This document shows positions 1-64,000 of a stretch of DNA of 64,000 nucleotides, in pieces. The stretch comes from Ulota crispa (taxonomy: Eukaryota > Streptophyta > Bryopsida > Orthotrichales > Orthotrichaceae): positions 9,922,501 through 9,986,500 of the forward strand of contig OY987246.1 of NCBI GenBank assembly GCA_963920765.1, in the 5' to 3' direction. The notes under the pieces were generated by a model. That model did no database searches. It was not told the DNA's origin and saw nothing but the letters and a program-made list of their open reading frames with translations. The position numbers were made by a program, and so were the translations under genes. How positions within the stretch are numbered: position 1 is the first letter of the stretch; each line of letters opens with the position of its first letter.

Positions 1-1214
1 CTTGGCGTCGGTTTAACTGTTTCGAAGAAAATACTCTAAATTTTTGTGGTCCGAGAATACTCGGGTTTGATGCGGTGATCCTTCCAAATATACCCGCCAG
101 TCTTGAAACGCCAAAATTATACTTAAGAGCTCCTTATCATAGATATCATAGTTTTGTTCTGCTGGTAACATCTTTGAACTATGGAACGCATAAAGTGGAG
201 ATGCCCATCATTCCCGTGCTGCAAAAGAACAGCTCTTGTTGCCACATCGGATGCGTCCGCCTCTACAACGAAGGATCGTTCAAAATTAGGGTGGAGCAGT
301 ACCGGTGCTTGGAGAAATCTTGATCAAAGTTCCATGAAAGTCCAGTCCACTTCTATGATCCATTCAAATTTTTTATCTTTTTTTGTCAGCATGATAAGGG
401 GAACGGCGATCCTAGAATAATCACATATAAAACGCCGATAAAAATTGGCAAAGTCAAAGAATGCTTGCACTTCTTTCACGGTTTTTGGTGTGGGTCAATC
501 CTTAATGGTTTGAACCTTGTTCTGGCACATTTCCAACCCTTTAGCAGACACCACCATTCCTTAAAACTCAACAGATTGACAATGAAACTGACATTTTCAT
601 TTCTTGGCATAAAGTCCATGTTTCTCCAATCGTTGAAGAACTTTCCGCACAACTTGTACACGTTCTTCCAGATCTTTTGAAAAAATGAAGATGTTGTTCA
701 AATATATTATTACGGAAATGTCCAATAGATCTCTAAAGATTTCTTGCATGTAAGATTGAAATTGGGCAGGCGCATTGGTTAATCCAAAAGGCATCACTAA
801 ATACTTGAACAACTTATACCGTGTTTTGAATGTCGTTTTGAACTCATGTCCCAATATCATCCGCACTCGGTGGTAGGCCTGTCTTATATCCAGCTTAGTG
901 AAAATCTTTGCTCCCACCAACCGGTCTGTGAGCTCTAGAATAAGGGGTAACGGGTAGCGATTTCGAATTGTGACTTTATTCAAATTTCGATAATCCACGC
1001 AAACTCTGATGGAACCATTTTTCTTCTTGGCAAATACAATTGGTGCCGACACCGGGGATTTGAATTGTCGAATCCATCCTTTCTCCAAATTTTTTTCTAA
1101 ATACTTGCGAAGCTCTTCTAATTCCGCCGGTGACATAGGTTGGAGACCAGTATTTCGTGGCTCCTGGCTCTGCTTGAATTCAATTCTCATGTTTGCTACG
1201 CTGTGTTTTGGCAA
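1..1214 (-). pseudogene. Reverse transcriptase and RNase H of the Ty3/gypsy element
   Basis: Translation from 1214 to 597 gives the fingers and palm of a gypsy reverse transcriptase: V-F-A-K-K-K-N-G-S-I-R-V-C-V-D-Y-R-N-L-N, then T-K-L-D-I-R, then M-P-F-G-L-T-N-A-P-A. The catalytic Y-x-D-D motif is Y-L-N-N, so both metal-binding aspartates of that motif are asparagine. After a frame change the thumb continues near 470-420 as [13 protein letters not shown]. The RNase H start follows near 263-246 as E-A-D-A-S-D, again with frame breaks. It is a non-functional relic continuing past the window edge. Confidence 0.9.
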
Positions 1215-1602
1215 CTCATTTCATGCCTGCTTACTAAAAGCTCCATTCAAGTCGCGGTATTCCTCTGGAATTGAAGAATTCTTTGTACTAGAAAAATTCA
1301 CTTCGAAATATCAAGTGCTTAAATCTCCGCATCCTTCGCCGAAAAATAAAAAGCGGCCGCTGACACAAAGGAGTGCGTTGGGGCAATTAAGTTTCTTGTA
1401 ACGGGCTCGATATCTTTCATTGGCTTACCAGGCTCGGTACCTTTTATTGGCATGCTAGACCCTGTACCCCTAAGCCATTTACCAGTTCTTGCACCTGGTA
1501 TCTCTATATCGGGTGCCGAGGAGGGTACTAAGGCAAGGGTGTCCTCAGCGGCCAGCCCGCAGCCGGCAGCCAGCATTGGGTTGCCGGATGGCGGGGCGAG
1601 GC

Positions 1603-2283
1603 TCACTGCTTGGGTCCGCTCGGCAGGTCCGCAGCGCCGACGCGCAGGCTATCTACAGGCCCTAACAAGCCCGCAGCGCCTGCAAAGTCCGCGGCGCCCC
1701 CTCCTTCGCTAATTTCTTTTTTGATTCTTCCTTTGTAAATGCAGTGCATTGTGGTAATCCCACCATCCATTGACCGTCGCCAAGCATCATTTCCAACTCC
1801 GGAATGGATGCTCATTATTTCAGGCATTGTACAATTTGCTTCACAATACGCTGAGTTGAACATTACACTCCTTTGTGACCAACAAATAGTTGGATCGTAA
1901 CGAATCAACCAAAGGATGCCCAAAATAAATGGGTATCTTCTTGTGTTGGTGATATCCGCCACCAACTTCTCATGATGACTTCCAATTACAAGTTCAACCA
2001 CCGCTTCATGTGTAATTAGTCCAGAATTAATCATTTGGCCATCAATCACCCGGACTTCTCTTGGTGCTCCTTTGAATTTTAGGATTGCATTGCACTCCTC
2101 TGCAAACCTAGGATGCATGAAGATTCTTGTGACTTTTGAGTCCATTAGGGTGGAGGCCGCCATGGAGTTGATTGTGGCATCCAACGTTACATGGGCCTCC
2201 GGATCCAAGGTAGCCCGTGGAGACAACGGAGTCAATACATTTCTCGGATCCTCGTGGATCACTAGAGGTTCCTTCCATTGCAA
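1603..2283 (-). pseudogene. Retropepsin-like (aspartic protease) segment
   Basis: The segment lies between the gag zinc knuckle and the reverse transcriptase, the expected place of the element protease. The active-site region reads T-L-M-D-S-K-V-T followed by H-P-R-F-A, where active plant Ty3/gypsy proteases have D-S-G-A-T and a similar P-x-F-A. The catalytic Asp is kept but the glycine of the triad is lysine, so activity is unlikely. The downstream I-L-G-I-L-W-L fits the family I-L-G-M-x-W-L motif. The frame then continues into alanine- and glycine-rich sequence near 1603-1700 with no clear homology. Confidence 0.75.
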
Positions 2284-2477
2284 ACCTTGCTCATGATCAA
2301 GTTCATCATCTCTCCGTTTTGTGCTCGTGTTTTGCTTTGGAATTGTAGCCGCCGCCGTCTGGACAATACCCGGGTATTGAATCCTCCCATTCAGTCCCGG
2401 GCTTCCTCTTTTCCCAAAGCTGTTTCTTCCATCTTCATGGTAGCCAAAATTGAAAGTGATCTAGAGGAATTTGTGAG

Positions 2478-3435
2478 GCACTTAGTTCTGATATGTCCTA
2501 ATTCGCCACAACCCCAACATCGCCCCTAACGTTGATATTCTAGTCGTTCCACTGCCATTTTTGCCAAAGCTTACGTGGCTCGAGTCGCGTTAAGCTCCAT
2601 AAGCACTGGGCCCGAATTTGCTTGAGACCTTGCACTTGGATTATGGAAAGGAGCGGTTGGAACTCTAACATTTTGGGAATCGGATTATACACTCCAATTT
2701 TGCCGTCGGCCCCATAGCTTCTCATCAATCCGAGACACCATTGCCATCCAATCTTAAAGTCTTTGTGGTTGGGTCTCTGCAGTGGCTATAGAATCCAAGA
2801 TCTTATCTTTAAGTCTTCCTCAAAACAGAGCCACCAAGCTAGTTTCATTCCATTCGACTTGAGCGGTATATTTATTAAACATAGAAATATATGATGCCGT
2901 CGAACTGGTTTGCCTAAGTTGACCTAAACGGTCTTCTGCATTACCTTGTCTATTCAAGTCACCGTAAACTCTAATAATGGATTTCCGGAAAGCATCATAG
3001 TCCGTCAACAGCTCATGATCACGTCTTTCATCAAAGGCTTGCAAAAGTGGCATCGCCCAATTTTGTGCAGTCTCTGTCATATATGAAAGAGCATAAGCGA
3101 CTTTATTGGCATCAAAATTATAAGTGCGTGGTTTACCTCAGAACACCAAACGCAATTGTGCAAGCTACCGATACACGTTGTTACCCTTCTTTCCGGAAAA
3201 CTTATCCGGTTCCGCTACTTTTTATTCTTTGATATGAAATCCATCACCTCGAGGCTCTTCCATTCTTCTTGGTGCTTGCCTTTCTTCATTGGATGTGGAT
3301 GACGCTACCAGTCTTGGCCCCAACGTCGCACGCTCTGAAAGTTCTTGCACCAAATGGAAAATCGCTGCTTGAAACACATTTTGAATTTGTTGTTATATAA
3401 ATGAGGCCAACTCCGACCCCACCCCTTCCGACATT
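2478..3435 (-). pseudogene. Gag remnant with CCHC zinc knuckle
   Basis: Retrotransposon gag packages element RNA. The stretch translating from 3080 to 2820 has the gag core pattern (W-A, then F-D, Y-G-D, R-L-G-Q-L-R-Q, Y-I-S-M-F) usual in plant Ty3/gypsy gag. Further along, at 2519-2478, the minus strand encodes a perfect zinc knuckle, C-W-G-C-G-E-L-G-H-I-R-T-K-C, matching C-x2-C-x4-H-x4-C. A possible gag start lies near 3435 (M-S-E-G-V-G), but that frame stops after about 13 codons. Gag is thus broken by at least one stop and by frameshifts between the core and the knuckle. Confidence 0.8.
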
Positions 3436-3489
3436 GTAAGCCCTCGCGGATCTCCGGCTACGTGCTCACGATCTATGGTAGCTCAACTT

Positions 3490-4190
3490 AACTTCACAAT
3501 ATGACTTCTCCAACCTTCTTTACCCACTACAATCTTGCCATTGTAGACAAGCATTGTTGAAACTTGCAACATGATTTACTTGATGCAAGTATTTCCTAAC
3601 CCTAACCTTATTTCATTTATGCTTCTACTCTTCTTTCCTTCCTAATCACTACCAATTAATTAGCCGTTATCCTACCTATCAACCACGATGAATGCATCAA
3701 AACTTAAAATCACCTCCTTGATAGAACCAATAAACAACCCCAAGAACGTATTGAAACGTTGAGTAGAACATGCCAAAATTTTGGAAAAAGAAAACCGCAC
3801 AAATTGTTTGCTACTCCTACTACCATAGAAAATTTGCAAGAACTCTCAAGCCTATTTACTTCACAATAATTTCCCGAAAGGCAACATCCCACATTTGCCA
3901 AAACCAAATACATTCCTACTCGGTTGCCTCTTCATCCGAATGTGGACTCTCAAGGACTTGACATAATGTTACGATACAAGATCAAGAGTCGACATTCCTT
4001 TCCTATTTTGAGATCATAACCTAATGTAGAAACAAACAATAAGAGACGCAAAGATGACATTGAAAGTATTCCATTGTATTAAGCAAAATGTCAAGTGAGG
4101 AACAAACCTCCTCACTTGGTTTAAGAAGGAAAGAAGAAGGGTAACCAACCTCTAACCAACGTAACTGTCATTACAAACTAATTTGTAACA
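3490..4190 (-). repeat. Candidate 5' LTR of the Ty3/gypsy element
   Basis: On the minus strand the sequence from 4190 begins TGTTACAAATTAG, the TG start typical of plant LTRs, and lies upstream of gag. I could not identify the CA end or a primer-binding site with confidence, and the partner LTR is outside the window. Length and left border are approximate. Confidence 0.35.
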
Positions 4191-7046
4191 CTCCACTTCA
4201 CAAGTTGATTTCAACTTCAAACTGGAAAAAGATTGTTTTTCCTAAAATTCCAAAAGTTGTATGTGATGCATGCTTCACAAAAAGTATGATAGAGAAGGGA
4301 GAGAAAACAATATCTTGCCAAAATTGTGAGAAACATATGACATGTAATTGAAAGGATATTCTAATGTTCATCAATGACAATAATGCTATGTAGTTTTACA
4401 ACTTCATGTGTCTTCTTCCTAGATCTAATTACATTGTTCATCATGTACATGATATTATCATTAATAATTGAATTTTGTTTGTAACAATAGCAAAGGGAAT
4501 ATAAAATAAACTTTATAAATATAATTGACACTAAATTGGCATTTTCTTCTTTTTTCATGCTCTATATGTGATTGCAATGGGTTTTTTCCAAAAAATTTGA
4601 AGACCATACAAATCAATTTTTAGATTGAGTTGATTGACCATGTGCTTCAAAATTCATTTGGTTTGTAATCATAGAAATCCATGTGTTTTCTCTTGGTTTC
4701 TTCATTTTAGAATCATCTTTTCACAATACCTTTTTTTTTTTACCCTTTAATGTAATGAATAATTTGGAATGTTTTTTGCAACTTAAAGTGTATGAATTAC
4801 AAATAATTGTTTGAATTTTGCACTTAATTTTGGTTTTTTTTTTAGGATATCTGTTTTTCTTAACAATTACGTTTGTTTACATTGCAATGCACAGTTGAAA
4901 TCAAACTCTTTCAATTTCTTGATTTGTGAATTAGAGAAAATTTGCAAAGTAGTTATTTGATAAAACTATTAAATACGGGAATAAAAAGGAGATCATTTGA
5001 GAATTCTCAAATATTTACCGGACCTTCATTGGGAGGATGTCAAAAATTTCCCAAAACATCTTCATTGACTGAAACTGGTAAGATGCAAGCTAAGGGTGAC
5101 TATTATGTTAGTCACAAGGGTAAAAATAAAGGGTTTTTTTTAGCATATGAACCTAGTTTTATTAAAAAATGAAATCTTTAAGAGAGAAAGGAATCATATT
5201 TAGAAAGTAGACTTGTTGATGACCCAATTTCCACCAAAATAAAGTATATATCTCTAATGTGATAAGAGAAAAGGACTTTTGAACATAGCTCCTTCAATTG
5301 TCACTGTGCTTTTTTCTTGCTAAAAGGACTCTTGAATTCATATGTACACTCATAATATGGGCACAATCTTTTGGCATCATTATTAGAAGACTGGGATGAT
5401 TACATTTTGAAATAAAATTTGTATGGATGTAATTTATATTTTGGAGAAAAGGACTAATCTGTGCTCCTGAATGACTACAGTTTTTGGACCTTTTTGGGAA
5501 TTGATTTCTCTAAGTTAAATCATTTTTTTTAATTTTTTTTCTTTACTTAAGTGTCTTAGAATGGCATAAACTTGGGTGGCCAACTTTTGGAATTTGAAAT
5601 TCTCATTGAAAAGAGGGAGAATTCTCATCGGGAATAGAATGTGCTCATGAATGGCTAAAATTTGTGGACATTGATTTCTCTAAGTTAATTTCTTTTTCTT
5701 TTTCTTTTTCTTTTCTCAAGTGTCTTATAATGGCATACATTAGGGTGGCCAACTTTTGGAATTTGGACCTCTCATTGAGAAGAGGGAGAGTTCTCATTGG
5801 GAACACAAAAACACTCCATTTTGTACTAAAAATTTGAATTTTTTTGCCACAAATGGGAACCCTTAGCTTGCATCTCCCCAAGTATGTTTATGACTTGGCT
5901 TAAATTTTACAACTCCAAAGGAGTTCATGTGCTATTCAAATACCCCATTCATATACAACAAAAGAGAACATATACAATACAACAACATTCTTTAGGAGTC
6001 AACTATACTTGTACTAGAAGATTGAGAAACTATTGAAAATTTAAGTTCTCTAACAAGTCTTAAATTTAGAGTAACCAATCACATTATTTTAATGAACAAA
6101 AATTCTTTTGAAAACTAATGAAAGGGTTGGATTTTCATAATTTCTGAAATGACTAAAATCTCCGTTGTTGAGCTTGTCTCTTTGGCACTAAAAAGAATTT
6201 AGCATGTAGTTATAAAATGAGAGGTAAAGTCATATTTTGGTATGCTTCCTTGATGCACCAAAGTGCACTATTTTCCAACTCAAAGTTTGTGCAAAATTCA
6301 CATTCTGGTGCTAACTAACGCATTGAAAAACTGTCATTCTATATAAGTCTAGGAAAATGGATGATTTTTTATAAATAAAAAACAATCACAATGATGATCA
6401 TGTGTAAACTTTCATCAAGTTCATTAGTGGTCCTTCATCTTGAGTATTAAAAAGTCACATACTAGAAATGGTGCTTCTAAGAATCTTTAAACATATCAAA
6501 AGTATAACAATTACTGCAAACTAGTCACAAACCTAGTAATCCAAATATGACATGTATTGACTTATTTATGTATAAGAGGTACATGAATAAAGTCCATCCA
6601 ATACAAAAAACACGTACAATATTGTTTTGAATTTTTGTATTCATCATTCACATTATAGATGGTGCAAAATAGTGTAGAGGTTCATAATTTAAGTAAGCAA
6701 AGAACAGATTAAAAAATGAAGTTGCAATATCCCTAAGCATTTTGCTAAGAGAATTTACCATACCTCCAGTATGAAACCTTTAGCAAATTCACTTAGCTTT
6801 TGGAAAATCAAACAAATAATCACATAATCCAAACTAGTCATTTTATATCTAGCTATCAAATCAAATGTTTAAAACCAAACTTATTTCAAATCCAATGAAA
6901 TCTAGAATATCCCCATCATTGAGAATCTTGTGTTTGGCAGTCTTGGTAGCATTTTAGAATATGGATTGTCGACTTCCATGTAATTTACTCCCACATAACA
7001 TATGAACCTAATGGCTTATCCCATGAGATTATGTCTAGCAATATAC
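4191..7046. other. AT-rich intergenic region
   Basis: No gene was recognised. Short open frames here lack family motifs and are interrupted by low-complexity T and A runs. The one structured part is the 180-bp tandem duplication at 5461-5806. Confidence 0.6.
5461..5806. repeat. Tandem duplication, about 180-bp unit, two copies
   Basis: Unit 1 (5461-5640) starts GTGCTCCTGAATGACTAC and unit 2 (5641-about 5806) starts GTGCTCATGAATGGCTA. Both contain TTGATTTCTCTAAGTTAA, a CTTTTT-rich stretch, then GGTGGCCAACTTTTGGAAT and a CATTGAGAAGAGGGAGA-like end. The copies have diverged by scattered substitutions and in the length of the pyrimidine tract. Confidence 0.8.
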
Positions 7047-7050
7047 TTAA

Positions 7051-7280
7051 CCCTTAAGCGCCCCAGCAACAAGATCCTGTCATTGGAGCCCACAACTTTA
7101 TCTCATTTCTTCTCTTAATTCGTATAGTAAAAACAGTCATATCTGGTCCCCATCAGTACAGAAGGGAGTTCTTTTTCAAATCCTATGGTCACTTTTTTTG
7201 AATGTAGTTTTCCAAGCTATGCTGACCATTAAACCCCCCATTTTCTCCTGAATCCAAAAATAAATCTGGGCGCTCAGAGG
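7051..7280. mobile_element. TTAA-flanked TIR element, 230 bp (TTAA group, copy A)
   Basis: TTAA lies on both sides (7047-7050 and 7281-7284). The left end reads CCCTTAAGCGCCCCAG and the right end, reverse-complemented, CCTCTGAGCGCCCAGA. There is no coding capacity. Flank and end type match piggyBac-like elements; that assignment is inferred from the ends only. Confidence 0.7.
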
Positions 7281-7440
7281 TTAATAGAAAAGAAACTCAT
7301 AAAATGGAAAAAAACTCCAAGACATATAATCACTCAAAGTAACTAGATTCCACTATCTCCTTACTTTAGAGCTACAAAAACCTTGCCCATATCAATAAAA
7401 CATAAAGTTACACATCACCCAACTTGTTCCTTGTAGAGTA

Positions 7441-8338
7441 CCTGGCAACCACAAACCGTCCCCCATTCTACCAGCCAATTTCTCTTAACAATGTTATTGA
7501 GTTAATTAGCATTCTATTAGCATTCCATTCACATTCTCCTATCTTGCAATTTGTATATTCAATGAGTGTCTTGAATCAATGAAGCATATCAAGATTCAAC
7601 CGCAAATAGTCAAAATCCAATTTTTGGTAAATAGTTTTGTGTCAAAATGAAGATTTTACAAGAGAATTGATTGAAAATGATTGGTGATAAATTTTTGAGA
7701 TTTGATTGCATGTGTATGTAGGAACATCTACATGCACATCCTCTATGCTAAAAACATCCATTGAGTAACAAAAATTTAATTTTCATAGGATTCATTGTGA
7801 CATGGGATATGCCAAAGTTTTGTAATATAGAAATAATAATTTTTTAACTAGCTTTTCATCATGTGAACATAACACCATGTTCAAAAGTAGAAATGTAGTC
7901 ACAATAAATGAGTGAAGCAGCCAAATTTGATAATCATAGAGAAATATGTACTTTACAAAATTTTAGCATATCCCATGTTACAATGAATCCTTTGAAAATT
8001 AAATTTTTGTTACTCAATGGATGTTTTTAGCATAGAAGGTGCACATGTACATGTTTCCTACATACACATGCAATCAAATCTCAAAAATTTGTCACCAATC
8101 ATTTTCAATCAATTCTCTTGTAAAATCTTCATTTTGACACAAAATTATTTACCAAAAATTGGATTTTGACTATTTGCGGTTGAATCTTGATATGCTTCAT
8201 TGATTCAAGACACTCATTGAATATACAAATTGCAAAATAGGAGAATGTGAATGGAATGCTAATAGAATGCTAATTCACTCAATAACATTGTTAAGAAAAA
8301 TTGGCTGGTAGAATGGGGGACGGTTTGTGGTTGCTTCG
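7441..8338. mobile_element. Long palindromic (foldback) element, about 900 bp
   Basis: Two arms of about 390 bp (7441-7828 and 7950-8338) are inverted copies with few mismatches, separated by a loop of about 120 bp. The left arm starts CCTGGCAACCACAAACCGTC and the right arm ends with the complement of GCAACCACAAACCGTC. TA occurs at both outer borders (7439-7440, 8339-8340), consistent with a TA target duplication, though the outermost 4-5 bases of the arms differ. If transcribed through, the RNA would form a very long hairpin. Confidence 0.8.
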
Positions 8339-8491
8339 TACTTTACACTGCAAGACATGGGAACTACCAAATCCCATCTGCTATCTAAGCCGCTCCCTTC
8401 AATTGCCCAAATACATTCTTCTTCCAATTGTTGAAAATCTAAAAAATTCTTCGTATTCCTCGTAGAGAGTAGAGTAGAGTAGGCGCTTTAA

Positions 8492-9407
8492 CCCCTACAA
8501 GACCATTGTCCCTATAGAGGACAAATGGGATTTTGGGCAGGTACCTACAGCCTCAATTTTTGTCCTAATTTTTTGAAACTTTTTTTGAAAATAGAAAAAC
8601 ACATTAGATTTTGGGGAATCTAATTTTTATTCCAATTGATGACAAGGAGCAAAAGTTATGCCCAAATAAGCACAAATTTGGGGACTAGGGGCAGCAAAAA
8701 AAATTCTTATAAAAACTTGAAAAAAAAATTATTTATTTTCTTATAGATTATATCTTTGTCTATATCTGAAGCTTTAATTCATTGCATTTGGACTAGTTAT
8801 GAGAAAGTAATGGACAATCTTGTGTTTTGGACAACTCAAGCATCTTCTTGAAAAATTAACTTATAAACTTCATTTTTGAATGCAAGTTTAACATTTTTTC
8901 AAAAAAAATTGGTGGAGAGGGTGAAGTTTGCTCTCTAGAAGAATCTCACCATTGGGATTATTGCGTTTCAATTCCATTGCAAGGTTATTAGCAATTTAAG
9001 TTTTTGTTCAATCTCATACCTTCTTCTACCTAATATTTTTTTAAAGAATGAAAATTAATTGTTCTTTTTTTAAAAAATTCCCAAGATTCCCAACTCAACT
9101 TCCCACCATGCAAAAATAGAATTCCAAACTCAATGGTGAAAAAATTTTAAGTTAAAAATGTTCAAAGTTAAAAAATCTAATCAAGCAAGGTGCAAAAAAA
9201 GCTTTTTTACACTTTAAATGCATATATCTTCCAATCTGTGCAGTCAAAGTTCTAGAGTTTTGTATGACATATTCTTATAGTAGTCTAGCAAAAGATCCTA
9301 CGATCAAATATGTAAAATGCTTGATTTTCAAAAAAGTTTACTCTTTGCCATAGAGGTGGCAATTTTGAGTGTCTTTTGACAAAACAAAGGCCATGGTCCT
9401 TTAGGAG
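8492..9407. mobile_element. TTAA-flanked TIR element, 916 bp (TTAA group, copy I)
   Basis: TTAA borders are at 8488-8491 and 9408-9411. The left end is CCCCTACAAGACCATTGTCC and the right end, reverse-complemented, CTCCTAAAGGACCATGGCC. The body aligns along its whole length, inverted, with 63005-63926: for example the ends, a TCAAAAGACACTCAAAA block and a CATTTAAAGTGTA block are shared. No transposase reading frame is present in either copy. Confidence 0.85.
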
Positions 9408-9411
9408 TTAA

Positions 9412-10790
9412 GGAACAACAAGCTTATAAGAATTTTTTGTTGAAATAGCAACTCCGTTTACACTACAATAGCAGACCAAAATTTGAGCTCAGAATGCCTC
9501 TTTTATCTACTTTCACACCTCCAAGCACCCCTTTGACCATATTGGGCTCTTTGGACGCTTCGGGGTTAATGTTGTTTAATTATGTAATTGCACACATATT
9601 TCCCATTAAAGGTGATAATAAAGCAAACAAATTTCAGTAGTACCCAAGCATAAATATTTCCATATGAACAGAATGTCATTTTTTCTTGTACAAATGACTT
9701 TTGATTGGAATGCAAATCACAAGGACACTGTACTTAAGCCGAACAAATTTGTTGTACCAATCTTACTCACACACAATAGCTTGCTAGGAAACGTACTATA
9801 CAAAAACTTTTCATGTGCCAAGAATACACACAAATATTGTAAAAATCAAGCAAGTACAGAGCAAAAGGCTTTTATTGTGTAGCATTGGTTACCTATAGAA
9901 GTAAGGGACGGTTAGGGAATGTGAAATTGTGAGGAGGAATCCATGATTTTTGAGCCATGAGCCTATATTTATTTATGACAATATTAAATTTCACCTATGA
10001 ATGTGTACGTAGGGTCTTATAATTGTGTACTATAAATTTTAATTTCTTGAAGAACTTGCTAATTTTTTAAGGAAATCATTGATTTTGAGCTCAAAATTGA
10101 TTCTTGTAGACAACATCTTGGCTCACTGATGAGGGGCTTACCATTTTACACTCACAAAATAGGGTAGTTTGGCACTACACAATACATACCAAGTTTTACA
10201 TTCCAAGTCATTACATTTTGTTTACATGACAACATTTTTGGAAGATTTGACAACAAAGAGGGTGGGACACTGAAGATTTTTGTCAAATATATTGCTAAAC
10301 CTAAATCTTACCAAAAAAATTGTGTAATTTGTTCATGTCTTTTTATAGTACTCATTTTATCACTTAAAAATCCTATGAAGAGAGGATTTTGCATTGAGGT
10401 GAAACTTACAAAGATGAGATGTGGGATGTTGTGTGAATTGCCCTTCATGTACCTACTCAATCTTCTTCAAGGTAGCTCTTGTGAAAGCAAATCCTCCTGT
10501 CCTTTGATCCAAAGCCAAGAACATGCACATAGTAATATCTAAGATTACTGTTTGTGCGGTTTTTACTAAAAAGTAGCATAGTTTTTATGTAGAAGAATGT
10601 GTAAAGGAATGTTTGGTCATATGTTCTTCTATTTTCTATGGGTGAAATTGCACAATTACTCCACAATCTTGAGATGGTACAGTTCTACTTGGATGAATGT
10701 GGACCAATATTCACAAAGAAATAAAAATTTATCCATATTTTACAAAATTAATAAGCTTCCTAACTGTAGCAAGGATCACTTAAGGTAGGC
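9412..10790. other. Intergenic region without recognised genes
   Basis: This is AT-rich sequence with only short open frames and no recognisable domains or repeats beyond the flanking elements. Confidence 0.6.
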
Positions 10791-10792
10791 GC

Positions 10793-11178
10793 ACCCATAA
10801 GCGTGGAAATAAGGGTTTTGGAGTAGGTAAAACAATTGGCTAACTTTGAAAAAAATATTGTAAGTTAGAAAGTGGAAACCAAAAATATTGGCATCAATTT
10901 CAAGGTTACTACTATAAGCATTTGTTCACAAAGATTTTTCAAAGTCCAAAATCATTGAAATTGTAGGAACTATGTGTAAGACATGCTAAAAACAAGGCTT
11001 GTTGGTTCTTAAAGAGTGAGATGGATACTCAAAATCTCATGCTAGTCACCCACTACCCTCACATCATCACCAATAACCATCACTCAGTCACCCACAACCA
11101 TTTGCTTTTTTATTGATTAGCCCCTGCTAGTGCTAGGTGACGGCCACGAGGACACAACGCTTATGGATGCTGCTACCT
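10793..11178. mobile_element. TA-flanked TIR element, 386 bp (AGGTRGG family)
   Basis: TA is present at both borders (10791-10792, 11179-11180). The left end AGGTAGGCGCACCCATAAGC pairs with the right end, which reads AGGTAGCAGCATCCATAAGC when reverse-complemented. It shares these ends with elements at 43945-44257 and 51042-51445. It is non-coding. The TA target site points to a Tc1/mariner-type mechanism by analogy. Confidence 0.75.
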
Positions 11179-11180
11179 TA

Positions 11181-12533
11181 CAACACTGCCAAAATTACAT
11201 GAAATATAGGAAAAAACCTAGTAAAAGAGTAACTAAAGATCACGTCCACAACAAGTACAATTTCACGGTTACTCTATCAATTCACTAATATTCTAAGCAT
11301 CAAAAATAGAATAGGATGTCACAAAACACTACAAATTGTCACACAACACTAATACTGACATGAAATGATAGAAGAGATGGGTTGAAGAAATGCAACATCA
11401 ATGACATTCAACGCTCTTCATTAACATGAAAAAATTACACATGAGGTTTCCTCTTGTACTGGTCCACCAATCTCACTAAACTTTTCCTGCAAAAGATGAA
11501 AAGAACACAAATTGTAAATATTTAGCAGCTTTACTAAACCAGGATTACCCTATTCAGAAACCTTAAATTTTAAAATAAATAAAAAGCTATAAAATGAAAT
11601 GAAAACAGTAAGACTATTAAAAGACAATGCCTAGAAAACAAGCGAAATCCATTTAAAAAACTTTAAAAACAATTAAGTTCAACAAGCATAATAGGTGAAG
11701 AGGCTACACTCTTATATAATCCTTATAAAGCATTCATAGCGGAGAGAGCATTGAAACAAATGCAAGTACTCTTTGCCCACAAGTAGATTATTCATAAAAA
11801 TACTGAGGGAAAAACAATAGTTTTTACATAAATGTCAATGACACTTTGCTTTACTATAATATGCTATCACTTACAATTCCATGTCCCGGTTAAACAAACC
11901 ATGTTAATTTCATTACACAAAGTACGTAGTCACCTTAACAAACTCCCTATTGCCTAATCAAAAAGCTCTCTTTTAGAGCATTACACATGATCTCCTTCAA
12001 AACTTAGAACCGTAAAGACACAAAGTTGTATTTATAGAGAACAAAAGAAATTCTTTCTACATATTAATGGGCCTTCACAAGCTACAAATGATATATCTTA
12101 CTCTTACTAGACACTGATATTTTTTATGCTATTGCTTAATTCAACCCTTGATTACACAAACAAGGCTAGTAAAGCAAATAAAATGATAATAAAATGGTAC
12201 CAAAATAGTATTAAGAGCTAAAAAAGGGATGATTAGACATTAGAAGAGGTCTTCTAACTTTCTTGAAGTTGCTTTTTTGATGGAAATCATATGAGAGGAT
12301 TTAGAGTTGGATAATCCATGGCTTTGATGTAAGACTCAAAAGCCATGTGCTATCTTTAGTGATACTATTCATTACAAACATTGATGCACAACATGCTTAC
12401 TAATAGTTCAATTTCACCTAGAATTGATTAGAATGTAGAGCTAGACATTGAAAGATAGTAATGAAAGAAATAAATTTTATAGTATCACAATCAAATTTCC
12501 TTGAATTCAAACTTCTTATGGCTTGCTCTTACC
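11181..12533. other. Intergenic region, nothing recognised
   Basis: AT-rich sequence with no gene, array or clear inverted repeat seen. Confidence 0.55.
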
Positions 12534-13460
12534 TTAGCCTTTGCCCTTGCCCTTGCCCTTGCCTTTTGACGTAGGCTTTGGCATAGCCTTGCTCTTCTTT
12601 TTACTAGCAAATGCAGATGATATTGTTCCACGTTCTAGCATTGTGGGAGGTTCTTCTTCATTATTGTTGTCTTCCAAAATTCTTTTCTTGATTCGGTCTT
12701 GCATTTCTCTGGTTCAAAGAGGATGTAGAAGTCTCCACTTTCCCATGCGCTTTGCTTTGCACTCTTCTTTCCATAAGGTCACATTCTCCCACAACTTCTT
12801 TGCATAATGGTGATCATTAGCCTGAAGTAGGTGAAGAAGGTGGGTTGCCCTCTAGTAGTGATAACTCTCCCAATCTTCATCTACACAACCAATTTAACAA
12901 AAATCAAATTTTAAGAATGAAATGAAAATAATTCACATTACCAATATGCAAAAATACAAATTCAAGCATAGGAAGTAAACATATGAAACAACTTAAATTG
13001 CATTGAACAAATCCAAAAACAAGAAAGAAACATAAAGAAATAAATAATTACCTTGAAAATAAGATATAAGAGTTTCTGCTCTAGATTTCTCCAATTCATC
13101 AGTTGTAGTGCAATGAATGTATCCTTCCAAGCCATGCACAATGTAGGAGACAAAAAAATTTGAAGAATTTAATAGAGCAGGTACAAAAAACTTGTAGTTA
13201 GCAAAACGGAAAATCTTCATGTCATCAAAGAATCCACTTTCCATAGCTTTCACTAATGGAGAAGTTTCCACTTCTTTTTCCATGAAAGTGGGAGGAGGAA
13301 TCAATGCCCTCTCTTCCTCAAGTTTGGAATCAACGCCATCTTCTATCCGTGCTTTAGCGTTTGCCTCTGCGTTTCTTTCATTTTCTTTTCCACTTCTAGC
13401 CTTCCTTGCTGCCTTTGCACTTTCATCACGTTTCCAAACCCTCTTTGTTTTTGGAGCCAT
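12534..13460 (-). pseudogene. Two-exon pseudogene, lysine-rich protein of unknown family
   Basis: Exon 1 (13460-13052) starts M-A-P-K-T-K-R and holds a basic/acidic N-terminus followed by a globular part (F-F-D-D-M-K-I-F-R-F-A-N-Y-K-F-F-V-P). It ends at a GTAATT donor in phase 1. Exon 2 (12880-12534) begins after a TTGTGTAG acceptor, in phase, and ends in a lysine-glycine run (K-G repeated, from GGCAAG hexamers). The joined frame would be 251 codons but carries two in-frame stops in exon 2: a TAG nine codons past the junction codon and a TGA about 45 codons further. The sequence between and after the stops keeps its coding character (K-K-L-W-E-N-V-T-L-W-K-E-E-C). I do not recognise the family; its repeat-rich setting makes a transposon origin possible. 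Confidence 0.6.
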
Positions 13461-14893
13461 GATGTATTGAACAAAACCTAAAAATCCCACAAATGCAACA
13501 TGAATTTATAAGCAAAAAAAAATTGCTCAAAGTACTTTCAAAATTACAATGTTTTCAAAAGTTAAAACCCAACATCCAACATTAACTAAATTCTAAAAGC
13601 CTTGATTTCCAAGATAAATTTTTTTTATTATTTGAAATAGTATACTTTTACATTAAAACATCATCTGCTCCTAGATAGTAAAACAAGCAATTCTTGAAGT
13701 AAAACTTCTATACATTACCCAAGAAGATGCTTGAGCCAAGGAAAGCTACAATCAAACAATGCAAAATTCACTTAATACAACTTGAGAGATGATGATTTGA
13801 CAAATAGAGGTCAATTAGGAAATCAATATACTAAACAAGTTTACTACATTGTTTGCAAATCAATTGATATCTCATACCCATGGCCGACAACAAAGGCTCT
13901 ATTGATCTATCGATAAGCATATTCTAATCAACTTGGTGCTGTGCTAGTTTTATTTGTTGAGTTGTTGGATTCATGATTGATGCATTTTGAAAACTATGTA
14001 GTCCTAAATGTAGCAACTCTAAAAAGATCCACTTCCAGCGTCACATCCGAGGTTTTTTTTTTTTTTTAAAATGCGGAGAATAGATCTGACCTTCATGACT
14101 TCAGCTTACACTAAACCCTTAGCTCCTCAAATTGACTAAAAAAGCCGTGACCTCCGCATCAAACATAGCCAACCAAGCATGTCTCTCCACAACTTAGATG
14201 AAGTGCAATCTAAAACAACCTCCTGGGATTGAGATTTATAACACAACCGCATCCATCTTTGAGCAAGAGAAGAGGAAACTTATGCAAGAGAGAAGAGGAA
14301 ACGAAACTTACGTGAGAGAAAATATGAGCCAGGCAAACTGGCGCTTCATTTTGCCGCAATGAAGGCAGAGCGACGAGGGCGAAGGCAACAAATTTGGAGC
14401 GGCAATGGTGAAATAAACCCCATGCTCAAAATTGCTGGAGCTCCAATACCTGGACTAGGCAGAGGTCACCAAGGTTCTCAAGGGGTGGGCTGAAGAAGGA
14501 GGGGCAAAAAAATGATGAGGGCGGGCAGAAGAATGTCGGGCAAGAGGGGCAGGAGGCATTTTACAAATTTTGTACGAGACTTAGGGCATCCTCAGTCCGG
14601 CTGGGTTAACACACCTCTACCGAATACTTTCACAGTGGGGGCCAGTGTTTTAACAATTATCAGGATCCAATGCAACCACCATGTATCCCGTCAAAATGGA
14701 GGGGTCGCCAAAATCTTGGGCATACGTGCTAGTTTCAGAGGCCTTGCTGGACCCCTCCAAGCAGCTCGCTACTTGTGAAGTTAACCCAAATTGGTGGCAG
14801 CATGTGCGGAAGGGCTAAAATTATAGAAATGACAAAGAGCATCACGTATAAAGCACATGAATGAAGTTCATGAGAAACTACTTGTAACTGCCT
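13461..14893. other. Intergenic region upstream of the pseudogene
   Basis: No gene was recognised. It contains a T-run near 14053-14068 and moderately GC-rich sequence at 14280-14780 without a convincing reading frame. Confidence 0.5.
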
Positions 14894-14897
14894 TTAA

Positions 14898-15139
14898 CCC
14901 TTGAGCGCCCCAGAGGAAGTATATTTCCTTTAGAAAATTTGAAAATAGGTACTTAAGTCATGCTAGTACGATGTACTAAAACTAAGGTAAGGTGGTACAA
15001 GGGTGACATGGAGTGGGTTACTTAGGTTCATAGTAATTATGATTGGTTTCACATGAATTATCTTAGTTTTGTAAAAACCAAAGGCTTGTGAATGTGAGTA
15101 GGTCTGCCTAAACTGGATTTTGAGCTGGACGCTCAGAGG
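14898..15139. mobile_element. TTAA-flanked TIR element, 242 bp (TTAA group, copy B)
   Basis: TTAA borders are at 14894-14897 and 15140-15143. The left end is CCCTTGAGCGCCCCAGAGG and the right end, reverse-complemented, CCTCTGAGCGTCCAGCTC. The ends are nearly those of copy A (7051-7280) while the interiors do not visibly align. It sits about 430 bp upstream of the Yae1-type start codon. Confidence 0.75.
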
Positions 15140-15567
15140 TTAAGGTTCTTATTACCGGTAGCATTGAATCCCATGGACCGCTACCTCGCTCATGTGGGTG
15201 AAGGTCCCTTGAACCAGGCCTCTTGGAGGGCTCATATGCCTGGTATGGACTCAGGGTGCCCTTAGTGCCGAGGCCGGGCACTTGTGTCGCTGCAGACTCC
15301 GAGCCGAACGACGCTCCGTCTCTTACATTCGCCCATCATGCCGTTGTTGCTCGCTTGCTCAGATTTACACGATCGTCGTCTCTCCCACTGGGGATATTTT
15401 CCGCTTTTTTCTTTCAGTTTCACCAAGCGAGGGGCAGCATATGCATATAACCACGCACCATCGCTACCCTTCACAGTGCAGCAATGACCCGTAAACGTTG
15501 ACAGAGAGAGCTCACGATCGTTGAATTTTCTCCTACTCTCGAACCTCGTAACCGGCTGCAACCGACC

Positions 15568-16200
15568 ATGCCCGATGACGACGACGTCTGGGGCTCGGAC
15601 AGCGAAGGAGATCAACAACAACCCGGCCACCGTTCGTCAACCTCGGAGCTACACCACGAATGGCACGCTCGCCAGAACCAGTTCCACACATTAGGGTACA
15701 GGGACGGCATAGAGGCGGGGAAGAACTCCGCTGCACAGGAGGGCTTCGACGCCGGGTACGCGGAGGCGACGGTGAAGGGCTTCAACTGGGGCGTGGCGCG
15801 TGGCCTCTGCAGTGCGTTCGCAGCGTTGCCGGCTTCCGGGAGGGAGAGCCTCATCGGAGACAACGAGGCTCGAGTGCGCTTGGCGAGCCTGGCTGGGTCA
15901 ATGCACGGCTTCTCTTCTACGGATGCTCAGCGTTCGTTCTATCGGGATCTCACCAGGGGTGGAACCTCGGGTGCAGCAGACAAGGAGGTTGGAGTATCCG
16001 GTGGAGATGAATTAGGGTTTGTTGGGATTACTCGAGTGCCGGAGTCTCACAGTGCTGGCGTGTGGGAAGGTGAGAATTCTTCGTCGGGTGCACAATCATC
16101 ATCATCATCGTCAGGAGCGAGTGAACTTGAGGAATTGGAGACGAGAGTGCGGAGCGAGTTCGAGGCGGCTTCAATCAAAATCCAGTCGAAGCTTTTGTAG
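15568..16200 (+). CDS. YAE1: Yae1-type protein (deca-GX3 family), 210 aa
   Basis: In yeast and human, Yae1 with Lto1 forms an adaptor that recruits the cytosolic iron-sulfur assembly machinery to the ABC protein Rli1/ABCE1; a plant homologue is expected to do the same in the cytosol. The family signature is plain here: from residue 43 to 79 glycine recurs about every fourth residue (G-Y-R-D-G-I-E-A-G-K-N-S and later G-F-D-A-G-Y-A-E, G-F-N-W-G-V-A-R-G). It is preceded by an acidic, low-complexity start with D-V-W-G-S-D-S-E. The rest is less conserved: a serine run at about 175-184 and a predicted helical C-terminus (E-L-E-E-L-E-T-R-V-R-S-E-F). The gene is intronless. The chosen ATG is the first in frame. 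The protein lacks the C-terminal tryptophan typical of the partner Lto1, which supports the Yae1 assignment. Confidence 0.85.
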   Translation: MPDDDDVWGSDSEGDQQQPGHRSSTSELHHEWHARQNQFHTLGYRDGIEAGKNSAAQEGFDAGYAEATVKGFNWGVARGLCSAFAALPASGRESLIGDNEARVRLASLAGSMHGFSSTDAQRSFYRDLTRGGTSGAADKEVGVSGGDELGFVGITRVPESHSAGVWEGENSSSGAQSSSSSSGASELEELETRVRSEFEAASIKIQSKLL

Positions 16201-19200
16201 GAGCACAATATCACAAGTCATAAGGGTCTTAGGGCATCATCAACCTGGAGACGGGGTTCCGGACTGGAAATTGGCCGCTCCTTGTCCAAAAAATTTGCAG
16301 TCCCGTTAACAGGTCAAATCCTCCCACTCTCATTACAGCTGAACAAAGTGAGCTATGAGCTGAGCTGCAAGTTACTGCAGACAACTTGGTGTTCAAGCAC
16401 ATGTTACAATGGAAGTTCAAGGGCATTGGGAATCGAGCAAATTTGCAGTGAGGATTTTTGATGACTTTTGACGGGCCTTGTCCTGCCTATGCGTTTCCAT
16501 GGTTAGTGATTGCGTGTTGGAACCCTAAAAGTACCTCATTTTGTTGGAACCCTAAAGTTACCTCATTCTCCCACACAGCTGTCCCCACCATCAAATATGA
16601 AGTCACAGTTCCATCCACCATCTTGAGTTTGTGATGATGTTCTTAGGGCCAACTTCTATGGGCAATTGGAATCAGCCACAGTCATCAACGTTTTCCTTTG
16701 CGATACTGGAAAATTGAGTCTCCCTAAATCCCCCGTTTTTCTTGCTACAAACTTGTCGAAACACCATCACTTCTATTTTTCTGTTGGTTTCTCAGAGCTT
16801 GTTTGTCGTTTCCTCCCTTTTTTGATTTCAATCCCCCTCGGAAGTTGGCCCTTAGCTCAAAACTGTATTGGTATATTGTTTAAACCTGTTCCATGATTCA
16901 ATGTTCTAGAGTTCCGGACAAGTAGTGGTTCGATGCCAACTTGCCCTTTGGGATTTGATATTGTTATCTCTGGAGTTCAATCGGTTATATTTTACTTTCA
17001 TTTACAAAATCTATGATAAGCATGTGCTGGTGGTGAGATCTGGTAGTATTAGGGTAGTATTTTATGTGTATTTTGTACATCAGTATATATCCTCCTCTTA
17101 CGTTACAATGATTTTTGGTGGGGAATTATTGTGGTGTTAGTCAATATTTCTTTTGTATCCACTTTGTGTTCCAAGTGAAAGAGTTTCTTTCCACTTTTCA
17201 TTGTATTTGCTTGCCTATTGTGGAATTTGATGGTTAGCAGTTCTTGATATGGTTTACTGGAGCAAGGAAATGAATCTCAAGCTCTGCACCACCCCTTTCT
17301 CTCTCTCGCTTTTTTTTTCCTACATTGCAACCCCTGTATCGTAGTCTTAGATTTTTTGTGGATGAATTGTATTTGATGGGCTTGAGGATTGTATTGTTTT
17401 AATGATTGTTCATTTAAGCTGAACCCTGTGGACTGAAGTAAGAACATTGATGCTTGAGTCTTGCTTTTTTTTCAATTTCTTGTCATTGAAGTATTTTGCA
17501 TTCTACTTTGGAATCCAAAGATGGCAATGCGCATGCAGTATCCATGTTAGATTCAAACTAGAATTTGAGCATGCCATGTAATACCTTGTATTAGAGGTTT
17601 TCTATTATAGCCGCATGAAAAATCACCTTTGACTTGACAGTTGTGTTTTTGGTGGCACTTCTTTGTTTGCAAGGATTGTTCCCTCATCCTAGGCAATAAA
17701 AAAGCTCTATAGTTGCCGCCTAGGTTGCAACCAAATACTATGCTAGGTTGATTCTAGTAGGAAAAGAACTTTGGTTTTTATTTTGGTAGGCTATAATTCC
17801 ATTAGAGACGACTTTGTGAAGCTTGTCTATAACTAGGAGAGTAGTGGGTAGTTTCATAGTGCAATCCATGAGTACTACACCACAAACAAGGTATTAGGTA
17901 GGGTTGATTGTCAAAATCACATTGTAAGTTTTGTACATTCATCAATTCAAGGAGGTTTCTCAATTGTGCACTTGCACATGGTTCAATCCACTTGATTTCT
18001 ATTCTACCATGCTTGCAACTAGAACACAATTGAAAGACAATTCTAGGATATCCTAACATGTACTCCTTGGACACTAATATAACATATGAACAAGTTATGA
18101 AATTTTCATTTTCTCTTTTAAAGTATATATAAAATTGATTTGAAGCTCACATATGCAAGTTACATGCACAACTTTATACAAAATATATATATCATTTTTC
18201 CACAAGAAATTCTTTTAAGTAGGTTGAAAATTTTAAGTAGTTTTTCTAAAAACAATTCATTTATAAACAATTATCTTAAGGTTCACAAATGTATTGAGAT
18301 CTCAAAGAGCATAACACATGTTTTAAATGCATTTCCAAATAGTCAAATTGTAGCAAATGTTTTCTTTTTGAAGAACTTCTTTGCTACATTATGGGATACA
18401 AACTTTTGCTAAAAGTACAATTACTAATTTATATTAACAAGGTTTATTGGAACTATTTAGCTCCACTTATAGAAAGAACTTGCCTCTTTTATGTTGCAAT
18501 GCTCATTAACTTGTGCCATTGTATGTCTCACACATTGTATTAGCTAAAACGCTATTAATTTATAAAGAATGTCAAATTCTAAATTGTTCCAAAGGGAATG
18601 CTAATCAGTTGTATTCTTTACTTTTGTAATTGTTGGTAGAACAACTTTAAACTTCTTATTCAGCAGATACAGCTTGTATTGATACTGCAATTATAATTAT
18701 AGATGTCAAAATGTATTCATAACCTCTCTTTAGTAAGCAAACAAGGAAACAAAATTGCAAAATCATGATGATCCTTATGTAGGTTTGCTCACAGCAAAAC
18801 GGGGAGGTATGGGTTGTATTAGTGACTTGACTAATCACAAAATTTCAGCGATGCAATTTCTACAACATATAGAGAAAAGATTGATGCAAAAAGGCCCAAT
18901 TTTTCTAACTAGTTAGATATTAATTTCAAAAGTTACATACGTCTCAAAATTTGGTATCTGGAACATTGCAGGTCCAAACCTCTTAAAATGACTCTTATTC
19001 TGACCTATTTGCACTGAGCAACACGGAACAATTACAATATAAGCAATTCAAACCAAACAAGCATTTGAGTCAACGACTTGACAATGACAAATAAGTTAAG
19101 AAATTTTCCAATATCTATGAATATTACATTTTCACATGCTAAGCACGTCGTCCAACTTTCTGAAGTCTCAATATGATCTTTCCTCTAAAAGGATACACCC

Positions 19201-20311
19201 AAGAAAACAACCAAAACAAACAGCTGCAATAGATAGAGACATAGGCTGTTGGTGTACCAATCCGAAATAGACTGAACGAGTAGTACGATAAGTTGGTGCC
19301 GGATAAATAATGGTTCCCATGGTTATGCGAACCAGGTCACCAGATTGATAACACCCAATAATGAGTAGCAAGTTCATGCTTGAGGAAATGAGACCTCCAC
19401 TTGGGACTCACGACTTCGACTGAATCAGGCTCGAGAGTCCACAAGGACAATAGAGTTTACAAAATCACAAGGAAATAAAATTCACATGCCTCCTGAAAAT
19501 CTCCGATACGTTACTCTGACGCAGTGCTACCATGGTGAAGAAAGCGAGCTGAATCCCAACTAACGTCCCACATGGCATAAGGTTCGACACCAATGAGCAA
19601 AGAGATGGTACAGGTGCTACATGTGTTCTGGACGGCCACTGAATTCAGAAACGCTACTGCCGCAAAGAAAATGACTCCAAGAAAATGTATGAAACAATAT
19701 TGAACGAAGCAATAAGAAACACTCAATATTGTTGCCTTCCATGGACCCCACAGCAGAACTCCGCAGTGATTGAATCTTAACCCCGATACCATTTACGTCT
19801 GGTTTTCTTCTTCTGTTCGTCGACGGCCTGCACAGACGACTCCAGAAGCTCAACAAATCTACAGAGCAGAACCTAATTTACAGGGTTGTATACATACTGG
19901 AGCATGGCGAAAAAAGGATGTGAACAGGAACACGATGTAAATCAAATTGACCGCACATGACTAGCTCCTGTGTGCACTTGGGGTAAAGGTTATCAGCTTG
20001 AACAAACTTACTGCCTTCAGGAAAGCTCGGAAAGTCAGCACAACTAAGTCGCGAGTTCTGCAATTCCCGGAAAAGCAATTTCGTTTAGAAAATTCCAACC
20101 TTGCAGCACGTCATTCTACAGCTCGCACAGCATCAATCATACCTCTGTTGTGTGATCTCTACATGTCGATGGTGCGATTTTGTCTCACATTCTAAACAAT
20201 TCACTGCACTCACTCATAGCATGTCTAAGCTCTCTGTACCACATCCTAATAAGATTAGTTCATGTCGAGGGCGGCGTCATGCTACAGGGTCTCCTTGTTG
20301 TTTGGATCCTC
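16201..20311. other. Intergenic region and probable 3' flanks of the two neighbouring genes
   Basis: No gene was recognised between the Yae1-type stop and the coiled-coil gene stop. On the minus strand 19150-20200 has mixed base composition like the exons upstream. It contains short frames, including one encoding R-F-V-E-L-L-E-S-S-V-Q-A-V-D-E-Q near 19860-19790. This could be 3' untranslated sequence or a further, unproven terminal exon of the coiled-coil gene. Confidence 0.5.
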
Positions 20312-23300
20312 TTATCCTAAACTCATCTGTACAGTATAAGGAAGCAAGGGATAAATGTAGAAGCAAATGGTTAGTAGAACTAACCGAGGATCCCGCAGCT
20401 CTAGGTCGATCTCCTTTTTGTCATGACAAGTCATTGTGCACTGCGGATACTCCCCTACTGGTACTTTGATCTGGAGTTTAAGAAACGACCCCACCCCAGT
20501 TGTTGCCATGAGTATACATCATTGCATCAATTCCAAAACTACCTCCAGTACATCGCCTTGTAAATATGTCTGCATCCACTTACAGTGACGACCTGATTGG
20601 CGAGGGGACGAGTGAACTCACAGAAACTGCGGATGAGTACTTCTCATTCAGAAGTTGCCTGCGACCATTGTTGCGTCGCAATTCAAACGTAGAGCGTCTC
20701 AGTACCAGTGTTGCTGGCTCAGAAGGTTCTTCAGATGTCCCCTCCTGAGTGAGGGTGGTAGAATGTCAGCAAAGCCGTAACAACCGCAAAGTCAAGTTGC
20801 GACTCCGAATCCATTCTAAATTGCTCTACATGCATCAAAGTCGACGTCATGGTAGACAGGCAATGAATCAACTCCCAGATATTTGACGACGACAAAGACG
20901 GTGAACAGTTCGACCAAGTTGCATGTATGTTCCATACCAAGAGGTGCACTTCGAAAAGAGCTTGAGCACTAATCATATATGCGTCGATTTGATCTTGCAA
21001 CATCGCATCTGCAAAAATCACGAGGAGAAACCTCCTTCAACTCACAACCCAGGTGACTCAAATCCCCGCTTAACTCTCCACGTTCAAGCTTTACCGTGGC
21101 ACATCCGACACAGAAAGCTATAGAAAATAGACACGGCTATGGACTCAGAATGCACACACAAGCTCCCACAGGAAACATACCTCGACCAATGCATTTGCCG
21201 TCATTCACCATGACTTTCACCAAATCACCCTGCGCAGAGTACCATATTCGAGTCAGTACCTTAAAAAGACCTTGAAGATGCGCTCAGCTATCGATGCTAA
21301 GCCTCGTCATCTAGTGACATTATCACCAGACAAGTTGCAGTTAACGTGTCAAACATAGTAGGGTATCTTTCGTCCCCATCAAGAGGATTGGTGAACTAAG
21401 ATCATACAATCATGTTCCATGAACGCTCTGCAGGCTGTGGGTTTGGCAGCACCACCGCATTTTGGGAAGACGCGGATACTCACTCTGCGGTTGCGCTCAT
21501 CCATGGGCACGCATTCAACGGCAACTACGTTGTCACAATCATCGGCAGTGACAACGTATTCAGGATGTGCTGCCCCTGAAATGATTGCGCGTCATTTATT
21601 TTAGATGGAGTACAGTCGGCTCAGAACAAAATATCGTATACCCACTGATAGAAACTCCTTGGCAGTAATTCACTTACGAGACTTCTAGAGATGCGATCAA
21701 GTCTCGATCGGAAATGACGACAGGTACATATGCTCCTAATCGTTGATACATTCTGTTCGAAGTTCAAAGTGAAATGCAGCGTGAAACTTCTTGCAAATTG
21801 CACACAATATCGAAACATACCTTCGATGTACATGGGATTTCCATCTTCGTAATACCGGACCCACTGCACGGGACATAGACATCAGTAATCGTAAGAGATA
21901 CTGCATCACCCTGCCGCGAAAGCATATGGAAAACGGGCTGCCGATTTCGATCGTCAATATGACAAGACTAGATGCTCTGAATTTGAATCATAGTAACAAC
22001 AAGACATCATATCCTGTACAGACGATATGATGCAAAGACGGGCTCCATTCAATCGCAAAACAAAACCAAAATACAAACAAAACAAAATCACTGGGATATA
22101 ATGAGAAGACCTGGAAGATGCATAAATAAGTGCCATTGACAGGATGGCCACACGCTGTGAGTCGGCCACCTAAGACAGGATCTCCCACTATTCGAAGGCC
22201 CTCTATTCCTGGAGCCGGGTCATTATCTGCGAGAACAATCACCAAGGTTATACTGAATCCGCAGCAGGTTATTCCAGAAACTCAAGGCTTTGTCTGCACT
22301 CCTAGATTGCGTCAAGGACAGTAGAATGCGGCGTTACCTTCAACGCTTAGAGAGGCAGTTTCCTCTCGCAAAGGTGGCAGCTGTGAAGGCGATTGAACGA
22401 CTTCAGGATTACCGATTCCTGGTTTGAAATGAACGGGAGTTTGCGATCCTTCGTAAGTAGCTTCATCGTTCTCGAAATCGTCAAACCCTTCGCTTGCCCT
22501 TGAGTTGATTGAGTCGTGAGGCACCAGGGCCCGTGCATCTGCCAGTGCTCTGCTGGAATGCATGAAATCCCTTCGTTATCGTCTATTCAGGTCCAATGAA
22601 GCTTACGTGGAGGGTCTTCAAGCCAGTTAAAGAATCTTCAAAAAAAATCAACAATTTTCATCCGGAGACACGTGACGAGCTACTCACTCTTGATCATCCA
22701 TAGCCTCATTATGCGGATTATCGTCGCGCGTTCCTGAAAACCGAGGGGAGGACACACCGGACTCCCAACCAGGTTGTCCTGTTCGTGGCTGTTGCACAGG
22801 AGAAGTCGCTCTTTCGCTAAAGTGGGGCACCAGCTCCAGCCCGTGAGTCTGCCCAACGATGACGGACCTAACTTTTTAACTACCACACCAAAATGATCTG
22901 GCAAGGATTGCCAACAACTACAACACAAAGCCAATATAGCATTCAAACCTTCACACGGACGGTCACCTAAATGTTACTTATAACTGCTAGTGAAAAGCAC
23001 ACTCAAGCTTCGTGAAGATCAAAGAAACAGCTTGAAAAACATAAGGAAACGTCAAGGTAAAGTAAAACGTTCCACATAATCCGTCAGGAGAAAGAATCCA
23101 GCATCCTAACGCACCCAGCGTCGTTTACCTGGTATGAAGGAGACTGAGGCGGAGGAGCGTACATCGAGGGAGGTTGAAGTAACGGCTGCCGAGGAGACAG
23201 GTAATATTGCGAGTTCTTCACCTTACTCTACAATGACAGTAACAACGGCGCAGGATTCATCCGACAAGTTCCAATACAAACCACTCGACATCCAAGAAAT

Positions 23301-26300
23301 GTTCAGAGACAAGGAAATAATTTCAGACGCACTCAAATCGTACCTCGTAGAGTTCCAACTCTGAACGTAGCTTTTGCACAAGTATCTGGAAAATACAGCA
23401 TCAGTACAGCTCTTCAAAGCCCCTTCCACATCAAAATATCATATCCTCTAGTGCATATATTCTGAAAAAAACGAGATGGACGAAATTGAGGCCAAAGTGT
23501 CCTGCACGTTTATGCTGAAGATTGACTTGTTGACCGCATTGGAAAACTGTTGAAAAATCAACTCCAAGACCCAAGGGAGACGACCCAGGCAGGACTCTCA
23601 AACGGTGATTTTTGCTTGGTTGCTAATCACGGACCTTGATGTGGCTGACCATGGCGTGAGCATCTGAGACAAGAGGTTGCAAATCATTTTCAGCCAGCAG
23701 AGGCATCAGGTTTTGCACATATATTGTCTTCTCCTGTTCTGCCACCTGAAGTGCCCATAGTGGTCCGCTGTTATGGCCTACCATCCCGAGAGAAGGGCCC
23801 AGATCGTAGAGCTCACACATCACACCAACAGACAAATGTGCAATTTGCAGAATCGAACCAAATTCTATATATTCGTTACATGAAAGAATTCTGCAGCATA
23901 CTGGAATGTATGGACACCTCAAAAATGATAAAAAGTCACAATTCATTCAGTTTAAAACAACGAAGGTGCAATTTTTTTAATCTCATGATAACACAGGTAC
24001 AACTATATACTCAGTTCTCGCATACAACTCAATACATGCTCCTTCAGAAGTAGCTCAGGAATCAACGTTGGACAAAGCTTTCTTGCCAGCCGACAAAGAG
24101 ATAGTACAGATTCCAAGAGAAATGAACCTGGAGAGCGTAAGTAAGGCGGTAATTCTCTTCGAGAACGTCCTGCCGATAAGACAGAGCCTTGGATGCCGCA
24201 TCTATCAATCCCTGCTGCTGCTGGTCATATGCCTGTCACACACAAAATTAAACAATATAACAAGAGAAACCGGATGATAGCCCGCACATTGGAATATGGA
24301 TGAGAGAGAGGAGAATCAGACATCGGCTCACGAGGCACCAACCAGTCTCAACTCCGCGACTCGGCGCTCGAGTATCCTTTTTTCACTCAAGTGCTGAGCT
24401 TCCTGCAACAGGAATGCAAAAGTGCTGAGCATACATACGAGTCGAATGACCTTAATCTTCTTGTACCGAGAAGAGGCTACAAACAAACAGTAGCAATGTG
24501 CGTGACTTCCATATGGGGCAGAGCATAACTGAACATAGCTGTGCAGATGGCGTACAATCTTCCCGAAAACATATCTACACAAATGAGACTGGCCATCGGT
24601 ATCCTGGAACAACGATAACTCAATGCAACCATCTCAAGCACGTCTTGCAGAACTGCGGAACAATACCTTCAGGGATGCGTCCCTCAGGCGACGAGTCAAA
24701 ACTTGGATTGATTCTTCATCTTCTGAAGATCTCGGGATTCTTGGCATCAAATCCTGTGTGACATCAACAGCCCGAAACTATGGCTTCAAATTTTCTCTTC
24801 AAAGAGTATCTAAACCTTCTAGTCTCGGTTCTAAGCGACAGGCCACCATCCATCTGTTAACAGGACGATGGCGAAAAGCACACCGCAAAGGGGAGCACCT
24901 GTGAGTGATGACGGCCGTTGTGATTGTTGAGATCTGGCAAATCATGCCCCTGCTGAAGGTATCGTTGGTCCGCCTCAACGTCCCTTCTCCGACTGTTTCA
25001 AAACAGATATTTTTATTGTCCTCGTATTAACCAGGAGAGTAGAGGCCTTCACATAATTCGAATGAGGATCCCCTTCCGATTGGAAACTTCGTTGTGAACT
25101 AGAATTGAACCCCAACTGACCCCACTCCCAGTATCGATGAACAGACACGTAGGCGGATTTAGATCGATTATTCAAAGCTGTCACTTCCCGTGGGCAATAA
25201 TACATGCAAGGATCTTACAACGTAGTTCTTTCACAAACAAAGTTTTTGAACGTCGCTCACAGTGTGCCTCGTTGGCTAACTACAGCACAAAGTCGACAAG
25301 ACCTTGATCTAGTGGAAGCGTTATGCAAAGCGGCCTTTTGAATTTCGAAATCAAAAAAAGCGCGCATTAATCATATGCGGATGACAAGTTCACTGGTAAG
25401 GGTTTGCATAACTGAGGGAATGCCAATGAGACTTCTGCCTCGTTTATCAGACATTCGATAACAAACTCCTGGCAGACAGGTATCTTCTGTTTCCCGACCT
25501 GAGAAAGGTTACACTGAGAACTCACGGGTACGGCAAGGCCGACGCGGGGGCTGGATTCAAGTGTGAAAGCAAGTGACCTGACTCTCCAGCAGACGATCCA
25601 TTGGAATGAGGGCCCGCTAAGGTGCTGCCACCCGCAGTGTGGCTTCCGTTACCGTTGCTGCTGATGCCATTTTGCCGAGGATAAGTAGATGCTACACCAG
25701 CCGAGGGAGGTGACGCGTTTTGATGATTGAACACAGGAACCGTCCCCGCGTGCCCATCCTTCAAGTCCAACGTCATGCTCAAATTGCCTGAGGACGAATG
25801 TATATTCTCAGAAGCACCTTGTTTCTGCTGATTAATTCTCTGTGAAGGTGGCAAACGTCTTATTTAGAGAAAAGTGAATAATGAGGCATACCAGAAACAG
25901 ACTGTCTGAAAAACATCACTCGGGGACCTACACCGACATGATAAATGTGTGCATCAGACTTGTTGCTGATCTTTGCACTCGTTCACAAAAGAGCTCGCCG
26001 CGTTTCAACCTTATTCACGCCTTTCACAGGGGATCCGGTGCAGATTATGTCAGGCGGAGCGAGATAATCGTGTGGAGCACCGGGCACTCTTTGGGACCTT
26101 CCAGAGGGTCTCAAGGGGTGTGAAGGATTAGAGTTACTTACATTTAGCAAAATATACCTTGGGGTGTCTTAACTACTTTTTTGATGCTAAAGGTCCCCTC
26201 GACGGAATGTAAATGGTACGGGTTTCACTTGGCATTACTCAAGTAAGGGATTGATTTATCGATTTGGGATTGAAACTGAGCATACGATTGGCACAGGGCT

Positions 26301-27431
26301 TCAACGTAATATCGCTGTTTTGATGGCTTCACAGGTAGGTCTGCAAGTTAGTCCACTTACATGAGCATATAGCTCGCTTTCAGCCGCCAGCAGAGCGGCT
26401 TTTAACTCATCGTTTTCTTCAACCTGCATGTTTCGATCGTATGTGAGGACCCGGAGTATCGTACTTTAAGCTTCAAGCATGCAATACAAGAGAAAGAACC
26501 AGTCTAACCGCATTGTCGAGAAAAGAGGAACTTTGAGAAGAAAGATGGCGTCAGAACACAACAGAATTTGCTCCATACTTCAAAAGAGCTCTTGGGGGTC
26601 TAACCTGAGTACGAATTGCCGACTCTGCTGCCTCAATAATATCCACCAGATTATTAACCTGGAACAATCACCAAACCCAGCTTACCTTAGGACTCACGGA
26701 AATGTTGAGATCTCAGAGACAATTAGATGCTCCATCACTACAAATACTCGTTTTGAACGACGCATAAACTTCGAGCAATGCATGTGGATTAGCCGCAAAT
26801 GCATGTCGAGGATTTCGACAGCATTAACCAGGTGCGGCAGCTCCTTTAGTCCCTTCGTTCAAGGATGAAAAAATGCTCCTCTAAAGTTTAAAAAATCTGT
26901 TTGCATTCTTCCCACAGCTCTACTTCTCATGTCCGAACGACTTATACACATGGTATCTGTATCCCAGTATGGACCTGAATCGGATAAACCACACTCCAGT
27001 CCACGGGAGAGCCATGTTTAAACCTCGGAAGAAGCATGCGCATTCTATTCAGTACTTCCTGCCGCTAACACATTTTCAAAATTTTCGTTGTGTTCACAAG
27101 AACGCTGTCAGCCAACAATGACTGACGCACAGGACAGACACACTCCACCTCAGGAAACCAGGGAAGCAAGGACAAATCCTTCAGAAAATGCCAACCTGAA
27201 GCACACAAATTACCAGAACAAAACTATACAGAAGAAATGAAACCAAAATTGATTGTTCAGGGCGCAGATAGTTACCTCATTCGGGCTGTCCCCATTCGAA
27301 GCGAGCTCCATTGAGTGTAATTTCTTCTGAAGGCCTAACACACCTGGATTGTTGTGGTCGTCTAGAGGTTGATGTACCTCAGGCATGTCTCGCAAACCTC
27401 CCGACTCAGGTGCAGCTTCAGTAGGTGACAT
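20312..27431 (-). CDS. Coiled-coil protein with C-terminal AIR9-like (A9) domain, 21 exons, 735 aa
   Basis: A plant family often annotated ELKS/Rab6-interacting/CAST-like; its function is not established. Exons (minus strand): 27431-27276, 26658-26605, 26423-26362, 25839-25526, 25098-25053, 24949-24899, 24753-24667, 24402-24343, 24232-24128, 23745-23635, 23385-23344, 23221-23129, 22848-22688, 22549-22338, 22226-22111, 21863-21821, 21575-21484, 21229-21181, 21008-20938, 20744-20622, 20470-20312. All junctions are GT..AG and phases close. Residues about 53-91 and 240-365 are coiled coil (E-E-N-D-E-L-K-A-A-L-L; A-Y-D-Q-Q-Q-Q then D-A-A-S-K-A-L-S-Y-R-Q), with a low-complexity S/N/G linker between. 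Residues about 520-620 form the A9 domain (P-G-I-E-G-L-R-I-V-G-D-P; W-V-R-Y-Y-E-D-G; Y-V-V-T-A-D-D). The exon-5 donor is the least certain (GTGAAG chosen; GTTAAT 21 bp on is also in phase). The last residues diverge from what I remember of the family, so the 3' end may be incomplete. Confidence 0.8.
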
Positions 27432-28300
27432 CCTCACGTCTTTCCGGAATAATATCACAAGAAAATCATAACGAAAGTTCTAAACTAAAAAAAATGCAAA
27501 AATGCACTCCTGTGATCATACAAAGGTAGAAGCAAAACTCAATCCGCACTAAAGAAATGAATAAAAATCCCGAGGATTGAAACTAGTTTACGCTAAATAA
27601 AAGTCCACCCGCTCAGCAAATTCGTAAAGACGGCACAGGAATAATTCTCCCGGAGCAAGAACAAAGGCAACTAACAACTCCACAGCATCAAGGTCCTGGA
27701 AGAACCAATCGCTAGTTCAAAGCTAGCCGGTTGAAATGAGAAAAAATCGTTTGCAATTTAGAAACATCGGCTAAAAACCGGTTTAAAATCCAGAAAAACA
27801 ATACTTATAGTATGAAATAGAGAAGATAACTGAAGGAGTTCCTTGATAAACCGGTTCAATACAGCAAATGAAGGAAATCAAACGAAAAATTTCAAATATT
27901 TCCCGGACCGTGCACAGCATGCATCACCGGAATGAGCGATTCCACAGAACCGCATTCAGCGAGGAGACACCAATGAGAGCTCCACGGCAGCATAACTTAA
28001 GCGATCCTCCCGGCACTCCACCATTTGAATCGTGATTATTGATCGGGTCTCTGGGAAAACGGAGCTAGGGTTTCGAGTTTCGGGTTTCTGTCTTGAGCTC
28101 TGGCCTCTGCGAGAGTCAGGAGTGACAGTCCCGCTCTCTCGTAACTTACTACTGTCGGTCTGTCAGGAGCGTTTGATTCTAACTGTCGTGCTACTCTAGG
28201 AGCACTCCTTTCAGAGCTTTGTGACAGAATTTGGGCGCCATAGCTCCTCCTTCCAACGTTCAATCATGCATGAGTGACCGATAGGGGCGGCTGCTACGCT
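27432..28300 (-). other. Probable 5' leader and promoter side of the coiled-coil gene
   Basis: Sequence upstream of the chosen ATG has a higher GC content to about 28265, including an open stretch at 28263-28036 with no recognised domain. A leader intron ending before the ATG (AG at 27438-27437) is possible. No core promoter motif was assigned. Confidence 0.4.
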
Positions 28301-29519
28301 CCAGATTGACAAGAATCTGCTCATGAAATGTGCAGTGCCCTCCAACAATCTTTTTGAGTTTTTTTGAAACTTAGCTAGATAGTAGTCAGTGGTGAAGAAC
28401 AATGATTGTACTCTTCGAGATCAATTAGTTCCACTAGGTTGTGTGCTAGCATTCTCAAGTCACATATCTACAAATCATGTCCATAGAAAAAATACTAGCA
28501 CAATTGATGCCGGGGTCACACAAGGCTTGGAATTAGTTGTTTGAAATAAACGTTTTCAAAAACAATGATTTCAATAGCCGGTTTTTAAATTTTAGGTCAC
28601 AAGGGACCAATGGCTTTCTCAATTGTTTTTTAAATTTTCAGCTCATGTTAGTCTTGACCATAGGCCTTAGGTACCACGTTCAAGCTTAAATTAGAGTTAG
28701 GGACTCTACTAGGGACTATTCTCCTCACAACAAGCTAGGGAAAAGGGAATCTTGACCTCACTACAAGCCAAGGAAAAAAGAATCTTGATGAGAACTGCCG
28801 ATTTGCAAGCCTTCAAAATTGACATTTTGAGCAGGAGTTTGGAAACAAAAAAGTGCTCCAAAAAGTTAGAATCTCAGGCTGAAAAGGAGCTCTGGTTTCA
28901 AACTTATTGTTTTGGGGCTTATGTGGCCCGACCTTGAGGGGCTTGTTATTGGTTGATAAAATCTAAAAATTGGTTACCTCAGTTTCAAAAAAGCTCAAGA
29001 ATTTGTTGGAGGGCACTATAGAGTAATGAAGTGTTGCATCGTTGACCTCACTGTTTTCATTCAACTTTGGTGTGAATGTATCCTTAGAATGTTTAAGAGG
29101 ATGAGGTGTGTAAATGTAAAGCTTTCAAAGCAAAAAGATTATGGTCTTCAAAAATTCTAGGCCTAATTATTGTTTAGTGGAAAAAATGACAAATATTATT
29201 TTCTAAGCATGCTTGAATGTACTTCATCCATTTTATATGTCTCATACAATAAGTGTCGGAGAACATTCATCGTCCACCCAATGGACGTTGACTATCTCAA
29301 GGATTAAGTTGATTTGTGGTTTTATCCACAAATACCAATTCTTTACATTTTGCTCAACCAAGACTAAAGATGAAAAGAATTTCATGGGCATGTGAATTGT
29401 TATGATGATCTATATTTGACACTTTCCAATGTACGGCAGTGGTCTTATTTGACATTCACTCATTGTGAGATCAATTTAAACGATAGTACTCCACGGCACA
29501 AATAGTATCAGTTTTGCAA
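28301..29519. other. Intergenic region, nothing recognised
   Basis: AT-rich sequence with short frames lacking motifs. Confidence 0.55.
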
Positions 29520-29528
29520 TTTTGGAAT

Positions 29529-29937
29529 GGGAATTGATATGCGTACCACACCTTCTCGACTATCCCACCACACTCAGAGGTAAATTTTAGATTTCTATCA
29601 TCAGAAAGTTGAATCTGAGAATTTGGAATTTAGATTTGGATTAAGAGACCATGATTTTGTCTAAATCACAAAAAAAAAATTCATTGAACAACACCCAATG
29701 CAAAAGCTTAGCTTGGGGGAAAAATATTATTTTTACTTTTGTTTATAAAAAAGATAAGCTTTTTAATTGGGTGTTGTTCAATTAGAATTTTTTTAATGAT
29801 TCTAAACAAAATCACAGTCTCTATGTCCAAATCTGAATTCCAAATTCTCAAATTCAACTATTTGATGGTAGAAATCTAAAATTTACCCCAGGGTGTGGTG
29901 GGATAGTCAAGAAGGTGTGGTATGCAAATCAATTCCC
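29529..29937. mobile_element. Long-TIR element with perfect 9-bp target duplication, 409 bp
   Basis: The identical nonamer TTTTGGAAT occurs at 29520-29528 and 29938-29946. Between them the sequence is two inverted arms of about 185 bp with scattered mismatches (left start GGGAATTGATATGCGTACCA, right start on the other strand GGGAATTGATTTGCATACCA) and a short centre. A 9-bp duplication with long TIRs is the pattern of Mutator-like non-autonomous elements. Confidence 0.85.
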
Positions 29938-30114
29938 TTTTGGAATATCTGCTCGTATATTTGTACAAATGATATGGGGTTAGAAATTGTCATGGATTGG
30001 AGATAATATGGAACTTTCCATTATCACCAAACTTCTTAAAAATACAGAGACATTGATGCTCTACAAAAGTTGTGTTGCTTAGTCATTTGTAAAGATAAAA
30101 GGTGGTTTTCACTA

Positions 30115-30409
30115 CACTGAATATTGCGTTGAGGTTGCCCCACACTAATTTCTCAACATTTCACACTATATAAATATTTATTGCTATTATCTTAAATTTC
30201 ATCAAAAATTACTACAACAAACAAATTTTAAAGGGCCTATCAACAACAATGAAGTTGCTTAAACACAAATTAGTGGCTTTTAAACCATAAATAATGCAAA
30301 ATCCAAGAATTTAGAGAGTTGCATGCGCCTCCAAGTGGCCAAATAATGAGGCAACTTACTAGGATAAGGCAACCTAATTGTCAAGGCAACCTAAATGCAA
30401 TATTCAGTG
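30115..30409. mobile_element. TA-flanked TIR element, 295 bp (CACTGAATATTGC family, copy 1)
   Basis: TA borders are at 30113-30114 and 30410-30411. The left end is CACTGAATATTGCGTTGAGG; the right end, reverse-complemented, is CACTGAATATTGCATTTAGG. The body aligns with 46002-46301 (shared ACAAATTTTAAAG and TTTAGAGAG blocks). It is non-coding. Confidence 0.75.
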
Positions 30410-31091
30410 TAACTTACCATCTTTCACTTCATACATCATACATTGGACTTCATTGTCAAAGTTCAATCGCATGCCTTATTCTCAATGGCACATTCACAAA
30501 CTGATTTATCAGTCGTAAACACTATTTCAATGTGTTATCTAAAATCTCATTCTTATTGGCAACAAACGTTAGAAGATTAAACATGAATAGAAAACTATAA
30601 ATAAAAATAAAAGCATAGAAAAGATTTAGATACCCAACACTGTAGAAGGTCCCACTTGATTATTCCTTCATTTGAGGTCACATGGAATCATCCCATTGCT
30701 TGCTAAAAATGGGGGAATTCGTCATTTGAGAGAATGTCTTTCACTGACGCATTCTCTCACAAGTTTGACTGACACATTTGAAAGCCATTTATGTGGATCC
30801 AAGTCAAGGAAGAAGACAAAACTTCTCTCACCCAATGTTCAGGATATTTTTGGGCTTCACCAGCTAAAAACCAACATTTTCAATACTCAACCAATTTTTT
30901 GCTAAACTATGCCAATAATATGCTATATTTAGATTTTTAAATAAAATCTAACTGGTTCTTTGCCGGCAATTTCAAAATGCAACTGTTTTTTTTCCCAATC
31001 CACCGGCTAACAATGAACTAAGCCTAGCCAAATTTTCCCGCACATTGCTTTTACCCAAATATGTCCGACTATCTAGTGAAAATGTGCCTTT

Positions 31092-31472
31092 AGGCCTAGT
31101 TCAGACTAGCGTCCGGCAGAAAATTTCTCCAACGTGATTGGTTGAAATTTGGTTTTTCTCTGCTGTTAAGTTCAGACTGCAAGTTTGTTCAGTACTTTTA
31201 CATCCATATTCACCACCATGGGGACCATCCTACATAGTCACGTCAGGGGCTAAGATAGTGAAAATTTGGGACCTGCTCCAAGGGTGGTACCAAACTTGTC
31301 CGGTAGAGGCACACTCTTAGATGACACCCGATTACATGGAAAAGTTTCTATTGGACAAAAGCGTCTCGGCTGATCGCTAGTCTGAACCGGACCTCAATGA
31401 CACCCGATTACATGAAAAAGTTTCTATTGGACAAAAGTGTCTCGGCCGGTCGCTAGTCTGAACCGGGCCTCA
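31092..31472. mobile_element. TIR element with duplicated right end, upstream of VPS33
   Basis: The left end near 31092 reads GGCCTAGTTCAGACTAGCG. The right end near 31470, reverse-complemented, reads GGCCCGGTTCAGACTAGCG. An extra copy of the right end lies at about 31375-31394. Its target duplication was not resolved. Confidence 0.55.
31321..31472. repeat. 76-bp tandem duplication
   Basis: Two head-to-tail units (31321-31396, 31397-31472) each start ATGACACCCGATTACATG and end with CTAGTCTGAACCGG plus CCTCA. They differ at about seven positions. The unit includes the right TIR of the element above and ends about 275 bp before the VPS33 start codon. Confidence 0.9.
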
Positions 31473-31633
31473 ATGGCGCCACAAAGCTATTGATATCCAG
31501 GAGCCATTTGCCAGAGGGGTATCAATAAGCTCCGGACCTCAACCTGGGCAAACCCCTCTCTCCAGCAAACACTCATCAACACTATTCTTGTAGTTTGTCG
31601 CCGATCTCTAGTCTGTGACAGCAGAATCGATCC

Positions 31634-31729
31634 ATGGCCCGAGGAAGAGCTACCTCCTCAAGACTCTTGATCTCGAGAAGTCGATTCTCTTGCACAAAAC
31701 TCGTCTTTGTAGCAATCCTGCAACACTGA
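31634..31729 (+). promoter_or_regulatory. Upstream open reading frame in the VPS33 leader (31 codons)
   Basis: An ATG at 31634 opens a 31-codon frame, out of frame with the main ATG, that stops with TGA at 31727-31729, 17 bases before it. If the transcript starts upstream of 31634, this could lower translation of VPS33. The transcription start is not known from sequence. Confidence 0.45.
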
Positions 31730-31746
31730 ATTCCAAGATCAGCACG

Positions 31747-34700
31747 ATGGCGCAGCTTCCGATTCTCGACAACGGACCAGTCAATCTCTCCATTCTCAGG
31801 TGCTCGAATCTCTCTTTTCTACTCTTCATTTCAGGCTTTTCCATTCGATTCCTGTTCCTATCTCGGAACTTCGACGCATTCAAACGACGTCTCGTTGATT
31901 CTTATTTCTTAACATATTTCTATCTGGCAGGGAGCAAGCGCAAAGGGATTTGGGAGAAGTGCTTGATTCTGTGAGTTCTTCTCTGTCACGATGAAGTACT
32001 TTAGGTCACTATCGTAATGCGATTGTTCTTTTTCGAAATTTGTGTTTATTGTTAATTTCGAAAGGATTTTGGTAGGTTAGTGTTTCTTTAACTAAGCTTT
32101 AGGTATTGAAAATCACTCGCATTGTATTCTTGGAACACGGATTTTAAAGAACTACGCTTTGAGTTTCTGAATTGCTAAGTATCATCTGCAGTTTTCTGAG
32201 CAGAGTTTGATGTTAAAAATTGGCAGATGCGAGGGAAGAAAGTGCTCGTGCTGGATCCTCAACTCAGTGGACCACTTGCGCTTATTGCTCAAACGTCTTT
32301 TCTGAAGGTATTTCTCACCTCTTCAGAGAACATGTGACTTAGTTTTGATCCTCCTCTCTAGATTTGGATGCATCTAATCATTTGCACCTCCTTCAGATTT
32401 ATGTGCTAACCTGAAAACAATGAATTTTGTGCTAGTAATCACTTTTGCGAGTCTTCGTTTACTGAATTAGAAGTCGCTTGGAAGAGGTTTTTTTTTTATC
32501 AATTATGTATGTTACTTTTAGAAAAGCGAAAGGTCTCTTCATAAGTTTCGAAGCTACAATTCTTTATCCTTAGTTATGGTCTTTGACGAGTTTGACTTTC
32601 CAATGTGCTAACAGGAACATGGAGTTGAGAATCTATATTATGTTGAGACTGATCCTGCACCATCAGAGTGCAAGAACGTAATTTATTTAGTACGACCTCG
32701 TATACCATTAATGAGGCAAATCGCTGCCCATATAGAGAAAGACAACAGTCAGCAGCTGCAGAAAAGCTACTCTGTTATTTTCATACCAAGGCGAACCATT
32801 ATCTGTGAGAAGGTTGTTTTTCTGTATGGCGCATCCTTTTGATTGTCTTCTTCTAGGGATTCAGTATGTGTTGAATCTCATTTCTTTTACTATATCCTTA
32901 CGTATCGTCTAGGTGCTTGGCAACGTAGCCTTTTTTTGTTGTTTTCGATTGCGTTTACACTTCATTATAAAATGGACATCACATAGTGAGTTGTACAATT
33001 TTCTTAGTGACAATGAGACGGCATGCCAATGTTATACGGAGTATTAAATTTGATAAGGAATCCAATATTGAGCAGTTTCTTTTTCACGAGTACTTTAGAG
33101 GTTATAAATTGGTTTTAGTTTTGTAGAATGCCGATTGTCTCAGCAAAAAGTGACTTCCATGTTTCCACGTTTTCCTGTTCTTCGTGTGCAGGTTTTAGAG
33201 AAGGTGAAGGCTACTGGAAATGTAACCATTGGGCAGTATCCGTTGTTCTTCATCCCTTTCGATGAGGATATACTATCTTTGGAACTGGATCGTTCGTATA
33301 AGGTACTACCTTTTCATATTCGTCTTCAAGATTTACCATTATTAGAACGATCTTGGCCTATCTGGTTTTAATGAGAGGTGACCTCTCATTCTTTTCTTAG
33401 GAAACCAAAGTGGATGGCGATACGAGTTCTCTCTGGTATATTGCACGGGCACTTACGAAGCTCCAGGTACTTACCGATTATGAGCATTTGCATCTGTTAG
33501 CAGGAGTAATTTTCATATGGACGCTTTGCATCTGTTTTTGGATGTGCCACTGGAAGATTTATAGTCCTTAATTTGGTGTAACAGGAGATGTATGGTGTGA
33601 TACCTACTGTGAAAGGAAAGGGGAAGGCAGCTAATCAAGTCTCAGAAATCCTTCTTCGAATGCAACGAGAGCAGCCACCTCCTCTCCCTGCTTCAGTAAT
33701 ATGCCCCTCTTTGTCCGTACTTGTGTGCAGAGTTTGTTGAATTCGACTTTCTATAGTGGGCTCCATATTTTTGTTCAATATTTTGCTGTCGTATTGTGTT
33801 AGTTCTGAAATCCACAGTTCTTTTTTCCCCATGGTTTGGAGCGGGAGGATTGTTGTCCTGTATTGTACAAGCAACGAGAGATACTATTGTACTTTACTTA
33901 TGGAAGTTTGCTTTGTATTGGTGATCCTCGTGTTCAGGCGAGACCTCCTGAAATAGATATGCTTCTCCTTATTGATCGGCAGGTATAATGAATTTTCTTA
34001 CGTTCTCCACTGCAATTATATGGTTTCTGCTTTCTGTTCATTATCATATGAGGTAGGCAATGAACTAGTTTCCAAGCTTTGGTTAGATTACATCGCATTT
34101 CCAGATTCTTCGAAGCAGTATTCGACGACTAAGAGGAAATGTCATCATATTCAGGTTGACATGGTAACGCCCATGTGCTCGCAGTTAACTTATGAGGGCG
34201 TCATTGATGAGGTGCTACTTCTTTCCTATAATTTTTTCACACAACTTCCAGTTTTCTTGCATCGACACATGACTTTCATGTACCTTCCACTATACTGTGC
34301 AACTTCCGAGAAATCACGTCTTAATATAGTGCTTGCTCTCGCAGCTGTTTTAATTGCTGATCTACTTGAGATACATGTTCGTTTCACTTTCTTAACTAAC
34401 GTGCCTGGAAACAATAGCGTTTCTAGATGTATTTTTTGAATTTGAAGTATATCTTTGAGATTAACTTCTAGTTCAAAATTTTGCATAAGGCTGCAGTTCA
34501 TACAGATTAACAATGGGGCGGTAGAGCTGGAACCAAGTGTAATGGGAGCTCAGCCTAACTCGCAGGCTAGCACTAAGAAAGTGAAAGTGCCACTTAACTC
34601 CAGGTACTGCTGACCTGTTTTTAGATGGATTTGTTGAGTTCTTGGTCAATCCTTTGTCATGTATCTTCGTTGATCTCAAAGATACTTATTTGATATCAGC

Positions 34701-37700
34701 TAAGGTTGTGAGATTTTGCAGTGACAAGCTGTACAGGGAGCTTCGAGATCTCAACTTTGGAGTGGTTGGCCAGGTAATAACTCTGTTGGTTTGTGTGCTC
34801 TTAGCTGAGCTCACAGTGCGTCTACACTCGAAGTGGACGCACAGATCTTGCTAACTATCATGTATCTTTGTCCAATTCTCTACATTGGCCGCGGGCTTCT
34901 GCGTATTCTCAACTTCCGCAACTCTCTGATCGGCAATGGCACTTGATCTAAAAAGTTTCGACCTGCTAGCTGGATATTATCACGAAGTTGGACATTTTCA
35001 ATTAGTTATTTCCTTTTCAATCCCAGCTTCGGATTCATGTAACCATTTCTCTAGCTTTTGTCCTACAAAACTGGGGGCATTCAAGGGCAAGTAGAGCGTA
35101 ATTTAATGTCACATAGTGCAAAATGTGCCTCTGTATCAAAGCTGATCAGAAATTATGTATCAAATCCTGGAATTGTAGTAATGTAGAGAGTTCGTATTCA
35201 AGGCTCACCAGATGAGGTGAAACTCATACTTTTTATTGTTAAGTATTTTAGACCTGCCAATAAGATTGGTCTTGTACTTGTAATGATACACTGCTGCTGT
35301 TAGATTCATTTTTTGGTCCTAGAAGTGGTCATGTAAGAGTTGGGTTTCCCAGTTGCCCTCAATGGGCTCTATTGCTCTGCGAACGTGACATGCTTTGGAC
35401 TTGACATACTGCACATGAATTGGCAGGTTTTGCGGCAAAAGGCTGTGAGCATAAAACAAGATTACTCAGATGTAACCAGTGCAGTAAGTTACTGCCTTTC
35501 TTTTTTTACATCTGCTTCTTTTGCTATTGCAATGAATTGAGCAGCTGGTCTAATTTTATAATTGCAAAAGTTTTCAAATCATAAATTTTCCTATGATTGT
35601 CAGGAGAATCAGTCGATTTCAGATGTGAAAGATTTCGTGAAGAAGCTGAACGTTCTTCCGGAAATGACGGTAATCTATTTTCCCTGGACTTCTTGTTTGC
35701 AGCTAATACATAAGCAGATGACTAGAATTGTACTTTCGTCCATTTCTAGGTTACGTAATGAATCTAGGATAGTATAGACGCCAAAGGATAAGAATAGTTG
35801 TCGCTTTGAGGCGCTATGTGACTCCTGTTTGTTTTGTTTCCCGAGTTGGTTAATTTTGTGCTTTGAGTTGATGTTAACATGTGGGACTGGACAGAGACAT
35901 GTAAATATTGCACAACATCTATCGAAGTTTACCACGAAGCCAACATTCTTGAGTAGGCTGAGTATGGAGCAGACGCTGGTAGAAAGCGAAAATTATGATG
36001 CGTATGTTTCTAGATTTTTGCTCCATTGTATTCTTATTAGAACTCATTGAAGGTGTTTTGCAGTCTCGTAGAATTATTCTCTTTTTGATGACGTCTGCTA
36101 CCCTCAATTGCGCAGGTCTTTTGCGTTTGTGGAAGAGATGATTCAGAGGCAAGAACACATTGAGGGTGTCTTGCGTTTGCTCATTTTATTATCTGTCACT
36201 AACAACGGTCTCCCGAAGAAACATTTTGACTACCTCAGGTAAATGAAATGCTCATCTTATTACTGTTTTCATTTCAAATGGATTCTTCCGTTATCCTTCC
36301 TCAATAGGCAGTCTCAAAGCACTCATGTTGTTGATCATGTATATGTAAGTATTACATGAATTGCTTTGGGTTCAAAGTCAGCTTTGGAAATGTAAGGTAT
36401 GGTGCAGTTCTAAATAGTTTTTACTGTACATTGGTCAACTTCGAAAGGGACGCAAATGTTACCGTCTGACAAAAACTGCTTTTGGTGCAGGAGAGAAGTC
36501 TTGCATAGTTATGGGTTTGAGCATTTATTCACTTTAAGCAACTTAGAGAAGGCTGGATTAGTGATTAAACAAGTATGTTCGGGCAGCCCTTGCTTATTTT
36601 ATGAAAATGATACTGGTGTTTAACATCGTCTTGAAGCTTATTCTGAAAATCTTAGCCACCCTGCGATATTATCCAACGAGTGTGCTGAGCTTGAGCGTGA
36701 TAATACTCCAGGAAGCAAAGAGTAACTGGCCAGCTGTCAAAAAGGGCCTCAACTTAGTACCAGAAGAAAATAATGATATGAGGTAATTTGCTGCTTTGTA
36801 TCACTGTTATTGGACCAGGAAAACGCCTAAAGGGTCAGTTTTGGTGAGGACTATAGTCGCTTTCTCTTCAAACGATGTTTAGTTACTGGGGATACCATAT
36901 GTTAAAGTAGACACTTCAGCAACTTAAAACATTTACTAAGCTATTTGTTACGCTTCTTTAAAATCTGCATGACGTTTCATTCTATTCAACATAAAACACC
37001 GTTACTTCAAGTTTCTGACTGTGGTTGATATTGGTTGAGCAGCCCCACCGATATATCTTACGTCTATTCAGGATATGCTCCTCTCAGCATCCGTCTCGTG
37101 CAAAATGCCCTCAAGGGTGAATGGTGCGTTATTCTCATGTATCCTTGATGGTTTTGGTGTTAATTATAGTGTCAAATTGCGTGGTTGTGAGGTGAGTTCC
37201 ATATTTAGGTGATAGTGATGACCCAGCTGTTTTGCTCCTGCAGGCGACAGTCTGAACTTCTACGCTTACTTCCAGGATCAACTTTTGAGAGGTTTGAGAA
37301 AAATCAGGTTAGTACTTCTCTCTATCGGTATAAAGCATTGGTAGAGATTCTTTTGTATTGATTCAGGTTGCAAACTGCACTTTTGATGCAGTCTTGGATT
37401 GATTTTTTTCTGGGATGTCATAGTAGTTGATACCAGTTGCTTGTGGAAGTCCGATTACTAACCTCGAGTTTTTCTTAATGATTCAGGAAGTGAACAATAT
37501 TAGGCGAGAAACGATACCCGCAACAAACAGGTACCATTGTGATCGATGTCTAAATTTTTTCACACAAGTTTACTTAGCAATGACTCTTACTGAGGTTCTC
37601 TTATCTTGTTGTTGGCATGATATGGTACAGTGTACCAGGCACAGATGCTCGCCGGATTGTAATTCTGGTCATGTTCATTGGCGGTGTTACTTTTGCGGAG

Positions 37701-38183
37701 ATATCAGCACTCCGGTTTCTTGAGTCTCAGGTCTGTCTCAATTGCCATATGTTTAGTGATTTGTATGCTGATCAGTATGATTGCAGTAACCAAAGATTCT
37801 ACTTTGCTATTTTGCAGCAATTAAGTTTAGAGTGGTTGCACTATACGAGATCTAAAATATCTTAGCATTAGGCTTATGTCTAGTGTGACTATTAATCCCC
37901 AATTCCCAAAGAGTTCATTTGAGGCTGAAATGAAAGGTAGTGGAAGGACTTTTGTAGTCATGAAAGATATCCATTTTTGCCGGAAGTGAGGTATGTCATT
38001 TATTTCAGGGCTTGCCGTAGAAATTCTTGATAAAATCTCATACGAGTGATTATTTGAGCACTAATTTTGGCACTTGAAATGATTCAGGAGGGAATGAAGT
38101 ACGACTTCCTTATTGGGACTACAAAGCTCGTCAATGGGAATACTTTGGTTAAGAGCCTTATTGACGACCCTTCGGTTTCATAG
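31747..38183 (+). CDS. VPS33: VPS33, Sec1/Munc18 subunit of HOPS/CORVET, 22 exons, 603 aa
   Basis: VPS33 is the SM protein of the HOPS and CORVET tethering complexes and templates SNARE assembly for endosome and vacuole fusion. Exons: 31747-31799, 31931-31970, 32227-32307, 32615-32812, 33192-33302, 33401-33466, 33585-33695, 33938-33982, 34155-34211, 34497-34603, 34722-34773, 35427-35483, 35604-35669, 35895-36001, 36116-36238, 36491-36572, 36712-36782, 37043-37123, 37244-37307, 37487-37530, 37631-37730, 38088-38183. All are GT..AG with closing phases. The Sec1-like fold spans the length: N-terminal K-K-V-L-V-L-D-P, then [14 protein letters not shown], then [13 protein letters not shown], and the C-terminal [15 protein letters not shown] characteristic of VPS33. 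Length fits plant VPS33 (about 590-600 aa). The ATG has a good context and yields the family N-terminus. The gene looks intact. Confidence 0.95.
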
Positions 38184-38588
38184 TATTGTAAATCCATCAT
38201 GATCGGTGTATGCAACTTCCGGTTTTTGCAGTTGGAGCATTGGTCTTTGTTGCGTGTATGCTTTGTTTAGTGCGTTGTTGGGGTCTAACCTCACGAGATT
38301 GAGTAGATCTTGTCAGTCGCTTAACGTCTTCAAAGGAGATTGTTGTGCAAATGTTACGTGTACAGCCATTGTTTTTTCAATCTACTCTGTATCTGTTCAC
38401 AGAATTAAATTGTTCATTCATCGGTCTCTTCGAAGTTAACAAAGTGGTGTGTAATCGACAGGGAGATTGGTCAATCCTAATGTTGAATTTTCTTCTTTTT
38501 TTTTCCTTTTTTTTCGCCTTCCAGCCTCATTTTTGAACTCACGCAATTTTTTGAGCCATGCAGTTTTGTTACCCATGTAGTTTTTTAA

Positions 38589-38836
38589 CCCTTGAACGCC
38601 TGTCGGGCCTCTGCTATACTGGACCGTATCTTAGCAATACGGTGAGGGGTCGAATTTCGCACAGGCGAGGTTGGGTTTTAGTCCGACTTTTCAACCAATC
38701 CGATTGCCTCCGTTAACCCCTGAGCGCGCAAGCGGACCAAAACGGTCCGCAATCCTGATTTGTTTTGAAAAGCTAGGCGCCCAGGGGTTAAATACCAAAA
38801 TATATGGCCACAGAGGGTCTTCCTGGCGTTCAAGGT
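38589..38836. mobile_element. TTAA-flanked TIR element, 248 bp, inside a minisatellite (TTAA group, copy C)
   Basis: TTAA borders are at 38585-38588 and 38837-38840. The left end is CCCTTGAACGCCTGTCGG; the right end, reverse-complemented, is ACCTTGAACGCCAGGAAG. Minisatellite sequence continues on both sides, which supports these borders independently of the TIRs. It contains copy D. Confidence 0.85.
38717..38787. mobile_element. TTAA-flanked mini-element, 71 bp, nested in copy C (TTAA group, copy D)
   Basis: TTAA borders are at 38713-38716 and 38788-38791. The left end is CCCCTGAGCGCGCAAGCG; the right end, reverse-complemented, is CCCCTGGGCGCCTAGC. An internal GCGGACC/GGTCCGC inverted repeat follows the left end. 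At 71 bp it is little more than two TIRs. Confidence 0.75.
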
Positions 38837-39205
38837 TTAACTCACACATACTTCTAAATCCATGCAATTTTTTTACCCACAGAAGTTTTTCTACTCATGT
38901 AATTTATTCACCCATGCAGTTTATTTGACCCATGTAGTTTTTCGACCCATGCAAGTTTTCTGACCCATGCAGTTTTTTGATCCACACAAGTTTTTTTTTG
39001 ACCCATGTAGTTTTTTTGACCTAAGCTACCTTTTGAAGCGTGGAGTTTTATTACCCACGCAATTTTTTAACACATGCATAAATTTAAAACCATGCAAGTT
39101 TTTAGCCTACACAATATTTTCATCCATGAAATGTTTTTTGACCCATGCAGTTATTTTATCTAGGTAAGTTTTTTGACTTATGCAGTTTTTTTCACCTAAG
39201 CAAGC

Positions 39206-42200
39206 AAGCACATTTTTTCTCAAAGAACACTCGAAACTGCCATTTCTAATGTTTTGATCCCAAAAACAACTTTTCCATAAAAATTCAAACCTAACTATAG
39301 TATATTGTAGTAAACTTATTCAAGAACATACACTGAAATTTTTGTGAAATTTGGTTATATGGATTGAGAGGCATGATCATCTAAAGTTAGTACATAAATT
39401 TTATTTTATTTTTGCCAAAATTTTCAGATGCTTTTGACTATATGTGGGTGAACAATTTTTGCATTAAGGGTGCTAAAGAGTTTTGTCCAACATACTCTAA
39501 ATCATCTTAGACACATTTCCTCAAGTTTTCATGACCAAAAAAAGACATGGGAAACTCCTTTCATGACCTTGTATTGCAAATATGTGCTTGAAATTCACAT
39601 TATATTGGAGTTTTCTACAAACCAAATTCCCAATGTTAATATGAAATAGAAAAAACCAAACAATGGATTGAAAGACTTTACCTTCATTGACAACCACACA
39701 CAAAAATAAAAATAAAACCAAATCTCTAATTGTTATTATATATCAAAGGTTATTGAAATTATAAAATATACAAATACCTTGGGCACACAAAAATAAAGGG
39801 GCCCATTATAATCTCACTATGTTCCTAGTATGTTCACGCATTTGTTCCCAACATTGGGAATACGCTCTCCACATTTCTCCATCATCCATTGCTCCCTATG
39901 AATGAAACCTCTTGTCATTAGTCCAAAATCCATGGGAATTGCCTCCAATGTCATTAAATTTTCCCCATAACACTACTATAGTTACTCATTTTTACAAAAT
40001 ACAATCACCACATGTTCCTCAATAAAATTATACCAAATATAAATGTGATATTGGAAGGTCATAGAGACACACAAACTTCATCAAATTTTTAAAAAATATA
40101 CTAAAATTTAAAAAAAATATTGAGAATAAAATAAAATAAATTAATACATTGCACAACAAATAACTACATCATGAACATATATAAATTTGTATGGACATAT
40201 ATGTACACCTACTTGCACATGCATGTGATATTATTACTATTTAAAATAAACAAATAAATACATACTACTAAAATCACATGGATATCTCTAATATCACATC
40301 TGAACCTCTATAATATCACATGTGAAGTATTTGTGGCCTTCAAATTACTAAATTCACAGGACCTTTGTAATATAACATCTACCCTTCTTTAGTATCACAT
40401 GTGAAGTATTTGTAACATTAAAACTTGCAAAGCTGGCCCTTGTAGGGCTGCTCCATTGGCTTCTTTTTTTGTTTTTTGTTTTTTTGTTTTTATTTTTATT
40501 TTTTTGTTTTTTGTTTTCTGTTTTTTATGTTTTTACAATTTTTATTTTTATTTTTTATGCTAACTTTGGTGCCTCTAGTGGCATCCATTACAACCTTTTG
40601 CCCCCTTTTTTTTTGGCAAAATATCCCACTTTGCTTGCCCCTCTCAAAAGTCAAAGAATTTTGGCATGCCCAAGCTGCCCCTTGAATAAATTTCACACCT
40701 AAACCCCTGTAACTTTTAAATTGTAAATCGGAATTCAAGAAAAGTTGTTCTTCCCTGTAGCCCTTGCAAAACTCTACTTTTGAAAAAAAATCTATGAAAT
40801 TTGATAAAAAATCATAATAGCTTGACCCTACCCAAAATCCTATTTATCTCCTATATGAACAATGGTCGTTTAGGGGTTATGTCCAAATGTCCAATCAACA
40901 CATTACGGTATTTGATCATTTTCACCAGTTTGGTTTATTATGACTTGGCGATCCTATCAACGAAAGAGCTTGCTCCAATCAGTGACAGTCACTCGAATCT
41001 TTCTTTAAAATTAAAAGAAATGACAGTGTTTGTGATAAGTGAAAATCTTTGTTGACTTCATGAGTCTTGTCAAAATCATTATTCTCGCTTTTTGTAGTTT
41101 GTTCATTTGGAGTTACTGCTGACCATCTCCTTTATCTTCTTCAATGGATAAACCTTTGAGATCTATGGATTTTAGTGGTGTCACATCAACCACGTTAAAC
41201 TACCTATTTTATCATATGGATTTTGTTAGTTTAATTTTTTTCTTAGAAAAATCATATTATGAAGCTTTTAAAGAAAGAGGACAATTCATATGGGATATAT
41301 TACAAAAACATGGGATCATCCAAATATAACATGTGATATTTTTGCACTTCAATATAGTTAACTAAGTTTTTACACAAGAAGGAACTTAATCTAATATAAA
41401 TGTTCTCTTTGGAATCTCACCTTGAATGTGCATTGAAAGTTTGAAACGACTCTATGTCAAATGTTCAAGTGTTAAAACATTATTATCATGTACATTGTCC
41501 TTCTAAAAAGATTGTCATCTCTCCAATTTTTTACCTTTTCAAAAATCATTTTTGGCAACAAAAACAACTAGCATATCATATTTTGATTTCAACAAAGTTG
41601 CTTATTGGGAATTATCATAGCTATAATGGGGGTTTGGTATATGTAATTGAAACTTAAATTAAGCTCCTCAACGCTATGAGAGGAAGGTGATAAAAAAGAA
41701 AAACGCAACAATCTTTTTGGTAGGCCAGTGTTCAAAATTTCAAATCATTGTATCTTTGTATCCCTTCAAAAGGTAGTGCAATTGAGAACGTTCTTTTTGG
41801 TATTCTAGTTGGTTAGCAATTGGTGGTGCCCAATTGCCGAATGATGCCAACAACACTCAAGAAGAGATGCAATGATTCCCGTGCAAGACAAATCATCAAA
41901 TCTATTGTATTTTGGAAGCTTAGATTTCTAACACTTGTGCTCTATAAATGAGAGCTAGTTTCAAAGCCTTCATTTAAAGTAGTGTTCATGTTGTGAAGCT
42001 CTATCAATCTAACAAAATTAATATTGTAAAGATAAAAAAAACATTTGTTATGAATAGCTAGAGGTCATGAGCAAGGTCAAAAAGGTAAATCTTCTTACTT
42101 TTCTTTCATGCAAGAATCCTAAATAGAATGCAAAAGAGATACAACATTGATTAACAATATTCTATTTCTTTAGAATGTGAAAGTTATCAAATTAAGTACA

Positions 42201-42334
42201 TAATTGATGATAACTTCATTAATATTTTGTTTGAGAACATATCATAATTCTAGTGCATGGAACCACTCACACTTGCTTGCTTAGATTGGCAACTTGAAAG
42301 TGTCGATCTCAAAATTCATTAATTTGGGATCACA
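39206..42334. other. AT-rich intergenic region
   Basis: No gene was recognised. A long T-tract broken by single G, A or C bases runs from about 40462 to 40558. A lone sequence ATGGTCGTTTAGGGGTTA at 40862-40879 looks like one end of a TTAA-group element without a visible partner. Confidence 0.6.
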
Positions 42335-42339
42335 GAAAT

Positions 42340-42566
42340 CATTAATTTGGGAATAACAACCGATTCTGTGACTTATGAATTTTGCATTAGTGAGAGTATT
42401 TTTAGTGATTTAAAGTGGATTATACGATTATCCCTTCAATATTTTTCATCGTTGATATAAAAGCTTGAAGAAATTATCATAAAATTCACTTTAGATCACC
42501 AAAATACTCTCACAAACGCAAAATTCAAAAGTCACAAAATTGATTTCAAATTAACAAATATTATGT
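42340..42566. mobile_element. Palindromic element, about 230 bp (TTTGTGAGAGTATTTTGGTG family, copy 1)
   Basis: The two arms of about 100 bp are inverted. The left arm contains TTTTGCATTAGTGAGAGTAT and the right, reverse-complemented, TTTTGCGTTTGTGAGAGTAT, each followed by TTAGTGAT or TGGTGATC and AAAGTG. The same palindrome recurs at 43180-43417 and 47045-47296. Outer borders are approximate and no target duplication was resolved. Confidence 0.65.
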
Positions 42567-42607
42567 TGTCCACATGTGAGGATAGAAAGTCAAACACATG
42601 AAGTTAA

Positions 42608-42841
42608 CCCCTAAACGACAAGGCAGCCCTTTGTGACCAGTACAATATTGGATATTTTTCTTATATTTGGAGTGCATCCACACCTTTATTACATTTGAGA
42701 TCAACAAAGAAATTAGAATATAAATCAATGCTGTTCTAGGGAGGCAACCAAGACCCCAAATTAAAACTTTTTGTCAGTAACAAATGCTATTTATACAGTA
42801 GTGTACATACTATGTATTATGGTAGCCTTGTCCTTTAAGTG
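42608..42841. mobile_element. TTAA-flanked TIR element, 234 bp (TTAA group, copy E)
   Basis: TTAA borders are at 42604-42607 and 42842-42845. The left end is CCCCTAAACGACAAGGCAGC; the right end, reverse-complemented, is CACTTAAAGGACAAGGCTAC. It is non-coding. Confidence 0.7.
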
Positions 42842-43179
42842 TTAAGAAGCCCCACTATTTAATGAAATCCATGTAAATGATGATATTGGAAACATTGACA
42901 GTGAGAGTTTCCAGAAATCAGCGTCCATGTGAAGGCTTGCAACAAAGAGTTGGTGCAAATGTTGGAATCACAGTATTGAAACTAGAGTACCTAGTGCAGC
43001 TGCCGGCCAACTACAACCTCATACTTATACCAATTATAGATTACAGAGGCTAAGTATTCTAAAGCGCTACCCATTCATTGACTGATCCACTTCAATTTCA
43101 AAATACTTGCAGTATTTGCCAGAGCAATGCTTAGAACCGTTTAAAACAAAAAACATGAGCAAATATCTAGCCTAAAACA

Positions 43180-43417
43180 CCATATTTGTGAATTTGGGAA
43201 TAAATCTTTTGGAGATAATGAATTTTGCGTTTGTGATAATATTTTGGTGATTTATAGTGAGTAATTTATAGTGAGTTTTTTTGTTAATTCTTCAAGATAT
43301 TTTATCTTTAATGTAAGGTTTTCATAAAATTCACTTTAAATCAACAGAATGTCTCTTAAAACATAAAATCCAAAAGTTTCAAAATTGTGTTTTTTTCCCA
43401 AATTAACGAATGTTGCG
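43180..43417. mobile_element. Palindromic element, about 240 bp (copy 2 of the 42340 family)
   Basis: Inverted arms carry TTTTGCGTTTGTGATAATAT on the left and, reverse-complemented on the right, a matching block ending in AAAGTGAATTTTATG. The left arm has a short internal duplication (AGTGAGT twice). Borders are approximate. Confidence 0.6.
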
Positions 43418-43871
43418 GAGTACGCTCTTCCGTAAAGCTCATCGTTGACTTGTTTTATACAAGGTTGTTGTTTCATGCATTCACTCTCCACTCAGCGGGA
43501 AGATTTTATCAATGACGACGTTTGTAACACACATAATAAAGACTAGTACATGTATTGACATTCAATGCCACAAAAAGCATGTAAACAGCGAGATGTAGTC
43601 AACAAGCTAAGTGAAACTTTGCATTCACCATAGTGGCATCAAATTCTGAACACAGCAGCTCATTCGCAGTCAAAAGCAAATCTCACCAGTACAACCATAA
43701 TATAAATTATACTAGTTTCTAAAAGCACACCACTGGTGGCCTCTGCTGCATGTAGCATAGAGGGACATTCTAGAGCTCAACTTCAAGCCACGGAGGAACA
43801 CTATAGTAGTACGGTTTGGAATTGAGCTAGCTAGCTACAGAGAAGGGAAAAATTCACTCATAGCAAACTCT

Positions 43872-44672
43872 TTTCGATTTCCCTATCGGGATTTACATAT
43901 GAATTCCCTGTGTATTACACAAAACGCAGGGAAAATATGGTCTAAGGTGGGTACACCCATAAGTGTTAGTGTCCCCATAATTGTTGCCTCTGAAATTTTG
44001 GAATATCTGTGGAAATGAATAGATGTAATGACAAGGATTTACAACATGTGAACATGAAATCTTAAAAGTGGTTATGGGTGCAATGGCAATTTGCTCTTTA
44101 AAAATTCACAATTTATTCTCACCGTATCTAAATAATACATTTGAAAGTGCAAACTCTTTTTTTTCTGTTCCTAATAGGATCCTATAATTTTCTAGATATT
44201 TATTAATATTCATCATGTTCAAAACCCTTAAATTGACGCTTATGGGTGTATCCATCTTAACAGGGAAAAATTGTGACAGAGGGAATAATCATAGAAGAAG
44301 AACACAGAAATGTTTAACAGCTTCTTCAACGTGAAACAGTAGCACAAAGGGAAAACCACAGATTCGTGAATAGTCACAGGGAAAATGTGAAGAGATCATG
44401 TATCTGACAGAGGGCAAATCACAAAGGTTTTCGATTTCCCTGCAGGGATTTACATATGAATTCCTTGGTGTATTATACAAAATGCAATGACAATATGGTG
44501 TAACAGGGAAATGTGACAAGGGGAAAAATCATAGAAGAGATACATTGAAATGTTTAACAACTTCTTTGAAGTGAACAGTTGCAAGCAGGGAAAATCACAG
44601 ATTCGTGAGTACTCACAGGGGAAATGTGAAGAGATCCTGCAACTGACAAAGGGAAAATCACAAAAGTTTCGC
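43872..44672. repeat. Tandem duplication of a 245-bp unit, one copy split by a TA-flanked element
   Basis: Copy 1 (43872-44427) and copy 2 (about 44428-44672) both begin TTTCGATTTCCCT and share GGGATTTACATATGAATTCC, CACAGATTCGTGA and GTGAAGAGATC blocks in the same order. Copy 1 is longer only because 43945-44257 is inserted in it. Confidence 0.85.
43945..44257. mobile_element. TA-flanked TIR element, 313 bp, with an empty site in the neighbouring duplicate
   Basis: The left end AGGTGGGTACACCCATAAGT and the right end, reverse-complemented AGATGGATACACCCATAAGC, form the TIR. Flanks are AATATGGTC-TA on the left and TA-ACAGGG on the right. The unoccupied duplicate at about 44491-44507 reads AATATGGTG-TA-ACAGGG. 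This shows directly that insertion duplicated TA. It belongs to the same family as 10793-11178 and 51042-51445. Confidence 0.9.
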
Positions 44673-44865
44673 TGTGAGTGTTTGATATTATTATTATAGA
44701 ATTTACTCAGACAAGTTTGAGCCGGGAAGACTGAAGAGTTGCAGCAGGCGCCACACACGCGCTGGCTGGAACCCGTGGCTGCACAACCGGCCTAGACGGT
44801 CAAACTGGCTTGCTCGTCCCTGTCGCATGCACATCTTCCCAGGCTAGCATTGCATTGCGTCCGTA

Positions 44866-45243
44866 TTAGAGAGCAGCCACCGAGTTGCAGTGACCGGCGC
44901 CGTCTTGACAGCCATCACCGCAGTAGTCTGCTCCTCTCCCGCACATGCCGTCTTTGCTGCAACAAGCCCCGAACAAGCACACGGCGTCGCCTGCTTGGCG
45001 CCCGCATTCTGCACTCGCTGCTGCTGCTGCTGGTGCGTCTTTGTTGCAGCGACCGGCGCCGTCCTGGCAGCCATCGCCACAGTAATCTGCTCCTCTGCCG
45101 CACATTCCATCCTTGCTGCAACACGCTCCGAATAAACATACGGCGTCGCCTGCTTGGTGCCCACACTCCGCCCCATAAACAGAGCACACCGTCGCCAGCG
45201 ACAGCGCTACGACCAGAAGTATAGTACTCGACCTGGAGTCCAT
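44866..45243 (-). CDS. Secreted protein with two hevein-like (chitin-binding type 1) domains, 125 aa
   Basis: Hevein domains bind chitin oligomers and occur in defence proteins and lectins. Residues 1-24 are a signal peptide (hydrophobic L-L-V-V-A-L-S-L-A, small residues before the first C). Two eight-cysteine domains follow (about 26-67 and 79-119), nearly identical, joined by an A-rich linker ([10 protein letters not shown]). Cysteine spacing is C-x8-C-x4-C-C-x5-C-x6-C-x3-C-x6-C. The binding-loop Ser and the Tyr before the sixth Cys are kept, but the two loop aromatics of hevein (W21, W23 or equivalents) are Asp and Met in both domains. Chitin affinity may be weak or altered. There is no catalytic domain; the frame ends seven residues after the last domain. 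No intron is apparent. Confidence 0.85.
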
Positions 45244-45318
45244 TGCTAGCTAGTTGATAAAAATGGCCAAGAAACGATATCGATGTGAGCCTGGAAGTTG
45301 AAGTGAGACAGAGGGATG

Positions 45319-45334
45319 TATATAATTATATATT
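45319..45334 (-). promoter_or_regulatory. TATA-box candidate for the hevein-domain gene
   Basis: On the minus strand the sequence reads AATATATAATTATATA, 76-91 bases before the start codon. That leaves a leader of about 45-60 nt, a normal distance for a plant TATA box. Confidence 0.5.
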
Positions 45335-46001
45335 CTTCAGAGCTCAATTGGATGGCTTGCAAGTGGTCCTATCGGATGAAACAGCAAATGGGATGCCATT
45401 TTTTGTGTTTTGTCTGGTCATTAGTCTAAATCAGGCTCAAACTAAGTCTCATCACAACGCCATATCCCAACTTATTTGATTTATTAAAAGCAAAAAACTG
45501 TTCTGAAGAGAGTTATGAGTATTGTATGTAAAAATATTGATGGGTCTTGGGACGTGGGACATAGTGTGGACCGCCCTGAGAATCCAGAAAGCGGGCTCGA
45601 ATCTGATCAAAAGTTTTTTCAAACGAATGCAGAAGCTTGCTGCACATCCGATACTCGTGTTGCTGGGGTTTTTGGCAGTATGAGTAGAGCTATCCGGTTC
45701 CATCCAATAGCTGGACATCCATGTGGCTCATGGTCTCTTCCTTGGAGCTCTTCTTTACAGATTGCTTTATCCATAACTCTTTAAGTAAACGCCACCCCCT
45801 CGGGAAAAGTTTATCGTCATCGATCAGCCTTGTTTGTTTGGCGAAACATCGCCACTTGGCTGCCTTTCAGAAATGCTATGTTTGGACTGACAACTCAATT
45901 CATATTTTACCTCACTTTCTATGCCTTTATCCATCATTCAACCATTTTGAGTTGTTTCCATCCATGAAAAAGCTTTCATCAGTTTGGAGAACTCTCTTCT
46001 A
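45335..46001. other. Intergenic region upstream of the hevein-domain gene
   Basis: Nothing beyond short motif-free frames was seen. Confidence 0.5.
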
Positions 46002-46301
46002 TACTGAATGTTGCGTTTAGGTTGCCCAACACTAATTTCTTGACATTTCACACCATATAAGTACTTAATGATACTACAATAATTTTCATCATTGCAATAA
46101 ACAAATTTTAAAGACCAGTAACAACAATAAAACTATGAAAAAACTAACTAATTGCATCCAAGTCGTAAACCATGTAAAAAATCTTAGTATTTAGAGAGCT
46201 GCTTGCGCCTAAGTGATTAAGCAATGAGTCATGAGGTAACTTTCCAAGGTAAGACAACAAGCAACCTAATTGTTAAGGCAACCTAAATACAATATTTTGT
46301 G
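46002..46301. mobile_element. TA-flanked TIR element, 300 bp (CACTGAATATTGC family, copy 2)
   Basis: TA borders are at 46000-46001 and 46302-46303. The left end is TACTGAATGTTGCGTTTAGG; the right end, reverse-complemented, is CACAAAATATTGTATTTAGG. Its length is almost that of copy 1 (30115-30409) and internal blocks align in the same orientation. Confidence 0.75.
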
Positions 46302-47044
46302 TAGTGAATGTTTTCATGCATTTGATTATATTCATGTATGTCTAATATTTTTTTTGTCCATTTGAGTATTTATACATCCACTTGACCATATTCCAACTAA
46401 TTTGATAAAAAAACAAGAGTACTTATGCCTATTTTAGCTTTGTTTTGAAATTTATAGAAATTCCTTGTGTTCAAAGTAAGAAGGGATGTGCTTTGATGAT
46501 TGAGGTGGTAGGAGGTTAACACCATGACTAGGATGATTGGGAGTTCAACAATCATTTATTGTCATTGTGGCATTGAATGTACACTCAGTATTTTGCAACA
46601 AGCACAACTTTTTGGGATACATATGGGCCTCTCAATGTTTTCGTATGACTTCACAATTTTGCATATAGAAGTTATCTCTTCAAATGAACGCACAATATAA
46701 TATATACACATAGAATGTGCACATTCTTGAGTGTAAGAGCATCATCAATCCATCTCATGTTGCTTGGCTTGTATCTTAAGTTTAGTACATTTGTTGTGGG
46801 GTCAAAAAGGCTGAAAATGAACTAGAATGGAGTCCAATGCATCCACTACTTTGCAAAAGTTAAATTTGCACTTAGAAAGATATTTATCAACACAACATGC
46901 TCTTTTTTATTAAGCCATTCATGTCTTGCAAGAAAAAAATTCAATGTCATGATGGCAGCACCTTCCAAAGTCTTAGCATGTAAGTTGACACAAAAAAAAT
47001 GCACAATTTGTCACTATGGAGCAACTATTAGTGAATCTAAATAA

Positions 47045-47296
47045 CATGATATTTTTAAATTTTAGAAAAACACTTTCCCAAAATGGATTTTGGGGATACT
47101 AAATATTGTATTTGTGGGAATATTTTGGTGATTTGATGTGATTTTTTGATAATTCCTTCAAAATATTTCATCATTAATGTAAGGTCTTGATGAAATTTTC
47201 ATAAAACTTGCTCTAAATCACCAAAAAAACTCTTAAAAATGAAAAATTCAAAAGTCCCAAAATTGGTGTTTTTCCCCAAATTAACAAATATCATGT
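47045..47296. mobile_element. Palindromic element, about 250 bp (copy 3 of the 42340 family)
   Basis: The left edge is ATGATATTTTTAAATTTTAG; the right edge, reverse-complemented, is ATGATATTTGTTAATTTGGG. The arms share AATATTTTGGTGATTT-like and ATGAAA blocks with the other two copies. Confidence 0.7.
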
Positions 47297-48491
47297 GATT
47301 ACACAATTTTTTATCCATGTTGTCCACCCAAATTGGAATTAGGTATCCAACATTAGGTGTTGCACTCCTCTAGTCTCCACAACAAGGTTGTTTGCTTCTT
47401 GCTGCTAGATGGAGTATATGGAAAGATGATGCTCTAAGGTGTCATTGGAGATGGTTGACTAAGATAAGTATACTTTTGTTTGTTACACTAATTTCTCAAC
47501 ACTCCATACCATCCACATCAATCTACCTAATTTGCCCACAATGACAAAAATCAATCAATCATTTTATGACCATATCCTACAAATAAGGATGGGAGTATTT
47601 TTGACATCTAACTTAAATGCAAGTGCCAAAAACCAAATTTTTCAATTGTTCTAAAAATCATTCTAGTCTAATAAACATTTGTAACATATACTAGAACCAA
47701 GGAGAGGTATATTTTAAAGCAATTAAGAGAAAGAAAAATAATGGATACTTGCATATGGCATGGTAGCAAATAGGTGCACATCGACTAGAAATAATATTCA
47801 ATGTATCCACCTCACAATGTGCACAAATTTTCTAGGTTTTCTTGCTTGAGAAAACTTGTGTTTTCTCAACTATAAATTTCACTAGTAAAAGTGCTTAGAT
47901 AAAATTTTGATTTCCCTCAGGGTTAAGGATTTGCACTTTCCAAAACTGAGACTTTCGACAACACATTACAAAATTGAGTTGAAAATGACATAAATTAAAG
48001 AAAATGCCAATTAATTTCCATTCTTTAGAAGCTCACTTACCAAGTATTCAAATCTTGATGACCAAACGTATTTGGAAGCGTGCCAAAAAGAAAGACTTTT
48101 TTTACAAATTGAAATGCTAGACATTAATGCTATCTCTACTAAACACCAATGTCTATAATCTAAGCTCTAAGCTTCACTAGGTCCCATTCAACCATTATAC
48201 TCTGGGAGTGCAAAACATCCTAAAACCAAGGATCCTATCACTCTCAATATTAGGGATAACCTTGTAATGACGGCAATGAAGTTTTTAAAACTTTTAACTA
48301 TAACAACTTCTTGAAAAAAAAATCCTAAGTTACAACCTCTGTAAGTAAACTTTTTGTACACAGATTTCTTCCAGTCTAGGCAAGCTCCTAATATTAGAAA
48401 GTCATGTTTGGACTTTTCAAGCTATAAATGACAGTTTTGAGAACCGCGACATGTTACAAACATTTGAGGCAAGGGAGACCTGAAGCTACCG

Positions 48492-48526
48492 TGGAGATGT
48501 GCACGAAGAGTTGGCGCACATCTCCA
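48492..48526. other. Perfect 11-bp hairpin with 13-base loop
   Basis: TGGAGATGTGC at 48492-48502 pairs perfectly with GCACATCTCCA at 48516-48526. It lies about 620 bases beyond the amine oxidase stop codon. No T or A run follows and no function is assigned. Confidence 0.6.
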
Positions 48527-49149
48527 TGGAATGGAACAAGAAGACTTTCAATTGAACACTTGTTAACGCAATCGCATTTTTTTCAAATACATCAGCAGTC
48601 ACAAACGCAATACATTGTTTTCAAAAACATCAGTTGCCACAGACGCAATACATGCTCCCAAGCCAACTCTCTCGCTCCCATTGTTTCATTTCCATACGAA
48701 GCTCAACATCGCTCTAAAGCAGCAGCCCTCAAACACCAACCTGCTTTAAGTCAGAAGATCTCCCAAAACTCATTTACCAACTCACAGAAAGAAAACACCA
48801 GTAATAAGCAAAAACAGATTCCTTTTCAAGATAAGAGAAGGGATTCCAATTCACTCGCTTAAAGTTACATCATATTCTCACTTTGTACAGGAACATGCAC
48901 CCATGACGCTTTGAAGGTGCACGACAAGCTGATAAAAAAAACTCGCAGCATTTCGGCTATGGGAGGGCTCCCCTCCACCCCGACCTATTGTTGTTCAAAA
49001 TATCTTTCTACCAATGGCTACATCGTCATGGGGTCTCAATAAACTAGTTGTAATGGCTTGTGGTTTGTCCAAATCCACCCAATCTTGTAAAAAGAGTGGA
49101 GTGCCGTGGTAGCTGTTGATCTACATCCATCGTACATTTGGCGAGCCTT

Positions 49150-52100
49150 CTATAACTTCGACAGCAGCGTCGGTTGTAGAGAATTTGTTGGTCCAACCCC
49201 TTTGACAGGCGCTTCCTTGATGCCCACTTGCTCCTCCGTCGCTGGCTCGCTTGGTGGCACGTCCACGGCCGGTGAACAGTTGAAAAATCCATGAGGCTGT
49301 GGACGCACAAGCAGCACAACAATGCGTCTAGTGTCAATCCAAAACAAACTCTAAAAAGAATACAGAAAAAAAAATACCGAAAAAAAAGAAGAAATACAGT
49401 AAAAGATTTAACACTAAAAGCACGCAGAGTGATTTTAGGGTTTTACCAGAAGAGTGAAGCCTACATGCTCCACTGGCATTACAGGCCAATCCTCCAGACG
49501 AGGCACATGGGTTACACCAAAAACGTACCTGCAGACAACACCGCACTTCTTTTCATTAAAACTTATTCAAAAGAGGTCAAAAGTTACAGGAAGAGTCTTA
49601 AGGACGTGCAGAAGGCAAGAGTTTATAGACCACACAGATATTAATAGGGAGAATTTCATGGATATCCCTGAAGTTTGCGATATTTACGAAGATACCCCTG
49701 CTTTTTCAGAAATTGCACAAATATCCTTGGACCATAATTTTTAGGCATTAACTTGTTGTTCTCGTACTTCCTTCATGACCAATGTTGAAGAAGGGAATGT
49801 AATGAAACAAAAAAGAAGCAACGTGCGCACGAAGGAAGAAGGGAAGTGCCATGCACAACAAAACAAATGCCTAAAGTTTTTGGTCCAAGGGTAGAGTTGT
49901 GTAATTTCTGAAAAAGCTGGGGTATCTATGTAAATATTGCAAACGTCAGGGATATCCATGAAATTTTCCCATATTAATAAGCCAATTGTAGAGAGGACAG
50001 ATCCAGGGACCCAGTTGGGCTTATGAAACGCAAACCCTAAACTTGCTCAAGAAAGAAGTTGGAGTGTTACCACAGGACAATGTCTGTCTCCTCGAGCTTG
50101 CGATCCTGCTTCGCCCAAGTCGGAAGGCCTTCACCAACTCGAGGATTTTGGTTGGGAAACTCCCCACCTGGAAAGCACTCATCACGTTTATACTCCGTCA
50201 CCCAAAGATTATGATTCAAAAACGCAGCTCGCCTTAAAAACTTCGCATCAGGCCCTGCTAGTGGCAGACAATTCCGGCCTGGCATCAGCTTGTACCCCGT
50301 CAACTGGCCGGTTCGGTTAAACGTCCTGGTGTTGCGTACCTGCACAGCAGAAGATGTCAGTCCATCACGTGCACAAATATCCAGACAACAAATCATTGAA
50401 AAAGCAACAAAACGTACCAACAGAACGAAAAAAATCATGCTCAAGTTTGAAAAAAAAATTGAGTTACTAGAATCAAGTTTTGGCATTTTTCTGTTTGAGC
50501 TTGGGTTTTAACGAAAGAAAAGGTAGGGCATCTGGTCTTACTATCCAATGACGATGCGATAGTGCATTGCAATCACGCTGTGCCTGCAGCTCCGAGCGCA
50601 GAAGTGTCTCCTCCGCATAAAAGGCATTATTGTGTGGGTTTTCAGGTCCCGGTTCTTCAACCTTCATGTTTACTTCTACAACCTGTGTCACCACCGATTA
50701 GTTACACACCATCTACACCTTCTCTAGATCTGAAACTGGCTGAGGACGGTTTTTACATAAAAATTCCAAGAGATTCCAGAGAAGAGTACCTGGTTCAATC
50801 CTTCACCAGGATTACAGTCCACGGCCATGTCGAGGCGTGCAACAAAGAAGTGCTGGTGTACAGGGGCATATAGCCCAGGGGCGATAACAGTTCCCTGCCT
50901 ACGATTCTCATCAGCCTTCAATGCCCCTAGACTCAAGATACCCGTTAGCTTCACCTCCGCTTCAATATGTCCGTCCTAACCCATGCACAGAGCTTGGTCA
51001 GCAAAAACCAACACGTGCAAGCCAGCGTCAATGAGCACATAAGTTAGACATACCCATTCCCGAGCGGCTCCCAATTCCACACCCTACATTTGAGGTGTTC
51101 ACCATACACTCTTGAACCCAAAGTGAAGCAGTGAACACTACTTGCACAAGCAAAGCGAATCCTGCCACATGTTGGTTGCTAAGCTGGTTTGGGAAGATTG
51201 GGATTGGAACCGTTGTAGCAACACATCCAAGCAGTTTCAGGGCTAGTCTATTATAGTGGCTTTTAGGGTCCTATGAGCTGTAACTTTGCACTTTAATATA
51301 AAATATTCTACAGTACTTTTTCCCACAAAAATGATGTTCCATGATAGCTTGTTGAAAGGCTAATCCTACGGATTTTTTACCTGAATTTTCCGAGACCTAG
51401 CGGTACCCCCAAACCTTAAACGCTCGGGTATGGGTCTGTCTACCTTAGATAGTGGAAAGTGGACCATTCAAGTACCTGATAGAAGTGCCAGAAAAAACCG
51501 TATTCGTAATTGGCGACAGTGCAGAAGAAGGAGACCGTGAGTCTGCGTGAACGGCGCACTTCAGTCATACCCGTGCGCCAGTCCTGGTGCTTCCACAGAA
51601 TGCCATGATCTTCCTCATGCATGCAAACACAATTCTCTATTGTCTCCACACCTCCAAGGAAATTTGTGAAGTGCGCGTCGAAGTACTTGATGTGCCCCAG
51701 ACAGTCACAACCCTGGGCAGAGAGATCACCACACAAGTCAGGGAATCAATCCATGGAATGGAACTGCAATGCAAATATGGAGAGGCAAAACAGTGGTACA
51801 GTGGTGCCTGGATAAGGTCAGCACTTCGGGCTAGAAAAAAATGTTAACCGTATCCAAACATTGATCACAAACAAGCACTCCATTTGCGTTACTTCCCCTA
51901 GTTCTGGTGGTTGCAATTGTGGAGGTGCTTTCCCACCCTTCTTTTTGGTACATTAACCAAAAGCTTTCTTTAAACTGATGAGTAAAAATGGGCATTGATG
52001 AAAAGTAAACATTGATCATATGCAAGCATTTGACCTTAACCAAGCTCACTATACACGCTTTTGGTAAAAGGGGAGTGGGACTGTGATCTTATCCAATATT

Positions 52101-55100
52101 TTCTGTTACAAAGGTTGACGTTAACCAAGCACCATTGTATTACGCACCCGCTTGAGAGAGTGAGCATTCCTGCCCAGGCCGTCTTCTCCGGCGTCGAAAG
52201 CGTTCTTTCGGTAGTGAGGGTCATGCGGATCGCCATACGGAACCACCATTTCCACGAAGCTTAAGCGATGAGCCACCGAGCGCCTGCCTCGGCTGCCATC
52301 ATCATAGGCGACTGTGTGAATGACTAATCCTTCACGCGGGGTAAAGCCCACACGGAAGTTCCACTGCTCACACAAAAGCATTTTTGAACTGTAAGACACA
52401 AATCACGACTAAAAAAATTCAAATCAAAAGCTCGGTATTAATCCTGTATTCCACCACAAAATGCATCATCTCCGTGGAACTAGAATTGTCGAAAAAGTGC
52501 AGAAAAAACAAAAATCTTCCAGTCCAACGCTAACTGCCTTGCTTTTAAGGTTTTGAAACATAATATAGAGTAAACGATGTAATGATTTGCTGTCACGTGC
52601 ATGTGTGACTGAGTGAACCACCTTTTGCCAGTCTACTGCATGGCCATTGACTCGAAAGCTGGGTCCTTCAGGCTGCGTGATGAGCAAGGGCTTGATATCA
52701 GTCCGGTCTACTCCTCCACGTGACGCTGCTGCAGTGTAGTTCCGCAACGGATCTGGCGGAGGCAGGGGAACGAAATTACGGTCCTCAAATTCGATGACCT
52801 GAGGGAGAATTCCACACGTCCATCCCGGCAATCACAATTAGAAGAAATCACTACGTCTTCATAGAATCCACAGCTCCAAAAACAACCTCTAGTGGACAGA
52901 GATTTTCTGGTTTTGTGTATGTTTGTCAAAAACTCGATACAGTCTAACATACCAAAGTTTCCATATGGGTCACTCAAAAGTGCTAAAAACATTAGATGGG
53001 TGAACCCAAACTTCACAAACCGAGCTGTAGCCAAAAGCCAGACCTGCATTTGCCGCATGTCCACAAGTACGTGGATTCCTTCCACCGGCCGTGCATAACC
53101 GTTCTCCAAAGGACAATCACTTTCAGTTCGGCAGAACACTAGTGGCCTGCCCAATCGACGGCTCGGCGAATCCTCCTCCCCGTAGTAACCTACACACCTG
53201 TACACGTCATCATCCTTCCTCGCGTTAGATCCACAAAACAAGCAGAACACAGTCCAACGTTCAACAAAAATCCTAAATACTAAAAGCCTTCTCTCTTGTG
53301 CACTCGCATCAAAAAACTCCGTTCTATTAAGAGAAACCACTAATGAGTTCCCTACTCAAGAGGGATCAAAAAAACAAGCAGAAGAGAACTCACCACGGGT
53401 CCACCATGACGAGATCCATATCCTCAATACCGCGCTTCTTCATGGCTTCCACAAACGGAGGGTATTCTTTCACCACAGCCTCACATTCAGCGTACTCCAT
53501 GGCGTCCTGGTCTCCACATCCAACCAATTCAGCATCAGCCAATACCTTGACAAAAAACCCCTGTCACCTTGAACCTCCCGACCTACCAAAAACCATGGCG
53601 CAAGTTCAACTTTTCCAGGATAGAAATACTACTTCACAGGCTTAAACCCCAAGCTCCCAAAACACTAGTTTACTGATTCACTATTCAAACAACAGCTTCA
53701 GTTTCAACTCTTTCAAGATCCACCAGATTAATTCAGCATCAGGAAACACCTTAACATAAGCCCGTCACCTGAAACCTCCTAGCCCACATTCAAAATCTCC
53801 CAAGCCACACAGAAGCTATGCCACACGAGTAAGCCAGAGGTTTGTCACACTAATTCATCAGTTCAGAGCCCCAAGCTGCCTAGTGGATTGACACACTGGC
53901 TTCTCTTTTCAAGATACAACAAGCACCCAAAAATTGTGCATATTCCTTGGCACATTCTATAAGATTATGGATGGTATTAAGAGAGAAGGAAAGGTGTGGA
54001 GTAGAGGGTGGGGTGGGGAGTTGTGATTACCATGGGTGGCTGCACATCGGGAACCACGACGGACGAGAGCACCTTTCCACGGTGATGGCCACCGCGTGCA
54101 GTGGCGTGCACCTCGCTCAGCTCCACTAACCAGATGCTGGTCTCGTTCGCCCTCTTGTTGTACACAACGAGTCTGGCTTGCCTCGGGGGCAACTGCAGCG
54201 GGTACACTGCACCGCCTTTGGCTTTGGGCCGGTACAGCGTCGGTTGATAAGGAGGGAAGAAGTAAGCATCCGCAAGCGCTACCACGTGCTTGTCTGGCTC
54301 GTTTAGCACCACCTCCACGAAACGCATTCCATCCCGTACCTGCATTGGCACACACACGTCCACTTGTTCCTTCAACCCCCTCGTATTCATTCACGCATGT
54401 CAATGCCAGCCCCGCCACCGCTACTCTCTGGGCCCCCATAGCATCTCACATCGCCATGGAAACGCAAAATTATGGGGGCCAGATTTCGAAGTAACCCGAG
54501 TTTTTTGAATTACTGAAGTGTGACCACAAGTACAGATTACTGCCAGACTGTCTGCTCAGCTATAGGGAAAAAATTGGCAGGAAAAACACACTGAGCCCTC
54601 CTGCACGAGGCATTGGCGGATTTTCCTACGCCGCATTGTGTTGGGACGGAATGGGTGGGGTGGGCGTACCTCGGGGGTCGCACCGGCAGCCCTGACAGTG
54701 GCTATGGCGACGGCAATCTCCGTCGGGCCAAGGGGATCCAGCGGGTGCGCGGACTGCGAGCGGAGAACCAAAACTCCAGGTCCTGTCAGAAACAACAAAA
54801 GACAAAACACGGTCAGGAGGGAAAATTCTTGCAGTATGTGGTCATTGAGATCTCGTCTAGAAACAATATAAACTCCCATGATGTACGAGACGTGGGATGG
54901 ACACCGTCTACGAAAATTTTCTCGGAATTGGCACGAGAAAACTCTAATTCTGATCTGGAGGTTGCGAACGAGAAAAAGAAGAGAGAAAAACAGACGGTGA
55001 TGTAGGGATATTTGAATGTTTGACTGCAGGGGAAACTGGACGAGAGAGCGAGACTTGGGATTCCACCTTTGATTGTGCCGGCGACAGCTGAAGCGGAATC

Positions 55101-55385
55101 CAAAGATCCGAACGGGCCGGCCTTGGTGGGCGGGCGAGAGTGCAAGGGCGAGTCCCCCGTCTCGACATGGGCGCAATTGTTGCGATTATCCCCCAGCAAA
55201 TCTACCTCTCCTGATGCTGATGCAGGTGCAGGCTCCAAGCTCCGCTCGTGGGCAGCAACAGCAGCCATGTCGGGGGGCTGCGATGCCACTGATGCTGCTG
55301 CTGTTGCTGCTGTTGTATCCAAATCAGCAGCGGCGGGCGCGTGGCAGCAAAGCGTCTGCGCGCCCGCACGTGAGGCCATTGACAC
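49150..55385 (-). CDS. CuAO: Copper amine oxidase, peroxisomal type, 13 exons, 820 aa
   Basis: Oxidises primary amines and polyamines to aldehyde, NH3 and H2O2. Exons (minus strand): 55385-55067, 54782-54670, 54339-54031, 53506-53394, 53197-53044, 52798-52622, 52363-52148, 51712-51476, 50975-50790, 50682-50542, 50339-50071, 49528-49447, 49296-49150. All are GT..AG and phases close. After an Ala-rich 106-residue lead the N2 domain starts at H-P-L-D-P-L-G. Catalytic parts are complete: base Asp479 in Y-F-D-A-H-F, cofactor precursor Tyr536 in N-Y-E-Y (becomes topaquinone), copper ligands His586 and His588 (H-Q-H) and His752 (G-V-T-H-V-P). The last three residues S-K-L are a peroxisomal PTS1 signal. 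No secretory signal is seen. Family length is about 750-780, so the N-terminus is somewhat long; the start is the first in-frame ATG. Introns 8 and 11 carry TIR elements. Confidence 0.95.
49647..49970. mobile_element. Long-TIR element with perfect 9-bp target duplication, 324 bp, in amine oxidase intron 11
   Basis: The identical nonamer ATATTAATA flanks it at 49638-49646 and 49971-49979. Arms of about 90 bp are inverted (left GGGAGAATTTCATGGATATC, right on the other strand GGGAAAATTTCATGGATATC) around an unrelated centre. This is the pattern of Mutator-like non-autonomous elements. The arms are unlike those of the 29529 element, so it is a separate family. It lies between exons 11 and 12 of the amine oxidase gene and leaves their splice sites intact. 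Confidence 0.9.
51042..51445. mobile_element. TA-flanked TIR element, 404 bp, in amine oxidase intron 8
   Basis: TA borders are at 51040-51041 and 51446-51447. The left end is AGTTAGACATACCCATTCCC; the right end, reverse-complemented, is AGGTAGACAGACCCATACCC; both continue with CGAGCG. The ends are a diverged form of the AGGTRGG family. It fills most of the intron between exons 8 and 9; its right border is about 30 bases from the exon 8 donor. Confidence 0.75.
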
Positions 55386-56440
55386 GGTTTCGACAGCGCA
55401 CCTCCCGCGGCCTTCTTCTCCTTCCCCAGTCCTGCTCCGCTATCAGACATACAGCACACTCCGCCCGTCTCCTTGCCTCCTTCCTTGCAATCCCAACCCC
55501 TTCTCACCCCGCAAATCGTCGTCGTCGCACCTCACAAAGTCTCTCCAAGCGAGCGAGCTCTTCACACAATTCTCACGAACACCACGCTCCGCAAAAATGC
55601 ACCGGACGAGCAAAAACACCGCAATCTGTCGCAAAAAAAACACAGAAACGCACACGGAATCATCAATCAGTCGTCGCGTGGGGCTTGGTAGCTTGTGGGA
55701 TGTTCGTGGAGGCGAAGCGGCATGGGCGAGGCGGATGAGAGACTGGAGCAAAGTAAATGGCTTTGGCTCTTGTGTGTCCCGTGGTGATTGATACAATCAG
55801 AGCAGACCACGAATGAAGCAGAAGAAGAAGCAGAGGCCCAAATCGCACCCGCGCCGCCAAGCCCGGGTCGGCCGGCTCCGTCCCGCGGGCCCGCGGGTCC
55901 CCCCGGGCCCGCTCCTCGGCCCACCCGCGTTTTTCACTCTCTGGCTAACTCCGGCTAACTCCCTTTGAATGATTTTTCTATACAAAATATCAACTTGGCA
56001 TGCGAGAGCAAAACACTGTGAGCCCAGCTGTGTACAGGACGGCTCCTTGTACTGCAGCACATACGGGACCAGGGTGGAAAAGCTGTGATTTTCCTCACTA
56101 GCTAGAAAAAGTAATAGAGTTTAGAGCATCATTCTCCTCCACCACACCGGCAGGAGTTCATCCGGGGGAAACACCGCAAACTCTAGTTTCTTGCAATTTC
56201 TCTCACCTTTGGAGCTTGGCAGTTAAGAGATTAGCCGATAGTTTGAAAGAGTACATACTCAGATTCTATATCATGGCTTATTCAATTGAAAGAAAAGTAG
56301 CATTTGCAAGAGTTGTCATGCTTGGGGAAAATGGAAACTTTGCAATTGTAATGCAAGAAGGAATTGTTTGACGGGTTTGAGCATCAACAGCCTCCTTTCA
56401 TTCAAAAGTGTTTCTCACGTGGCAAAACACCAAACAAGTG
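55386..56440. other. Amine oxidase upstream region with a GC-rich block
   Basis: This is the 5' side of the amine oxidase gene. A strongly GC-rich stretch at about 55840-55925 contains overlapping GGGCCCGCGG palindromes and stands out from the AT-rich surroundings; it may be part of the promoter. Overlapping frames in this region and across exon 1 on the plus strand are products of the GC content. Confidence 0.5.
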
Positions 56441-56452
56441 GAGATGCTCTTG

Positions 56453-56821
56453 GAGCGTCTGCACCCTTGTACGCTAAACATGCCCTCAATAGCAATTGGC
56501 GTGCCTGCTCCGCTTGACACGCAGATGCCGTATGCTAGCCTTGGCTTGCTCAATTGTAGCTTAATCATTAAAATGTTTAAGGTTTGATGAATTGTTAATG
56601 CACCCAAATCCAAGACTATGGAAATTTTGTTGATTTGTCAACACAAGAGGCTCATGATTGAAGCTCAACACTTATCCTTTGCAATAAACAAGTATGTTTT
56701 GTACCAGGTTGAACATAAGGGTGGGACATTAGGGATTTGAGCGAGCTCATGATCGGGAATGTGCCCTGTACACCTGCTTTCGAGAGCTCTAGGTGGCGTG
56801 CAAAAGGGTGCAGATGCTCTT
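56453..56821. mobile_element. Candidate TIR element, about 370 bp
   Basis: The left end GGAGCGTCTGCACCCTTGTA and the right end, reverse-complemented GAGCATCTGCACCCTTTTGC, share a run TCTGCACCCTT followed by variants of TGCACGC. No target duplication was resolved, and a repeated AGATGCTCTT at both edges blurs the borders. Confidence 0.45.
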
Positions 56822-57698
56822 AGAAACTCACCATCTGGTTGGTTTTTTTATAAATTCACTATTTATATTTAGAGACCTCTAAAACCTGGGAAGTGGATAA
56901 AACTGATAATACTGACCAACTCCAAAATAAAGTGAGGTGGTGGATTCTTATTTTACTTTTTCTTTTAACCCTTGACCCTAGCACCCACAAACAAGCACGT
57001 ATGTGCAGCAGTACATGGAGCCGTACAGGGACTAGTGCCGTGCAAGGGAAATCTGAACTTAGATTGTGGACGAATGATGAGCCACTTGAAGTTTTGCATG
57101 ATCCCAGGCTGACAAGTTAGTTGCCTGATGCCAAAGTGGCCACTGGCCAGTGCTTGGCTGCTTGCCCATTTGCGAATTGCTTTGCCTTGCTTGCATCATC
57201 AAAACTGTTGGTAAGCTTACAGGCAAGCGAAACACAGCAAAAGTGGTTGCTGCATGCTGCACTGGGATTGATGCAAGGCGGATCTCACCGGGCCTGCGCT
57301 GATTTGTGATTCCTTCTCAGATCGTTGTCTCGTCTGTGGTAGTGTGGTCCCTGCTTTCATTGGTTTTTAGTTTTTACACGACACTGAGGTGGCCTCCATG
57401 TTGATGAGTCTGGCTCTTTGCCAGTTACTGCATACTTTCCATGTGTCTAGAAAGGTAGCGGAGAACCAACATGGACGGTTACCCAACGCTTGGTAAGCAT
57501 TTCACCTGTCACTTTCTTTGTATGTATGAAAGAATACATGTGAAAGAGTAAAAGTATTGTTTAATAGTGGTTAAACTAGTGAAGGAGAAGGATTGTCTGG
57601 TAGTAGCTAAATAAGTGGAGTAGGATTGTCTAGTAGTACAGTAAGTGAAGGAGTAGGATTATCTGGTAAGGTAGGAGGTCCATAAACCATCCCTTTAA

Positions 57699-58813
57699 CT
57701 CTTAACCCCTGAGCGCCTAGCCCATTTTCATCAAAATTGGGCTTTTTGGAGACCTACAATTTTGATGCATCATATCTTAATCAATTGAGTCATTCACAAA
57801 AAGTGACCATTGAAAACGGTGGAACACCTACTTGGAAAATAGCTTGCAAGTTTTGGGAACAATTGACCATGGGAGATGGAAGATTGTAACATTTGATCAA
57901 GTAACACATGATGGCAAAATCTCACTTTTTGGCAGATAGTTGCTATTTATTGATTTTTACAAAATTTTGTAAGCCCTTGATTCATCTCAAATTTTGTGGG
58001 TAGCAAGATTAGATTTGAGTGCACACATTCGCAAATTATTGAAGATTGTACTTCTTTGAATGCTAAGCTTTAGGGCTTCAAACTGCAATTGCACAAAATA
58101 CAAAGACTTGCAAAATTGGTGAGGATTACCTTGAAAATGGTCTAGAACATGTTTGAACGCTTGCTAATGATTTCCTTGCTACCACAAAATACATTGCACG
58201 GAAGCTGGCAAGGGATATTGACCAATTGTGACTTCTAAGTGCTACTTGCCACCTAGCTTTGTATTGTGTTCCATGCATTCAAGGCTCCGAAGGTAATTGT
58301 ACAACACTTGACTTATCTTGTCATTACTCCACTTGCATGGACCACTTGAGTACCTAGTTTATAGCAAAGTCAAAAATTAGATCTAGTCCTTCAAATAGGC
58401 TTGTGAAATCTTGAGAGGCCACATTTGGGCCTCTAGAGTGCTCACGGGTTAAAGGACAGCTAGGTGGCTGTGGCCTACCCACACAATATTTATATTGCAG
58501 CTTCAATAGTGATTTGGTTGATGGGCACCAATAGTATTGCTTCTAAAAGTTTCAAAAGTCAATGGTGCACGCCGACCTCATGAAAATTGCAATAAGGGCA
58601 GCTTGGGACCCAACATTGTGATTTTAAATTTTCTCACAATTTGGGTTACCTAAAAATATGAGTATATTTGATAAGATTGTTATTTGCCTTCTATGATGAA
58701 TAATGTGTTTATGGTCACTTAGGAAAAAAACAAATGAAAAACGACTTTTTTAGTTGTACAGATTGTTTTTTCAAGGCTAGAAGACGAAAAATGTCCGCAT
58801 GGTCGTTTAGGGC
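57699..58813. mobile_element. TTAA-flanked TIR element, about 365 bp once its nested insertion is discounted (TTAA group, copy G)
   Basis: The outer TTAA is at 57695-57698 and 58814-58817. The left end CTC-TTAA is followed by the nested copy F (57706-58448), after which the left TIR continues AGGACAGC from 58453. The rejoined left end matches the right end (reverse-complemented GCCCTAAACGACCATG) at 9 of 12 positions. The nested reading explains why neither outer end has a closer partner. Confidence 0.6.
57706..58448. mobile_element. TTAA-flanked TIR element, 743 bp, nested in copy G (TTAA group, copy F)
   Basis: TTAA borders are at 57702-57705 and 58449-58452. The left end is CCCCTGAGCGCCTAGCCC; the right end, reverse-complemented, is CCCGTGAGCACTCTAG. 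It is non-coding; the interior is AT-rich. Confidence 0.7.
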
Positions 58814-59549
58814 TTAACCTATCTCATCAATGGTAGTAATAGATACTCCCATGAACATGTCATTTGTTCTTAGATAGGAGTTGCATTTAGAACATGGTCA
58901 ATTTATGGACCTCCCAATACCTTAGCAGTTAAACAAGTATTTGTATAAGGAGAGGTTATCCCTTTAGCAGTGGCTTGGTTTTTGAGTAAGGTACATACTC
59001 AAACTTTTGGAAGGTAGTTTTTTGTGATACAAATTTGCCTCCATAACTTGTAGTTTAGAATCAACAATTCTTAAACATGTTGGTGTTGCTATTGATTCCT
59101 TAACTCTTAAATGACACACCCAATTTTAGGGTTTGGTGTTCACAAAATCTTTCTATGTGCAAGAGTATCCACTTAATTGTGGTAGCATAGGCAAGAATTT
59201 TTTAATTCAACTCAATGTGAGTCATTCATTGGGCTTGTTTGCAGCCTCAATTTCTTCTATGTTTATTTGCAATACGTGTAGGATATGTTTGAAGGATCAT
59301 TTGATTTTTGCCCAAATCTATGCTTGATTCGTTGTGTGATTATTATTTTTATTGTAGTTGATTGTGCATGCATGCTCAACCTCTGTAATTGCTTCTTTCT
59401 CGATGTCTGATTCTTGAGGCTGCACTACCCGGATATAAAATGGGTAAAGTGGGTTAATAAAGACCGGTACGTGGGGCTTTTACCCAAGTTGGGTGCAGGC
59501 GTTATTGTTGGAAAGGGCTCATGGACAATACCTTTTTGATGATATATTA

Positions 59550-59706
59550 GGGGGTTTCATTTATGTCAGAAAAACAATGAACGAATTAGTTTTTGTTCAT
59601 GAGTGAATACAATATGATGATTTCCATGAACAAGCATATTCACCAGTGAGCAAAAATTTGTTCACGACCATTTGTTCATAGTTTTTTTGAGATAAATGAA
59701 ACCTCC
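59550..59706. mobile_element. TA-flanked hairpin element, 157 bp
   Basis: TA borders are at 59548-59549 and 59707-59708. The left end is GGGGGTTTCATTTATGTCAG; the right end, reverse-complemented, is GGAGGTTTCATTTATCTCAA. Both continue through AAAAAC and ATGAAC, so almost the whole element folds on itself. Confidence 0.75.
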
Positions 59707-60124
59707 TATTATGTGTATCGTGTAGAGCTACAGTGTGATTATCAGTACTAGTTGCTATAAGTTACAAATTTTGGGTTATCTTCAATTGTAAATCATAAAT
59801 TATGAACCGTATTCAAGTATAGAATTTGGCCAACTTTGTAGGCAACAAAATTCTTACTTTATAAACATAAAAGATGCTCTTAGATCATTCCAAAAAGTTA
59901 GGCATTTCGTCTCACTAGGTGGAATAAGCATAATTGCATTATTTATCCTCTTTTATCTATTATTTGTTTAGTTGTACTTAGAAGTTTGCCCCCAATGTCA
60001 TCTAACGCACATTTAACAAATAAACAAAGTTCTTGACTATTATCTTTATCCAAATAACTCCTCATTCATTCAAAGTAATGCCGCTTGAATCTTCAAAACA
60101 AATTTTTGCTATGATGGAGTTAAT

Positions 60125-60235
60125 GAAACCAAGATAAGTTGTACATTTGTATGAAACCAAGATAAGTTGTACATTTGTATGAAACCAAGATAAGTTGTAC
60201 ATTTGTATGAAACTAAGATAAGTTCTATATTTGAT
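60125..60235. repeat. 28-bp tandem repeat, about 3.9 copies
   Basis: Units start at 60125, 60153, 60181 and 60209. The first three are identical (GAAACCAAGATAAGTTGTAC followed by ATTTGTAT); the fourth has three or more substitutions and is incomplete. Confidence 0.95.
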
Positions 60236-63004
60236 CAAAGACACATCAAAATAAATGAACTTCAAAAAGATTTGGATGGTTTGATAATATTATTTTAAGT
60301 TTATTTTGAAAACATTAAACAAGTTTTGGAGGCTAGCATGTCATTAAATCTTATTGTTTCTTAACCAAAATTTAGAATGACAATGGACAATCTTGTGGTG
60401 ATTAAATGCTTGGCATACATGGTAAAATAGTAAAAAAACAAACAAACACTATGGATGGAATCTAAGAAAATTTGGTCAATTGGGTATTATAGGTTTAGAT
60501 AGGAGAGTCCAATTTTTTTGTTGACATACTTACTACTCATGATTTGATGAAACCAAGTTTTCATAGTAAAAATTTGAAATTTTGATAGATGTGTTGTAAA
60601 TTTGGTCACCAAATTTGGATTTTTTTTATAATATAATAAATATGAGATTACAAGAGTTGTTGATAACTTTTTAAAGCCCTTAATCTTGTTCATAATGGAA
60701 GCTCTACTAGAATGTGTTGTTCAATAGTGTCTTCAACTTCTTCTAAATCAATTTCAAATCAATCTAATATTTTCATTAATGGCATGTTTTATTATAAATT
60801 ATTATCAATTTCAAGCATGATAGTCGATTAAGCAATTTTAGCATCCAAATCAAAAGTATAAAGGATTGGTTTCTAACTCAATATTAGGCATTTTTGGTGT
60901 TTAATTTAAAGTTAAAGTCAATTCAACATTATTAGAGTCCTGAGATAATAAGTTGCAGTCCTATCTTTATAATTTTCTCAAGCAATCAATAACTTGCCAA
61001 ATCTAAAACTAATTACATATTTAAAACACCTAGAAAAAGGAGCAAATTCTGTTAAAGTTTGACTTAAATGTAGTAAAGATAAGTGTTAGAAAAAAATCAT
61101 TTGAAAAAAGAACCAATTATGATTTACATGCTTTTTAAATCAATGCATGTTTGTTAACAATTTACCACTAGTATATTCTCAATCTATTCTCAATGTATTG
61201 TACAACAGGCTTGCTTGAGTTGAGACAATTTCAAGTTCTAAATGGCAATTAAAAACCACAAAGATGTTAATGATGTTAATAACAGCGGATAAATATGGCA
61301 CTCATTTGTGCAAAATTACACTTGACATAAATGAAATTTAAAAAATCTACTTTTCAAATTCTAATACGTTTTTTCCCCTTGAGCTGGCTTTTCAAATATG
61401 TAATCACTTTTGAATTTGATGAAGGATTGAATGCGTGGGAGGGGTTTTAAAAGGGACTACAACTTAATGTCAAGGACTCTAATAAGTCAACCTATAAACT
61501 TAAAACCAATAAACATATGTTTTTGTTTTTCATGATTTCAAAATGTTATAGTTGTTAAGGTAAAGATTCCATGGGAAATCTTCAAAATAGCAAGTGTTGC
61601 TCTTTGAGTAGCTTGTTGTTTCTTATGTTAATTTATTTATATTTATCTATATTATTAGAAATGCATACAATGAAACCAAAAACCATGAAATTCAAAAATA
61701 CTCTAGTAATGGAAAATTTAAGTTTCAAAACAACTAAAAAGTCAACCGAAGACAAAATTACATCAACTAGCAATAGAAGAAAATAATCTCCATAGGAGTT
61801 TGAGTTACAAACCTTCTATAGCCAACAACTAAATCAATTACAAACTCATGTAAATAAAATAAAACACAAACAAATAGCTCAATTTTTCCACAATAAAATA
61901 GGGACAAACTACAAAATTAGATCTCCCATAGTTTTGAGCTTTTTTTCATAATCTCCATTTTATACTAAAAATGCTCATTTATTTATGAAATATATTAGTA
62001 TCTTTCCTATTTTGGGTACTCTACTTAGAGGTTAATTTTCAACCAACCAACTTCAATCATCTTTTGCTTGTATGCTATATAAATTCAAATGTACTTATTA
62101 AACATCAATTATTCAATTAATCAATTTATTTATAAAAACACCATTGAAAAGACATGAAAATCGCAAACAATCGGTACAAAAGATAGGTAGAATAGTATTA
62201 AAGTGCTTATTAACTATATCCATCAAAACAACAGGGTTCATTTTGTTTAAACCTTCACATCAAAAACTAAAAAATAATGACAAGCAACGAGAACTTAAAT
62301 ATCAGCAGACCGTGCAAAGCTTACTTGATATACTTGTCTTAAATTTTGTTGAACAAAACAATTAGATTGGTTTTAAAAAACATAGTCTTCTACAGTTGTT
62401 AAAATTCCAAATTATGGTAATCAAAATATCCATGTCAATCCTAAATGCTTACCTAAGCCTAGTAATTATTTTCATGAAAGACAACTGGATACTCAATTTA
62501 TCAACATCAATTATAAACACTGTACAAATCATACGTAAGTTGGATGTAGTGTAAAAATTATTGGCTGTTGCATGATAAATATCAATAATAGAGATTTTCA
62601 AAATCATAAACGTTTATCATCTAAGACATGCATGATGTGGCACAAATTTCATCATAATAGAATAAACTTTGTTGTAGAAGTAACATGGTACAACATTAGA
62701 ATACATGCTTGCAAGTTTTGACAAGCAATTTTCCTCACGTATGGTTGTTGAGGGAAATTAGACAATATAATCAAATCAATTTATCAAGTAATTTTATCAT
62801 TTAACAAACATCATATTTTTTGTAATAAAATTTTCATAATACGTTGACTTTTATCCTAACTTTGAAATCCTCCAATACCACAAATAGAACATATGGTAAC
62901 AAATTACGTGTTATTCAAGACAATAAATGTTCTTAGTGTGTTTCAATGCAAGCATGCACATGAATGTGGATAAGGTTAGAAATTCCAAAATTCTACAATA
63001 TTAA

Positions 63005-63926
63005 CCCCTAAAGGACCATGGCCTTTATTTTGTCAAAAGACACTCAAAACTGCTACTTCTATGGCAAAAAGTAAAATAGTTTGAAAATTGGTCTTTTTGC
63101 ATATGTAACCGTAAGATCTTGTACTAGACTTGTATAAGAATGTGTTATTCAAAACTTAATAACTTTGACCGCACATATTGCAAGATATTTGCATTTAAAG
63201 TGTATAAAACAAGCATTTTTGCTCCTTGCACGATTAGATTATTTGACTTTGAACTTTTTTGACTTAAATTTTTTGCACCATGGAGTTTTGAGGTTTATTT
63301 TTTTATGGTGGAGAATTGAGTTGAGAGTCTTAGGAAAATTACCAAAACAAAACAAACTTATTTTAAATTCTTAAAAGAACATTAAATAGAAGAAGGTTTG
63401 AGATTGAACAATATCTTACATTGTTAATAACCTTGCAATGGAAGTGAATTACAACAATCACAATGGTGAGATTGTTCTAGCAAGCAATTTTGACCCTTTC
63501 CAAAAGTTTTTTTTGAAAAAATGTTAAATTTGCATTCAAAAATGAAGTTTATAAGTTAATTTTACAGAGCAGAACCACACCTACCTGCAAACTAAAACTT
63601 CTCATAACTTTCATCTCATCTATTAGAATTGAATGATTCAAAGCTCCCCACGTCTATATAAGTCTAAAGAACCTAATCTAGATTTTTATTCTAAAACAAT
63701 GAAATTTTTTAAGAAGTTTTTGGCTGCTAGGGGAGCAGCATTTTCTAGATTTTCATGCATAACATCTTCAATAAATGTTGGAATGAAGAAAAAATTACAT
63801 TCCCACGTAGATCTATGAATTTCTCACCTTCAATAAAAGTTTCAAAAAATTACACAAAGTAGTTTAGCCATAGGTACGTGCCCAAAATCCCATTTGTCCC
63901 TTGTAGGGACAACGGTCCTGTAGGGA
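63005..63926. mobile_element. TTAA-flanked TIR element, 922 bp (TTAA group, copy J)
   Basis: TTAA borders are at 63001-63004 and 63927-63930. The left end is CCCCTAAAGGACCATGGCC; the right end, reverse-complemented, is TCCCTACAGGACCGTTGTCC. It is the inverted relative of copy I at 8492-9407: similar length, collinear, clearly diverged by substitutions and small indels. Confidence 0.85.
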
Positions 63927-64000
63927 TTAATGATTATTTTAATGTTGGTGCAATTCTTGGAGTTGGAGTTTTGTGCAATTGGCTTATTGTGGGCTAATAA

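Follow-up and report, generated by a model that had tools for sequence, protein, structure and literature searches.

Which DNA transposons left the nine TTAA-bounded elements found in a 64-kb stretch of a moss nuclear genome (the window, meaning the whole stretch analysed)? The preliminary description of the window had proposed the piggyBac superfamily. Much work has gone into piggyBac as a transposon of animals and as a tool for genome engineering, and accounts of its status in land plants conflict. A passage of one source states that piggyBac does not occur in plants (PMC4093653), excerpts of others list it for plants (PMC4438587; PMC10004981; PMC10794571) and portions of two more count traces of it there (PMC6890710; PMC8319324). 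The earlier view that it is rare in land plants is thus borne out only in part. The Physcomitrella paper PMC5505980 names piggyBac 6 times, and a Niphotrichum moss paper was discarded because its 'expression piggybacking' does not concern a transposon. The answer reached here, which we hold with near certainty, is that all nine belong to the piggyBac superfamily as non-autonomous DNA transposons (MITEs) and represent several families of a land-plant nuclear genome.

TTAA lies directly outside both borders in all nine elements, as claimed earlier and as read directly from the sequence. Three are MITEs on the + strand: 7051–7280, a member of a multicopy family with GCGCC-type ends; 14898–15139, with ends TGAGCGCC; and 42608–42841, with ends TAAACGAC/TAAAGGAC. 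Two larger non-autonomous elements, 8492–9407 (− strand, GGACCATGG-type end) and 63005–63926 (+ strand, CCCCTAAAGGACCATGG end, of a high-copy family), turned out to be one family in opposite orientation with 75% identity over 938 columns; the earlier claim of several families with unlike interiors stands overall, but not for this pair. The remaining four, all on the + strand, form two nests: the 71-bp MITE 38717–38787 within the MITE 38589–38836, and an inner element at 57706–58448 that splits the left terminal repeat of an outer MITE at 57699–58813.

The ends follow a common theme that is looser than first described. A CCC start was found at 8/9 left ends but at only 2/9 right ends, so that the proposed CCC/CCCC theme holds as a loose code and fails for most right ends. 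Left and right ends are equal at 9–12 of 14 positions in eight elements and at only 6/14 in 57699–58813, because 57706–58448 was inserted at a TTAA within its left end. The terminal inverted repeats of piggyBac are given, in the relevant part of PMC2872659, as 12–19 bp with a CC[C/T]T motif; the window ends correspond to this loosely and most right ends have drifted from an exact CCYT start. Short and variable ends, together with 368 TTAA sites in 64 kb, are what would be seen if the borders were chance occurrences in an AT-rich window and the pieces unrelated sequence. Against this, the window contains 6 occurrences of a strict TTAA-anchored end motif, whereas 100 first-order Markov resamples gave none. 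A looser end score, partly circular in that it was derived from the window elements themselves, reached at least 10 at 17/735 TTAA-anchored sites and at 0/735 for the bases just 5′ of TTAA.

The genome-wide scan that had been suggested to check the ends showed that the motifs do follow TTAA. The pattern TTAACCCYTRARCGMC was found 5,503 times, compared with 2 for the reversed pattern, and TTAA lies directly 5′ of CCCYTRARCGMC in 83% of cases (5,503/6,613), compared with 2/142 reversed controls. The pattern of the 63005–63926 family, TTAACCCYTWARSGACCATGG, was found at 708 places and its reverse at none. The possibility that most copies might have flanks other than TTAA failed when 60 fetched copies were examined: TTAA is present on both sides of 22/29 full-length copies of 7051–7280 and 21/26 of 63005–63926. 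Scoring 40 first-look candidates for each element gave at least 41 matches for 7051–7280 (of 1036 candidates), at least 42 for 63005–63926 (of 7705), at least 43 for 42608–42841 (of 3052) and at least 40 for 14898–15139 (of 68). Multicopy families that end at the element borders argue further against chance; for 14898–15139, 34/40 rows begin no more than 6 bases from the left end and reach position 231 or beyond of 242.

The empty TTAA sites that the preliminary description had sought were found as uninterrupted relatives within the same genome. Seven independent insertion sites have such a relative, a count taken with the stricter of two sets of limits, and the tetramer there is TTAA in one, one letter off in five and two letters off in one. 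These sites are unfilled paralogues and not excision events. Their existence, together with the genome-wide counts, already refutes a chance origin of the borders, which we consider scarcely conceivable.

Outer copies lacking the insert exist for each of the two nests. Once the insert and one TTAA are removed from 57699–58813, the rejoined outer element can be aligned with a copy that is not interrupted (L070:1098–1509). The interior of this inner element (57806–58130) in turn matches the joined flanks of another insertion (L066), and relatives of 57706–58448 are insertion targets themselves. The 71-bp MITE is nested at a TTAA inside 38589–38836, whose type exists elsewhere without the inner insert in two full-length copies (C1:24739786–24739976 and C8:6531133–6531320) and one partial copy; in a further outer copy (L092) a different, 919-bp element was seen by eye at the corresponding TTAA. 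Flank matches of 38589–38836 within the window resemble local repeats of low complexity and were left aside. Both 7051–7280 and 8492–9407 lie within a further element, which was delimited at 6731–9565 (no strand assigned) by a TTAA-anchored right end at 9565 and by colinearity with L033:626–1394, a 769-bp copy with TTAA at both ends that holds the uninterrupted site for each of the two insertions. The inserts in this host element are 7051–7280, a palindrome near 7432–8347 and 8492–9407, and its left TTAA is lost in the window. The host element was absent from the earlier list of nine.

The larger copies with a DDE_Tnp_1_7 transposase that the preliminary description had pointed to were also found, several of them with TTAA-anchored ends of the same code. 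The corresponding profile, PF13843, gave 120 genome matches over the cut-off and none in 14 control genomes; 110 of the 120 contain stops, and no transposase copy among the loci read is both intact and bounded by TTAA on either side. The matches read as a sample fall into at least three groups. Their relation to the known structures 6x67, 6x68 and 9c0f is remote in sequence (E 1e-24 to 7e-16); one open frame matched piggyBac 6x67 with E 4e-20 and piggyBat 9c0f with E 6e-17. The piggyBac catalytic triad is given as D268/D346/D447 in the part of PMC7351741 concerned, and the triad motifs here read VDE.., DN[FY]F and GVD..DQ followed by KWW. All three are present in L003 and L004. L084 has the first and third, with the second (CDNFS) recognised by eye, L085 has N at the third triad position and the remaining copies have one or two motifs. 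Another piggyBac feature is a cysteine-rich zinc domain at the C-terminus; a possible candidate for it is a Cys-rich stretch that follows the transposase domain in L001, recognised by eye only.

No end patterns were found in L001–L008 at distances of up to 1.5 kb from the transposase domain because the elements are about 5.0–5.6 kb long, and wider flanks revealed the ends. Among these eight loci, fetched with both flanks, paired TTAA-anchored ends with the code of the window elements are clear in three (L001, L005 and L006), weak in L008, one-sided or doubtful in L002, L003 and L004 and absent in L007. For the types of L001 and L005, the homology shared with further copies ends at TTAA. L001 matches a copy on C10 with 90% identity on the left and 96% on the right, beginning and ending at TTAA within one base, with TTCA in place of TTAA on the left of the C10 copy. 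The L005-type boundary is crossed by 1 of 39 other matches (C7:3237304), 32 being flank-only. Three transposase domains are followed downstream by a right end of the L005 type, at distances of 2,098, about 2,103 and about 2,150 bp. A search for a second copy of the L006 left boundary returned only itself and 39 flank-only matches. L085 has a good-looking right end and no convincing left end in 4.7 kb upstream; no convincing TTAA-anchored ends were found at L083 and L084. End-like TTAA sites scoring better or equal exist further upstream of L001 and L006, and such sites are common in this genome, so that one-sided ends may belong to neighbours. Matches of 63005–63926 and 57699–58813 in L069 and L070 proved to be neighbouring MITEs outside the transposase elements.

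TTAA duplications are common to the piggyBac, Sola3 and Kolobok superfamilies. A Sola3 or Kolobok transposase might therefore have made the MITEs, the piggyBac transposases being coincidental, and the window MITEs and the fetched transposase elements have no interior in common, only the end code. That code, however, is borne by the piggyBac-transposase copies themselves (as GACCATGG in copies of the L005/L085 type and as the GCC type in L001/L006), and coral piggyBac ends in the part of PMC2872659 concerned are alike (CCCTTTAACGCCC, CCCTTAGAGACCTA), which makes the other superfamilies a very improbable source. The assignment to piggyBac made in the preliminary description is thus supported by TTAA-anchored ends genome-wide, uninterrupted sites and PF13843 copies with the same end code. 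A piggyBac DDD transposase from the larger copies would bind the short inverted ends that begin with CCC, excise the element and insert it into a TTAA target, which would be duplicated. The window MITEs would be mobilised in trans, GCC-type ends presumably by the L001/L006 group and GACC-type ends by the L005/L085 group; excision would be seamless, and movement has probably largely ceased.

The abundance and diversity of piggyBac here are unusually rich for a land plant. It is possible, although we rate it below even, that this moss genome has been host to several old piggyBac transposase lineages at once, which differed in end code and each had large MITE families of their own, that piggyBac was therefore a major DNA-transposon class in this bryophyte, and that some copies with long open frames and no nearby TTAA-anchored ends (L083, L084) may have been retained as host genes. 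Thousands of TTAA-anchored piggyBac-type ends, more than 100 transposase matches and MITE families of measured divergence in one plant genome allow one to ask whether piggyBac was inherited by plants or acquired by transfer, and how it is silenced in plant hosts.

Among known systems, the Wuneng and Microuli MITEs come from rice. Like the elements described here, these and the angiosperm 'PiggyBac' MITEs are plant elements with TTAA duplications or a PiggyBac label, but the parts of PMC2872659 and PMC10004981 that describe them give no transposase link, whereas transposases with the same end code are present here in the same genome. Trichoplusia ni piggyBac (6x67/6x68; PMC7351741, in part) and bat piggyBat (9c0f) share the DDD core, the DNxF and GVDxxDQ motifs and TTAA targeting; the copies here differ in being remote in sequence, about 5.0–5.6 kb long as elements and mostly broken. 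The coral CMITEs and Acropora AmiPB1-6, as described in part of PMC2872659, resemble the present system in their TTAA duplications, in short CCC-starting MITEs whose ends match transposase-bearing copies, in nested insertions at TTAA and in GCC and GACC end variants. In contrast to the coral system, the host here is a land plant, many more ends were counted, and the elements are 71–922 bp with unlike interiors, whereas the interior of CMITEs, which measure about 100 bp, is conserved.

TTAA was found at both borders of all nine non-coding elements (7051-7280, 8492-9407, 14898-15139, 38589-38836, 38717-38787, 42608-42841, 57699-58813, 57706-58448 and 63005-63926), exactly where the preliminary description had placed it. 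Counting each base once, their coordinates cover about 3.9 kb, or 6% of the window, and two of them, 63005-63926 and 8492-9407, form a single family (75% identity) in opposite orientation. The strict post-TTAA end motif occurred six times in the window, compared with none in 100 Markov resamples. Genome-wide, searches covered the 274.8 Mb assembly (157 contigs; window at C5:9922501-9986500), where motif counts refer to ends and not to elements. TTAACCCYTRARCGMC was present 5,503 times (2,763 + 2,740), compared with two occurrences of the reversed pattern, and CCCYTRARCGMC alone 6,613 times (3,317 + 3,296), compared with 142. Thus, 83% of these 6,613 end motifs lie immediately 3′ of TTAA, against 2 of the 142 reversed controls, and the proposed anchoring of the ends to TTAA holds for most of them across the genome. 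The motif TTAACCCYTWARSGACCATGG was counted 708 times (370 + 338) and its reversed pattern not once.

The families are repeated in the genome, with at least 41 matches listed for 7051-7280, 42 for 63005-63926, 43 for 42608-42841 and 40 for 14898-15139; these are lower bounds because 40 candidates were scored per search, from 1036, 7705, 3052 and 68 first-look candidates, respectively. Flanks were analysed in the best 30 listed matches each of the 7051 and 63005 families, window copies included, a choice that biases the sample towards close relatives, and tetramers were scored with one base of slack. In the 7051 family, 29 of 30 fetched copies reach both ends; the left flank is TTAA in 22 of these, the right flank in 28 and both flanks in 22. 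In the 63005 family, 26 of 30 do so, and the corresponding numbers are 23, 23 and 21. Most of the 12 exceptions in the two families are one letter off on one side (TTAG, TTGA, TCAA, TTAT, etc.), and in a few both sides or more than one letter are affected. Homology in the copies inspected generally stops at the element border or a few bases away, and some matches are cut short inside the element. The majority of sampled copies therefore have the flanks expected from the preliminary description, and their conserved ends do not generally run past TTAA. Median pairwise K2P distances of 0.134 (7051 family) and 0.108 (63005 family), from 435 pairs each, suggest that the amplification may be old.

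To find uninterrupted target sites, the flanks of the 60 fetched copies and of the nine window elements were joined, giving 69 queries, and compared with the fetched sequence. A best match counted as spanning if it covered 40 bases or more to either side of the junction at 74% identity or above, with no more than one gap letter where the flanks meet. Ten of the 69 queries had such a match, corresponding to seven sites because one flank is common to copies L009, L010, L011 and window element 7051-7280. The unfilled copy carries TTAA at one site (L057/L045), a tetramer one letter off at five and one two letters off at the remaining site (L043/L021). Nested insertions were also seen in the window. 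Element 57706-58448 sits at a TTAA within the left end of 57699-58813, and the outer element, minus the insert and one TTAA, aligns to a fetched copy (L070:1098-1509) over 291/336 columns, 39/43 at the left end, with some 33 extra bases in L070 between the two aligned pieces. Likewise, full-length copies of 38589-38836 that are free of its 71-bp insert occur at C1:24739786-24739976 (80%) and C8:6531133-6531320 (77%), both with 9 extra bases directly before TTAA relative to the window copy, and a partial insert-free copy lies at C2:23469227. Another copy of this family (L092, C2:23094810-23095935) harbours a TTAA-flanked 919-bp element with TAAAGGACC-type (GGACC-type) ends, by eye at the TTAA equivalent to the site of the 71-bp insertion.

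A tenth element of the same kind, 6731-9565, hosts 7051-7280, 8492-9407 and a long near-perfect palindrome (7432-8347; arms of 293 bp, 97% complementary); the L033 copy of this tenth element (626-1394) is flanked by TTAA at either end. The palindrome, perhaps a foldback element, is inserted in a host repeat that is uninterrupted in L033, and the overlap points to an 8-bp duplication, now diverged, flanking it. Further long inverted repeats lie at 29526-29940 (84% complementary) and 49647-49970 (91% complementary). By eye, the minus strand also shows an open frame with two cysteine-rich repeats and a hevein-like look (44866-45249) and a reverse-transcriptase-like frame of a Gypsy-type element (597-1220).

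Larger copies encoding a piggyBac transposase, which the preliminary description had proposed to look for, do exist in this genome. The domain PF13843 (DDE_Tnp_1_7) gave at least 120 matches over the cut-off, 10 of them without an internal stop, and more may exist since only 116 of 528 first-look candidates were scored; no match was found in 14 control genomes. The open frame of locus L085 matches PF13843 at 8e-60 and the solved transposases piggyBac (6x67) and piggyBat (9c0f) at E values of 4e-20 and 6e-17, in agreement with comparisons of L084 and a piece of L001, and catalytic-triad signatures are present in transposase frames including L003 and L004. Scores from tblastx group the sampled copies as L001/L002/L006, L005/L084/L085 and L003/L004/L008, with a less clear placement of L007 and L083. 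The L084 frame (1751-3169) is open over 472 aa, and TTAA is absent outside it in the examined parts of the 4.4-kb stretch. In L083 (2050-3741), the frame is interrupted by about 267 bp with GT...AG intron-like borders, by eye; no convincing TTAA-anchored ends were found in 4.7 kb, and this is possibly a spliced or host-used gene.

Among eight loci with both flanks, paired ends are clear in L001, L005 and L006, weak in L008, one-sided or doubtful in L002, L003 and L004, and absent from L007; two more, partly fetched, loci have one such end each. The clear ends, read from TTAA inward, were chosen among TTAA sites by resemblance to the end code, and L001 and L006 have additional end-like TTAA sites farther upstream. 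In L001, CCCCTCATCGCC lies 2,521 bp upstream and CCCTTCATTGCC 1,361 bp downstream of the PF13843 domain; the left and right distances are 2,521 bp (CCCTTGACCGCC) and 1,442 bp (CCCTTCACCGCC) in L006, and 2,343 bp (CCCTTTAGGGACC) and 2,098 bp (CCCTTTAATGACCATGG) in L005. A second L001-type copy on contig C10 matches the left (90% identity over 355 bases) and right (96% over 173 bases) parts, the match beginning and ending at TTAA to within one base, and its left tetramer is TTCA. For the right end of L005, 6 of 39 other listed matches stop at query positions 305-307 (TTAA at 302-305), one crosses the boundary (C7:3237304, 268-382) and 32 are confined to the flank. For two of the six, C1:20185758 (TTAACCTGTTAACGATCATGG) and C2:2654623 (TTAACCCTTTAACAACCGTGG), another PF13843 match is located upstream, at distances of about 2,103 and 2,150 bp, respectively; a third, C1:32726503, reads TTAACCCTTTAAGGACCATGG.

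Given the common end code, the window elements would have been mobilised in trans by these transposase lineages of the same genome. Their interiors are unlike those of the fetched transposase elements, so they are not simple deletion copies of these. Their anatomy fits the piggyBac mechanism, in which the element is cut out by its transposase through TTAA hairpins and then integrated at TTAA (PMC7351741). The host is a green-lineage plant, its genome giving 56 matches to PF00504 (chlorophyll a/b-binding proteins), and probably a land plant, more specifically a moss. Apart from two long chains of entry 9vfj (521 and 439 bits), the solved chains closest to one of these proteins are 8htu and 7xqp (458 and 457 bits; Physcomitrium patens, a moss), followed by 8c29 (437 bits; a seed plant). 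Among the papers listed in searches of the open-access literature (PMC), none was seen to describe a piggyBac element native to a moss, and no priority is claimed. One paper states that piggyBac does not occur in plants (PMC4093653). Other sources describe it as present in every taxonomic group studied (PMC4438587), isolated from insects, fungi and plants (PMC10813416), and among plant superfamilies (PMC10794571) and angiosperm MITE superfamilies (PMC10004981), with 1,230 fragments (0.00%) in a fern (PMC6890710) and one element counted in a grass (PMC8319324). The piggyBac ends listed for a coral (PMC2872659) are close to those found here.
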